From positions 558,001 to 622,000 of the forward strand of contig OZ024928.1 of NCBI GenBank assembly GCA_964017235.1: a DNA stretch of 64,000 nt. Direction: 5' to 3'. This stretch comes from Sabellastarte sp. h YS-2021 (taxonomy: Eukaryota; Annelida; Polychaeta; Sabellida; Sabellidae). The position numbers were made by a program, and so were the translations under genes. Each line of letters opens with the position of its first letter. Positions within the stretch are counted from its first letter, which is position 1. Positions 1 through 64,000 of this stretch are shown one piece after another. Below the pieces are notes generated by a model. It was not told the origin of the DNA. It worked only from the letters and a program-made list of their open reading frames with translations, and made no database searches.

Positions 1-888
1 TAAGTTCTTGCCTGCCTTTCTCATCATCAAGGCCCATGACCGCAGATGAAGATCTAGGTAAGGATTCCCTAGGTTTAGGCAACTTAAGGATGCGTCGAAA
101 CGTATCACCTCCTCAGAATATTGGAATGGGATGTCAGACAATGCTACTTCCCTATAATAAGGAGGGTCAGGGTTTCCTTCACCAACTGTGATTTAAATTT
201 TCTTGATTAGGGTATGACTTCCTGGAGGGCTTAGGGAACCTATGCCTATGTTCAGGGGACTGATCCTCGTCTGAAGATGAGGGTAAGAATCTGGACCTCG
301 ACTTGTGTTTGCTTATCAGAGTGCTTTTGGGCCTACTACGGGCTGGCTGAGGGTCAATAGAATAGTCCAAGTAGTGGTCCGAGGGTGAGTTCGGATCAAC
401 AGTATATTGTCTAGAAGAGTGTGAAAATTGTTTAGGGCTGGTCGAGGCAACCTTCGAGGGATCCTCGGCAGAACTACAAACTTTGACCCGAGTCGTCTAC
501 GAGGCGACTAGTATACGAGTCGAGGCAGAAATCTGGGGCGAACTCCACCTCCATTGACTCGATAGCACTACTGGATCTCGAGGGTTTGTCCAGATCTTGG
601 AGGGTGCGTTCGTTTTATGAGCAGAAGAAGAGGTCTGATTCACCTCCCTTTGCTTTTGTAAAGATTCCTGAAAATCTTCACGAAAATTATTGAATGCCTC
701 CAACATACTGGCCTGCAAAATACACCCATTTTGATCCATTTGTATGTCGACGCAAGAAGACAAAGATTTCTCAAGATTAGTTTGTGACACACGGATCATC
801 GCCCTTACCTGTCTCTCTGCAGGTAGGACAGAAATATGCTTGCATTTACTGCGCGAGGCTTGTCTTTAATAGTTAGGTGAGACGACAT
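1..888 (-). pseudogene. DIRS gag (ORF1) remnant, copy D
   Basis: The gag starts with ATG at 888 (MSSH..., as in copy B) and continues to the left window edge. It is not open: frameshifts and stops split it into short pieces. Compared with copy B it lacks about 300 bp and about 40 bp in the N-terminal region. The losses remove much of the Cys/His cluster that is intact in A and B. The remaining part (about 1-790) aligns with 48810-49600 of B, including the Ser/Arg/Pro-rich middle. Gag is expected to package element RNA. This copy cannot make it. Confidence 0.8.
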
Positions 889-1304
889 GCTTTAACGCAA
901 TAAAACAAACGCGAGTAGACCTCGAGTGAATGACTCGCAGAAGAAAAGCCAGGCAAGGCAAGTTAACAAAACTTAAAATAAGGACAATTTACAAAAGCGG
1001 AAGTGCTGAAAATTGGCCAGAATGTGCTTTATACAATAATAAATGAAATGCATAAAAAGGGACGTATAAGAATAACACTGCAATGAGATATAGATAGAAA
1101 ACGGCAGTAAATACTTCCCAAAGATTGTAATGATGGCGGCGACCAATGAGAAAAGTGGTTACAAAGGGGCAGATCATGTGACAACAACCTGAGGCTACGG
1201 CCAACAATAAATGTCTTTTTTTCTTAGACGTTGGTCGTGATGCCTCGCGGCAACCAATAAAGCTTTCAGTCCCACATGGTAAGCTATTGTAGCGCAATAA
1301 AAAT
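1..1304 (-). mobile_element. DIRS-like element fragment D (type 1), 5' end
   Basis: This is the 5' part of a tyrosine-recombinase retrotransposon of the same subfamily as copy B. It is cut by the left window edge. The order from the right is an inverted terminal repeat (about 1130-1304, ending in the type-1 signature GTCCCACATGGTAAGC...GCAATAAAA), a 5' leader (about 890-1130) and the gag start at 888. The leader matches 50030-50213 plus 51367-51430 of copy B almost base for base. Copy D lacks the 1.15-kb insert present in B, so it serves as the empty-site reference for that insertion. Confidence 0.85.
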
Positions 1305-1371
1305 AAGCTTTAAATTCATAGAAAAATCCATTTTTTCTTCAAACTTCAAGATCACTTCAAAAAAATGTCAG

Positions 1372-1575
1372 CATACTACACGCGCCAAATGAAAAAGATG
1401 AACTGACGTCACTCTGTCTAGACAGGAAGCAAGTATGATGCGCCACCTAGCGAATGCACACTACTGACTGATCCTGCCGGTATTATATACAGGACGTCTT
1501 TTTCTGGCGTTTGGCGGGACTGGTCGTGCCGACCGGTAAAGCAATTGTCCATTGGATAGGATGTACTATTGAGCC
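1372..1575. repeat. Isolated type-2 DIRS inverted terminal repeat
   Basis: The stretch is the reverse complement of the left end of copy C (51625-51790). Shared blocks are TGTCTAGACAGG, GGCGTTTGGCGGGAC, the self-complementary CCGGT clusters, and CAATTGTCCATTGGATAGG at the tip. It lies only about 70 bp beyond the type-1 end of fragment D, with no internal type-2 sequence on that side. It is either a solo terminus or the outer end of a type-2 element into which D inserted. Confidence 0.75.
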
Positions 1576-2910
1576 GGGAAGCATCACCTGACCACTTGCT
1601 GACTGATTTTCTGGTCTAGTAACTGAGAGGTTAGTTCCAGGATGCATGGCAAATCATCTTGCCTAAGATTTTGGTGGTTTGACAAACAAGTTGGGCAGTG
1701 ACAGAGACTTGGCCTGAAGGTTAAGACCTGTTGTTGGAACGAGATTCTGATAAAGCTTCCAGTTCTGAATCCGGGACCAGGAAGGGATTGATCAGAGGAG
1801 AGGTTTACCCTGGTCCCATGTGGCCTGAGGATAGACATCCCAGCTGCTTGATCTGAAAAACCTGGCGAAGGCCTAAGAGAGTTGTTGAAGTTGGGCTGCA
1901 AAACCAGCAAAACTGGCAACTGAGGCCTAAATGAAGACTGGATCTCTTTGAAAGGCCTGATGAGGGGGCTGCTGATGGAAAACTGACCCGAAAGCACTTC
2001 TCATTACTGCAGCCTGGGTAAGTCTGTTGAAGCAGAGGACTGGTACCAAAAACAAAGCCTACAGATCTACGTCTGGACAACCAAACCAGTTGAACTAAGG
2101 ACCACATCAAAATCTGCAGTAGGAGCCCCTTGGCTAGCTAATCTAGTAACATTAGTGAGGGGTGTAGTTTGCAGTGTCATGTTGGCAGCCTGAAAATAAA
2201 TTCACCCCCCCCCCCCCCCACCTCACCCCCCAGTGTGTGTGTGTGTGTGAAAAACTCCCACTTCAACAGAGGCTAAGGCAGCTGTAAGTCTGGTGAAGCA
2301 GGAAGACAATTGGTCCTTGAACTCAGTGAATTCACTGCTTGAGGATTGATCTAGGGGTTTGCTAACAGCCTTCAGAAGCACAGACACCCACAGCACCCAT
2401 GTTGTCAGTGATAGTAGATCCAATAACCTTAATTGTAGATGGGTTGACTAACTTATCCCTTTTCTCTGAATTATCAATTTTTCTCTTTCTTCTTATCCTT
2501 GCAATTTTTATAGGCAGTGACAGACAATTGTTGTACTTGTTCACAGAACAACTGAGTCAATCATCCTGACCAAGGACACAGGGATCTGACCCTGTGCCCT
2601 TCTCCCTAACGTGCACACTTTTGATGAGTGTCGAACACAGCCATTATATGGCCGTATGACCCTTATTTTCTGCCCAGAAAAAGACAGGTTTGTTTATAAC
2701 ACAAAAATATATTTGAATTCACACCAAAAACTTAAGTGTCTGTTTGAATGAGCTGAATGAAAAAGTGGAATAGCCACCTGGCAAGTATGGGAGGCACTAC
2801 TCCCCTGGAGAGTAACGGGAGAATCAGGAGCCGGTTAGGCTGGAGGAGACTAAGGACGTCTTTTTCTGATGTCTGGCAGGACCTTTTGCACTGGACCTAT
2901 GGCAATAGTC
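1576..2910 (-). pseudogene. Type-2 DIRS 5' fragment with gag remnant (E)
   Basis: At 2800-2895 there is a second, more diverged copy of the type-2 terminus (GGACGTCTTTTTCTGATG, then GGCAGGACC). Reading leftwards on the minus strand, about 2560-2670 encodes a decayed version of the gag Cys/His cluster of copy C: GHIMAVFD, then KCAR, then EKGTGSDPCVL with in-frame stops. The remainder to about 1590 is Ser/Pro/Gln-rich coding debris with two overlapping open stretches (1584-1997 and 1805-2110). It is plausibly gag, but I cannot align it further. Low-complexity C and GT runs lie at 2202-2250. Confidence 0.6.
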
Positions 2911-3330
2911 TATTAGTAAGATACATTAATGCAATAAAAATCCTATTTGTGATAATGTTGTACAGTCACCAGTTAAAGTTACAAAATTACTCATAAATGC
3001 AAAACAATAAAAAACACCTTTGGGTATTTCCCACTGTTGTCAAGGTGATCATAAAATCAGCCAATCACAAGTGAGGATAGATTAAGTACGGTATGGTATG
3101 AGGCAGACATTTGTGAAAAGATTTTAGGTTATATTTTGGTTCTATTTGTGGTAATTTATGTCTATTTCTGTGTTTTTATTTAATATTTGATTTTTCTTGG
3201 TCTGGCTCACACTTTTGATTCCATGATTGGCAATGATCGATATTTGTTCACCATATTTCAACACGAGCATCGACAAGTAAAATCATGGCGATTTCCCAGT
3301 TGTCTCATTCACTGTGTTATGGTAAAGTGT
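2911..3330. other. Non-coding, no feature recognised
   Basis: AT-rich sequence with no open reading frame of note, no recognised repeat and no splice-framed exon. It separates the DIRS debris from the minisatellite at 3340. Confidence 0.6.
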
Positions 3331-3339
3331 AATAGTGGA

Positions 3340-3699
3340 GCTAGTAATACTAGTCACACACTATAACATGGTAATTAAGTACACAATGTGATATGGTAAA
3401 GTACACAATGTTATATGGTAAAGTACACAATGTGATATGGTAAAGTACACAATGTGATACGGTAAAGTGTAACACTGGAGGTAACAATGTTTTCCACATA
3501 CTGTGGTATGGTAATATGTAATACTGGAGGCAGTAATACTTGTCACACTGTGGTATGGTAATATGTAATACTGGAGGTAGTAATACTTGTCACACTGTGG
3601 TATGGTAATATGTAATACTGGAGGTAGTAATACTTGTCACACTGTGGTATGGTAATATGTAATACTGGAAGCAGTAATACTTGTCACACTGTGGTGTGG
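3340..3699. repeat. Minisatellite (about 28-bp then 47-bp units), left half
   Basis: Units built on TATGGTAAAGTACACAATG (about 28 bp, 3360-3470) pass into a 47-bp unit containing GGTATGGTAATATG and AATACTGGAGG...CTTGTCACACTG, repeated from 3487. The array is cut at 3700 by the hAT element and resumes at 6991, so the hAT element is the younger of the two. Confidence 0.9.
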
Positions 3700-6600
3700 C
3701 AGGGTTGCCACTCAACAAAAACCAATTTTAAGAGTCAGTGCCTCTAAAATAAAGAGAAAATCAGAACAAAATAAAGATTAAATAAAGAGTAAAAGAAATA
3801 CCATTTATTGATCCAAGTATTTTATAATTCTCAAAGATTTAAATTTTACCACTCAGAACACCAGGTTAAAATGCATGTACTGTCTTTTAACCGGCCCTAA
3901 AGTAGGATTGCGTAGACATTTCGTACTGGTAAATTTTGCGCAGGGACAATTCATAATCTGACAATTCATACCAGTGTGGAACATTTAATACCGAAACAGT
4001 TAAAAATGAAAATTTTAGGATAACATACATGAAAGTTACATATGAAATACACTGCATTTTAACAACATACGGAGTTACTTCCATGATATTGTCAGATCAA
4101 AATGTATTCAATTTGTTAAAGCTATAATGTTGGATTTAAACAACTCATATTAATTAAACAACAGAATGAAAGTGACTGTTCTTTACTGAATACATGTATA
4201 TGACACATTTGTGCTGTAATGGGATTATGGTAGTCATCAGAAAGATTCTTTTGAGTAGATTTTTAAAAATAATCATTATTTAGATGACTAGTTTTTTTAC
4301 AAATTGTCTTATGAAATATATTTTCTCGTACGAAATGTCCCAGTGCTAAATGTTCTAGTGTAGGCAACATTGAAATGATCTAATCACATCTCAACATATT
4401 TACATGCTCTCTTTCATGGTCACATAATATTACATGATCATGTATTTACCCTACAAGAAATATTCATGTACCATTGCCACTTATTCAGATTATGACAGAT
4501 TTTGAAAAGAAAAATTTGTAACATATATTTATGATTAAAACTTTACAAATTTTATGAAGTACATCATAAAACAATTAGTGCTATCTATAATCCAACATTT
4601 TCTTTAATACAAGATATACATTTTTAATAAAAATAACAAATTTAAACTTTAGAAAAAGAAAAGAATGATTCAGATGCTTGAATATCAATGTGCTTTGTTA
4701 TTAAAATAATTATCAATGCACATGACCAGTTACACTATTAAATTATCCTTTACAATAATACACTAAACAAAAAATATTTACTAAATTAACATGTGTTAAA
4801 TAAATTACATAATAACAATGATTCCAGTAAATAATCACTTTTTTCATTTCACTGGCCCTTAATTACTTTAAAAGTGAATTAAGAATCACTGATATGAGAG
4901 ACTTCATGTTTGATGAAACAAAAAAAAAGAAACACTGAAATGACAGATTTAACTTGGTCTCATCACAGTGGAATATTTATAATTAAGTGTTTTATTGTCT
5001 TAAACAATTACCAGCTTTTAATGAATATTTCTCATTTTAAGATATCGCAACACTTAAATATCTGAACATCTCCAAATGTATACAAAGTCATCTCAATTAC
5101 ATTTTGATTCATGTTTACTTTTTTCTCTTTGATTTTGTGGTGGTCTCTTTAGCTGCTCTTTTGATTGTTTTGTTAACAATTTTATTTTCTTCCTTTTTCA
5201 ACTGTTTTGCTGCCTCTTCTCGTTCTTTTGCTGCTTCTTTCCCCTGCTTTCCCCAGCTTCTTTCAACAATAACTGAGCCCTCGCAACCATTTCTACTGCT
5301 TCTTTCCTCTTTTTCTCTGCATCTTGCTCCTTTTGAGATGCAGAAGATGCACATGCCTTTGCAGTTTTCAGTTTGTTGCTTTTGTCTTTTTCAGTTTGAA
5401 TCATCTTGTTCAGTGCATCAATTTCCTCAGTAATTTTCTTTGATTTTTGTTCACTTTCTCTTTCCCTCTGTTGCTGCATTTGTCTCTCATTGTATGACTT
5501 GCGGGCATCCCTTGCAAGAGACAGGAGATTTGTATCAATTGTCATAGAGGTACAATTTAGTCCATTAACATGGAGATAACTCCTCACAGATAGAAGAGCA
5601 TTTAATGTAAGACATTCCAATCAGGTCCTGTCCTTTCTCATTATATTGGCTACATCTGAGAAAGATCGCTCTGTGTCAGCATTATCATGTGCCAAGGCCA
5701 AACTTGCCTTTGTTAGTTTACCAATCAAAGGATACTTTAAATCTCTTGATGGACCTTGTTACTGATGCACTCTTGACCACAAAACATCTAACCTTGGCTT
5801 GCCTTGCAAAACAGATGACTGATCAGCCGGAGATAGTATGTTTACAATACTTGAATCTAGATATATTGAGTGAATAATTTCCACTCATCCATCACTTGAT
5901 CAACCTCTGATCCAGATATCACATTTGGCAATTTCAATGTTACCCTCTTTACAGCAGTCACAATATCTGCTGTCATCCTGAGCTCAATGTTGAGGAAACC
6001 GAGATCTTCCAGTATCCGAGTATGGAACGGCAGTTAGTGCAATACCTTCTCAAATGCTTTAACATTGAAAGCCCGTGCCTGAGAATGTATTTCTTTAACA
6101 CTAAGTTCAGAGAGTTTATCTTTGTTGTGTTTGAGAAGTTCCCTTGTACTTTTGCCCAGGCTGAGTTTAGAATCATCCAACTGATTGCCCAAATCAGCAT
6201 ACTTCAAATCAAGAAAATGAGTGGCATGTTTAATCTTTGCCAACACATCTGGTTTGATGAACCGGGAAGCAAGACATTTAGTGCATTCCATCATTTCATA
6301 ATACAAACAATGGATCATTGGTTCCTCACAATGAAACATCTTTTCATAACAGAGAAAAGCCTTCAGTCCATGGCAAATAAATGTCAGATAAACTGGTAAT
6401 TCTGGCTTGTTCAAAGCGCACAAGATACGCTTAATCTTGGTTGATTTTTCAAAGATTTGTTGTCCTTTCTAGAATTCAAAGACTTGAATAATTCCCTTAG
6501 TGCTGCAAGCTGCTCTAGCTAGCTAAGACTCTCTCTGCTACAGGCAGAATACTCAGCCATCTTGTTTCAACATAACGTAGAATCGTGTGTTGCTCCAGAT

Positions 6601-6990
6601 CCAAAAGAATTTGATGTCCTGTAAATTCAATCCTGTAAATTCAGCAAGTCCATTTGTTGCATACAGTATACGTAAATGTACTGTCCATATATATTATGCA
6701 ATAAATACATATGCACAAACTGTCACAATCCATTTAAAATTGGTACTACAGCAAGGTGTGCCAAACATCGCAAAAAACAAAACAAAGGATGGTTTTCAAA
6801 AAATTTATAAACATTTTATTGTAAATTTCACCGGATAATTATCTCAAATTCAAAACTTCCACACCAAAAATAAAGAGTATATAGAGTGCTTTCCTAAAAA
6901 TAAAGAGTAGTGCCTGAAATAAAGAGTAATTTTCCATTTTGCCAAAAATAAAGAGTACTCTTTACAATATAGAGTGAAGTGGCAACCCTG
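3700..6990 (-). mobile_element. hAT-like DNA transposon, degenerate
   Basis: The ends are 13-bp perfect inverted repeats: CAGGGTTGCCACT at 3700 and its complement ending at 6990. Both subterminal zones carry repeated AAATAAAGAG(T) motifs: three or four at 3748-3795 on the left and four at 6865-6965 on the right, as expected for transposase-binding sites. The body carries a broken hAT transposase on the minus strand (5198-6423). From 3850 to 5100 it is AT-rich and non-coding. The target is a minisatellite, which obscures the duplication: the flanks read TGTGG on the left and TATGG on the right, not a clear 8-bp copy. Confidence 0.8.
5198..6423 (-). pseudogene. hAT transposase, C-terminal half, broken
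   Basis: Minus-strand fragments read in order. First is a helical segment (6034-6423) with MFHCEEPMIHCLYYEM and SRFIKPDVL. Next is GFLNIELRMTADIV...LPNVISGSEVDQVMDEW around 5880-6010. Next is YPLIGKLTKASLALAHDN followed by ADTERSFSD near 5660-5720, which resembles the hAT C-terminal dimerisation motif (N-A-D-x-E-R-x-F-S). A Lys/Glu-rich coiled-coil tail follows (5198-5620). Frameshifts and stops separate the pieces. The N-terminal zinc finger and the first catalytic block were not found, so the element is internally deleted. It cannot encode an active enzyme. The hAT assignment rests on the dimerisation motif and terminal repeats. Confidence 0.7.
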
Positions 6991-7145
6991 TATGGTAATA
7001 TGTAATACTGGAAGCAGTAATACTTGTCACACTGTGGTATGGTAATATGTAATACTGGAGGTAGTAATACTTGTCACACTGTGGTATGGAAAAGTAAAAT
7101 GCTGGAGATAGCAATGTTATTTACATACTGTTATATGGTAAAGTG
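6991..7145. repeat. Minisatellite, right half (47-bp units)
   Basis: This is the continuation of the array that stops at 3699: TATGGTAATATGTAATACTGG units repeated at 47-bp spacing, decaying by about 7145. Confidence 0.9.
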
Positions 7146-7270
7146 TGATGCTTTTGAATGTTCTTAAATGTTTTACAATTTTTTGGCAGGGTTTTACAGT
7201 TAGGTTGCCTTTTTAATGAACATCACCAGGCTGAAATTTGATTTAAATGGTTTTGTCATGACAATATTAC

Positions 7271-7364
7271 CAAGTTTAAAGCAATCATGGTAACTCCTCC
7301 CATCATTGTGAACACTGCATGAAGTGACACCTTAGCCTCTCCCATTGTTTTCTGAGTCACAAAC
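7271..7364 (-). CDS. TMEM260: TMEM260-like gene, exon g (94 bp)
   Basis: The acceptor is TTTGCTTTGCAG (plus-strand 7365 onwards) and the donor is TTG|GTAATA at 7270. The exon enters in phase 2 and leaves in phase 0, reading (R)FVTQKTMGEAKVSL...GGVTMIALNL. It continues the frame left by exon f exactly. The residues are weakly conserved relative to vertebrate TMEM260 and look like a loop plus the start of a membrane helix. Its assignment rests mainly on splice sites and frame. The next exon, expected to start the large C-terminal lumenal region, is not visible between here and position 1. Confidence 0.65.
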
Positions 7365-7525
7365 CTGCAAAGCAAATAACTCCAGGGTAATGTCCGAATG
7401 AAAGCTATTGTCACTAAAATTAAAGCACTTGACTCAACATCAAAACTACCTTTGTTGATTGAGATTGTTTTCTAGGTTCAACAAAGTGGGTATCACTGTG
7501 ACCAGAGTACTGAGTGGAGACTTAC

Positions 7526-7599
7526 CTGATGGTGGGATGGAATCCAATGGCAGCCAGAACACACAGAACCAGGTCACTCTGTAACCAGAAACGCTCAAC
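7526..7599 (-). CDS. TMEM260: TMEM260-like gene, exon f (74 bp)
   Basis: The acceptor is TTTTACAG|GTTGAGCG and the donor is ATCAG|GTAAG. It reads VERFWLQSDLVLCVLAAIGF and so on. The VERFW block directly after the preceding exon's FKGV matches the FMGVVERFW block I know from vertebrate TMEM260. It is followed by a hydrophobic stretch suited to a transmembrane helix of this multi-pass ER enzyme. It enters in phase 0 and leaves in phase 2. The intron to exon e is 5.8 kb and full of DNA-transposon debris. Confidence 0.88.
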
Positions 7600-7952
7600 C
7601 TGTAAAACAGAGGACGTGTGTACACACACAAATTTGAAAATTTAATAAGTAAACTAGAACAAGCAATCAGCAATATGTTAAAGACATGGTAAAATTTGAG
7701 CCAAAAACAAGGCTATGAAAAAAACATTATCTCCAATTGTAAAATTTATCATTTGCACACATAGGGACAGTGAGATAAATATCATACAAAGCAGTAATAA
7801 ATGAGATATAACCACAATTTCCCCAGTTAGACCCACAAGGGAGGGCCAGGGGTAAATATGACAAGCATTCTCGAGTCCCTGTATTTCCTATCCCCGACAA
7901 ATACATTCAAAAGCTGCAAAAGTAATAATGAAGGAGATAAAAGTCAAAAATA
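7600..7952. other. TMEM260 intron sequence, nothing recognised
   Basis: AT-rich intron directly upstream of exon f. It has no recognised repeat until the dispersed family head at 7953. Confidence 0.6.
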
Positions 7953-8985
7953 GCATCAGAGATGCCCATACCCCACAGCCTGGGGAAATAGTTTTCAACA
8001 CCATGACATATAGAAGTAGTGAAACAGTACAAAGACCGGAATACTTTCAGGGCATTGTCACTTATATAAAAGTCCAAATAATGTTTAAGTAGAGAAAATA
8101 ACTTCTAAGAGAAAGAAAATGTATGTAAAGATAAAGTATTAAAACAACACAATTCAATAGCAAGATGACAACATTAATCAGTAAACTAAAAATTATGAAG
8201 TTGTAAAATTTTATTAACTTACGAACAGCTGTCAATGGAAATAGCACAATTATGTAAAAGTATATGTAATAATCAATTGCAGCAAGCAATATGTCTTTGT
8301 CATAAGAGAAACATGTCTCAAATATGGCAGGTGAACACACTTTGGCACAGCCAAAGTTAACGGTTACATCATGATCCCGGTCACACCCACAATCCTGGAT
8401 TACCGACCTTCAACGCCCCTCGACTTTATACAAAAATGATTTTGTTTAATTAGCACACTGAGTTCCCCATTGTGGGGAAGATATTGCGCTTGCAAAGCAG
8501 TAGATTAGATTAGATTAGATTAGATGATGCACACCTACACCCCCTAACCAATGTCCCTACCAAGTGTCAACCTTCTACACCTGATGGAATCCAAGAAATA
8601 GCCTGGACAAGATTTTAAAACTCATGGTCACTATGACAAGGTCAAAGCTCAAATCAAGACTGCAGTCTAATGAGTCACACCTACAACCTCTAAGCAATGT
8701 CCCTACCACGCATCAACCTCCTACACTTAATGGTTTCAGAGATATTGCTCGGACAAAAGTTTAAAGGTCAAGGTCACTACGTTAAGATCAAAAGTCAAAT
8801 CAAGGTCACATCATGACATTGCACACCTCCATGTCCCAACAAATGTCCCTACCAATTATTAACTTCCTACACCTTACAGTTTCCGGGATATAACCCGGAT
8901 AAGATTTTAAAGGTCAAGGTCACTACGGCGATGTCAAACGTCAAATCAAGGCATGGCGTCAAGGGATTTTTGGTTCTCAAAATAT
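7953..8985. repeat. AGGTCA-rich dispersed repeat, copy 1
   Basis: The copy starts with the family head AAATAGCATCAGAGATGCC and TACCCCACAGCC (7953-7990). It runs through an AT-rich middle (8060-8330: AGCTGTCAATGGAAATAGCAC, GCAGGTGAACACAC). It ends in about 110-150-bp units built on CCCTACCAAGTGTCAACC, GATATTGCTCGGACAA and AAGGTCAAGGTCACTA (8550-8950). A short TAGAT microsatellite interrupts it at 8503-8526. Confidence 0.75.
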
Positions 8986-9589
8986 AGGAATATAGGAAGT
9001 AACCTATATAGGAGGTTTTGAGCAAAATATAGGAGATCTAATACACTATTTCACTCATCAATCTGATGAGAAATGCATGCTTTTTTAATATTATGGCCTC
9101 CTCCACTCCTTTTATGGCAGTTACACATCCAAGGATACCCCACGGGATATAAACCACAGTTCCATATATGGTAACTGACACAGATCTACTGAGGACCGAG
9201 GTTTTTTTTTTTTTTTGGGGGGGGGGGGAATTTTGGACAAGCGAGTGATTAACGGAGGCACCACGGAAAACTCTACGGATGATAAGGATGCCACAAGGAC
9301 GTTAGGGACTCGTTTCTTCACTTGAGGATGACCCGTGGATACACATCCGTGACCACCCGCAGTGCAGCGGAAACACTCCCTCCGGATGGGTTTGCGGATC
9401 TTGCAGACACTCATGGATGAGGTTTAAGGATCAAAATTTTTCTCTCGGATGTCAGCTTATCGATAAGGGAGTTTTAAAAAAACATTGCAGGTGTCCCGCT
9501 GGGAGCTAGTGACCACTGGATACCTGGTTCCCAATGGCTATAAAAGGGGTAAAGGTCAGGGCACTAGCCAGATAGAATTTTGATGCCAA
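8986..9589. other. Intronic sequence with T/G homopolymer
   Basis: No gene or recognised repeat. A run of T immediately followed by a run of G (9203-9229) is the only conspicuous structure. The sequence before the Harbinger remnant may include its 5' untranslated part. Confidence 0.5.
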
Positions 9590-10930
9590 TATGAACAGAC
9601 AGGGCAGAAATCTTGGGCTAATTCAACTCTTACTCTTAGAAATGGAGAGGCAGTCATCATTTCAGCTATGATAGAGAGGCTGAGAAGCAGATAGGGTCTG
9701 CAAGTAAGACAGCGAAGGCACAGAAGATATTGAGTCAGGCCATGGCTAACCCAGGCAGGGCATGTACACCAGACTGATGCCAAGGCTAGAGTTAGATGAC
9801 CCTATGACATACCAAAACTTCATACGGATGCCACCCAAGCTCTTTCAAGAGCTAAAGCAGAGATTCACTCCTGACCTCCAGAGGGAAAGGACCTGAATGA
9901 GAGCCCCTGAGTCCAGGACTCAAGTTAGCAGTCACCTTCAGACATCTGACCACTGGAGACAGCTACACCACCCTGCAGAATGCCTTCCAGGTGGCCAGTT
10001 CGACCATCAATCAATCAGTTGTCCAAGTGCTTAATCTCCGTATCTATAGGCACACCATCCAGTTCGTAAGGCATAAATCATTGAGTCATAGACATGTTCC
10101 AAGTCGTACCCAGGGAGTCGATCCGGTGTTCGGTAGTTAGAAATTATCGTGGAAATGATTTCTGAAATAGGTAGGTTTTTAGTTGACTTTTGAAACACAA
10201 GAGATTTTGAGCACTGCGGATATCATGTGGAAGATCATTCCATAACTTAGGGGCATCAATATGAGAAACTATTGTTGAAGTGGACCTTGGATTTATGGAT
10301 GGCAGCACAATAATGAGGAACCTGGAGGAACAATTTTTGGGGGTTGGAACGTCTTGTATTCATGGCAGACTTGTACAAGGGGAGATATGGTGCAAAATAC
10401 TTAGGCTGGCCAGTGGTGAGGTACTTATAAACCAAAACAAGTTTGTGCCTTAGGTCTGTGACACTACCATCAGGGCCTATCGAGATCAGGTGATGCAGTG
10501 CCCCACACTCCCAGAGGACTGGTTTTAGGTAGAACATTCCGCATGCCCTGGGTGCCCTGGATGGAAAGCATATTCCAATCATATCTCCACAAGGGAGAGG
10601 CAGCCTCTACCGCAACTACAAGGGCTTCCACTCTAATTTACTCTTAGCCCTGCTGGATGGAGACTACAAGTTCCTCTGGGTGGCGGTGGGGGCTGCCAGG
10701 TCAAGTTCAGATGCTCAGATTTTCAAGCACTCCGATTTGAGGCACAAACTTTATCATCCTCAGGCACGACGTTTTCCACCTCAAGCTCTGAGGCCGATGC
10801 AGCAGGAGCCCCTGGTGGTGACCAGGGTGGTCATGGCCTGCTTTGTACTGCACAACCTACTGAGGATCAGATACCTGTATGCTTTGCTGTGGAGCCTGGC
10901 CATGGATCTGTTGTTGAGCAGGTGCATATG
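9590..10930 (+). pseudogene. PIF/Harbinger transposase remnant, copy 1
   Basis: Plus-strand coding debris in several frames. About 9690-9870 reads like the N-terminus (VRPWL, then IRMPPKLFQELKQRFTPDLQRE). About 9900-10020 gives LAVTFRHLTTGDSYTTLQNAF and SSTINQ. From about 10495 it gives TLPEDW, then [19 protein letters not shown] (first DDE aspartate in DGKH), [20 protein letters not shown] and [10 protein letters not shown] (second aspartate). About 10800-10880 gives [19 protein letters not shown]. Stops and frameshifts are numerous, and a LINE tail interrupts it at about 10050-10480. Harbinger transposases need a second Myb-like protein, whose remnant lies convergently downstream. Confidence 0.82.
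10050..10480 (-). mobile_element. LINE 3'-end fragment nested in Harbinger
   Basis: The minus strand encodes the C-terminal tail of a CR1/L2-like reverse transcriptase: HKLVLVYKYLTTGQPKYFAP, then NSFSY-APKLWNDLPHDIRSA, then CFKSQLKTYLF. The Harbinger reading resumes immediately to the right with the expected TLPEDW block, so this is an insertion. The borders are approximate because both sides are decayed. Confidence 0.75.
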
Positions 10931-10939
10931 CCTGAGTAA

Positions 10940-11520
10940 ATGTTGAAAGTGCTGCTGTGAATGTAGTAAATGCTGCTGCTGTGGAAGTCATTGTGGTACG
11001 TGTGTAAATGTCTGTTGCATCTGCTGCTGTGGGGCCTGCATCTGGGTGTGAGACAGAGGATACTGGTGTGAGGTCGAGGTCTGGCTGTACGTGGCAGTCT
11101 GGGCCATACTCATGCCGATTGCATGTCGGTACATTTGCTGCTGCTTGTCCCTATGTGTAAGTCTCATACTAAGTTGAATGTCTCTTGTTGAAACACGTCG
11201 TACGAGTCGCTTGTTAGTTGTACCACCTCCACCTTTAGAAAGTCACAGAAGCCCAGTCTTGGGTTATCAGACTTGTCATCACTCAGCTTTTTAACCACGA
11301 TGCCTTTTAACTCTGTTATCACCCTCTGAGATTCTGCAAGAGCTGATTGGAGGTTGGATTCTGCTAAGCTTGAGGTTAAACACTGACACCATACGATCTA
11401 GGAGTAAGGGCAATTTGTGTATCCAGGTTGGACAGGTCTGCTGGGTCATCAGTGGATTCTAGGCGAGAAGTATCCTGGAACGGTTCCATGTGCAGAGTCT
11501 CCTGTCTGGATGCTGAGCCT
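10940..11520 (-). pseudogene. Harbinger accessory (Myb-like) protein, C-terminal remnant
   Basis: The minus strand reads ESNLQSALAESQRVITEL, KKLSDDKSDNPRLGFCDFLK, VEVVQLTN and STRDIQLSMRLTHRDKQQQ, followed by a Gln/His-rich tail down to about 10940. This is the C-terminal part of the second protein of PIF/Harbinger transposons, which helps nuclear import and DNA binding of the transposase. It faces the transposase in the usual convergent layout. The DNA-binding N-terminus is missing, and stops interrupt it. Confidence 0.65.
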
Positions 11521-11984
11521 GCTATTGCAGTAACCCAAGTTACTCACCATGTTGTAGCTCTGAAAAAAGTAGCTGAATAACATATTTTAACAAAATGCTC
11601 TAAATGCAACACTTTTCAAGTTATAAGTGATTTAGTGATTTATTTCATGAATTTTAATGCATTAAAAATTATCAAAAAAATTTATTAAAAAAAAAATAAG
11701 ACAGATCCAGGTCTCACACAAGAGAATCTACCTCTGGCCTGGTACATATATGCAAGATATGAGAGAAATCCCTGCAATAGTCACTGAGAAAATTGTGATA
11801 AAATGTTGAAATTTTCACACTTTTGGTGGGGGTACCTCTCTTATAATGTCTAGCAAACAGACGAACGGACAGATTTGCATGCCTTGAACAAATTTTCATC
11901 CTCGATAGATAAGGTATCTTTTAAAAAAGACAGCATGTCTCTAGGCCTTGTAGTTTTGAAGGAGAAGTTGTTCACGCGGACACC
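11521..11984. other. AT-rich sequence with tandem-family fragment
   Basis: From 11565, GTAGCTGAATAACATATTTTAAC and ACACTTTTCAAGTTATAA match single units of the tandem family at 57950-59130. This fragment also sits next to a Harbinger remnant at 41870-42130, which hints that it may be transposon end sequence. No gene is seen. Confidence 0.5.
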
Positions 11985-12689
11985 CACGCCGCAGAGTGAC
12001 GACATAAAAACTAAAACAAGACAATTCAACAGTAAGATGACAGCATTAATCAGTAAACTAAAAAATATGAAGCTGTAAAATTTATTAATTGGAGAATAGC
12101 TGTCAATGGAAATAGCACAACTATGTATATGTAATAATCAGTTGCAGCAATCCATGTATCCTTGTCATAAGAGAAAGATGTCTCACATATGGCAGGTGAA
12201 CACACTTTGGCAGAGAAAAAAGGCCACACTATGATGCTCACCTATACCCCACTAACCAATGTCCCTACCAAGTGTCAACCTTCTACACCTTATGGAATCC
12301 AAGAAATGGCCCAGACAAGATTTTATAGGTCACGCTCACTACGGCAAGGTCAAAGGTCAAATCAAGGTCACACCATGACGAGGCACACCTACACCTCATA
12401 ACCAATGTCCCTACCAAGTGTCAACTTCCTACACCTTACCGTTTCCGAGATATTGCCCGGACAAGATTTTATAGGTCAAGGTCACTATGGCAAGGTTAAA
12501 GGTCAAATCAAGGTCAGACCATGACAATGCACACCTACACCTCCTAACCAATGTCCCTCTCAAGTATCAACCTCCTACACCTCTACGGTTTCTGAGATAC
12601 AGCCCGGACAAACTTCTTCCCCCAACCTGCCGACCCTCCCATCCAGACACCATGGGTGAAAAAGAATACCCCGACAGCCCGTAAGGACT
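11985..12689. repeat. AGGTCA-rich dispersed repeat, copy 2
   Basis: Same order as copy 1 without the head: the AT-rich middle (AGCTGTCAATGGAAATAGCAC near 12100, GCAGGTGAACACACTTTGGC near 12190), then three tandem units. It ends CACCATGGGTGAAAAAGAAT with the terminal hairpin CCCCGACAGCCCG...GGACTGTG. It includes a perfect AGGTCA-A-AGGTCA at 12347-12359. Confidence 0.8.
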
Positions 12690-13095
12690 GTGAGCTCAAA
12701 ATAGCATCAGAAATGTCCATACCCCACAGTGTGGGGTAATAGTTTCCAACACCATGAGATACAGAAGTAGTGAAACAGTACAAAGATCTGGATACTATGC
12801 AACAACTATGCAAGGTCAAATCAAGATCACGAAATGATATTGCAAATGTACACCCTAACCTGAAATCTGTACCAAGTATAAACTTACACCTAACAGTTTC
12901 CAACATATAGCCCAGACAAAAATTTTAAAGGTCAAGGGCACCAATGCAAGATCAAGGTTAAACTACGCTAACACAATGAACACCTACACGTTAAACCCTA
13001 CCTCAAGGTTTCTGAGATATTGCCTGGACAAGATGTGCTCACCACACACCCAGATGCCATGGGTGAAACCAAGACCTGCACAGCATTTAATGGCT
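12690..13095. repeat. AGGTCA-rich dispersed repeat, copy 3
   Basis: The head AAAATAGCATCAGAAATGTCC starts directly after the tail of copy 2, so the two copies are head-to-tail. Two shortened units follow, and it ends ATGCCATGGGTGAAACCA near 13065. The remaining sequence to 13360 is plain intron. Confidence 0.75.
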
Positions 13096-13360
13096 GTGGT
13101 GGTGTGGAAAAACAACTTCTTGGCAAACAGTAATGTTTTACTGACAAAATCTATGTGTGACATTGTTGCAAAAACTGCAACTAAAGGCTAACTTCTGTTG
13201 TATACTCATCTCCTCCCGCTCCTGTATGTAACAGGTCATTGAGAAGTTACACTGCATTAGACTGAGGACCATTAATATATAAGTATAGTTCATTCACTAG
13301 ATCCTAACACAAAGGATCCGAGATATTTTGGAACAATATTGAAACCTAATTTTCACTTAC

Positions 13361-13475
13361 CACGCCTTTAAACAAAGGCTCAGATATGTCCAGGTTGGCT
13401 CGCCAAGCAAAGAATGACACATACGAGGTCAGCATCAGAATGAACACAAACAAACTGCCTTCTCCATAGGATTGC
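13361..13475 (-). CDS. TMEM260: TMEM260-like gene, exon e (115 bp)
   Basis: The acceptor is TTTACACAG|GCAATCC and the donor is GGCGTG|GTAAGTG. It enters in phase 2, leaves in phase 0, and reads QSYGEGSLFVFILMLTS, then YVSFFAWRANLDISEPLFKGV. The FFAWRANLDIS-PLF block is nearly the vertebrate TMEM260 sequence. In that family it follows a membrane helix of the GT-C fold. TMEM260 is an ER O-mannosyltransferase acting on IPT domains of plexins and the MET/RON receptors. The first bases of this exon and its acceptor are copied at least three times upstream (13476-13700). Confidence 0.93.
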
Positions 13476-13700
13476 CTGTGTAAACAAAGTACACAGAATC
13501 AGATTAAACACAAACTGCCGTCTCCATTGGATTGTCTGTGTAAACACATTACATAACAGAGCATTAAACACACACTGCCTTCTCCACAGCTTTCTCCACA
13601 GGATTGTCTGTAAACACAGTACATAACACAGCATAAAACACAGACTGTCTTCTCCATAGGATTGTCTGTGTAAACACAGTACATAACACAAATTGCAAGA
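13476..13700. repeat. Tandem copies of exon e acceptor region
   Basis: Units of about 65-80 bp each contain, on the minus strand, an acceptor-like TGTTTACACAG followed by an imperfect copy of the first roughly 30 bases of exon e (ACAATCCAATGGAGACGGC and variants). Copies start near 13530, 13600 and 13660. Confidence 0.85.
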
Positions 13701-14870
13701 TAAGCTTTTGTAGTGATGAACATATCCTGCAAATGTGAGAACTTTGCCTAAAATACCTTTTGATCTTGAGTGGGTAACGGGAAATTCTCTACACACTGCT
13801 TCATGTCCAACAAAGAAACACCTGTGGTGGCCATCTTGTCTTTTAAAATGAAGCCAAAAATATTCTCAGGCAGATTTTGTGATGATGAACATATCCTGCA
13901 AATTCGAGATCTCTACCTATAAAACCTTTTGCTCTAGAGGGGTAACTAAACTCCTTGCTGAAAGACGAAAAATGCCCATGGTGGCCATCTTATTTTTCAA
14001 AATTAGGCCAAAAATATTCCCAGTCAAGATTTTGTAATGATGAATATATCCTCCAATTTGAGAACTCTACCTATAATACGCCACAGGCATTCATTGGATT
14101 TTTTTTGTAGCACCCACTTTATGTGATTCACAATTATTATAAACTATTTTTTCATTTTTTTTTTTTTTTGGTCAATTTGAAAAAGTTCTCTGGGTAGATT
14201 GGTCATGGGCCTCACATACAGGATAAATGCCTACTTAAAGCCCTGGTTTTTGGCACCTAAAAAAAGAATATATTATTCCCAGATGAGATTTCAGCTGTAT
14301 CAGTCGCATAGTATAACAGTTATAAGGCTTAAAACTCGTGAAAAGTCAATAAATCGGGTTTCTATGGGCATTTTATCAACCTTAGGGTGACCTTAAAATT
14401 AAAGTTACAGACTTAAAATTTTTCAGAGACAAAGATTACATGTAGAAGTTATATCTACTACAGTTAGAGACTTGTCTGATTTACCATTTCCAGGTTACAG
14501 GACCAAATATATGGAAAATGTTGAAAAAGGGTCACTCGAGTGGGTGTTTAGGGCCCTCATACACAGGCTTAATGTCTATTTAAAGCCTTGATTTTTCTCA
14601 CATGTAAACATAGTGTTGTTGGGTTAGAGTTTGGGGTTAACCATTTACAGTAAACAAAAAACTCAAATTTCTAGTCTTAAGTTGGCCAAAACTTCTTTAT
14701 TGTTGGGAGTCTAAGGTCGAGTTAAAATAGGGTTCATCTTGTGACCCCAATACATATGTGTGTCAAGTGTGAATGAAATCTGTGAAAGTGTTTTTGAGTT
14801 ATCGTGCACACAATTCAAAACGTACGGCGGCAGCAGCGCAACAGACGTGGAACTAATATTTCCCTGACTT
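13701..14870. other. Intron with decayed roughly 150-bp repeats
   Basis: Three loose copies of a unit containing GATGAACATATCCTGCAAAT, GAGAACTCTACCTATAA and GGTGGCCATCTT lie at about 13700-14090. The remainder is AT-rich with no gene. Confidence 0.55.
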
Positions 14871-14879
14871 TTGTCTTGG

Positions 14880-15095
14880 GATTTAATTAGCTACCTGACC
14901 TGAATGCTATCACTTTAAAGTATGAATTAGATAACTGACCTGATTGTTGCCATTTTACATTATAAACTAAACAACTGACCTGATAGTTATCACTTCAAAT
15001 TATGAACTAGACAACTGACCTGATGATTATCACTTTACAGTATGAATTAGATACCTGACTTGTTATCATTTTACATTAAGAACTAGACCACTGAC
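14880..15095. repeat. Tandem copies of exon d donor region
   Basis: Four units of about 50-60 bp each carry CTGACCTGAT (once CTGACTTG). On the minus strand this is ATCAG|GTCAG, identical to the exon d donor. They lie immediately downstream of the genuine donor at 15095. Confidence 0.85.
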
Positions 15096-15182
15096 CTGAT
15101 GGTAACAGATGTGACACACCCAATCACACCAAAAACAATCGTCAACAAACCCAGGTTGGAGTAGCAGTGTTCAAAGTACGCT
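15096..15182 (-). CDS. TMEM260: TMEM260-like gene, exon d (87 bp)
   Basis: The acceptor is TTGCATTTCAG and the donor is ACCATCAG|GTCAGT. It enters and leaves in phase 2 and encodes AYFEHCYSNLGLLTIVFGVI, then GCVTSVTI: a short polar start and one strongly hydrophobic transmembrane segment. It joins exon c as GIT-AYFEH and exon e as TIR-QSYGE without losing frame. It sits where vertebrate TMEM260 has its least conserved middle helix, so identity comes from order and frame. Confidence 0.8.
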
Positions 15183-15436
15183 CTGAAATGCAAGGTGTAT
15201 CTAACTTTAATCCACAGTTTTCAGTTAAATTTGTTCAACTTTTTGAGTACAATTACATTAAATTTTATACATAAAATAAATCTTGATGTATAATAACTAC
15301 AGGTGATATACAGTCTAAAGACAGAAACAATAAATGCTACAATTAGTGCAAAACAATATTACACAGGATTCATTTCACTTCATGGCATGAACACTTTTGA
15401 TGGCTTTAATACAGTTACAAAGGGTTGATAACTTAC
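15183..15436. other. Short TMEM260 intron
   Basis: AT-rich 254-bp intron between exons c and d. No repeat was seen. Confidence 0.7.
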
Positions 15437-15477
15437 GTGATTCCAGCCACAAAACCCTGGCCTGCCGAGTCCTTACC
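15437..15477 (-). CDS. TMEM260: TMEM260-like gene, exon c (41 bp)
   Basis: A micro-exon with acceptor GTGTTTCAG|GG and donor ATCAC|GTAAGT. It enters in phase 0, leaves in phase 2, and reads GKDSAGQGFVAGI(T). It bridges EYGTFQL at the end of exon b and AYFEH in exon d. The Gly/Ser-rich composition suits the lumenal loop that follows the EYGTF motif. Confidence 0.78.
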
Positions 15478-15693
15478 CTGAAACACACAATCATACAGAA
15501 GTGTCACCTCAACACTTGTAATCTGGTCAGGTTTGGTGTATGAGCATTCATGTCAATGTTAACAGAGTAAAGCATTCTCAGAGATCTATATCAACCCAGC
15601 CCAGTGAAAGAAAAACTTAGCAAGAGTTCAGACAAAAATGTAAGGTACTTTGTATTTGTATTTATACTCAATATATCAATATACTCATATACA

Positions 15694-15910
15694 TAGTGGC
15701 TCGGATGACCACTTAAAATGGCAGTCCTCTGCCATTGGGTGCTATCCCCACTGGCAGGCTAAAGAACCTCAAGGATGTTGATAAATGGTCATCCTTGAGT
15801 CTCTGTCTTCAGTTACGGGAATGTGAGTTACTTGTGAGTTGGGGCTGTACCTGTACAGTCGGATGGGTTTAATAGTGCTTTGAGTCCTGTAGTATATGGA
15901 GATATATACT
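15694..15910 (+). mobile_element. SINE copy (tRNA head missing)
   Basis: The same sequence occurs in inverse orientation at 58640-58870. Shared blocks are CATAGTGGCT-GGATGACCAC, TGGCAGGCTAAAGAACCTCA, TTGATAAATGGTCATCCTTG and AGTCCTGTAGTATATGGAGA. The copy here begins inside the body. The other copy carries the tRNA-like head. Confidence 0.75.
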
Positions 15911-16139
15911 CCTGCACTCACACACAAATGCACTAGATTAGTTTTTTAATCTACCAGACTACCGTCTCGTGGGGAATCATAGAATTTTCTTGATCTATCA
16001 ACAACATTCACATTCTGATGCCACATTTACCACAACTGTAATATTAAATATCAAAACATTGTTAACAGTGTCAGATATAGGATAGTCCAGCCATAACACA
16101 TCACTCATCGGAGAACCGATGCAAATTTGTATCCACCAG

Positions 16140-16610
16140 AAAGAAAACTCACCAAAGCCAGTGAACCATCGTTTGACCTTGAAGGAGGGGCCAAAGGTCA
16201 AATCTAACAACATCATCACATTTTCACATTGCAAACCTCTAGGATCAATAATAAGAGAGTTATAAGCACTTTTAACTTTGGCTATCCTTGTTCGACATTG
16301 AAGGACAGGCCCAAAGTCAAATCCGACCACACCAGAAAATTCCCAGCCCATGATTTCCTATAGGTCGGTTTACCATTCCAAACCTCTAGGACCAATAATA
16401 AGTGAGTTATAAGCACTTTTAAGTTTGGCTATCCTCATTTGCCCTTGAAGGAGGGGCCCAAGGCCAAATCCGCCCACATCACAAGATTCCCAGCCCATGA
16501 TTTTCTATAGGTTGGTTTACCATACCAAACCTCTAGGACCAATAATAAGTGAGTTATAAGCACTTTTAAGTTTCGCTATCCTCCTTTGACCTTAAAGGAG
16601 GGGGGGGGGG
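16140..16610. repeat. About 160-bp tandem repeat, 3 copies, then G run
   Basis: Units contain AAACCTCTAGGACCAATAAT, AGTTATAAGCACTTTTAA and TTGAAGGAGGGGCCCAAGG. They share the flavour of the AGGTCA-rich family (CCAAAGGTCAAATC) but not its head. The array ends in a run of 16 or so G at about 16598. Confidence 0.8.
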
Positions 16611-17344
16611 GGGGGTAAAATGTGTTATACATATCACCTATGAAGAGATTCAACCTTCTACCTATGAGAAACAGTGATTAGAAAAATGTAGATAATTTTC
16701 AAAGAAATGCCCACAGCAGCCGTTTGTTTTTCAGAATGAGGCTTACCCCCCAATGAAGATATCCTGCAAATTTGGTGAACCTAGCTGGTGTAGTTTTACA
16801 CTTAGAGTGTTATCGCCGAAAATCTCTCTACGCGCGGCGGCGGCAGCTTAGCGAATGCTAAACCAAGGTGTCCACCGGATGCCTCTGTAAATTATGCATT
16901 CATCATTACCAAACAGGACGAGAAGTGATACTAAGATTTCACTTGCCCTGACCTAAAATCTACTTGACCGTACTTTGTTGTTCCATAGGTTAAGCATGTC
17001 TTTAGATTAATAATTACAATAATTGTGATATCACGAAGGACATTAAAATTATTTTCTATTATATGAATGTCATAATTATAAGTTTAATGATATGCCAGTG
17101 ACCAAATCAAATCAGTTATCGCACTTAAAGTCAAAGCTGGTGTATTACAACCTAAGGAGGTGAGTATAAATACTCCTCATAATGATTGCTCATCAAACTA
17201 TTCATCACAATTAATACTAAAATTAAAAAACTTGTACTGACTTAACCAGGGCACATCAATTTAATGTACCACTCACAATTTGAAGGTCTATAAATGGTCT
17301 ATAATTGTTTATCAGTCGGAGGTGTTTAAGCAAGTATTAGTTAG
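16611..17344. other. Intron, nothing recognised
   Basis: Mixed AT-rich sequence with a short CpG-bearing segment around 16830 (CGCGCGGCGGCGGCAGC). No coding signal and no repeat that I can delimit. Confidence 0.5.
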
Positions 17345-17501
17345 TGTTTTAGCACTCATCATTCAGTGTTTGAACACTTACAGTATGACAGTGTTACAAC
17401 AGTCACCAAGGTAAAAGTGTTTTAGCACTCACCAGGAGTAAACCAAGCACTCAGAAGTTAGGATTTAGCACTCACCAGTTGAAAGATATCTTAGCACCTA
17501 C
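17345..17501. repeat. Repeated copies of exon b donor
   Basis: The segment TTAGCACTCACCAG recurs near 17425 and 17465, with a weaker form at 17348. On the minus strand it reads CTGGTGAGTGCTAA, a good donor. The genuine donor of exon b (CAACTG|GTAGGTGCTAA) is the last member. The copy at 17465 even keeps the exon-side bases CAACTG. Confidence 0.75.
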
Positions 17502-17681
17502 CAGTTGGAAGGTCCCATACTCCTGTCTCAGTAAATGCCTGAAGAAGCCCTCTATGGTCCTCTGGTCTCCCCATGTCCAGCGTGCGGTGTTCAGGTGGGC
17601 AGACAGAGGAATGTAAGCATAAGGCAGCAATCCCAGGAGGAAGAAAAACATCAGCAGTAAGAAACGCCCGAGTGACAGTAG
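17502..17681 (-). CDS. TMEM260: TMEM260-like gene, exon b (180 bp)
   Basis: The acceptor is CTCCTGACAG|CTACTG and the donor is CAACTG|GTAGGTG. It has exactly 60 codons in phase 0. It reads LLSLGRFLLLMFFFLLGLLP, then YAYIPLSAHLNTARWTWGDQ, then EGFFRHLLRQEYGTFQL. The (L)LPYxYLPLSS-ARWTWGDQ block and the LLR-EYGTF block are diagnostic of TMEM260 (GT-C type, DUF2723 family). The exon contains one transmembrane helix and the start of the following lumenal loop. The intron to exon a is 20.5 kb and carries DIRS copy A and the 42-bp array. Confidence 0.95.
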
Positions 17682-18384
17682 CTGTCAGGAGAAAATATAA
17701 TCATTATCAAACAGACACAACAACAACAAAAGTGTGCACTGGCTGCCAGCCAACCATGGAGTGAAATCTTTGGATTAAAGTAGTGTTGTACCCAGAACTC
17801 CAGATGTGAATTTATTGTGTCTATCTTACTTTTACGATTAGTCAACTAGTTCATATAATAAATAGAAAACCATTTGAATTATATGAAAGTGTCAAATCGA
17901 TACTTTACACAAGCAAACTGTTAATATCTTGATAAAATATTCGATGAGTTAAAGTTAAAATAAAAAAATATATTGTTCTCAAGTATGACAAATATATTTG
18001 CAAAAGGCATGATTCTATTATCTATTTGTTTTGCATTTTTCTGAGATATGTTAATTTCTTGTGACCAGCAATGTGATGTCAAAGGTTTGTAAAGATTTGA
18101 AGGAATTCAACAATTTGGGTTTATACCATCTCAAAGCTGTGCACTATCAATATATTCTAGGATCGCAATGACTTGGAGGTCACCAAGTTTTGTAATATTG
18201 CCCATGGCAGACTTTAACACATTTTATTATTAGAAAAAATTAAAGGGTATATCTTTGCATCTTGAAAATATATTTTCAAAATGCTTGCATTAAAGACTGT
18301 CATATTATGGCCAATTAGTGATTTACAGTTAAAAGAAGCAATTCCGTGGGGTTTTCTTACTACAGTATAATACATACAGTACAG
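17682..18384. other. Intron, nothing recognised
   Basis: AT-rich, no coding signal and no clear repeats. Confidence 0.55.
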
Positions 18385-18910
18385 TGTCAAAATGAAAGCT
18401 CACTTCTGATTTGCTGGAAGACATGCTTCAGTAGCAATTTAATCAAATGAACTCACTGCACAGACAGGAAGGAAGCAGACAGCAAGATGACTTTTGAGGT
18501 CAGTCTCTCGTGGGACTGTTTGTGGTTACAAACTAGAAATAGAGCAATGAAAGCTTGCTTCTGATTGGCCAGAAGACATACTCATAAAACAGAGGAACTC
18601 ACTGTGCAGACATGAAGGAAGCAGATGGCAAGATGACTGTTGGTAATATTCTAGAAATGGAGGAATAAAAGCTTACTTCTGATTGGCTAGAAGATGTACG
18701 ATTCAACTAGAGGAACGCACTCCGTAGATGCGAAGGAAACAGACAGCAAGATGACTGTTGAGTTTATATACTAGAAGTGAAGCAATGAAAGCTCACTTCT
18801 GATTGGCTAGAAGATGTTCAATGTAGCCAGAGGAATTCACTGAACAGACACAAAGGAAACACACAGCAAGATTGAGCTTATATCGATGGAGCAGATGTGA
18901 AGGAAACAGT
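18385..18910. repeat. About 125-bp tandem repeat, 4 diverged copies
   Basis: Units share AATGAAAGCTCACTTCTGAT, TGGCTAGAAGA, GGAA-TCACTG-ACAGAC and GGAAACAGACAGCAAGATGA. Confidence 0.8.
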
Positions 18911-19379
18911 ATATGAATGAAGTGGTACTAGACATAATCACATTTGGTCATGTGACAACAGCAGTCAATGAAGACATGCATTTTAATTGGAGACGCACAG
19001 ATGATGAATTTACAATAACACTGATTGTGTGTCCCTAGACATGGATAAACTGGATAAAATAGACTCAACCGAGCATAGGAAAACAATAGCCAAGACAACA
19101 GATTCTAGGACACACAGGCCCTTACACAAAGTCAGTGATAGTTCTAGACTAACTTTTTTAAAGAGCGAGGATTTCTAGAGCTCGTTAGAACTCACACTTC
19201 TACAGATCACTTTTTTTTCTGTCTCCAGACTTTGATGAAATTGACAACACCTGTGGATTCTGAATTTCTCTTTCTTGCTCTCCAGTAGCTAAAAGAACAC
19301 ATGTCCTTTTGGCTTTTTCCCATACATATGTCCTTCCTGCATCGGACTTTCTTGAATTGTGGCACAGAGTGATGAGTAT
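18911..19379. other. Intron, nothing recognised
   Basis: Unique-looking sequence with no gene or repeat that I can support. It ends at the 5S-like segment. Confidence 0.5.
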
Positions 19380-19450
19380 TTGTCTGCTCACTGAAGTTAA
19401 GCAGCAATGGGCTATGTTAGTACTTGGATGGGTGACCGTCTCAGCTCGAC
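19380..19450 (+). repeat. 5S rRNA-derived segment (pseudogene or SINE head)
   Basis: TTGTCTGCTCACTGAAGTTA, then AGCAG, then GTTAGTACTTGGATGGGTGA followed by CCG, match the internal half of animal 5S rRNA including the C-box region of its internal promoter. The 5' third and 3' stem of 5S are absent, so it is not a functional gene. Confidence 0.7.
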
Positions 19451-19864
19451 CATCTGTGGGATGTGTCTAAGTTGGAATTTCTTTGTGTGACGAGACTTTG
19501 AAGTTCGTAAATTCTTGTGCACTACTCGTGTCTCTGATGGCTTTGCCCTCGCGCTAGGGGACAAAAACACCTTTTGGCCTTGTTTATAAAATATTCACCT
19601 GTAAAGTCATGAAACCAAAAACTAAATGGCAGACTGTATACTATACACCTTAATGTACACTTATATTATGTAGCATTTTAATACTGAAAGGCTAAAACGG
19701 GTGATTTAAAATTGCGACTGCTATTCAGTACATAACTCAAAGATTTAACTATAATAAATACAGCAGTAAGAAATCCTGAATTATAGCTGCTCTAACATAA
19801 CATAATGCATTTGATATTGCGCATTTTTTACAATCCTGTTTCAAATGGACATTTACATGGAAGC
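19451..19864. other. Probable LINE 3' untranslated region
   Basis: AT-rich and non-coding, directly downstream of the stop codon of the minus-strand LINE at 19865. No clear tail repeat was delimited. Confidence 0.45.
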
Positions 19865-21124
19865 TTATCTATAATATTTCTTAAAGAGATGGGTCTTGAC
19901 TTCTTTCCTAAACCTTTTCAGATTTGTACATTCCTTGATGTTGTAGGGTAGCTCATTCCACAGTGATGGGCCACTCACACTGAAAGATCTTGATGCAAAT
20001 GTGTGTCGACTTGTTTTTGGTACATGAAGATTGTTTGTGAAAGTAGAGGATCTGAGTCCTTCTCTGAGCACTGGTTTAGGAGTCAGGATTTTTTGCAGAT
20101 ATTCTTGAGCATTTCCGTGTAGGCATTTGTAAACAAGCACAATTATCTTGAACTCAATCCTGGCAGCAATTGGAAGCCAGTGCAGCTGCTTTCTGGATTC
20201 TGCTGAGCTTTCATGTTTTGTTCTGTTGAGGACTAATTTGGTAGCTATATTTTGAACTCGGCAATTTCTTGATTGAATTTTTTGGTAGGCCAAACAGTAC
20301 ACTGTTGCAAAAATCCAGATGTAACCAAACCTAAGAGTATGAGTGGCTTCTGTTGTGAGAGTAGATCTGATATTCCTGATTCTGTGAATATTTAGCATAG
20401 CTACTTTGCACTTGTGGGTAATGTGTTGTTTAAAGCTAAGTTGACTGTTTAAGTAAACTCCCATATATCTTTTATCAACACTTAATCTTACATCGTCACC
20501 ACACACCTTTAAATAGTTTGAAGAACACTTTTTCTATTGCTTTGGATGACCAAAAAGGATAAATTCAGCTTTTGTGCTATTCATTTTAAGTCTGTTGGAA
20601 TCCATCCATTGTTTTATGTCTTCTGCAGTTTTCTAGGGATCTAAGAGCTGTGGCTTTTGCTGAGATGTTGTTCGCAGAGAATGTTAATTTGATTGCATGG
20701 TCACCTGCATATCCGTGCAATGACATATGAGCTGGAACTATATACTTCATGGTACTTGAATAGTTGGAGTAGAGAATTGGACCAGCAGAACTACCCTGTG
20801 GTACTGAGAAATTTAGTGGGGTTTTATTAGAATAACTATCACCTATGTTCACACAGAATGATCTTGGTTGTAGATAGTTATTAAACCATTTCAAAGCATT
20901 TCCTGATATGCCTTATTGTTTCTGCAAAACTTCAAGTAAAATTTCATGATCAACTGTGTCGAATGCTGCTCACAGATCAATTGCCATCATTGCAGTAACT
21001 TCCTGATGTTCCATGGCCACAGAATGTCATTTGTTAATTTCACAAGGGCAGTTTCACAAGAAAACCCCTGCCTGTAAGCAGACTGATAATCAGGAAAAAG
21101 ATTTTGGGATTCCACATGCTCAAT
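19865..21124 (-). pseudogene. CR1/L2-like LINE reverse transcriptase, 3' part
   Basis: Minus-strand reading gives, in order, FIEHVESQNLFPDYQSAYR with GFSCETALVKLTNDI near 21000-21120, AIDL-AAFDTVDHEILLEVLQ near 20950, KWFNNYLQPRSF and NFSVPQGSSAGPILYS (20586-20894), then YAGDH in place of the catalytic YADD(H). The long C-terminal domain follows (19865-20506), ending PSLWNELPYNIKECTNLKRF, then FKKYYR. Stops and frameshifts are present. The 5' continuation lies beyond DIRS copy A at 27477-27700, so A is inserted in this LINE. Confidence 0.85.
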
Positions 21125-21300
21125 AAATTGAAAATTTTAATTACTTAAATGTAGCTTTTATAAGCTACAAGCTTACCATGTGGGACTTATTGCTGTTCTT
21201 GGGTTGCCACACCCGGGGCCAACGTCTTAGAAAAAAAGATCATTCTTGTTAGCCACCGGATATACTGGTAGTTGTCGTCACGTGATAACTTCTGATCAAT
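21125..21300. repeat. Copy A left (3') inverted terminal repeat
   Basis: It is complementary to the right end: GTGGGACTTA-TGCTGTTCT, GGTTGCCACACCCGGGGCC, then GTTAGCCACCGGATATACTG and CGTCACGTGATAACTTCTGA. The outermost 50 bases (TTAATTACTTAAATGTAGC) are not shared with the right end but are complemented in the ICR. Confidence 0.93.
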
Positions 21301-21378
21301 CGCCCTACTTTCTCGTTGAAATTTTTTAAAACCTACCCCTCAGCTGTAAACAGCGGGGAGGCAGGGTGGGACTCTCCT

Positions 21379-21480
21379 AAGTCCCACATGGTAAGCTTGT
21401 AGCTTATAAAAGCTACATTTAAGTAATTAAAATTTTCAATTTTATTACGCTACAATAGTTTACCATGTGGGACTTAATGC
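21379..21480. repeat. Copy A internal complementary region (ICR)
   Basis: It reads as a circle junction: the complement of the left terminus (GTCCCACATGGTAAGCTTGT...TTAAAATTTTCAAT) fused to the complement of the right terminus (ATTTTATTACGCTACAATAG...CATGTGGGAC). In DIRS elements this region is thought to template completion of the ends and circle closure. Confidence 0.92.
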
Positions 21481-21866
21481 TGAATTCAACTGCCCGGTGG
21501 CGGGATTACAGCTGAGACTGGAAGATATGTCATTTTTTCTAAGATTTTGAATTAATATGTACAGAATAGTGCCAGAAATACCAGTCTGAGTCCATTTACA
21601 GTGCCCCGATCCCGAAGACCGGGCCTGTAACGAGCCAAAAACCTAAGTAAAATGAGACAGTGCTGAAAACTGTCTAGATGTTTGATTGTAGGACGGAAGT
21701 GCAGCAGAGCTCACTTCGAGGTCTAAGGGTCCCTGAGGTACCTTCACTAGTGACTGACCAACCCATGGTTGGACATCTCATAAATTTTGTAACCTGAATA
21801 TGAGATTAATGACAACTAAATAAGTCCTTAATAGAAATTACTTGATAACTAAAAAACAAAATGACC

Positions 21867-23698
21867 TTACCCGTAACATCTTGAAGGTAGATCCTGGGAG
21901 AGACTCCTGAAGACTTGGTTGTAGCGGATGTGACCTCCCCCCCCTCCCCCCCACCCCCACCCCCCTTTTTTTTCTTTCCGAGGACAACTGGTCTGAGGGG
22001 AAGGATCTAGGACTTGTTGTGCCGCCACTACGGGTCCCAGATACATATTGTTGTCTGACCAAGTAAAGTCTTTTAGGTAAAAATTTGTAAATGTGTTGTG
22101 AGCTTTCCAGTGACAGGCTTGCATGATTTGGTCCACCGATACCCCACCGTAAAAGGCATTAGAGGCCGCGGAAGCCCGGATGTCATGCGCTTTAACTTGG
22201 ACCAAGTCCAAGGCTTGTTGATCTGCTTGTTTGTAACAAAGTAGAATGGTTTGTTTCAACCAGGAAGAGAGTGTAGCGGGTCTGAGGTATGTCCTTTCTT
22301 AAAGGAGATGAAAAGGAGAGAACGAGACCCTCTCAGGTCTTTCGTTCGGTCCAGATAAAACCTCAGGGCCCGCACGGGACACAGGGTCCTGTCTTCTTTA
22401 AATTGTCTATCTACAATGGTAGTCAAAGCAGGAATAGTCAACGGAGACACACTTTGAGAACCTTCTCTTGCTAGTTGGTTTTTGCCTATGAAATCAAAAG
22501 AAGGGAACAAGGCAACCTTTTCCCATGGGCCTAGATTAGATACTTTGTTTGCGACCCAGGCATGGATTTCGCTGCGGCGCTTGCCGGAGGCCAAAGCTAG
22601 CAAGAAAGCAGTTTTGAGAGTGAGATGTTTGAGGTCTGAGTCTTTCATGGGCTCAAATGGTGCTTTTGTGAGCTCGTTGAGGACAACAGAAAGGTTCCAC
22701 TTGGGTAAATTTCTGGAACTTTTGGGAACTTTCTGGAACGATCCCTGTGAAAACTGGAGAGTAACCTGTGAAGGTCTGCATTATGTGCAATATGGAGGGC
22801 CGTTGGGCCCAAAGTGTCAACGATTGCAGTCCTGTAACCATCAACGGTCGAGGGGCGCCTGTTTAGGTCTTGGTACAGGTACATGAAAAAAATCTGAGAT
22901 TTGTTTCACAGATGGAGTGGAGAAATCCACCGAATTTTCTCGGCACCATTTTTCAAATAGGGCCCACTTTGACTTGTAGATGGTCCTTGTTGATGACCGC
23001 TGAGGGGCAGCAATTCTCTCTGCCACCTCCACAGAGAAGCCTTGTTCTTGGAGTTGTCCGCTCCTAGACACCAGGCGTGGAGGTTCAGCTGCTGGGGGTT
23101 GTTGTGGAACACATACTTGTGGGACTGTTTGAGTAGGGTCGTTGACACTGGGAGTTGTAGTGGGATCTCTGTTGAGAGCTGCACTAGGTCCCAAAACCAG
23201 GGCATCCCTGGCCAGTCTGGGGTTATCACGATGATCAGGCAATGACATTGCTTGATCTTTTGGATCACCTTGTGAAGGAGAGCCGTAGGAGGGTAAGCAT
23301 AGGCCGTGAGGTTGGTCCAGTTTATGTTTAGAGCATCTATGTCCCAGGCCCTTGGGTCTCAGATAGGAGACACGTACAGTGGGAGCTTGTGGTTCAGGTG
23401 AGTGGCAAATAAGTCTACATGAGGTGTGAACCACTTCTGGCAGATCTGTTTGAACACCTGTGGGTGCAGAGACCATTCTGTTGACTGCACTTGGTTGGAC
23501 CTGGACAGTAGGTCGGCCATCACATTCAGGCAGCCTGGGATGTGCCTGGCTTTTAATGTTATGTGGTAGTGATGGCACCAGGTCATGATCTTCCACAGGA
23601 GAGCACACATCTCTGCTGAGTGAGTTCCTCCTTGTTTGTTGATGTAGGCTACCACTGTTGAGTTGTCTGTAGCAACTAACACTGTTTGGTTCTGGCAC
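21867..23698 (-). pseudogene. Copy A tyrosine recombinase (YR) ORF
   Basis: The integrase of DIRS elements. The N-terminal SAM-like part includes GFSVEVAERIAAPQ and TIYKSKWALFEKWCREN. The core has ALASGKRRSEIHAW (first catalytic Arg), VKAHDIRASAAS (His-x-x-Arg), CHWKAHNTFTNFYLKD (His and the Tyr nucleophile) and LGPVVAAQQV near the end. All catalytic residues that I can place are present. The frame is broken near 22880 (an A-run insertion relative to copy B), near 22680 and near 22257. Upstream, an open frame overlaps RT-RNase H on the same strand for more than a kilobase (up to 24648), as in other DIRS elements. A conserved purine-rich tract lies at 21935-21985. Confidence 0.88.
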
Positions 23699-24983
23699 TG
23701 GTCCTTGAAGTCTCGAAGGACCAGGGAGACCGCCTTCAATTCTAGGACATTTATGTGTAGCCTTTTTTCCGATCTGACCACAGACCCTTTGTAGAATTTT
23801 GGTCTAAGTGAGCGCTCCAACCTTCGTTTGAGGCGTCGGTAAGGAGTTGGATACTGTGGTCTTTGGGATGAAGGTCTGCACCTTTCATCACGTTTGAGGG
23901 ATTTTTCCACCAATCTAGGTGGGCTGCAATGGCTTCTGTCCAAGGAAGGAGCTTGTCCAGCAACTGAGGATATCTCCAGTGCTCCTGGAGATGAAACTGA
24001 AAGGGCCTCATGTGAAGGCGTCAATCCGGGACCATTTTCTCCGTTGAGGCTGGCAACCCAATTAGAGACATCAAACATCTTGCAGTCAAAACACGTTTTG
24101 ACTTGAGTCGTAGGATCAAATCCTGAAGTTTGAGCCATCTCTCTTGAGTGGGTTTTACAAGGGCTGAATCTAGGTGATATTCGTAGCCCACGAACGAAAA
24201 CACCTGAGTAGGTTTCAGTTCTGATTTTTCCTGATTTATTATCCACCCCAAGGACTGAGTTAGGTCTACCACCGCCTGTGTGTTCACTTGGGCTTCCTCC
24301 TGAGACTGGGACCTGATCAGCCAGTCGTCCAGGTATTGGTGAATTCGGAGTCCTCTTGAGAGGGCCATTAGTTTCACTTCCTTTACGATCATTGTAAAGA
24401 CCTGGGGGGCTGTATCCAGTCCGAACGGGAGGGAGGTGAACTGGAACACCTGAGCCTTGTAGCAAAACCTTAGGTATTTCCTTGAGTTTGGGTGGATGGG
24501 GATGTGCAGGTAAGCGTCCGACAGATCTATCGACGATACCCACTCCCCTGGAATCAGGGAGGTCCTGATGGACTCTGGAGTTTCCATTTTGAACTTTTCT
24601 ATGTGTAGAAAAGTGTTCAGCCTGCTTAAGTCTATGACTGGCCTCCACCTTTGGTGAGGCTTGGGTACTAGGAACAGGCGACTGTAAAACCCGAGAGATT
24701 TTACATTTTCCACCCTTTCAATAGCGTTCTTTGACAGGAGAGACTGGATACAAGTGGCCAAGGCTTGGTCTTTTTGTTGGGCCTTGTATTCTGACAGAAT
24801 CAGAGGAAAGCTGACCAAATTTGGCTTTGAACGGAATGGCAGAACGTAGCCATTGGTGATAATGTTTAACACGTTTTCAGAACATTTGTTTGTTAGCCAG
24901 TCTCTCCTGAAAGAACGGAGGCGACCTCCTACTGGTGGACTGAGTGAGGCTTTGGAGGAGTCATTGGGAAGGGGGGTTTCCAC
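22906..24983 (-). pseudogene. Copy A reverse transcriptase-RNase H
   Basis: The RT part (24983-24021) has YSRLFLVPKPHQRWRPVIDL, SSIDLSDAYLHIPI (first catalytic Asp), FQFTSLPFGLDTAP and HQYLDDWL (YxDD). After one in-frame stop near 24015, the connection and RNase H follow: LLTDASNEGWSAHL (Asp), a frame change near 23755, LHINVLELKA (Glu), ATDNSTVVAYIN (Asp), RHIPGCLNVMADLLSR (Asp). A further domain shared by DIRS elements follows (VDLFATHLNHKLPLYVSPI...PGMPWFWDLVQ). It ends ISPLHL at 22906. It makes cDNA from element RNA. This copy is inactive because of the stop and frameshift. Confidence 0.9.
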
Positions 24984-27083
24984 GCCCCCTTCCCTATTGT
25001 GGGGTCGAAAACGACCCCTGGAGCCTCTGAAGTTGGGTTGAAGGATTGGTTACTGCTTTGAGAGGAATTGCCCCCATAGGGGAGTTTCCTGTAGGAACCT
25101 CTTTTCTTGTGTGGATCACGAAAGGGCTTATTCTGGTAGGGTGCGTAACCCTGAGAGTCTTTTGAGGTGCCTTTTTTGAGAAGGAAGTCTTCACCTTCCT
25201 TCACAAGTTGAGACTCGAACAAGGACGAGTCCCAAAAGGACGAGTTCCTAAGTTCTTGACGTCTCGTTTCCCCTAACTGTGGATGTGAGAGGGTCATCTC
25301 GGCTTCGCGCCTAAGCAAGCCGGTATTAGCCATAGAATATAACTCCCTCTGGAGAATATGGGCTAGAGATTTGCTGAGACAGGTGAGGGCCCTGTGTTGA
25401 ATAAGGACTGTCTTATTCCAGAAATCCATGTACTCAGCGACTTCCTCATATCCGCGCTTTGCTGCTTTCTCAGGATTGGCACCTTTCTGGATCTGAGATT
25501 TAATCTTCTTGACAGCTGACTTAATGCTATGTTGGCATTTTTCCAAGGAAGCATTACAAGAAGAAGAAGTTTTCGCAAAGGCAGCGGTGAAGTTGAGGGT
25601 TGAGATATTTTGTCTAGCCTGATGTTCCAGCTCCTTGAGAACTGGCAGGGGAACTTTGGCTACTGGGGCCCCAGGAGGTCTAGGAGTAATACAGATCTTG
25701 GCAAAGTCTGTATTCAACTCCTGATTTTATCCTGAAATGTGTGCTGTCCCACCTTGTACCACTTAGAAGTGGAAGGAGGAGGCTTGACATATTTGCCCTC
25801 AGATAAATTGGCAGCTTTAAATTCATGTTGAAATTTACCAAAGGCGTCCTTGATAACTGAGCTAAGGGGCAGAATAGAGGAAGGACCTCTAGGTCTGAGC
25901 TCTTGACGGCCTTTTTCATCGTCCAGACCCAACACTGAAGTTCAAGACCTAGGCATAGAATCCCTGGGGTCAGGGAGAGAGAGAATATGCCTGAAGGTGT
26001 CTATTTCTTCAGAGTATTGTGACGGCATGTCAGACAGAGCTACTTCCCTATAATAAGGGGGGTCTGGATCATGTTGTGGAAGGTCTTGATCAGAAGCTGC
26101 CGCTGAGGGCTGAGCCCTAGAGGGCTTAGAAGACCTGTGTCTGGCTACAGGGGACTGATCTTCCTCTGAAGATGACACATATGTGGACCTTAATTTGTGC
26201 TTACTCTTATCAGAGTGCTTTTAAGGTCTAGAAGAAGGGATCCGAGGTTCGTCGGAATCTTCATGTAGTTGGTCCGAGGCAGAACCCGGATCAACTGGCT
26301 GCCTATGGCTTTGCTTTTTGTGCAAGTACGAGACCTCTTTTGGTAGAACCTCAGAGGGGGCAACGTACTGATCCGAGTATCTTGGTTGAGTACTAAACGA
26401 GGAGAGAGTGCTGGACCGTAGTCCACATCCATAGCCTCGGTCTGAATGTTAGTACTAGATCTCGGAGGGGGATAGGTCCAGACTAGCAGCATTGTTACTG
26501 GATGTACCAGGTTTGGAAGCAGGAAACGAGGATTCAACCTCAGGTTTCTTTTTAATGGTCAACTCCTCTCGAAGTGACTGAAACGCTTCCAACATGGATG
26601 CCTGGAAGGAACCCATTTGCTGCTGAAAATGTATATTTAAGGAATCACCAGGGATTTTTCAATAGTTTTCTGGATTTTATTTTGCAAAGCTGTACCTGGG
26701 GTGGGTGGGACAGACTTGGCTGGGGTCTTTAAAGACAAGGAACTGAAGGCGAGAGAAAGATTATCAGCAGCACTCTCTAGGTCTACATTTGATCCAGTGA
26801 AGGAATCCCCATCGCCTTCACCCAAAAGATCTAGTTCATCATCTTTGGAACTAGTTTCCGCTTTTTGCTTTTTTAGATAACGTTTCCTGTTCTGTATCTT
26901 TTTCAATTGTTCATCTGTAAAAGACGTACATATTTGACAAGGAGTTTCGAAGGTAACACAGGGGTCATCTCCCTTGCCAGCCTCCCTACATGTAGGGCAG
27001 TAGTTGTGTAGATCAAAACTAAAGCAAAAGTGGCGGCATTTCTGAGCTCTCGGTTTGTCTTTATTTGCTTGATGGAGGGACAT
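24929..27083 (-). pseudogene. Copy A gag (ORF1)
   Basis: The start is ATG at 27083 (MSLHQANKDKPRA), chosen because copies B and D start at the equivalent MSSH. The N-terminal Cys/His cluster reads KCRHFCF, DLHNYCPTCREAGKGDD, PCVTFETPCQIC. A Ser/Pro/Arg-rich middle follows, then a conserved C-terminal part (24929-25717) with FAKICITPRPPGAP, LEKCQHSIKSAVKKIKSQI and an Asn/Gly/Arg-rich tail overlapping the RT start. At least four frame changes or stops break it, between 26637 and 25717. Confidence 0.85.
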
Positions 27084-27304
27084 TTTAAACGCAATAAAAG
27101 ACGTACAATATAATTGCCTGTACCAAGGAAAACTCAAAACACGCGAAAGCAAGACATATACTTATCCTGTGAAAATTAAATTTTAACAGAATGATCTATG
27201 ATATATATTAAAAGAAATATGCAAATATTAGCCTCCAACAATAAGTAAAGTCTGAGAAATAAATGAAAATGTCTGTATATTTACAAACTGCTACCAGTCA
27301 ATCG

Positions 27305-27476
27305 TGGCCAACGAGAAAGTAGGGCGATTGGTCAGAAGTTATCACGTGACGACAACTACCAGTATATCCGGTGGCTAACAAGAACGATCTTTTTTTCTAA
27401 GACGTTGGCCCCGGGTGTGGCAACCCGAGAACAGCATTAAGTCCCACATGGTAAGCTATTGTAGCGTAATAAAATT
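27305..27476. repeat. Copy A right (5') inverted terminal repeat
   Basis: The inverse of 21170-21300, with TATCCGGTGGCTAAC, GACGTTGGCCCCGGGTGTGG and GTCCCACATGGTAAGCTATT. It ends in GTAGCGTAATAAAATTG. It contains the presumed promoter, although no TATA box was confirmed. Confidence 0.92.
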
Positions 27477-27700
27477 GCTTCTGGTCTGTAGTTAGTAATA
27501 GTTACATAGTTCTAAGTCTAGTCCTTTCTTTTTGAGGAGTGGTCTGATTATTGCATTCTTCCATTTACTTGGAAAGGCACCAGTTTGCAATGACTTATTG
27601 ATGATCAGAGTTATATGCTTAATAATGGCACCAAGAACTTTTTTAAATTACAAAGAATTGAATGGTTATGAAGGTGTTCTCCAAAGCAGTAAAAGTGATT
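27477..27700 (-). pseudogene. CR1/L2-like LINE reverse transcriptase, upstream part
   Basis: The minus strand reads LIINKSLQTGAFPSKWKNAI, then IRPLLKKKGLDLELCNYY, then YRP (after a stop) up to the DIRS A end at 27476. This is the RT block that normally lies just before the Q-(F)-I-E-H block found on the other side of copy A. Together they show a single LINE split by the DIRS insertion. It is 5'-truncated or too decayed beyond about 27700. Confidence 0.82.
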
Positions 27701-28495
27701 TTGAAAAACTATAATATTGACCTGGTTTTAAATGTTATGACTATGTTATATGGACTAATACTTTGTTGTTGTAGTTGTGTGTGACTTCATTTAACTTGTG
27801 TCAAAGTGTTTAATCTTTAACTATTGGTGACTCTTAAATGAAATCCTGTATTATTACTGACTTGGTGCCGATAGCAATGTTGATAAATAGCAGATTTATT
27901 TAAACTCTCGCGATATCTCGAAATTTCTTGTGATGGTTCTTCATTTGATATTTGTAACACTTTTTTAGACATTCCAGTTCATGGCAGCAATATTTGTTTT
28001 GATGGCTGCTTGTTTGCAGCTATTGTTTAGATTAGTTTCTAATGCAAGCATCTTCCTTTCTTTGCCTCACACATTTCACCCAATATTTCTACCCCTGGTA
28101 AACGTAAGCTGTGGCTGCAATATGTCAGCAATGACTTTTCACAGTACTCTTAAAATCAGCATAGTCCTGCTAGTGTTCTGTGTCAGTAAACCTTGCATTA
28201 TTTATCTGCAGGCTTGTACAATGTCATTCATTGTAAAATAAGGACCCAGTCATTTGTGTGTTGTCACTTTACGGCAGCTAGATATTCAAGCAATTTCTAA
28301 AATACAAATCCACCCTAATGATATGGATAATTGTTTAACGAGTCTTACTCCATTTAATTACACATTGACTGACAAGCCGTGCATTGTTCATACTGGCAGA
28401 CTGAATCAGGTTCATAGTAAAGTCTTCCATCCATTGCAAGCTGATTTATACAGGCTGTTTTGATTCTTTTGAAAACCATGTCACAAATCAGCACA
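27701..28495. other. Intron, nothing recognised
   Basis: AT-rich, with small open frames (27981-28241, 28254-28463) that match nothing I know. The part after 28240 may be decayed LINE sequence upstream of the tail at 28545. Confidence 0.45.
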
Positions 28496-28724
28496 TATCG
28501 CAATGTCTGTGTATACAAGATTTATATCACTGCTACTGTACCCACTAAGCAGTTTGGCTTCAGTTTTGCCTTTGATGCTCCCACTGTTTGGAATTCACTT
28601 CCTAAAGACATTTCGTGCATCACCCACTATTGCCTCTTTTAGAAAGAAGCTCAAAACCTATCTCTATGCAAAGGTATATCCTCCTTAGCTAATTTTCTCT
28701 TATGGCTTCTCCCTGGTGCTTCCC
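28496..28724 (+). pseudogene. LINE reverse transcriptase tail with solitary 42-bp unit
   Basis: At 28545-28690 the plus strand reads FSFAFDAPTVWNSLPKDIS and, after a frameshift, SFRKKLKTYLYAK. This is the C-terminal signature of CR1/L2-like RTs. Directly upstream (28500-28543) lies one copy of the 42-bp minisatellite unit, separated from the main array by this tail. Confidence 0.72.
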
Positions 28725-31700
28725 AATCTCTGTGTATACAGGATTTATATCACTGTTACTGTACCCAATGTCTGTGTGTACAAGATTTATATCACTGTTA
28801 CTGTACCCAATGTCTGTGTATACAAGATTTATATCACTGTTACTGTACCCAATGTCTGTGTATACAGGATTTATATCACTGTTACTGTACCCAATGTCTG
28901 TGTGTACAAGATTTATATCACTGTTACTGTACCCAATGTCTGTGTATACAGGATTTATATCACTGCTACTGTACCCAATGTCTGTGTGTACAAGATTTAT
29001 ATCACTGCTACTGTACCCAATGTCTGTGTGTACAAGATTTATATCACTGTTACTGTACCCAATGTCTGTGTATACAAGATTTATATCACTGTTACTGTAC
29101 CCAATGTCTGTGTGTACAAGATTTATATCACTGTTACTGTACCCAATGTCTGTGTGTACAGGATTTATATCACTGCTACTGTACCCAATGTCTGTGTATA
29201 CAAGATTTATATCACTGTTACTGTACCCAATCTCTGTGAATACAAGATTTATATCACTGTTACTGTACCCAATGTCTGTGTGTACAAGATTTATATCACT
29301 GCTACTGTACCCAATGTCTGTGTGTACAAGATTTATATCACTGCTACTGTACCCAGTGTCTGTGTGTACAAGATTTATATCACTGTTACTGTACCCAATG
29401 TCTGTGTGTACAAGATTTATATCACTGCTACTGTACCCAATCTCTGTGAATACAAGATTTATATCACTGCTACTGTACCCAATCTCTGTGAATACAAGAT
29501 TTATATCATTGTTACTGTACCCAATGTCTGTGTGTACAAGATTTATATCACTGTTACTGTACCCAATCTCTGTGAATACAAGATTTATATCACTGCTACT
29601 GTACCCAATCTCTGTGAATACAAGATTTATATCACTGTTACTGTACCCAATCTCTGTGAATACAAGATTTATATCACTGTTACTGTACCCAATCTCTGTG
29701 AATACAAGATTTATATCACTGTTACTGTACCCAATCTCTGTGAATACAAGATTTATATCACTGTTACTGTACCCAATGTCTGTGTGTACAGGATTTATAT
29801 CACTGCTACTGTACCCAATGTCTGTGTATACAAGATTTATATCACTGTTACTGTACCCAATCTCTGTGAATACAAGATTTATATCACTGTTACTGTACCC
29901 AATGTCTGTGTGTACAAGATTTATATCACTGCTACTGTACCCAATGTCTGTGTGTACAAGATTTATATCACTGTTACTGTACCCAATGTCTGTGTGTACA
30001 AGATTTATATCACTGCTACTGTACCCAATGTCTGTGTGTACAAGATTTGTATCACTGTTACTGTACCCAATGTCTGTGAATACAAGATTTATATCACTGT
30101 TACTGTACCCAATGTCTGTGTGTACAGGATTTATATCACTGCTACTGTACCCAATGTCTGTGTATACAAGATTTATATCATTGTTACTGTACCCAATCTC
30201 TGTGTATACAAGATTTATATCACTGTTACTGTACCCAGTGTCTGTGTGTACAAGATTTGTATCACTGCTACTGTACCCAATGTCTGTGTGTACAAGATTT
30301 ATATCACTGTTACTGTACCCAATGTATGTGTGTACAAGATTTATATCACTGCTACTGTACCCAGTGTCTGTGTGTACAAGATTTATATCACTGCTACTGT
30401 ACCCAATGTCTGTGTATACAAGATTTATATCACTGTTACTGTACCCAATGTCTGTGTATACAAGATTTATATCACTGTTACTGTACCCAATCTCTGTGAA
30501 TACAAGATTTATATCATTGTTACTGTACCCAATGTCTGTGTGTACAAGATTTATATCACTGCTACTGTACCCAATGTCTGTGTATACAAGATTTATATCA
30601 TTGTTACTGTACCCAATGTCTGTGTGTACAAGATTTATATCACTGCTACTGTACCCAATCTCTGTGAATACAAGATTTATATCACTGCTACTGTACCCAA
30701 TGTCTGTGTATACAAGATTTATATCACTGTTACTGTACCCAATGTCTGTGTATACAAGATTTATATCACTGCTACTGTACCCAATGTCTGTGTATACAAG
30801 ATTTATATCACTGTTACTGTACCCAATCTCTGTGAATACAGGATTTGTATCACTGTTACTGTACCCAATGTCTGTGTGTACAAGATTTATATCACTGCTA
30901 CTGTACCCAATCTCTGTGAATACAAGATTTATATCACTGTTACTGTACCCAATCTCTGTGAATACAAGATTTATATCACTGTTACTGTACCCAATCTCTG
31001 TGAATACAGGATTTATATCACTGCTACTGTACCCAATGTCTGTGTGTACAAGATTTATATCACTGTTACTGTACCCAATGTCTGTGTGTACAAGATTTAT
31101 ATCACTGTTACTGTACCCAATGTCTGTGTATACAAGATTTATATCACTGCTACTGTACCCAATGTCTGTGTGTACAAGATTTATATCATTGTTACTGTAC
31201 CCAATGTCTGTGTATACAAGATTTATATCACTGTTACTGTACCCAATGTCTGTGTGTACAAGATTTATATCACTGTTACTGTACCCAATGTCTGTGTATA
31301 CAAGATTTATATCACTGCTACTGTACCCAATGTCTGTGTGTACAAGATTTATATCACTGTTACTGTACCCAATGTCTGTGTGTACAAGATTTATATCACT
31401 GTTACTGTACCCAATGTCTGTGTATACAAGATTTATATCACTGCTACTGTACCCAATGTCTGTGTGTACAAGATTTATATCATTGTTACTGTACCCAATG
31501 TCTGTGTATACAAGATTTATATCACTGCTACTGTACCCAATGTCTGTGTGTACAAGATTTATATCATTGTTACTGTACCCAATGTCTGTGTATACAAGAT
31601 TTATATCACTGTTACTGTACCCAATGTCTGTGTGTACAAGATTTATATCACTGTTACTGTACCCAATGTCTGTGTATACAAGATTTATATCACTGTTACT

Positions 31701-32867
31701 GTACCCAATGTCTGTGTGTACAAGATTTATATCACTGTTACTGTACCCAATGTCTGTGTATACAAGATTTATATCATTGTTACTGTACCCAATGTCTGTG
31801 TGTACAAGATTTATATCACTGTTACTGTACCCAATGTCTGTGTATACAAGATTTATATCATTGTTACTGTACCCAATGTCTGTGTGTACAAGATTTGTAT
31901 CACTGTTACTGTACCCAATGTCTGTGTATACAAGATTTATATCACTGCTACTGTACCCAATGTCTGTGTATACAAGATTTGTATCACTGCTACTGTACCC
32001 AATGTCTGTGTGTACAAGATTTGTATCACTGTTACTGTACCCAATGTCTGTGTATACAAGATTTATATCACTGTTACTGTACCCAATGTCTGTGTATACA
32101 AGATTTGTATCACTGCTACTGTACCCAATGTCTGTGTGTACAAGATTTGTATCACTGTTACTGTACCCAATGTCTGTGTATACAAGATTTATATCACTGC
32201 TACTGTACCCAATCTCTGTGTATACAAGATTTATATCACTGTTACTGTACCCAATGTCTGTGTATACAAGATTTATATCACTGTTACTGTACCCAATGTC
32301 TGTGTATACAAGATTTATATCACTGTTACTGTACCCAATCTCTGTGTGTACAAGATTTATATCACTGCTACTGTACCCAATGTCTGTGTGTACAAGATTT
32401 GTATCACTGCTACTGTACCCAATGTCTGTGTGTACAAGATTTGTATCACTGCTACTGTACCCAATGTCTGTGTGTACAAGATTTGTATCACTGCTACTGT
32501 ACCCAATGTCTGTGTGTACAAGATTTGTATCACTGTTACTGTACCCAATCTCTGTGTATACAAGATTTATATCACTGTTACTGTACCCAATGTCTGTGTA
32601 TACAAGATTTATATCACTGTTACTGTACCCAATGTCTGTGTGTACAAGATTTATATCACTGCTACTGTACCCAATGTCTGTGTGTACAAGATTTGTATCA
32701 CTGCTACTGTACCCAATGTCTGTGTGTACAAGATTTATATCACTGCTACTGTACCCAATGTCTGTGTGTACAAGATTTATATCACTGCTACTGTACCCAA
32801 TGTCTGTGTGTACAAGATTTGTATCACTGCTACTGTACCCAATGTCTGTGTATTCAAGATTTATATT
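28725..32867. repeat. 42-bp minisatellite, 98 complete units
   Basis: The unit is AATGTCTGTGTGTACAAGAT, TTATATCACTGTTACTGTAC, CC. From 28725 to 32840 the spacing is exactly 98 x 42 bp with no indel, followed by a 26-bp partial unit. Variation is limited to a few positions (AATGTC/AATCTC, TGTGTG/TGTGTA/TGTGAA, CAAG/CAGG, TTAT/TTGT, CTGT/CTGC, CACT/CATT). Because 42 is a multiple of three, two plus-strand frames stay open for nearly 1,400 codons. The third is blocked by TGA in the TGTGAA variants. It lies in the intron between TMEM260 exons a and b. I regard it as non-coding. Confidence 0.97.
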
Positions 32868-34870
32868 TCGGCCAATATAGCCAATGGCTGTGGATGCTAA
32901 CTCACAATCTTAACAGGAATTGAACTTTTTAAGTTTATCACACTCCTTACAGTGGTAATAAATTTAGACAAATTGCAAGATTAATTAAAGGACAAGTGAT
33001 ATGCTAAACTATGTATGAAGATTGGATATTTTTATCTCAGTAGATGGAAGCAGGTCACCATTGCTTAGACAGGGATTAAAATCAAGTTTTACATGTGTAA
33101 AATATTGTGGTGATCCGGGATTGTGGGGTTGCTATCCGGGGTTTAGCAGTCACCGAAGATAGGGGACCAGCTCGTAAAACATGAGTACAGGAAGTATGCA
33201 CTTTTTGGTTTGAATTTGACCACACAACAAGTGTTTCTAGAAAATCTATCAAAGAGCGATCTGGGCTGTGTTCCCTACAGTCCAGGCTTATATAAAACGT
33301 CTGATAAGATGAAGTACGTGTACAACTATGTGCACAGAGTTCAAGTCCTGTTATAAAGCAGGGGAAGTGGCAGTTTTATTTTACTGGTACCAGAAGTAAA
33401 CTGGAGTGGATTTGTGTCCTATTTACGATTGGTATCCATATTGTCACTTTGAAAATATTATGTACCAGAGCTGATAGTAATTGGAAATATATTTAACTGA
33501 TTTGATTAGCGAAATTTCCACATATTAAATTACTGTGATTTGCGGTAATTCACACATTAAATTACCGTGATTTGGTAGTTTTAAATAGTGGAAAAACTCT
33601 GTTCATCAACTCTGTCAGTAGCATATATTTATCATATGTGTGACATTTAATACTGAAGTTGAAAATACAGTAAGTTATTATTAAAATTCATACTTACTGT
33701 TTATTTATATCCATACTTTGGTGTGAATTTTTTGGAAAATAATTGGAAAAGTATTTACAGTGAGTAATATTGGAATATTTACTGTTATCATTGTAATTTA
33801 TATTCATGCTGATATAGTGTGAACTATTTCTAATTGAATTTATTCTGAATTACTGTTGTTGGCGGTTCAGGTTCTTTGAAAAAAAAAAAAGAATAAGTGT
33901 GGATTTTGACATTTCTCACTGTCACACATATAGCTACAGTGTGAATTCATTTTTTATTCATACTGTGTGTGTGAATTCTAATTATAATTCTAATAGCACT
34001 TTTATAACGCTTAATCTCTGTCAAAAGAAAAAACTCTAAGGCGCATCACACAAAAACATTGTTCAATATTCATAAACCAGAGACATTGCAGGGGTCAGCA
34101 CCGCGGAGAAAGCAGGAGGAGATTGGAAATTTAGGGTGGATATGCTTTTCCAAAGAGGTATGACCTTCAACTTTGACCTGAATAAATTTAATTCCCATTT
34201 TGACAACTTTCTTTGTTGTACAAAAATTAAGCAAATTTTAAAAAAAATCACTTTTTGGTTGATTATGGTTGTATTGGTTTGTAACCATTCGGGCCATTAT
34301 TGATATTTGGTTACATTTTTTAACCGATTTTGAAATTTGGAAATTTATTGTTGCTCAAATTGCGAATTTTTGAAATTGATTTGCATGAAAATTGAAATCA
34401 GCTGATTCGTGCATCATATTTTGACAAAAAAAATTCTGATTAAAGTCAAGTTGCATGTGGACAGTTGACAAGTTTACAGGTCCCAGTTTGCAGGAAGGGA
34501 TAAGCAGTCAACTGATCAATGACTAGTTAAGTATACAAGTTGTTTTATTTACAATTCTGTTTACTTAAATCTTGACTATAAAATTTTTAGGCATTATGGT
34601 TATAGTCTAATGTAATTATTATTACTTAATTATTGACTTTGAACAATATTACAACTTTGTAATTTTATTTCGAAAATAAAGTTTTGAAAAGTAACTGACT
34701 TATTTTATCGAGTTGCATTTGTGTAATAAGAAAATTTATTGTCAGTAAAACAAAATTCAACTTGTTATGTTGCATTGTATGTAATACATATATTAGATGA
34801 AATAAAGTTGAAAAAAATAAACAAATTTTTATCTGTGTTCAAATTGGTTGAAGAAAGATAACAGATAAAA
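32868..34870. other. AT-rich region, possible remains of a 5' LTR
   Basis: No gene. Because a gag starts at 34880, an LTR and leader are expected somewhere here. AATAAAGTTTTGAAAAG near 34675 resembles an LTR polyadenylation signal. Without the second LTR the borders cannot be set, and I see no convincing primer-binding site. Confidence 0.35.
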
Positions 34871-34879
34871 AAAAACAAG

Positions 34880-36072
34880 ATGGCAGAAGCAAAGCTGTTC
34901 CACATTGAAACTGTTACAGTTGAAATGCTGAAGACGATCCATGGAATTGGAGATGTCAGAGCAGAAGCCATTATATCTGTCCGATCAAGATGCGGGGGTG
35001 TTATGACTGCTGAACAGTTTGCAGAAGTCGAGATTCCTGATAGTGTCAAGCAGGAGATTGTTTCCACAGGGATCATCCAGTTCAGTGATGGTGATGTCAG
35101 CTCGGGACAAGATGTCGTGCCATGTGATGGTCAAGTCCAGATGTCAAAGTTGTCACCAAAGTTGAAAGTTGATCCACAACAGGAAGTTGCGTTGCCACTG
35201 ACTGTTGAAACTCGTTTGGATCAGATGTCACAGAGACTGGACAACACAGTGAAGTCTTTGGATGAAATGAAAAAGGGAACTGAATCCATTGATCACAAAA
35301 TGTCTGATTTCATGAATAAGATACGTGGTGGGTTTCAGACCAAGTGTGAAGAAGCCATAAAGCCGGTCGCTGAAAAATGTGATGTGGTGGAATTAGAGCA
35401 GAAAGTTGATAAAAATCAAGATAATGTCCAGAGTAAAATCAGCGATATAAGGCAAGAAGTGGTACAACAGCTACATGACAGTTCAAAAAGTTCTGAAGAA
35501 AGTGCCAAAGTCAGAGAGTTAAATCCCGCCAGGAATACTGATGTTAAGCCCAAGGTACAGTTTGCTGACCAACAATCTATGGAGAACAAAATAGACCGAC
35601 TAGAAAAGACATTAAGTGACTTAGTTCGTGGACTGAATCGTTCTACAACCAGAACTCAGCAACCCAGTGTTAGTCAAATGGCTTGTTATGAGTGTGGGGA
35701 GAGAGGACATTTTTCACGTGATTGCCCAAGGGGGAGGTATTCACAAGTCCTAGATCTAATGGTGCCAGGTATTGGAATCATGATGGACCATATAACCGAA
35801 GTGATTATAACCCATATGATGATCCAGAAGGACGTGGCAGAAAACCACCAAGATATGGTTATAGTCCAAATAGATCCTCAAACAGTCCAGGCAGAAATAA
35901 CTACACTGGTAGAAGTGACCAATACTCCCAATTAGAGGTCAAGGTCCAATGAACAGCCAAGAAACTATCGGTCAAGTTCACCTGGACAATCTCCCAGTCG
36001 CAGTTTTAGAGATGTCAAAAATACACCACCTCGTGGTTACTCCAAGAAATCCAAGATGACCCCTTTAAACTG
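34880..36072 (+). pseudogene. LTR-retrotransposon gag with HhH motif and zinc knuckle
   Basis: The start is ATG at 34880 (MAEAKLFHIE) after an A-rich stretch. Residues about 13-50 (LKTIHGIGDVRAEAIISVRS, then a Gly-Gly turn, then TAEQFAEVEI) look like a helix-hairpin-helix fold of the ComEA type, unusual in a gag. Residues 100-220 are charged and coiled-coil-like. A CCHC knuckle follows at about 270 (CYECGERGHFSRDC). The open frame runs to 35935, but the basic Arg/Ser/Tyr/Asn-rich tail lies in another frame from about 35735 (SNGARYWNHDGPYNRSDYNP, PRGYSKKSKM, stop near 36072). A one-base slip in the G run after CPRGR therefore breaks it. Gag packages RNA. The family is not certain: Ty3-like is most likely. 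Confidence 0.78.
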
Positions 36073-36078
36073 ATAAGG

Positions 36079-36365
36079 GGGGTGAGTGCCAACGCTGTTT
36101 CTCATAAACACCAGAAAGATGGTTCAACTCACCATTGTCACATTTGTAAGGGTAATAAGCAGAATTTAAGCACAATTATTCCATGCTCAATCAATGGATA
36201 TCCAACCAAAGCATTGCTGGATACAGGTGCAGAGGTTAGCTTATTGAGTTTTGATGTGTATGGGAAATTGCAAGAAAAGCCACCTTTGTCAGAAAAATAC
36301 AGGTAGACTGGTGTTGCCAAGAACATGAATGCATGGATGTTAAAGGGAGTTAAAGGTCATAGGAA
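36079..36365 (+). pseudogene. LTR-retrotransposon aspartic protease fragment
   Basis: Reading from about 36079, HHCHICKG precedes CSINGYPTKALLDTGAEVSL. LLDTGAE is the catalytic aspartate motif of retroviral-type proteases. A stop at 36306 is followed in frame by TGVAKNMNAWMLKG. No RT, RNase H or integrase follows; the element ends near 36365. It is the natural neighbour of the gag 5' of it. Confidence 0.75.
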
Positions 36366-38184
36366 GCATTTTTCACAAAAATTGTAAATTTAACTTAATT
36401 CAATAGACAAACACCCTATAAGAATGAAAATGTGGTTTATTTTAAGAAATATATGGTACAAGAGTCATAAATAGCATTAGAAAAAATATATATAACGAAG
36501 TGGAGTAAAAAGCCAACATATTGTTTTCCTCGTAGTAGATGATTGATGACGTCACAGGTTCATAGCGAAGTTCTGTTTAGTTAGACATATAATGTACATA
36601 TGTACAAACTAAAGGAAGAGAACATGTTTCTTCGAAGTTTTGCCGGGGCGGGGGGGGAAGCTCACTAGCCTTTATTTTTTCCATGTGCTGTTATTTTTCT
36701 CAAGTTTTACCTCATTTTTAACCACTAACAGTTCTAACAAACACATGAGAAATACTATAAGTATACTTGTCTTAGAATGCAGAAAGCGTGAACATCGGTA
36801 TGATATATTACCTTTTCCCATTTTTTTTCAAGGTTTTTAAACTGTGATGGGTAGTAGCCTTTCACAAGTTAGATATTTACATAAAACTAAAAATCTGTTG
36901 ATAAATTCAAAAGCTGTCATTAAAATGTACTGGATAATGTTTTTTTGCCTTTAATCACCGGTACTTCTATCAAGATAAGGTATGATGTAAAGTGAAATCA
37001 AAATATGAAATTTGTTTTCATTTGCATAAATCATTTATAAAAAAATCATGCTGTTGTAGTCAAATTCATTGAATTTTTTCGGAAAAAATCCTTAAAGTTC
37101 TAACTTTTATATTATCAGTTCATGAAATAATTCAGTATATAATGGGTTTTCCTTAATATAGTAGTTTAGTGCTTTAGGGTTAGGGGTTGGTTTAACCCTT
37201 GGTGTAGACAGATGTACATATGATGAATATCAAAGAATAAAGTCTTAATTAGCACATCAAATATCTTTCAAACATCAAAAATTGCCCAAACCTTAAACTC
37301 AAAGTTATTTTGCAGCTGTGAGGGAGCTTAAGGGAATCTTTTCCTGTAGGTTTTGTTCACAGTTTGTTACATCCACAACTTGAAAGATGCTTAGAATTGC
37401 ACAGTGTTTGAAATACTGTTGAAATATTGCCAAACTTGAAGTGAATATAATTCTGTTATTACTGAGAGTTTAAGGTCACCTTATTGTATGGCACATACCT
37501 GTTGCCAGTTACATATACATGCAAAATTTGAATAAAATTTCTGAAGTTATTTTCAGTATACTCCATGGAGAAAGAAAAAAACGTTAACTGGACGTAACTT
37601 TTTTATACGTGAGCGTTTAAGGTCACCTTAAAATAGGGCACACCTTCAAAACTAGTTACAATCACACCCAAAATTTGAATTGAATCCGTCAACCCATTTT
37701 TCAGATATGGTCCGGAAAAGAAAAACCTTAAACTCAAGATAAGTATGTTACTAGTGGGAGTTTTAAGGTCACCAAACTATACAGCACACCCTGAGAACTA
37801 GTTACATCCACATGCCAAATTTGAACTTAATCTAGCAAGCCATTTTTGAGATACTGTCCGGAATAGAAAGTGTGACAACAGATGACACCAACGACGACGA
37901 CAGACGACGACAATGCTGACGCCACAAAATGAGATCACGATGCAATCCCTATATGCCACGCAGCATAAATGCTGGTGACACAACAATCTTCACTTGAAAT
38001 ATTTTAATATACTATGTTTTGTTGTATTTTATTGAGCTAAAAGCCAGCAGAAGAGTTGTGGAATGAACTTTACTTTAATGTCTATTTGTGGTGAGAATGG
38101 TACATATATTTAGTGGCTCAACCAATAACAGGCTAAACTAAAACATGAAGCTTATAATCCTGAGATACAGGCATCTGGACTGAC
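36366..38184. other. Intron with decayed roughly 120-bp repeats
   Basis: No gene. Between about 37440 and 37870 a unit with GAGTTTAAGGTCACCTTA, GTTACAT-CACATGCCAAATTTG and GAGATACTGTCCGGAA recurs about three times, degenerate. The rest is AT-rich. Confidence 0.5.
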
Positions 38185-38298
38185 CTTAATTCTGATGAGA
38201 GTGTACAGCACCCAGCCGGCTAGTGGAAGAACATAGAGCACAATAGTGTGCTGATTGCATAGTGACAGACCACAGACAAACGCTCCACAGTAACTCAA
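38185..38298 (-). CDS. TMEM260: TMEM260-like gene, exon a (114 bp)
   Basis: The acceptor is CATGTTTTACAG|TTGAG and the donor is ATTAAG|GTCAGT. It has 38 codons in phase 0: [20 protein letters not shown], then [18 protein letters not shown]. The [18 protein letters not shown] block is a near match to vertebrate TMEM260. It holds a conserved loop and a transmembrane helix. It continues directly into exon b as in the human order. It is the most upstream exon visible. The earlier exons (with the N-terminal catalytic DS/GE region) must lie beyond 64000, because nothing TMEM260-like was found between 38300 and the right edge. The acceptor has been amplified into the 50-bp array next to it. Confidence 0.95.
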
Positions 38299-39105
38299 CT
38301 GTAAAACATGTAGCAATAAACAGTCATTATAAATACACAGTAACTCAACTGTAAAACATGTAGCAATAAACAGTCATTATAAATACACAGTAACTCAACT
38401 GTAAAACATGTACCAATAAACAGTCATTATAAATACACAGTAACTCAACTGTAAAACATGTACCAATAAACAGTCATTATAAATACACAGTAACTCAACT
38501 GTAAAACATGTACCAATAAACAGTCATTATAAATACACAGTAACTCAACTGTAAAACATGTAGCAATAAACAGTCATTATAAATACACAGTAACTCAACT
38601 GTAAAACATGTACCAATAAACAGTCATTATAAATACACAGTAACTCAACTGTAAAACATGTACCAATAAACAGTCATTATAAATACACAGTAACTCAACT
38701 GTAAAACATGTACCAATAAACAGTCATTATAAATACACAGTAACTCAACTGTAAAACATGTACCAATAAACAGTCATTATAAATACACAGTAACTCAACT
38801 GTAAAACATGTACCAATAAACAGTCATTATAAATACACAGTAACTCAACTGTAAAACATGTACCAATAAACAGTCATTATAAATACACAGTAACTCAACT
38901 GTAAAACATGTACCAATAAACAGTCATTATAAATACACAGTAACTCAACTGTAAAACATGTACCAATAAACAGTCATTATAAATACACAGTAACTCAACT
39001 GTAAAACACATACCAATACACAGTCATTATATATACACAGTAACATTGTGAACACGTAAAATACCTAGTCAATGCATAGTCATTATAAACACACAGTAAC
39101 TGCTG
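38288..39105. repeat. 50-bp array grown from the exon a acceptor
   Basis: About 15 near-identical 50-bp units, CAGTAACTCAACTGTAAAAC, ATGTACCAATAAACAGTCAT, TATAAATACA, then two decayed ones. On the minus strand each unit is 39 bp of intron end (ATGTTTTACAG) plus the first 11 bp of exon a (TTGAGTTACTG). The first unit overlaps the true exon. The only regular variant is GTAGC or GTACC. Confidence 0.96.
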
Positions 39106-39655
39106 TAAACACATACAAGAATTCAGAGGAATTGTACTGTGTCACGAGCATTAGTTCTAGTCTGAAACAGATATTATTTGAAAGCACACACACATTTTGC
39201 TGGACTGACAGTTGACTGGCAGTATTGTTGCAGATCCAGACCATCTTTGAGAAACACCTAACCATGGTTACTTCACACTTTGTTGATAAATATAAGCCAG
39301 TTGTGATGTGAAGTTCTCGACTTATACACACACACAGAAAGACAAAGATATGTAGAATCATATGAAGCTTTCACTTGCCGAGCATTTTCTAGACGTCAGC
39401 ACTGAGCAGGAATTTCTATTATGTATCATTTTGGTGACTTACTTTTAGATGCTTGTCAAATTACCCTAGTAAGATAATGCATTGTGCAAGATAGTTCATC
39501 TCTATCCTGTCTGCCTCCTCCTTTTATGGAGGAAAGAAGGGCCTGCTATTGTCCACTATTTTGTTGGACAGAAAAAAAGTGAGTTCATTCTTTAATTATT
39601 TGGAGTGTAAAGTCACCTTACCCTACAGGGCTTCTTCAGGACTTTTCATACCCAT
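39106..39655. other. Nothing recognised
   Basis: Mixed sequence with a short CA/AC tract (39190, 39330). There is no gene. Confidence 0.5.
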
Positions 39656-40240
39656 AATATAAAAATAGCATCAGAGATGTTATAGCAGACATATAACAGT
39701 AGTGAAACAGTACAAAGACTGGGATACTTTCAGTGCATGTAAAGTCTAAATAATGTTTAAGTAGAGAAAATAATATCTAAGACAAAGAAAATGTATGTAA
39801 AGATAAAGTACTAAAACAAGACAATTCAATAGCAAGCTGAGAGCATTAATCAGCAAACTAAAAAAAATATGAAGCTAAAAAATTTATTAATTGGAGAATA
39901 GCTGTCACTGGAAATAGCACAATTATGTAAAAGTGCGTGTAACAATCAGTTGCAGCAATCCATATATCTTTGTCATAAGAGAAAGATATATCAAATATGG
40001 CAGGTGAACACACTTTGGCAGAGAAAAAAGGTCACACCATGATGCACACCTACACTCCCTAACCAATGTCCCTACCAAGTGTCAACCTTCTACACCTTAT
40101 GGAATCCAAGAAATAGCCCTGACAAGATTTTAAAATTCATGGTCACTGACAAGGTCAAAGGTCAAATCAAGGTCACACCATGATGTTCCACACCTACAAC
40201 CCCTAACCAATATCCCTACCCAATGGGTGAAAGCAATTTT
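39656..40240. repeat. AGGTCA-rich dispersed repeat, copy 4
   Basis: Head AAAAATAGCATCAGAGATG at 39661, AT-rich middle (AGCTGTCACTGGAAATAGCAC), GCAGGTGAACACACTTTGGC, then one full unit and part of another. A perfect AGGTCA-A-AGGTCA lies at 40152-40164. It breaks off at about 40225. Confidence 0.8.
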
Positions 40241-40639
40241 ACGACTCTAGAGTCAGTTAGAAAAATCGGGGGTCGGGAGACAAAAATTTAAAAAAAGTAT
40301 GCGAAAAAGTTCATCTCCCCGACTGGACGTAGTCCATCCCAGCTTGTCTTGATCAAGATCCCGACCTGACTTGGGGTCGGGGTGGTTTTCTCCAAGACAA
40401 AACGGGAAACTACCAAGACAGGCCGGAAACCGTTAACAGACAAGCCAAAATGATAAACTGACAGGACTGTAGCAGTTTCCTGACCAACCCTGACTGGACT
40501 GATTAATTTATGGAGTCGGGATCACGAGTTAGGATCAAACCAACACTAAACTAACCCCTTCTGGCTGCTATAACTCATCATTTCTCACTGCAAAGATGCC
40601 AGCTACACATAAGAGAGACTTTCTACAGAAGCGTAAGTT
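40241..40639. other. Unrecognised moderately GC-rich segment
   Basis: It contains the near-palindromic CCCGACCTGACTTGGGGTCGGG near 40370 and several GACAGGCCGGAAAC-like phrases. It may be an inserted short element, but I see no second copy in the window. Confidence 0.35.
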
Positions 40640-41870
40640 CTTTTTGTTTTTATTGAGTATAATATTTTGATTTTCATTATGATTCGCAGACACAAAAGGC
40701 AGAATCTGAACCCAGGACCAGCACCTGTCCTACAGCCAGCACCTTGACCACAGCCCCAACTACCACCCAAGAGAAGCCACAAAACCCCTGGGTCATGCCC
40801 TGGATCCTTCAAAGATAAGAAAGAGGATGCTATAGTACCCTCCTGGCCGACTTAATAAAGACTGATATCCCAGGTTACCAGAATTTTGTCAGGTTACCAC
40901 CTGTATTTTTTACCTCATTGAGTAATGTATACACCACCGCCTCAAGAAGTCAGTCACCAATTTTAGGAAGCCCTTACAAGTTAGATTGAAACTGGCAATA
41001 AAGATGAGACACCTGGCAGCAGGAGAAACCTACACATCCTTGCAGTAACACTGGCTGGTTGGCCGAACCACCATCTGTAAAATCATCCCAAAGTTCTGCT
41101 GGGCCATCCTTGATGAATTCAAGAAAGAGTATTTGACATACTCTACCAATCATGAAGACTGGAAAAAGGTGGAGAATTTCGGAAGCTCTTGGGGCACTAG
41201 ATGGGAAACATAATGCCACCAAGAAGTCAAAGAAATCTAGGAGTGAATATTACAATTACAAGGGCTTCTTTTCCCTGGTAAAGCTAGCTCTGGTTGACAC
41301 AGAATAGAGACTCCTCTGGGCAGATGTTACAAGTCCAGTGGATCTTCATCAGATGCACAAATATTTAACTGCAGGAAGAAGATCAAGGATGGCACTTTGG
41401 GCCTTCTGCCTCCTGAATCTCCGGGGGAGGGAGGGCCAGATTTGCACTCTTTCTTGCTGGGTGATGACGCCTTCGTCTTGTGCCATGGCTAGCGAATCCC
41501 TACAGCAGAAGACAGCTCACAAGGGAAGAGAAAACAGCACACTACAGGATCTCCAGAGGCAGGATGGTGGTGGGGAATGTGTTTGGAATTCTGGCAAGCA
41601 GACTCAGGGTCTTACTGGACACAATGGAGCAAAGGCCAAAGGTTGTCAGAGACATTGTCTCGGCATGTATTGTGCTGTGCAACATGCTGAGGACACACCA
41701 CGTTGGAACAGACAGGGCATCCACCCCAGCAGATGACATAGCATCCCCACAAAATGAACAGGTGGTGTATGTGCACGATGACAACTACAGAATCCCTTCA
41801 AGGGAAGCCATCAGCATCAACATCACCACCAAAATCAGCAAGACCTACTGAGACATTACTTCAATTGTCT
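40640..41870 (+). pseudogene. PIF/Harbinger transposase remnant, copy 2
   Basis: The plus strand in shifting frames gives KTDIPGYQNFVRLPPVFF near 40860, [20 protein letters not shown] near 41185 (DDE aspartate in DGKH), YYNYKGFFSLVKLALVDTE near 41250, GDDAFVLCHG near 41460, and an open stretch (41480-41851) with RREEKTAHYRISRGR-like sequence, VVGNVFGILASRLRVLLDTM, EQRPKVVRDIVSACIVLCNM and LRTHH. The last block is the typical C-terminal part of HARBI1-like nucleases. Stops and frameshifts rule out function. It is distinct in sequence from copy 1. Confidence 0.8.
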
Positions 41871-42129
41871 TGATGCAGTGGCTGGGCAGGAGGACAGGAT
41901 CTGAGATGTGACAAGGAAATACCCTGGAGACAAAAGAACCTAGAATCTATCAGTCCCTTTCAGGACTACTCAATTATTCCAAGAATTTTTATTTAAGCTG
42001 GTGCTGCACCAATTTCCGACAAATTTGCCAAAAAATCCAATACATTTCCAACAAATTTCAAACCAGTCCCATAATACTGTTGAACAAGTATTCTGACGCA
42101 TGCAATTATCTCCCACCGTATAAATTAGA
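41871..42129. other. Nothing recognised
   Basis: Short non-coding stretch between the Harbinger remnant and the next tandem repeat. Confidence 0.5.
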
Positions 42130-42955
42130 CGTACTAAAGATAGTAGAATATAGATTTTCTTGTGAGATGGAGGAACATGTAGAAGTGACAATAAGCAAGA
42201 GGCACTTTAATGTTTGATTGCAATACTTTCAAAGATAAAAGGCATTTAGTCATTTTAGTAGCCATTACTCTGAAATGCAAAGAGCTACAGTTCCGCAACT
42301 TTTCTATGTAGTAGATCATCCAAAAGTAGGTGAAAGACTTATTTAGAAGAAATTGCCTATCTGTAACACTTTTACAATTAAAAGACATTTACTCGTTTTA
42401 GCGGGTATGACTCAGCTATGCAAAGAGCTATGGATGTGCAACTTCACTATGTGGTAGATCACCCAAAAGGTGAATGAGCTACTTAAGTACCCGTGAAAAT
42501 AACCACTTCTACAGTATTCAGAAGAAATTGCCTATCTGTAACACTTTTAGAGATAAAAGACTTATTTGGAAGAAATTGCCTATCTAAAATACTTTTAGAG
42601 ATAAAAGCTATTTACTCATTTAAGGAGCTATTACTCAGCTATGGAAATAGCTACAGTTGTGCAACTTCAATTTGTGGTAAATCACCCAAAAGTAGGGTGA
42701 ATGACTTATTTAGAAGAAATTGTCCATGTGCAACACTTTTAGAGATAAAAGGTACATCACCCAAAAGTAGGTAAATGACTTATTTAGAGGAAACTGTTTA
42801 TTTGCAATACTTTTACAGATAAAAGACATTTACTTATTTTAGTAGCTATGACTCAGCCATGTAAAGAGCTATAGATCTGCAACTTTAGTATGTGGCAGAT
42901 TATGTAAAAGTAGGTGAATGACTTATTTATCACCAAAATTACTCTATCTCGCACC
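42130..42955. repeat. About 120-bp tandem repeat (AAAGTAGGTGAATGAC family)
   Basis: Units contain AAAGTAGGTGAATGACTTAT, AGAAGAAATTGCC, ACTTTTAGAGATAAAAG and ACTCAGCTATG-AAAGAGCTA. It is the same family, at a distance, as the arrays at 57950-59130 and 61150-62335. Confidence 0.8.
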
Positions 42956-43625
42956 GTTGGCAAGATAATAAGTTTTTGCATTTTTACGCACAAATTCAAT
43001 ATGGCCGCCAAAAGTGGCGGGAAAACAATTTATGGGAAAAGTAGCCAGTAGACTCTACGGATACCCTGTGGGTCAAAAATTTTGTCAAAATTGCTCTATC
43101 TCGCTCCGTTTCCGAGATAAACACGTTTTTAGGTTTTACGCAGAAATTCAAGATGGCCACCAAAAGTGGCAGGAAAACAATTTTTGGGAAAAGTTGTAAG
43201 TAGAGTGTCCAAATACCCTGCTGGTCAAAAATTTCATCAAAATCGCTCTATCTCGCTCCGTTTCAGAGATAAACACGTTTTTGTATTTAATGCAAAAATT
43301 CAAGATGGCTGCCAAAAGTGGCAGGAAAACGATTTCTGGGAAAAGTCACCTGTACACTCTGCAGATACCCTGCGGGTCAAAAATTTCTTTGAAATCACTC
43401 TATCTCGCTCCGTTTCCGAGATAAACGCGCTTTTGCGTTTTACGCAGAAATTCAAGATGGCCACCAAAAGTGGCTGAAAACGATTTTTGGGAAAAGTCGC
43501 CAGTAGAGTCTCCAAATACCCTGCTGGTCAAAGATTTTGTCAAAGTCGCTCTATCTCACTCCGTTTAAGAGATGAACAAGTTTTTGCATTTAACGCAGAA
43601 ACTCAAGATGGCCGCCAAAAGTACT
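42956..43625. repeat. About 152-bp tandem repeat, 5 units (CTCTATCTCGCTCCG family)
   Basis: Units contain CAAGATGGCCGCCAAAAGTG, AATACCCTG-GGGTCAAA, CGCTCTATCTCGCTCCGTTT and GAGATAAACACGTTTTT at about 152-bp spacing. It is related to the roughly 170-bp units at 62345-63440. Confidence 0.85.
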
Positions 43626-43666
43626 ATGTGATAGAATATCAAAAACTAGATGAATAACATATTTGA

Positions 43667-43890
43667 TTTATTTATTTGGGGTTTTACGTCGCTTTCAACA
43701 CTATACATACCACGACGGGTAGTTGGAAGGGCAGAGGAAACCAGTACATAGAGTTCGCTAGGGTTGTGTACCGTAAACTGCCGACCAACGGCAAGCAACT
43801 ACCAGCTTTCCCACTTAAGGCCGTCACGGGGATCGAACCCCGGCCTCAGAGGTGGGAGGCGAGAGTGTTACCACTCTGCCACCATGGCCC
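43667..43890 (-). mobile_element. tRNA-headed SINE with 16-bp target-site duplication
   Basis: Identical flanks TGAATAACATATTTGA lie at 43651-43666 and 43891-43906. On the minus strand the head (from 43890) carries TGGCAGAGTGG (A box) and GGGGTTCGATCCCC (B box) of a tRNA. The tail ends AAAGCGACGTAAAACCCC followed by AAATAAATAAA repeats. The length is 224 bp. It inserted into a unit of the tandem family at 42130, so it is younger than that array. Confidence 0.93.
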
Positions 43891-43906
43891 TGAATAACAT
43901 ATTTGA

Positions 43907-44085
43907 AAAGAATTCCCTAACTTTAATACTTTTGAAGATATTTGACATTTACTTGTGTCATTATTTTGCTACAAATAAGAAAATAGCTATTACTCACTTA
44001 TGGCATGCAACAGAACCCCAAACTATATGCCATCTTATAGTTAAGGACAAAGTAGCTGAATATTACAAATTTAATAAGTATTAAC
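43907..44085. other. Tandem-family debris and outer end of DIRS C
   Basis: CAAATTTAATAAGTA at about 44066-44080 matches the tip of the type-2 terminus as predicted from the ICR of copy C. DIRS B starts directly after it. Confidence 0.55.
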
Positions 44086-44280
44086 TTGAAAATTTTAATT
44101 ACTTAAATGTAGCTTTTAATATTAAGCTACAAAGCTTACCATGTGGGACTGAATGCTTTACTGGTTGCCGCGAGGAACTACGACCAACGTCTAAGAAAAA
44201 AAGACATTTATTCTTGGCCGTAGCCTCAGGTTGTCGTCACGTGATCTGCCCCTTTGTAAGCACTTTTCTCGTTGAGATTT
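44086..44280. repeat. Copy B left (3') inverted terminal repeat
   Basis: Complementary to 51425-51585: GTGGGACTGAATGCTTTACT, CCAACGTCTAAGAAAAAAAG, GGTTGTCGTCACGTGATCTG, GTAAGCACTTTTCTCGTTG. Confidence 0.92.
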
Positions 44281-44334
44281 AAACCCATACCCCTCAGCTG
44301 TAATACAGCGGGGAGGCAGGGTGGGACTCTCCTC

Positions 44335-44434
44335 AGTCTCACATGGTAAGCTCGTAGCTTATAAAAGCTACATTTAAGTAATTAAAATGTTCAATTTTAT
44401 TGCGCTACAATAGCTTACCATGTGGGACTGAATG
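44335..44434. repeat. Copy B internal complementary region
   Basis: CACATGGTAAGCTCGTAGCT...TTAAAATGTTCAA (complement of the left tip) followed by TTTTATTGCGCTACAATAGC...ATGTGGGACTGAATGC (complement of the right tip). Confidence 0.9.
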
Positions 44435-44827
44435 CTGAATCCAACCGTCCGGAGGAGGGATTACCGCTGAGACTGGCAGATAAGTCTTTTTTTTTTAGAA
44501 TTTTGATAATAATAGTAGAATGAAAGATCGAAAGTACCAGTCTGAGTCCCGTCTACAGGGCCCCAATCCCGAAGACCGGGCCTGTAGAAGCCAAAAACCT
44601 GAATGAATGACAGTGTTAAAAAGCTGTCAGGGTGTTTGACGAGAAGAAGATGTGTACCCTAGATACACAGACGGGGTCAGTCCCAAGGACGATCATGGAA
44701 GAACCTGAGCTTAAGGCTCGGGAAATGAGTAAAATGACAACCTTCAGGTCCTTAATAATGTACAATTATAATGATTTAAAGATTAGATAGACCTTACCAT
44801 ATACACCCTGATGAGGTAGACTTATAC

Positions 44828-46752
44828 CTAGACCCTGGGCTTAGACTCCTGAAGACTTGGTTGTAGCGGATGTGCCCCCCCCCCCCCCTTCTTTTCTTTC
44901 CGAGGATGACTGGACTGAGGAGAAGGGTCTGGGACCTGTTGAGCCACTACTACTGGTCCCAGATACAGATTGTTGTCATTGTCCGACCAAGTAAGATCTT
45001 TTAGATAAAAATTGGTAAAAGTGTTGTGAGCTTTAAAGTGACAAGCTTGCATGATCTGGTTCACCGATACCCCACCGTAAAACGCGTTAGAGGCTGTGAA
45101 GGCCTGAATGTCATGTGCCTTGACTTGGACTAAATCCAAGGTTTGCTGGTCTGCTTGTTTATAACAAAGTAGGATGGTTTGTTTCAACCAAGAAGAGAGA
45201 GCAGCGGGTCTGATGTCTGAGGTATGTCCTTTCTTGAAGGAGATGAAAAGGAGGAACCGGGAACCTCTTTGGTCCTTTTGGTCTTTGGTTCGGTCCAGAT
45301 AGTACCTCAGGGCCCGCACAGGACACAGGGTCCTGTCTTCTTTGAATTGTCTATCCACAATGGTAGTCAAAGCAGGAATAGTCACCGGAGACACACTTTG
45401 AGAACCTTCTCTTGCTAGTTGGTTTTTGGCTATGAAGTCAGAAGAAGGGAACAAGGAGAAGTTTTCCCATTGGCCTAGATTAGATACTTTGTTTGCGACC
45501 CAGGCATGGATTTCGCTGCCGTGCTTGCCGGAGGCCAAAGCTAGCAAGAAAGCAGTTTTGAGAGTGAGATTTTGAGGTCTGTGTCTTTCATAGGCTCAAA
45601 GGGTGCTTTTGTGAGCTCATTGAGAACAACCGAAAGGTTCCACTTGGGAAGATTTCTGGAACTTTTGGGGCGATCCCTGTGGAAAATGGAGAGCAACCTA
45701 TGAGGGTCCTCATTATGAGCAATATGTTGGCCCAATGGGCCCAAGGTGTCAACAATGGCAGTCCTGTAACCATCAATGGTGGAGGGGCGCCTGTTTAGGT
45801 CTTGGTACAGATACATGAAGAAATCTGAGATTTGTTTCACAGATGGAGTGGAGAAATCCACCGAATTTTCTCTGCACCATTTTTCAAATAGAGCCCACTT
45901 TGATTTGTAGATGGTCCTTGTTGATGACCACTGAGGTGCAGCAATTCTCTCTGCCACTTCCACAGAGAAGCCTTGTTCTTGGAGCTGTCCACTCCTAGAC
46001 ACCAGGCGTGGAGGTTGAGGTGCTGCAGGTTCCTGTGGAACACGCAGTTGTGGGACTGCTTGAGGAGTGTTGTCGACACCGGGAGTTGTAGTGGGATCTC
46101 TGTTGAGAGCTGCACTAGGTCCCAAAACCAGGGCATCCCTGGCCAGCCTGGGGCTATTAGTATGATCAGACAATTGCATTGTCTGATTTTTTGGATCACC
46201 CTGTGAAGGAGAGCTGTTGGAGGGTAAGCATAGGCAGTGAGACCCGTCCAATCTATGTTTAGAGCATCTATGTCCCAGGCCTTCGGGTCTGGGATAGGAG
46301 AAACGTACAGTGGAAGCTTGTGGTTCAAATGAGTGGCAAATAGGTCCATGTGGGGAGTGAACCACTTTTGGGAGATCTGTTTGAACACCTGTGGATGTAG
46401 TGACCATTCGGTCGATTGTACCTGATTCGACCTGGAAAGTAGGTCGCCCATCACATTCAGGCACCCTGGAATGTGTCTGGCTTTCAATGTGATGTGAGAA
46501 TGATGGCACCAGGTCATGATTCTCCAAAGGAGTGCACACATCTCCGCTGAGTGTGTTCCCCCTTGTTTGTTTATGTAAGCAACCACATTTGAGTTGTCCG
46601 TTGCAACTAGCACTGTTTGGTCCTGGCACTGGTCTTTGAAGTGTCTCAGGGCCAGAAAGACAGCTTTCAATTCTAGGACGTTTATGTGAAGGCCTTTTTC
46701 CTGGGGAGACCACAGACCTTGGGTAGAACTTTGTTCTAAGTGAGCGCCCCAA
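44828..46752 (-). pseudogene. Copy B tyrosine recombinase ORF
   Basis: The N-terminal and middle parts lie in 46752-45541, overlapping RT-RNase H in another frame. A one-base deletion near 45572 (relative to copy A) moves the core to 45547-44828. Core motifs: LALASGKHGSEIHAW, where copy A has KRRSE, so the first catalytic Arg is Gly; VKAHDIQAFTAS, where His-x-x-Arg is His-x-x-Gln; CHFKAHNTFTNFYLKD keeps the Tyr. Two catalytic arginines are therefore lost. The tail includes a purine tract (44874-44905). Confidence 0.88.
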
Positions 46753-48040
46753 CCTTCATTTGAGGTGTCTGTAAAGAGTTGGATACTGTGGTCTTTGGGA
46801 TGAAGGTCTGAGCCTTTCATCACGTTTGCAGGGTTCTGCCACCAGTCTAGGTGTGCAGAGATGGCTTCTGTCCAAGGAAGGAGGCTGTCCAGTGGTTGAG
46901 GAAATTTCCAGTGCTCCTTGAGGTGAAACTGAAAGGGCCTCATGTGAAGTTGTCCCTCCGGGACCATTTTCTCTGTTGAGGCTAGCAACCCAATTAGAGA
47001 CATCAAACATCTTGCAGTCAAAACATGTTTTGACTTGAGTTGTAGGATAAAATCCTGAAGTTTGAGCCATCTCTCTTGAGTGGGTTTTACAAGGGCTGAA
47101 TCTAGGTGGTACTCGTAACCCACGAACGAAAACACCTGAGTGAGATTCAGTTCTGATTTTTGTTGATTGATGATCCATCCCAAGGACTGGGTTAGATCTA
47201 CTACTGCCTGAGTGTTCACTAGGGCTTCCTCCCGGGATTGAGACCTGATCAGCCAGTCATCCAGGTATTGGTGGAGTCTGAGCCCTTTGGAGAGGGCCAT
47301 GGGCTTCACCTCCTTTACGATCATGGTAAAGACCTGGGGGGCTGTAGTCCGAAAGGTAGGGAGGTGAACTGGAACACCTGAGACCTGTGGCAAAATCTTA
47401 GGTATTTCCCTGAGTGAGGATGGATGGGGATGTGAAGGTAAGCATCCGATAGATCTATCGACGATACCCATTCCCCTGCAATCAGGGAGGTCCTGATGGA
47501 CTCTGGAGTTTCCATCTTGAACTTCTCTACGTGTAGAAAAGTGTTGAGCCTGCTTAGGTCTATTACTGGCCTCCACCTTTGGTGAGGCTTGGGTACTAGA
47601 AACAGGCGACTGTAAAACCCGAGAGATTTTACATTTTCTACCCTTTTGATAGCGTTCTTTGACAGCAGAGACTGGATGCAATTGGCTAAGGCTTGGTCTT
47701 TTGGAAGGGCCTTGTATTCTGATATTATCAGAGGAAATCTGACCAAGTTTGGTTTTGAGAGGAATGGCAGAACGTAGCCATTGGTGATAATGTTTAACAC
47801 GTTGGATGAACAATTGTTTGCTTGCCAGTCTCTGCTGAAAGAACGGAGGCGACCTCCTACTGGTGGACTGTTTGAGGCTTTGAAGGAGTCATTGGGAAGG
47901 GGGTTTTCCACGCCCTCTTCCCCTATTGTGGGGTCGAAAACAACCCCTGGAGCCTCTGAAGTTTTGTTTTCCCCTGTTGGAAGAAAACGATTGGTTACTG
48001 CTTTGTGAGGTGTAGGAGCCTCTTTTCTTGTGGGGACCAC
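45837..48040 (-). pseudogene. Copy B reverse transcriptase-RNase H
   Basis: RT blocks are RLFLVPKPHQRWRPVIDLSR, SSIDLSDAYLHIPIHPHS and FTSLPFGL in 48040-47321. A frame change at about 47345 (bases missing versus copy A) leads to TAPQVFTMIVKEV, HQYLDDWL and the rest in 47330-45837. RNase H residues are present: LFTDTSNEGWGAHL, LELKAVFLAL, ATDNSNVVAYIN, MGDLLSR. The downstream DIRS-specific domain ends ISPLHL. Apart from the one frameshift, this is the best preserved RT-RNase H of the window. Confidence 0.9.
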
Positions 48041-50025
48041 GAAAGGGCTTATTCTGGTAGGGTCTGAATCCCTGAGAATCTTTTGAGGTGCCTTTTTTAA
48101 GAAGGAAGTCCTCGCCTTCCTTTAGCAACTGTGATTTAAACAAGGAAGGCGGCCAGAAGGACGCATTCCTGAGTTCTTGGCGCCTGGTTTCTCCTAAGTG
48201 GGGTTGTAACAGAGTCATTTCGGCTTCGCGCCTAAGCAAGCCAAGAATGCCCATTGAGTACAATTCTCTCTGGAGAATATGGGCCAGGGATTTACTAAGG
48301 CAAGTTAAGGCCCTGTGTTGGATTAGGACGGTCTTATTCCACAAATCCAAATATTTACAGGCTTCCTCATGTCCACGTTTCGCTGCTTTTTCAGGGTCGG
48401 CACCTTTCCTGATCTGAGACTTGACCTTTTTGGAGGTCGCTTTCAAGCTATGCTGACACCTCTCCAGAGTGGCATTACAGGAGGAAGAAGTTTTGGCAAA
48501 AGTAGTAGCGAAATTGAGAGTGGAAATATTCTGTTTTGCCTGATGTTCCAATTCTTTAAGAATTGGCATAGGGACCTTGCCCATAGGAGCCCCAGATGGT
48601 TTAGGAGAAATACAAATCTTGGCAAAGTCTGTGTTCAGCTCTTGTATTTTGTCCTCAAAACAAGGCTGGCCTACCTTGTACCACTTGGCAGTGGAGGGAG
48701 GTGGTTTGATGTACTTACCCTCACGTAAATTTGCTGCCTGGAAGTCCTGATCAAACTTATTAAAGGCATCCTTGATAACTGAATTGAGAGGCAACATGGA
48801 GGAAGGACCTCTTGGCCTAAGTTCTTGCCTGCCTTTCTCATCATCAAGGCCCATGACCGCTGTTGAAGATCTAGGTAAGGATTCCCTAGGATCTGGAAGT
48901 TTTAGGATGCGTCGGAATGTCTCCACCTCCTCGGCATATTGGGATGGGATGTCAGACAAGGCTACTTCCCTGTAATAAGGAGGGTCAGGGTCATGTTGGG
49001 GGTGGTCCTGATCAGAGTAAGACTTCCCAGAGGGCTTAGGGGACCTATGCCTATGTTCAGGGGACTGATCCTCCTCTGAAGATGAGGGTAAAAATCTGGC
49101 CCTCGACTTGTGTTTTGATTTATCAGAGTGCTTTTTGGGCCTACTAGGGGCTGGCTGAGGGTCAACAGAATAATCCGAGTAGTGATCTGAGGCAGAGCTC
49201 GGATCCACAACATGATACCTAAAAGAGTGTGTAGATTTTTTAGGTTTGGTCGAGGCAACCTTTGAGGGCTCCTCGCCAGAACTACGGACCCGAGTCATCT
49301 TCGAGGCGACTGGAATACGAGTCGAGGCGAGGCGGAAGCTCTGGGCCATACTCGACCTCCATAGACTCGAGAGCACTACTGGACTGTGAGGGTTTGGCTA
49401 GATCTTTGGAGGGAGCATTCGTTTTTGAAGCAGAAGAAGAGGTCTGATCCACCTCTCCTTGCTTTTGTAAAGATTTCTGAAAATTTTCACAAAGACTATT
49501 GAACGCCTCCAACATACTGGCCTGAAAAGCCCCCATTTTCTGATCCATTTGTATGTCAAAGCGAGAAGACAAAGATTTCTCGAGATTAGCTTGTACTTTT
49601 TGTTGTAAAGCCGTACCTGCTGTAGGCGGGATAGTACGAGCTGGAGTTCGTAGTGATAACGCCTCGAATGAAAGAGGTTGAGGACGAGGTGGGGATGTGA
49701 AGAGACGATTCGCAGCAACTTCTAACTCTGCTTGCGAGCCTCCATAAGATTCCGAAGAATTGTCACCCAATAGTTCAGAATGTATGTCTTCTGCTTTATT
49801 TTTATCAGATTTCTTAGAGTAGCGTTTCCTGTGGGTGATTTTTGCTAGTTGTTCTTCAGTGAAAGACGAGCAAATGGTACAGGGAGACAATAGAGTGACA
49901 CACGGATCGTCGCCTTTACCTGCCTCTCTGCAGGTAGGGCAGTAGTTGTGATGATCAAATGGGTGGCAGAAATGGTTACATTTTGCTGCACGAGGTTTGT
50001 CTTTGTTAGACTGGTGAGAAGACAT
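47889..50025 (-). pseudogene. Copy B gag (ORF1)
   Basis: ATG at 50025 (MSSHQSNKDKPRA). The N-terminal cluster is KCNHFCH, DHHNYCPTCREAGKGDD, PCVTLLSPCTIC. The first frame ends at 49282. The rest (49376-47889, 495 residues) continues in another frame, so one frameshift lies in the 49282-49376 overlap. The middle is Ser/His/Pro-rich, and the conserved back half has FAKICISPKPSGAP and LERCQHSLKATSKKVKS. A Gly/Arg/Asn-rich basic tail overlaps the RT start. It presumably forms the RNP shell for element RNA. Confidence 0.87.
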
Positions 50026-50213
50026 GTTTTAATGCAATAAAAAGAACGCGAGTAAATCCTCGACTAAAATACTCGCAGAAGAAAGCCAGTCGAGGCGAGC
50101 TCACAAAACTCAAAATAAGGACAAATTACAAAAGCGGAAGTGCTGAAAATTGGCCAGAATGTGCTTTATACAATAATAAATGAAATACATAAAAAGGGAC
50201 GTGTAACGATAAA

Positions 50214-51366
50214 ATAGCATCAGAGATGCCCGTACCCCACAGCCTTGGGAAATATTTTCAACACCATGAGATAAAGAAGTACTGTACCAGTACAAACTTC
50301 AGGATACTTTCAGAGCACTGTCAGTTATATAAAGGTCCAAACAATGTTTAAATGGAGAAATAATGTTTAAAAGAAAGATAATGCGTATAAAGATGAAGTA
50401 TTAAAACAAGATAATTCAATGACAAGATGACAGCATTAATCAGTAAACTAAAATTCAACACTCTTTATATACATCTGCATTTCCGAATTATGGTTTAGAT
50501 GGTTTGAATATTACCATGCATACAGAAGTGGTAATACATTTAATGAATGCTTATGTGTGGTGTTGGAGTAAAATCTGCGGCTCACTTGATGAAATTCTAT
50601 CTCTTACAATGGGAAGTTATGAAAGTAAAATTCTTAATAAATTCTAATATGACTTTTGCTTGATCTGCATCAAAAGACAGACCCAAAGGTGCAACAAGAT
50701 TTTAAATGTCAAGGTCACTACGGCAAGGTAAAAGGTCAAATTAAGGTCACACCATGATAATACACACCTATAGCCAATAACCAATGTCCCTACCAAGTAT
50801 CAACTTCCTACACCTTACGGTTTCCGAGATACAGCCCTGACGATTTTATAGGTCAAGGTCACTATGGCAAGGTCAAAGGTCAAATCAAGGTCACACCATG
50901 ATGCTGCACACCTACACTCCCTAGCCAATGTCTCTACCAAATATCAACTTCCTGCACCTAACAGTTTCCGAGATAAAGCCCGGACAACATTTTATAGGTC
51001 AAGGTCACTACGGCAAGGTCAAATCAAGGTCAGACCATGATGTTGCACACCTACACCCCATAACCAATATCCCTACCAAGTATCCACTTCCTACACCTTA
51101 CAGTTTCCGAGATATAGCCCGGACAAGATTTTCAAACTCAAGGTCACTACGGCAAGGTCAAAGGTCAAATCAAGGTCAGACCATGACGTTGCACAGCTAC
51201 ACCCCCTAACCAATGTCCCTACCAAGTATCAACTTCCTACACCTTACGGTTTCTGAAATACAGCCCGGACAAACTATTTCCCGCCGCCCGCCCAGCCGCC
51301 CGCCCGACCATCCGGACACCATGGGTGAAAACAATACCCCAACAGCCATTAAGGGCTGTGGGGTAA
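50214..51366. repeat. AGGTCA-rich dispersed repeat, copy 5 (insertion in DIRS B)
   Basis: Comparison with DIRS fragment D (1030-1090) shows this block is absent there, so its borders are about 50214 and 51366. It begins AATAGCATCAGAGATGCC (a short hairpin GCATC-AGA-GATGC). It has an AT-rich part (50330-50680) and four tandem units, and ends in a hairpin CCCCAACAGCC-ATTAA-GGGCTGTGGGG. TAAAA lies at both edges. Perfect AGGTCA-A-AGGTCA sequences lie at 50870-50882 and 51155-51167. Confidence 0.9.
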
Positions 51367-51424
51367 AAACTGCACTGAGATATAGCTAGAAAACGGCAGT
51401 AAATACTTCCCAAAGACTGTAAAA

Positions 51425-51595
51425 TGGCAGCGACCAACAAGAAAAGTGCTTACAAAGGGGCAGATCACGTGACGACAACCTGAGGCTACGGCCAAGAATA
51501 ACTGTCTTTTTTTCTTAGACGTCTGTTGTAGTTCCTCGCGGCAACCAGTAAAGCATTCAGTCCCACATGGTAAGCTATTGTAGCGCAATAAAATT
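51425..51595. repeat. Copy B right (5') inverted terminal repeat
   Basis: Inverse of 44150-44280, ending GTAAGCTATTGTAGCGCAAT, AAAATT. It is immediately followed by the type-2 terminus of copy C. Confidence 0.92.
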
Positions 51596-51854
51596 ATTAT
51601 TTAGTATTTTATAAGTTAATACCCTATCCAATGGACAATTGCTTTACCGGTCGGCGCGACCGGTCCTGCCAAACGCCAGAAAAAGACGTCCTGTATATAA
51701 TACCGGCAGGACCGGTCAGAAGAGTGTATTTGCCAGGTGGCACATCGTACTTACTTCCTGTCTAGACAGCGTGACATCATAGCATCTTTTTCATGTCTAA
51801 TCCTTGTAATACCCCTAGTAAGCTGGTAGTGGGGCCGGTTGGGTGGGCCTTGCC

Positions 51855-51955
51855 TGTCCATTGGATAGGGTATTAACTTATAAAAATTTAATTTACTTAT
51901 TAAATTTGCAATTTTATCGCGTTAATACATTCTATCCAATGGACAATTGCTGAAT
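51855..51955. repeat. Copy C internal complementary region
   Basis: Complement of the left terminus (CCATTGGATAGGGTATTAAC, TTATAAAAATTTAATTTAC, TTATTAAATTTG) followed by the complement of a right terminus (TCGCGTTAATACATTCTATC, CAATGGACAATTGCTG). It predicts 30 more bases of left terminus than are found next to 51607. Confidence 0.87.
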
Positions 51956-52329
51956 AACTACCGCTTGGAAGGCAGGTAAGCTGCTATGGACTGTAGTGAA
52001 CTCATAACAAAATAAAAATGAACAGGCCCATTTGACCTAGGGTCATAGAACCCTGTAAGGTCAAGGTCGGTTACCAACTAACCTGTTAACCGGAAGTCTA
52101 CCGACGTTGCCCCCCCCCTTTTTCTTTCCTCAGGAGGGTTCTGAGAGAAGGAAAGAGATAGAGAGAGAGGGGCTGAGATCAGTCCCATGAAGTAAACTTC
52201 CCTAGGGAAGCAAGTCACAGTTTTTTTTTTTTTGGTTTTTTTTATATTTTGTACATATTTACATTATGTACATCTTAACATATTTACAGTATGTACATAT
52301 TTACATGACATTTATATATACACATCTCC

Positions 52330-54588
52330 TCATTTCTGGGCCTGGTGGTGCACCTGTTGGGCAGCCACAACAGGCCCTAGATAGAAAAGCTCTGAGTCAG
52401 CCCAGGCAACATCCTTCAAGTAAAACTGAGTGAAGGTGTTATGAGATTTCCAGTGGCAGGCTGACAAAATCTGCTCTAAGGAGACTCCTGACTGGAAAGC
52501 CTTAGAGGCAGCAAAGGCCCTGACATCGTGGGCTTTAACCTGATGCAAGGTGAGGGCCTCCTGGTCAGAGAGCTCATAGCATAGGATCACAGTCTGTTTG
52601 ATCCATGAGGAGATGGTGGCAGGAGAGATGTCTTTGTCAAAACCTTTCTTGAAGGAGACAAAGACCAGCTCCTTATTCTGCCTAAGGTCTGAGGTCCTGT
52701 CTAAGTAGTAGCGCAGGGCTCTAACTGAATATAGGGACCTGTCACCTTTGAGTGACTAATCCAGAGAAGGGGCCAGGGCTGGTAAGACCACTGGGGCCAC
52801 ACTATCTGGACCCTCCTTAGCCAGCTGATTCTTGGATAGAAAGCTAGGTGAAGGGTACAAGGACACCTTAGACCAGTCTGACTGGTGTCTGATGTTCTTA
52901 TGTAGCCAAGCATGGATCTCACTCATGTGTTTACCAGAACCCAAGGCCATCAGAAAAACAGTCTTGAAGGTCGAGTGTTTCAAGGAGGCCTCCTTCAGGG
53001 GTTCCAATGGAGCCTTTGTCAACTGGTGCAGCACCAGAGAGAGGTTCCAGGAGGGGATGCCCCTCCTGCCCTTGGGTCTGTCTCTATGGAAACTATCCAG
53101 GAGACGAGTGAGATTCTCATCTTTGCTGACATTAATGGTGGAATTGCCCAGTTTGTCAGCAATGGCTGATCTGTAGCCATCAATAGTGCCTGGTTGCAAC
53201 TTCTTGTCCTGAAACAAGTGCAGGAGGAAGTCAGCAATAGCTTTCAGAGGTGGTGCCCTGACGTCCACCTGATTACAGAGGCACCACTTTGTAAAAATGG
53301 TCCACTTTGCCTCATAGACAGATCTGGTTGATCTTCTTTGAGGAGCCTCAATTCTTGCTGCCACTGCCTCAGAGAAGCCTTCCTCCTTGATTGCTGAGGC
53401 TCTAGGAGCCAGGCATGTAGGTTCAAATTTGACAGGTTCCTGTGAAGGACCTGGTTGAAAGGCTGAGACACTAAATTGGGTACGTTGGGCAGGCACAGTG
53501 GGATCTGACTGGACATTGCCACTAGATCCCAGAACCAGGGCATGTTGGGCCACCCTGTGGCAATCAGAATAATTCTGTTGCAAGGGTAGTCCTGCAACTT
53601 CTCCACCACTTTGCCCAAGATGGCTGCTGGTGGAAAGGCGTATGGGTCCAGATTTTCCCATGACAGGCTGAGTGCATCGACTGCCCATGCCTGGGGGTCC
53701 GGAACCGGTGACACAAACTGTGGGAGTTTGTTGTTGAATCTGGTGGCAAACAGGTCCACTTATGGCTGGTGCCACCGGGAGCATATAGCTTTGAACATTT
53801 CTGGATGAAGTGACCACTCTGTTTGAATGGTCTGGCCCAGTCTGGATAGCTTGTCTGCTATCACGTTCAGCCGACCGGGGATGTGACGTGCCCTGAGGGT
53901 CACCTGCTTCCTGGTGCACCAGGACAGGATTCTCCACAGTAGGGCACACAGGGAGCCCGATTTCATCCCCTCCTCTTTGTTGATATAGGCAACCACTGTT
54001 GTGTTGTCTGTAGCTATCAATACTGTCTTGTTGCAGCAGAAGCTTTGAAACTCTTTTAGAGCCAGAAAGACTGCTTTTAGCTCTAAGTGATTTATGTGCA
54101 ACTTGCTGTCTGGAAGGGACCAAGTTCCTCTTGTAGTGTGCTCGTCTAAGTGAGCGCCCCACCCTTCTTTTGATGCGTCTGTAAATATTTGCAGAGCATG
54201 TTTTAGAGGGTGTAAAGGTTGACCTGGTAGCACATTGCTTTCCTCCAGCCACCACCTTAGGTGGGGGTGGAGCGACCTGGGGACTGGGATCACCTTGTCT
54301 AGTGATTCTGGGACCCTCCAGTTGTTTTTCAAGTGCCACTGTATGGGCCTCATGTGAAGTCGCCCTAGATGGACTTGTTTTTCTGTTGCTGTGAGAAGGC
54401 CTATGAGGGACATGAACTGTCGGACCGGGCATAACGGACCGGACAGTACAGACTGGATCTTGTCTGTCAAGGCCTGCCAACGCTCTGGTGTGGATCTGAC
54501 CTTGCCCTCTTTCAGATCGAACTGGTACCCTACGAAGTTGAAAACCTGTTTTGGAACCAGTTCTGACTTTTCCTTGTTCACTAGCCAA
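52330..54588 (-). pseudogene. Copy C tyrosine recombinase ORF
   Basis: The open frame 54588-52756 (610 codons) overlaps RT-RNase H for its first 1.2 kb or so. The recombinase proper starts near 53400 (GFSEAVAARIEAPQRRSTRS, AKWTIFTKWCL). The core has MALGSGKHMSEIHAW, with Met where copy A has the catalytic Arg. A TAG near 52756 is followed by the remainder (52590-52330): VKAHDVRAFAAS (His-x-x-Arg kept), CHWKSHNTFTQFYLKD (His and Tyr kept), LGPVVAAQQV. One stop and one lost catalytic Arg make it inactive. Confidence 0.88.
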
Positions 54589-55547
54589 CCTAGATCTTGG
54601 CAGAGAACTACCAAGTTCTGTGTATGTTGGAGACAGGTTTCATGGGACGAGGCTCTCACCAACCAGTCGTCTAGGTACTGGTGGATCCTTATACCCCTCT
54701 GCAATGCCATGAGTTTGACCTCTTTGGCTACCACTGTGAACTCCATGGGAGCTGTGGAGAGGCCAAAGGGTAGGGCTTTGAATTGGTAGGACCGACCCTG
54801 AAGGTGAAAACGCATGTACTTCCAGGACTGGCTGTGAATAGGTATGTGGAAGTATGCGTCTTTGAAGTCTATGGAAGTGACCCACTCCCCTGCCTGTAGG
54901 GAGGTTCTTATTGTCTCTGGGGTCTCCAAAAATAGCCGGTTGTAAAAACTCAGAGAGTTTTGATTTTCTACCGGTTCTACTGCATTTTTGTTCACCAGCT
55001 GATACAGAGCCTCTAAAAGGTTGGCCTGTCTGGTTGGATTATGGTAGTTGCTTATGACAGTTGGTGACCTGGTCAAGTTTGGTCTGAACCGGAAGGGGAG
55101 GGTGTAGCCCTCTCTCAGCGTGGTGACTACTTTTGGACTCGAACCCAAAACTTCCCAACTCTCCCAAAACTTGTGTAACCTTGCCCCTACAGGTTGATTG
55201 GTGACAACAGGTGGGGCATTTGTGACAAGATTTACAGAACTCAAGTGACCTACACAAGAAACATCTTTCACATATTTTATTTCTGTGTACATTTGACAAC
55301 AACTGGGATTTATGCCTTTCCTTTGTGGCAACCCGGTGACAATATGAGCATTAGCAACACAAAAGTCTACATTCAAATTTAAAGTCACTTTCTTGTCCCC
55401 GGCTACAACTGAAGGTGGGTTCAAGTCTGTCGGACCGGTAACACAAACAGAGTTCTTCTGACGGGTCACAGAATGTACACAGTGATTGTCATTTACGTGG
55501 CTTGGAACCCTTAGCCGGCTTCTGGGAGAATGTTGAGGCCTTGCCAC
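53244..55547 (-). pseudogene. Copy C reverse transcriptase-RNase H
   Basis: RT: FYNRLFLETPETIRTSLQAG joins two blocks that are about 34 residues apart in copies A and B, so the VPKP-x-WRPVIDLS-LN segment is deleted in frame. The rest is intact: TSIDFKDAYFHIPI, YQFKALPFGLSTAP, HQYLDDWL. RNase H: IFTDASKEGWGAHL, HINHLELKAVFLAL, ATDNTTVVAYIN, RHIPGRLNVIADKLSR. A single TAA near 53760 precedes VDLFATRFNNKLPQFVSPVP and PNMPWFWDLVAM, ending near 53244. The N-terminus overlaps the end of gag. Confidence 0.9.
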
Positions 55548-57219
55548 GACCTTTCCTTGACTGTTGCTTGTCCCTTATCTGTTTCCATGCGGGGAGACCG
55601 GACTTCCGGTCCGGGTGGCTAGCAGACTTGTCATTAGGCGCGTAAGGGTGAAAACATCCTTGACGTATGTGTGGCTGGCCAGCAGAACGTCTCTCCTCAC
55701 TTTTGCAGATTTCTTCCTCAGCCTTGGTGATAAGCTGATCTGGGAACAGTGAGTTGAGATGGACTGGAGACATTCTCAAGGCGTTCAGGGTATCTTGCTT
55801 CACACGGGCATGTAAATACTCTAAGTAACTGTCCCTGCGAGCCAGTGTGAAGTTGGCCATGGCATCTAGAACCCTGGTCAAACACCTTGACAAACCAGCA
55901 GCCTGGTTACACATAACCGTCTGTTCACGTGCTGCTCTCTCTCAACGCCTGAGCATGTCCTGGCTGAAGGCCCGGGAGGGTGGGGCAGAAGGAAGGTTTC
56001 TACGTGCAACCCTACTGAAGGAATGGTTGAGTTTGGCCAGTTCCGGTGAAGAGGTGCATACTGTGTTGCTCTCACAGTCCTTCTTCTCAGTATGCATCCC
56101 ATACCATCTGGAAGATCTGGGTGGCTTGATGAACTGATCTTTGAGGAGACCAGCAGTGTCAGTGTTTCTTGCAGGGTACCCCTCTGTGATGGTGAGGTTA
56201 AGTTTTCCCATCTTTCTGCATAACCAGTCATCCACCGGGAGCTTGACTGAAACTTTACCAGTTGGCTGTACACGTGCACCGGCAAAAGGGTTGTCATCAG
56301 AAGAGGACACAGTCTCAAACTCAGGAACCTTGTGCCAACCCATAAAACTTCTAATACCTCTCATTGTCTCTCGATAATTTGCCTCCTCTGAAAGTTCCTG
56401 ATCTGCAGCCTCTTCCCTGGGGAGGTCTCTGTCTGGGGACCCGTTCCGGTAGTTCTCATCAGATAGGGAACTGGTAACACTGTGCTGGTCACCCTCACTA
56501 TCAGATGCTGCACTGAGATCTCCCTCACCGGATGGCTGTACATCAGGGACTGAACCGGGGGCCTGAACAGGCTGGGTTGCTGTCCCGGCACCGGGAGCCT
56601 CAAGAGGCTGTGTGGCAGTCTGCATCTCCTCTACAGCCTCACCGGTGGCCTGAACAAGGCTGAGACCGGAACTTTCTCTAGCCAGACTGCTGGTGCTAGC
56701 ACCAGGGTCAAAAAAGGGCTTCTGGATGGTGGTGACCTCTGCTCCTGGTTTCACAACCGGTTCAATCGGTACTGTGAAAGACTTCGCTAACAGCATTGCT
56801 TCCAGCCGGGAGAACCTCTCTGCCCACTTATCATCCAGTTTCTTCAGGTCGTCTGCTGAAGGTCTGCTACCGGAGCTGGATTTCTTTTTGCTGGCAGAGG
56901 GCTTGGGTGAATCACTGCATTTAGTCTTCTTCACAGCTGGTGTGGTTTCAGGTTGTACAACCTTGTCCCCCTCCACGAGAGTGGGAGCAGGGGAGGACGA
57001 AACCAACTTCTTTTCTTTACTCTTACGTTCTCTGTATGTGGGGGTGGCTAATTGCAGAATCTGCTCAGGGGTAAACCCTTTGCAAATGATACAGTCCTTC
57101 TTGAGAACACAGGCGTCTTCTCCCAGCCCCTTGTCCCGACATCTTGCACATTTGAAGTGGCCGTCAAAACTCGCCATAACATGGCCACATGTGCCGCGTT
57201 TCTGTCCTGGGGATGACAT
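55489..57219 (-). pseudogene. Copy C gag (ORF1), one stop
   Basis: ATG at 57219 (MSSPGQKRGTCGHVMASFDG). The N-terminal cluster is CGHVMASFDGHFKCARCRDK, GLGEDACVLKKDCIIC, matching copies A and B in spacing though not in sequence. The middle (residues 60-270) is Lys/Ser/Pro- then Gly/Ala/Thr-rich and looks disordered. The back half has WYGMHTEKKDCESNTVCTSS. A TGA at about 55940 (after DMLRR) interrupts. The same frame continues to 55489 with AMANFTLARRDSYLEYLHAR and a basic Lys/Arg/Gln tail. Length without the stop is about 577 residues. Confidence 0.88.
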
Positions 57220-57379
57220 GATGGTAGATAAATCAGAAGAAATACTTGGAAGTAAAATTCAAAAGGTTAAATTTGTTGTAGAGATAAAACAAGCAATCAG
57301 TGACCGAATGAATCGGTCACATATCTAGGGTTTGGCAGAGTGGAATGGGTTAATGTGTGTTTCATGTGTGAAAGGTTTA

Positions 57380-57945
57380 CAGAGAGTGGTTGTGCATAAA
57401 ACCAATGTTCCTACCAAGTATAAACTTCCTACATCTTACGGTTTCTGAGATATAGCCCGGACAAGATTTTATAGGTCAAGGTCACTACAGAAAGGTCAAA
57501 TCAAGGTCAGACCATGATGTTGCATTCCTACACACCCGAAGCAATCTCCCTACCAAGTATCAACTTCCTAAACCTTACAGTTTCCGAGATATAGTCCGGA
57601 CAAGATTTTATAGGTCAAGGTCATTACAGAAGGTCAAATTAAGATCACACCATGACGTTGCACACCTACACCCCCTAACCAATGCCCCTACAAAGTATCA
57701 ACCTGCTACACCTTATGTTTCCAAGATATAGCCCGAACAAGATTTGGAAACTCAAGGTCACTATGGCAAGGTCAAAGGAAGGTCAGGCCATGATGTTGCA
57801 CACTTACAAGTGTCCCTACCAAGTATCAACTTCCTACACCTGGCGGTTTCTGAGATACAGCCCAGACAAACTTTCTCCCACCACCTGCCCTCCCATCTGG
57901 ACACTATGGGTGAAAAAATACCCCAACAGCCCGAAAGTAGCAATT
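57380..57945. repeat. AGGTCA-rich dispersed repeat, copy 6
   Basis: Four units (CCTACCAAGTATCAACTTCC, GATATAGCCCGGACAAGATT, TATAGGTCAAGGTCACTA), ending GACACTATGGGTGAAAAAAT and CCCCAACAGCCCG. The head is missing; it abuts the truncated 5' end of DIRS C. Confidence 0.82.
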
Positions 57946-57949
57946 GCTC

Positions 57950-59130
57950 ACCTATGCCATGAGCTATAGGTCTGTAACTACAGTATGTTATAGTTAACCC
58001 AAAAGTAGGTGTACAACATATTTAAACAAATACTGTAAACCAATAAATTTCAAGTTACAACTGATTTACTCAATAATGAGAACCTCAAAATAGCTATTGC
58101 TCAGGTATGAAATAAGCCACAGATTTGGTATTTTTCTATGTTGTAGCTTACTCAAAAGTAGGGGAATAACTTACTTAAACAAAATATTCTAAATGTAATA
58201 GTTTTCAAGTTATAACTGATTTACTCGACAGGTTTATCAAAGTAGCTATTACTCAGTGATGCAATGAGGCACAAGTCAAAGTAGCTTTTGCTCAGCTAAG
58301 CAATCAGTAATAGGGCTGCAATTTTAATACGATATAGCTCACACAAAAGAAGATGCATAACATATTTAAAGAAATACTGTAAATGAAAGAGTTTTCAAGT
58401 GAACAACTGATTTAGTCAACAGTAAGAACCTTAAAGTAGCTATTGCTCAGCTATGCAATGAGCTACAGGTGTACAATTTCTCTGTGTTATAGCTGACCGA
58501 AAGGTAGGGGAATAACATATTTAGACAAAATACTCTGAATTCCATAGTTTTGAAGTTACAACTGATTTATTTGATAGTGAGAACCTGAAAGTAGTTTTGC
58601 TTAGCTATGCAATGAGCTACAGGTCTATTATTGTAATTGTAATTATATTTATACTCAGCGCAATATCTCCATATACTACAGGACTCAAAGCGCTATTTAA
58701 CCCATGCAACTGCAGTCCCAACTCACAAGGAACTGATATTCCCCTAACTGGAAGATAGAGGCTCAAGGATGACCATTTATCAACGTCCTTGAGGTTCTTT
58801 AGCCTGCCACTGGGGATAGGATCCAATGGCAGAGGACCGCTATTTTAAGTGGTCATCCAAGCCACTATGTATCTGCCTGTACCTGGGTTTGAACACACGT
58901 CCTCTGAGTTCCTAGACAAGTGTGTTACCCGCTAGGCCACAGTGGCAGATAAGGTCTGCAATTTCATTATGTTATAGCTGACCCATAAGTTAGCGAATAA
59001 TACATTTAAATAAAATTTTCCAAATGCGATAGCTTTCATGGCCCAAGGACATAGTGGTTCACTTGTAACTTGAAAACTATTACATTCAGAAAATGTTGTA
59101 TAATATGTTATTCAGCTACTTTTGGGTCAG
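57950..59130. repeat. About 120-bp tandem repeat (TTTCAAGTTATAACTG family)
   Basis: Units with AAAGTAGGGGAATAACATAT, AGTTTTCAAGTTATAACTGA, AAAGTAGCTATTGCTCAGC and TATGCAATGAGCTACAGGT. It is interrupted by a SINE at 58627. Confidence 0.82.
58627..58950 (-). mobile_element. tRNA-headed SINE, full copy
   Basis: On the minus strand the head at about 58950 reads CTGCCACTGTGGCCTAGCGG (A box TGGCCTAGCGG) and GTGTTCAAACCC (B box). The body equals 15694-15910. The tail ends in AT-rich TTACAATTACAATAA. AGGTCT lies on both sides (58621-58626 and 58952-58957), a possible short duplication within the host repeat. Confidence 0.83.
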
Positions 59131-59499
59131 CTACAACATAGCAATTACTGGCGGCTATTGGTTGCATGTTCACCAGTTTCCTACGGTTGGACCAACGGTG
59201 GCTTTCCAAGCAGTCTTCAGACTCTAGAATTTGCCAACAGAGGGCCACCCTTGGGCCAACAGTGGATTTTTGTTCAAGATGTCAGTGAGCAGTAATAAGG
59301 GATTTTGGGAAACTTTGTCAAAATTTAATCATCATTATATATTTTCAGTGATTTCAGTGAGCTCACAATTTTTAACTCACTTTTTAACCATTTTAGAAAA
59401 TATTTTTACTATAAATAAATAAGAATTTTAACCAGTGTATTTCCAACAGTGGACCAATATTGAAAATGTTTTGAAGGTCAAAGTATATGGATACCGATA
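59131..59499. other. Nothing recognised
   Basis: Non-coding. A short phrase GGACCAACGGTGGCTTTCC/GGGCCAACAGTGGATTTTT recurs twice. Confidence 0.45.
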
Positions 59500-60708
59500 A
59501 ACAAAACTCTTGGCATGAAGTTACAGTACAGCAGTAAACCCCCATCCAAGAAATTCAACTAAGTCATATTTCCTTATTAATATTAATGAGGCAGGTCTAT
59601 AGACAGGAAGTTCACTGGTATTTAATCATAATCCAGCCTTTTATTTATTGATCCAAGAAATTCTGTGACCTCATATTTCCTCTTTAATATTAATGAGGCA
59701 GGCCCGTGGACAGGAAGTGCACTGGTATTTAATCTTAAACCAGCTTTTCTTTAAAATCTATGAAATACTGCTGGATTATGATAAACAAATCTCTTGGCGT
59801 GAACTTACAGTACAGTAGTAAACGCCCATCCAAGAAATTCGAAATTACACCAGCTTTTCTTTGAAATTTATCAAATACTTCTGTATACTGATAAACAAAA
59901 CTCTTGACGTGAACTTACAGTACAGTACTAAACCCTCGTCCAAGAAATTTGATCAGGTCATATTTCCTCATTAATATTAATGAGGCAGATCCGTGGACAG
60001 GAAGTTCACTGGTATTTAATCATAAACCAGCCCTTTTTTTTCTATTTATTTAAGAAATTCTCGACCTCATATTTCGTCATTAATATTAATGAGGCAAGTC
60101 TGTGGACAGGAAGTTCACTGATATTTAATCTTAAACCAGTTTTTCTTTGAAATTTATAATATAATACTGCAGTAGTACTGGGTATCTGGAATATACGCGG
60201 TCAGGAAGATATGCGGTCAATATTGGAAGATTCGCGGTAAATAGATTATAGATTCGTGGTTAATAATACTTCAGTTTTACAAGGCTGGTTTAAAATGAAA
60301 ACGACCAGCATATTTGCTGTCCACGGACTTGCCTTATTAATATTAATGACCAAACATGTGCACTCAAGGCAGTTCATTGAGGGGCTGGTTTAAGACGAAA
60401 ACTACCAGCATATTTCCTGTTCACGGACTTACCTCATTAATATTAATGAGCAAATATGAGCAGTCACCGCAGTTTTTTTAGGGGTTTTCGTGACAATATT
60501 TTACAATGCTGGTTTAAGATGAAAACTGCCAGCATATTTCCTGTTCACGGACTTACCTCATTATCCTCGCATATGGTGGATTCGACGATCTTACATTTAA
60601 ATTAAGAAATATATTATACCCCATATAATTTGTGCTAAAAAAATCATATAATTACTCAGAAAAAATCCAGCATATTTCCTGTTCACGGACCTGCCTCATT
60701 AATATTAA
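59500..60708. repeat. Fold-back satellite (TTAATATTAATGAGGCA units)
   Basis: Direct units at 59500-60160 contain TCATTAATATTAATGAGGCA, GTGGACAGGAAGTTCACTGG and TATTTAATC-TAAACCAGC. From 60280 the same blocks run in the opposite sense (GCTGGTTTAAGATGAAAAC, TATTTCCTGTTCACGGACTT, GCCTCATTAATATTAATGAG). The spacer at 60170-60280 has repeated TATGCGGTCA/TTCGCGGT phrases. The inverted arm is cut by the insertion at 60709 and resumes at 63845. Confidence 0.82.
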
Positions 60709-61149
60709 CTAGAGGATCGCTCGCAAAAAAAAAAGATAATGTTTTTGCATAGCAAAAACAAAGCGTCCCGAAAAGGATATAAAGGTGAGTGCTAAAGTAT
60801 TAAGAAAATGCTTCTGTTCTAGCCTTATACTGTTGTGGCAACCAAAGTTAGCGCAGTCTGCTCTATCTAGCACGGTTTTCAAGATATAAGCATTTTTGTG
60901 TTTTGCAAAAAATTAAAAAATTAAAAATGTCCGCTATATTTGGCGAGACAAAAATATTTTGAAAATTGGCATGGCTACTCTGCAGAGATACCCAGCAGGT
61001 CAAAAATTTTGTTGAGTTCGCTCCATATAGCACGGTTTTGTCAAGACCACTGCCGCGGTGTGTATCTCCTGCCGAGCATTAAAGCAGAAGAAATAGCTTT
61101 TCCGAGATATTCACAATTTTTCATTTTCGTGTCTGAAAGTTCTTCCAAA

Positions 61150-62335
61150 AGTAGGTGAATGAGTTATTTGAGAAAAATTGGCTATCTGCAATACTATTAA
61201 GAGATAATTCGCATTTACTCATTTTGAGTAGGTGAGTAATTAGCTATGGGTCTGAAACTTCACCATGTGAAAGCTCTCACAAGTAGATGAATGAGTATTT
61301 GATAAAAATTGGGTATCCGCAATACTTTTACAGATAATTAGCATTTACTCATTTTGAGTAGGTGAATAATTAGCTATGGGTCTGAAACTTCACAGAGTGA
61401 AAGCTCTCCCAAAAGTAGGTGAATGAGTTATTTGAGAAAAATTGGCTATCTGCAACACTTTTACAGATAATTCATATTTACTCATTTTGAGTTGGTGAAT
61501 AATTAGCTATGGGTCTGAAACTTCACCAAGTGAAAGCTCTGCCAAAAGTAGGTGAATGAGTTATTTGAGAAAAATTGGCTATCTGCAATACTTTTAGAGA
61601 TAATTCGCATTTACTCATTTTGAGTAGGTGAGTAATTAGCTATGGGTCTGAAACTTCACCATGTGAAAGCTCTCCCAAAAGTAGGTGAATGAGTTCTTTG
61701 AGAAAAATTGGCTATCTGCAATACTTTTAGAGATAATTCGCATTTACTCATTTTGAGTAGGTGAGTAATTAGCTATGGGTCCGAAACTTCACCAAGTGAA
61801 AGCTCTCCCAAAAGTAGGTGAATGAGTTATTTGAGAAAAATTGGCTATCCGCAATACTTTTACAGATAATTCGCATTTACTCATTTTGAGTAGGTGAGTA
61901 ATTAGCTATGGGTCTGAAACTTCACCATGTGAAAGCTCTTGCAAAAGTAGATGAATGAGTTATTTGGGAAAAATTGGCTATCTGCAATACTTTTAAGAGA
62001 TAATTCGCATTTACTCATTTTGAGTAGGTGAGTAATCATCTACGGGTCTGAAACTTCACCATGTGAAAGCTCTCCCAAAAGTACATGAATGAGTTATTTG
62101 ATAAAAATTGGCTATCTGCAATACTTTTAGAGATAATTCGCATTTACTCATTTTGAGTAGGTGAGTAATTAGCTATGGGTCTGAAACTTCACCAAGTGAA
62201 AGCTCTTCCAAAAGTAGGTGAATGAGTTATTTGAGAAAAATTGGCTATCTGCAATACTTTTAGAGGTAATTCGCATTTACTCATTTTGAGTAGGTGAGCA
62301 ATTACCTATGGGTCTGAAAGTTCACCAAGTGAAAG
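61150..62335. repeat. 134-bp tandem repeat, about 9 units
   Basis: Units contain GTGAAAGCTCTCCCAAAAGT, AGGTGAATGAGTTATTTGAG, AAAAATTGGCTATCTGCAAT and TTAGCTATGGGTCTGAAACT at about 134-bp spacing with few differences. Confidence 0.92.
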
Positions 62336-62344
62336 CTCTTTGGG

Positions 62345-63440
62345 ATAGCTGCTCTGCAGAGATACCCTGAAGATCAAAAATTTTGTCGAAATCGCTCTAT
62401 GTAGCACGGTTTTCGAAATATTAGCATTTTTGTGTTTTGCAATTTTTGCGCAAAAATTTGAAAATTCAAAATGGCCGCCATTTTTGGCAAGACAAAATTT
62501 TTTTGAAAATTGGCATGGCTACTCTGCAGAGATACCCTGTGGGTCAAAAATTTCGTCGGAATCGCTCTATCTAGCACGGTTTTTGAGATATAAGCATTTT
62601 TATGTTTTGCAATTTTGCGAAAAACTCGAAAATTCAAAATGGCTGCCATTTTTTGCGAGAAATTTTTTTTTTGAAAATTGGCATGGCTACTCTGCAGAGA
62701 TACCCTGCGGATCAAAAATTTCGTCGAAATCGCTCTATCTAGCAGGGTTTTCGAGATATAAGCATTTTTATGTTTTGCAATTTTTGCGAAAAATTTGAAA
62801 ATTCAAAATGCCCGCCATTTTTGGCGAGACAAAATTTTTTTGAAAATTGGCATGGCTACTCTGCAGATATACCCTGTGGGTCAAAAATTTCGTCGAAATC
62901 GCTCTATCTTGCAGGGTTTTCGAGATATAAGCATTTTTATGTTTTGCAATTTTTGCGAAAAATTCGAAAATTCAAAATGGCCGCCATTTTTGGCGAGACA
63001 AAAATTTTTTCAAAATTGGGATAACTACTCTGCAGAGATACCCTGTGGGTCAAAAATTTCGTCGAAATCGCTCTATCTAGCACGGTTTTCAAGATATAAG
63101 CATTTTTGTGTTTTGCAATTTTTGCGAAAATTTCGAAAATTCAAAATGGCCGTCAATTTGGCGAGACAAAATTTTTTTGAAAATTGGGAAAACTACACCG
63201 CAGAGATATCCTGCGGGTCAAAAATTTCGTCAAAATTGCTCTATCTAGTACGGTTTTCGAGATATAAGCATTTTTGTGTTTTGCAATTTTTGCAAAAAAT
63301 TCGAAAATTCAAAAAGGCCGCCATTTTTGGCGAGACAAAAATTTTTTCAAAATTAGGATAACTACTCTGCAGAGATACCCTGTGGGTCAAAAATTTCGTC
63401 AAAATCGCTCTATCTAGCACGGTTTTCGAGATATAAGCAT
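62345..63440. repeat. About 170-bp tandem repeat, about 7 units
   Basis: Units contain CTACTCTGCAGAGATACCCT, GTGGGTCAAAAATTTCGTCG, AAATCGCTCTATCTAGCACG, GTTTTCGAGATATAAGCATT and TTCAAAATGGCCGCCATTTT. A single older unit precedes the 134-bp array at about 60850-61030. Confidence 0.92.
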
Positions 63441-63844
63441 TTTTGTGTTTTCCTTATTTGGAAAATTCGTAATGATTAATTAATCATTAATTACTCGGCC
63501 ATTTCTTGACCAATCAATGCCAAAATCTAATGATTTCCAGATTTTAATAGAATGAATGTATTTGCCAAGTTTCAGGTGAATTGATAAAATTCCTTTCAAG
63601 TTATCATCCGGACAAGCCTCCCCATCGAAAAAAGACATTTTTGGTCATGTGACCTCTCTGATTGGTTGAAATGTCACTGCAGCATATTCAAAAAAATTCC
63701 CCAAGGCTACTGCCCAAACCTGCCAAATTTGAAAAGAATCCGCCTAACGCTTACAGAGTTATAAGGAAAACAAAATGCGGAGCCGGCGGAGCCGCCGGAG
63801 CCTGAAGGTCTCCCATACACAAACAAGCGTCCCTTGCGGGACGC

Positions 63845-64000
63845 TTAATGAGCAAATATGCGCGGTCACGGCATGGCGGTTATTTAAGGGGGTTTCCTGA
63901 TACGAAGTGGCTGGAGTACGGTAATTCACCGCACTCGAGAAGAAATTCTACAGTACGGTAGCATTCATTTGCCATATTCCAGTAAATTGACTAGAGTACG
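63845..64000. repeat. Fold-back satellite, continuation
   Basis: AATGAGCAAATATGCGCGGT and GGTTATTTAAGGGGGTTTCC continue the inverted arm seen at 60435-60490. It runs off the window. Confidence 0.75.

Follow-up and report, generated by a model that had tools for sequence, protein, structure and literature searches.

Tandem repeats that copy the end of an exon together with its splice site have been described in amphioxus as "mirages", in Adh3, the globins BflGb6 and BflGb9, and troponin C (PMC3087553, PMC3902484), and PGBD5 has been compared with these, troponin C being cited (PMC3902484). Mirages have also been proposed as an origin of new introns (PMC3087553). In amphioxus, as reported, (i) the repeat unit consists of an intron end and the adjoining part of the exon; (ii) acceptors and donors are both duplicated; and (iii) AG or GT is found in many but not all copies. 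The same features are seen in the genome studied here: the copies hold 6–51 exon bases and 2–96 intron bases (17 borders); in one gene, a TMEM260-like gene, the acceptors of exons a, e, h and i and the donors of exons b and d are duplicated; and AG or GT is present in 34 of 37 copies. Whereas the earlier note on this DNA knew of no described system of this kind, the amphioxus mirages, as reported, fit its description (PMC3087553).

The amphioxus reports further describe undisturbed regular splicing, length differences between haplotypes and somatic instability, while the arrays presented here are known from the sequence of one assembly. Unlike the amphioxus work, our analysis concerns another animal, finds six cases that probably all belong to a single gene, and sets the rate of border copies against that of intron points. 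In the literature that could be reached, border-copy repeats were recognised in no mollusc from titles and opening lines of abstracts, and one gastropod paper dealt with another subject; reports may nevertheless exist among the subscription papers, most of which lay beyond reach. What may be new is the occurrence of mirages in the animal studied here, together with a rough rate of between 8/117 (strict test) and 14/144 (lenient test) sampled borders.

An Introner is a mobile intron, one sequence dispersed over many places in a genome; the DNA of the exon e array, the only array used as a query, matched its own place and no other, so that, as far as that search sees, this array is not a widely dispersed element (absence of a match being no proof of rarity). 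In tandem exon duplication, as in mutually exclusive exons, each copy comprises the complete exon and its two splice sites, whereas the aligned copies here hold 6–51 exon bases and a single border. In intron gain by tandem duplication, as treated by Rogers, by Zhuo, by Gao and Lynch and in the work on potato RdRp, the new intron is said to arise inside an exon; here, in contrast, existing borders have been copied into existing introns. The likeness lies in splice signals being carried along by a local duplication (Rogers 1989; Zhuo 2007; Gao and Lynch 2009; potato RdRp, PMC4974935). Finally, human paralogs in segmental duplications are reported to contain internal tandem repeats and minisatellite expansions, some of which lie where exon and intron meet and may have created new introns; unlike the case described here, those repeats belong to recent primate duplicates, and half of them lie in coding sequence (PMC2812944).

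The TMEM260-like gene and the copies at its borders

The genome examined, represented by one assembly, comprises 1.79 Gb in 647 contigs, and the window, the whole stretch of DNA analysed, spans 64,000 nucleotides. Joined exons of one muscle-type myosin of this genome gave their best matches with squid and scallop PDB chains, which would suggest a mollusc as the source; a second myosin was closest to non-muscle and smooth-muscle chains, a result that is uninformative on this point. The TMEM260-like gene lies on the minus strand (Table 1). Joined, exons e-d-c-b-a matched PDB chain 9rql_A (TMEM260) over residues 178–353 (E 2.3e-47), and exons a and f matched TMEM260 residues 322–374 (E 1.1e-15). 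The identity of the gene rests on the match to 9rql_A, because the Pfam TMEM260 model scored the joined exons at 17.9 bits, under its cut-off of 24.2. A search of the genome with this model gave two matches, C2:656558-656740 and C2:655892-656167, both on the minus strand and about 34 kb outside the window, which we read as N-terminal exons h and i in locus L093. The second match reaches model position 173, overlapping the positions assigned to exon e (143–173), and its last part lies past the exon i donor. Since the phases of exons h, i and e, as read from the sequence, are compatible, exons h and i are likely to be part of the same gene as exons e to a. Six-frame PDB searches for 3' exons returned no match, nor did a motif scan of 104 kb for N-terminal exons.

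Table 1. Exons and repeat arrays of the TMEM260-like gene, in plus coordinates of the window
Feature	Position	Strand	Description
Exon e	38185..38298	-	part of the joined e-a match to 9rql_A
Exon d	17502..17681	-	in the joined e-a match to 9rql_A; acceptor position as in the border test
Exon c	15437..15477	-	border scores 9 and 13, below the threshold of 15
Exon b	15096..15182	-	in the joined e-a match to 9rql_A
Exon a	13361..13475	-	in the joined e-a match to 9rql_A
Exon f	7526..7599	-	spotted by eye, confirmed by the joined a+f match; border scores 9 and 9
Exon g	7271..7364	-	putative, with only an open frame and splice sites as evidence; borders score 10 and 8
e-acceptor array	38286..39044	-	TRF: 50 bp x 15.2 copies, 99%; unit includes the acceptor and 13 exon bases
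a-acceptor array	13450..13690	-	TRF: about 60 bp x 3.8 copies; includes the acceptor, the best copy holding about 26 exon bases
b-donor array	14885..15101	-	TRF: 40 bp x 5.5 copies; includes the exon b donor
d-donor copies	17330..17502	-	in the intron adjoining exon d; two good copies and one degraded copy, missed by TRF
Background array	28722..32866	.	TRF: 42 bp, 98.7 copies (4.1 kb); in the intron separating exons e and d, away from borders

Exons e, d, c, b, a, f and g have 14 borders, the number the earlier note had seen, but only 10 of these lie within 13361..39105, the coordinates it gave; exons h and i bring the gene to nine exons with 18 borders. Close to four borders, namely the exon a and e acceptors and the exon b and d donors, stand copies whose units contain the splice site with both intron and exon bases, as the earlier note had claimed for these four borders. 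At the exon e acceptor, 14 intronic copies were recognised, all 14 with AG and 13 of them identical to the true acceptor over 25 bases; at the exon a acceptor, all three recognised intronic copies have AG. The array at exon a is real, but the 50-bp unit that had been ascribed to it belongs to exon e. Four of the five recognised copies of the b donor read ATCAG/GTCAG or TTCAG/GTCAG, and the two good copies of the d donor lie 26 and 69 bp downstream of the true site. Outside the window, a TRF array ends at the exon h acceptor; 11 copies of this acceptor and the exon start were recognised, mostly 35–41 bp apart, with AG in nine. For the exon i acceptor a single copy was recognised, 138 bp upstream, and further degenerate ones are visible by eye.

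We compared 47 bases per border (12 intron and 35 exon) without gaps against up to 700 bases of the adjoining intron, with a threshold score of 15; the null, drawn from regions of other families and from reversed regions, reached a maximum of 14 in 1103 comparisons. Scores were 25 for e, 31 for a, 16 for b and 15 for d. The d-donor case, only just above the null maximum, is weak. Altogether 6 of the 18 borders (acceptors a, e, h and i; donors b and d) score at least 15, h and i probably belonging to the same gene, and the best copies are identical to the true border at 91% (a), 88% (b), 86% (d), 83% (h) and 76% (i) of positions.

TRF arrays cover 3 of the 10 borders tested (the acceptors of e and a and the donor of b) and none of the borders of exons f and g. 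Across the window TRF coverage is 20.1%, and between 13361 and 38298 it is 21.9%. Raw coverage would thus lead one to expect about 3 covered borders out of 14, although the 4.1-kb background array accounts for much of it. Coverage by TRF was set aside as the only measure, since it missed diverged copies (those at d and i, and at L040, a CCT border).

Borders and intron points in other gene families

For comparison, we sampled exons of the same genome from three conserved gene families: (i) CCT, with 29 of 30 loci (L021 left out) from 55 matches; (ii) myosin head, with 30 loci from 78 matches; and (iii) kinesin, with 23 matches in 20 stretches, out of 126. The 82 exons gave 164 candidate borders, of which 144 entered a lenient test; the strict set kept 119, 117 of them tested, after 45 were dropped for a weak splice score, a frame running on, or double counting.

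In the lenient test, 14 of 144 borders scored at least 15 (CCT 4/52, myosin 6/54, kinesin 4/38). Eleven of these 14 were flagged as border-spanning, one of the eleven being a 4-bp microsatellite (L044); L017, L031 and L046 carried no such flag. The strict test gave 11 of 117 borders with a score of at least 15, and 8 that were border-spanning and not simple sequence (5/60 acceptors, 3/57 donors).

Among the long-flanked borders of CCT and myosin genes, 5 of 86 (5.8%) were positive in the strict test, compared with 87 of 1462 intron points (5.95%) in the same flanks, the bootstrap confidence interval of the difference (borders minus intron points) running from -4.7 to +4.7 points. The lenient control for these families agreed, with 10 of 106 borders against 119 of 1484 intron points (8.0%; Fisher p=0.58). 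By TRF only, 1 of 93 borders was covered, as against 5–11 of 93 points placed 100–1200 bases into the intron. Borders are thus hit about as often as intron points, in a small sample from one species whose confidence interval allows a modest excess or deficit, and in which the conserved exon half of a border lets old copies stay visible longer while some control points possibly fall within border arrays. Local duplication therefore looks blind to the border. The earlier note had suggested that splice borders are prone to duplication, and had proposed a comparison with intron positions as the check; run on the CCT and myosin sample, that comparison shows no excess at borders, within the power of a small sample, and speaks against the suggestion.

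Border copies occur in unrelated genes, namely at L042 and L040 (CCT), L070 (myosin) and L088 (kinesin). The L042 acceptor is copied 126 bp upstream together with about 51 exon bases, and a weaker copy lies further upstream; this clear case is left out of the strict set by its splice score of -1.5. TTTCAG recurs in the array (43 bp x 8.5 copies) that precedes the L070 acceptor, the exon extent of the copy being unsure because the border was scored inside its own array. L088 is a donor with a 26-bp array.

The 17 borders at which aligned copies were measured comprise the six of the TMEM260-like gene and 11 of the 14 lenient hits (L031, L044 and L046 omitted). With 6–51 exon bases in the copies, the breakpoints lie away from the splice site. 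This favours random local duplication over an origin that is templated by RNA or anchored at the splice site. Copies of exon-internal segments become fewer with distance into the exon, from 5/106 at +10 to 2/106 at +50.

Origin of the arrays and fate of the copied sites

We consider it probable that the arrays are mirages, that is, minisatellite-like tandem duplications that by chance span an exon-intron border. The similar rates at borders and at intron points suggest a by-product of frequent local duplication, not a special system: tandem duplication in the introns of this genome would fall on borders as it falls on other intron points. A duplication spanning a border would leave a complete splice site beside the exon body, so that the message could stay normal and the event be roughly neutral; the number of copies may later grow by unequal exchange or slippage, as with the 15-copy array at exon e. 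The copies would subsequently decay at the rates of intron sequence, with the outermost, true site kept by selection. That the true site is the outermost member of each array, as had been noticed earlier, follows from geometry, because tandem duplication over an acceptor or donor puts the extra copy on the intron side; selection is not needed to explain it.

Alternatively, the exon borders of some genes, including TMEM260, could be duplication hot spots, for instance through germ-line DNA breaks linked to transcription or splicing, with arrays gathering over time. This reading, which we regard as unlikely, draws on the 6 of 18 TMEM260 borders with copies and on the differing apparent ages of the arrays (99% identity by TRF at e; best copies from 91% at a down to 76% at i). 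The proportion exceeds that of the strict sample (8/117; Fisher p=0.0038) and of the lenient one (14/142; p=0.013), both comparisons being post hoc for a gene picked for its pattern. It also exceeds the 22 of 418 intron points of the same gene (p=0.0004), a control that excludes the border arrays and the 4.1-kb array and thereby favours a difference; against near-border intron points of the gene with arrays included (48/199), p=0.40. At base rates of 6–10%, the probability of at least 6 of 18 is 0.0005–0.006. The fairer part of this evidence is provided by exons h and i, which were fetched through the Pfam match after the hypothesis had been formed and have copies at 2 of 4 borders (P 0.02–0.05 at the same base rates). 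Against a hot spot stand the CCT and myosin borders, which show no excess over intron points, and the choice of the gene for its arrays, such an outlier being expected among thousands of genes (a gene number that we assume).

Two readings of the excess in TMEM260 are left, chance brought out by the search and a propensity of the gene itself, the latter being improbable in our estimation. The earlier note regarded chance at four borders as unlikely; the gene does stand above the strict sample, post hoc, but raw TRF coverage of about 20% predicts about 3 of 14. An extended version, in which some genes of this lineage, TMEM260 among them, attract repeated border duplications through a splicing- or transcription-linked process and over long times build arrays of spare intact splice sites from which introns grow and new exon borders arise, likewise seems to us unlikely.

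That the arrays might be functional, as stores of decoy or alternative sites by which splicing of the gene is tuned, we consider very unlikely. AG or GT is present in 34 of the 37 recognised copies (20 of 23 when those at e are set aside), more than the 75% identity at the other core positions would suggest, and two d decoy donors score above the true donor (7.1 vs 5.1). This retention is not to be read as selection, since the copies are non-independent and were picked by similarity. There is also no sign that decoy sites are being purged. Each acceptor copy examined would, if used, lead to a stop or a frame shift: stops in the exon frame are predicted for 3/3 copies at a, 6/6 (of 11) at h and 1/1 at i, and for 5 of the 6 examined (of 14) at e, where the sixth would shift the frame. 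The donor copies at b and d are of mixed phase. As read from the sequence, these stops and frame shifts would argue against protein variety arising from the acceptor copies, though not against a use that leads to message decay.

Least probable, to the point of being nearly negligible, is an artefact in which the assembler collapsed or expanded repeats: the exact length of the e array, 99% identical over 15 copies, may be wrong, and one amphioxus mirage was judged misassembled in a draft genome (PMC3087553), but identity to the true border is only 76–91% for the best copies of borders a, b, d, h and i, and diverged copies are not expected from an assembler.

As mirages, the arrays offer natural tests of how the splicing machinery chooses among near-identical neighbours, exon e with its 14 acceptor copies being an example.

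Repeats in introns of the TMEM260-like gene

Matches elsewhere in the genome identified window 13702–14080, in the intron beside exon a, as part of a repeat, with at least 39 other scored genome places at 80–89% identity. At window 19380–19450 lies a stretch that we take to resemble 5S rRNA and that is perhaps the head of a SINE. The 42-bp array is away from any exon border.

Candidate dispersed elements

The recurring sequence with words like GCTACAATAGCTTACCATGTGGGAC lies, in both orientations, at the ends of an apparent mobile element. Four separate arrays apparently have their unit in common, which suggests a dispersed element carrying internal tandem repeats.

Locations of recurring sequences and tandem arrays
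Feature	Location	Orientation or context
GCTACAATAGCTTACCATGTGGGAC-type sequence	window 21140–21500, 27440–27480, 44060–44430	both orientations
GCTACAATAGCTTACCATGTGGGAC-type sequence	L093 (locus outside the window with exons h and i), near 350	plus strand
42-bp array, 98.7 copies (TRF)	window 28722–32866	intron separating exons e and d
Arrays, 138–146 bp unit	window 8528–8952, 12239–12611, 50694–51272, 57400–57869	

Myosin-head exon copies

On another contig of this genome, a myosin-head exon pair, matching model positions ~127–173 and ~167–200, occurs in about eight tandem copies (G000:C14:20123497-20142816), spaced mostly ~2353 bp apart; they may represent alternative exons or an array of gene segments confined to this locus.
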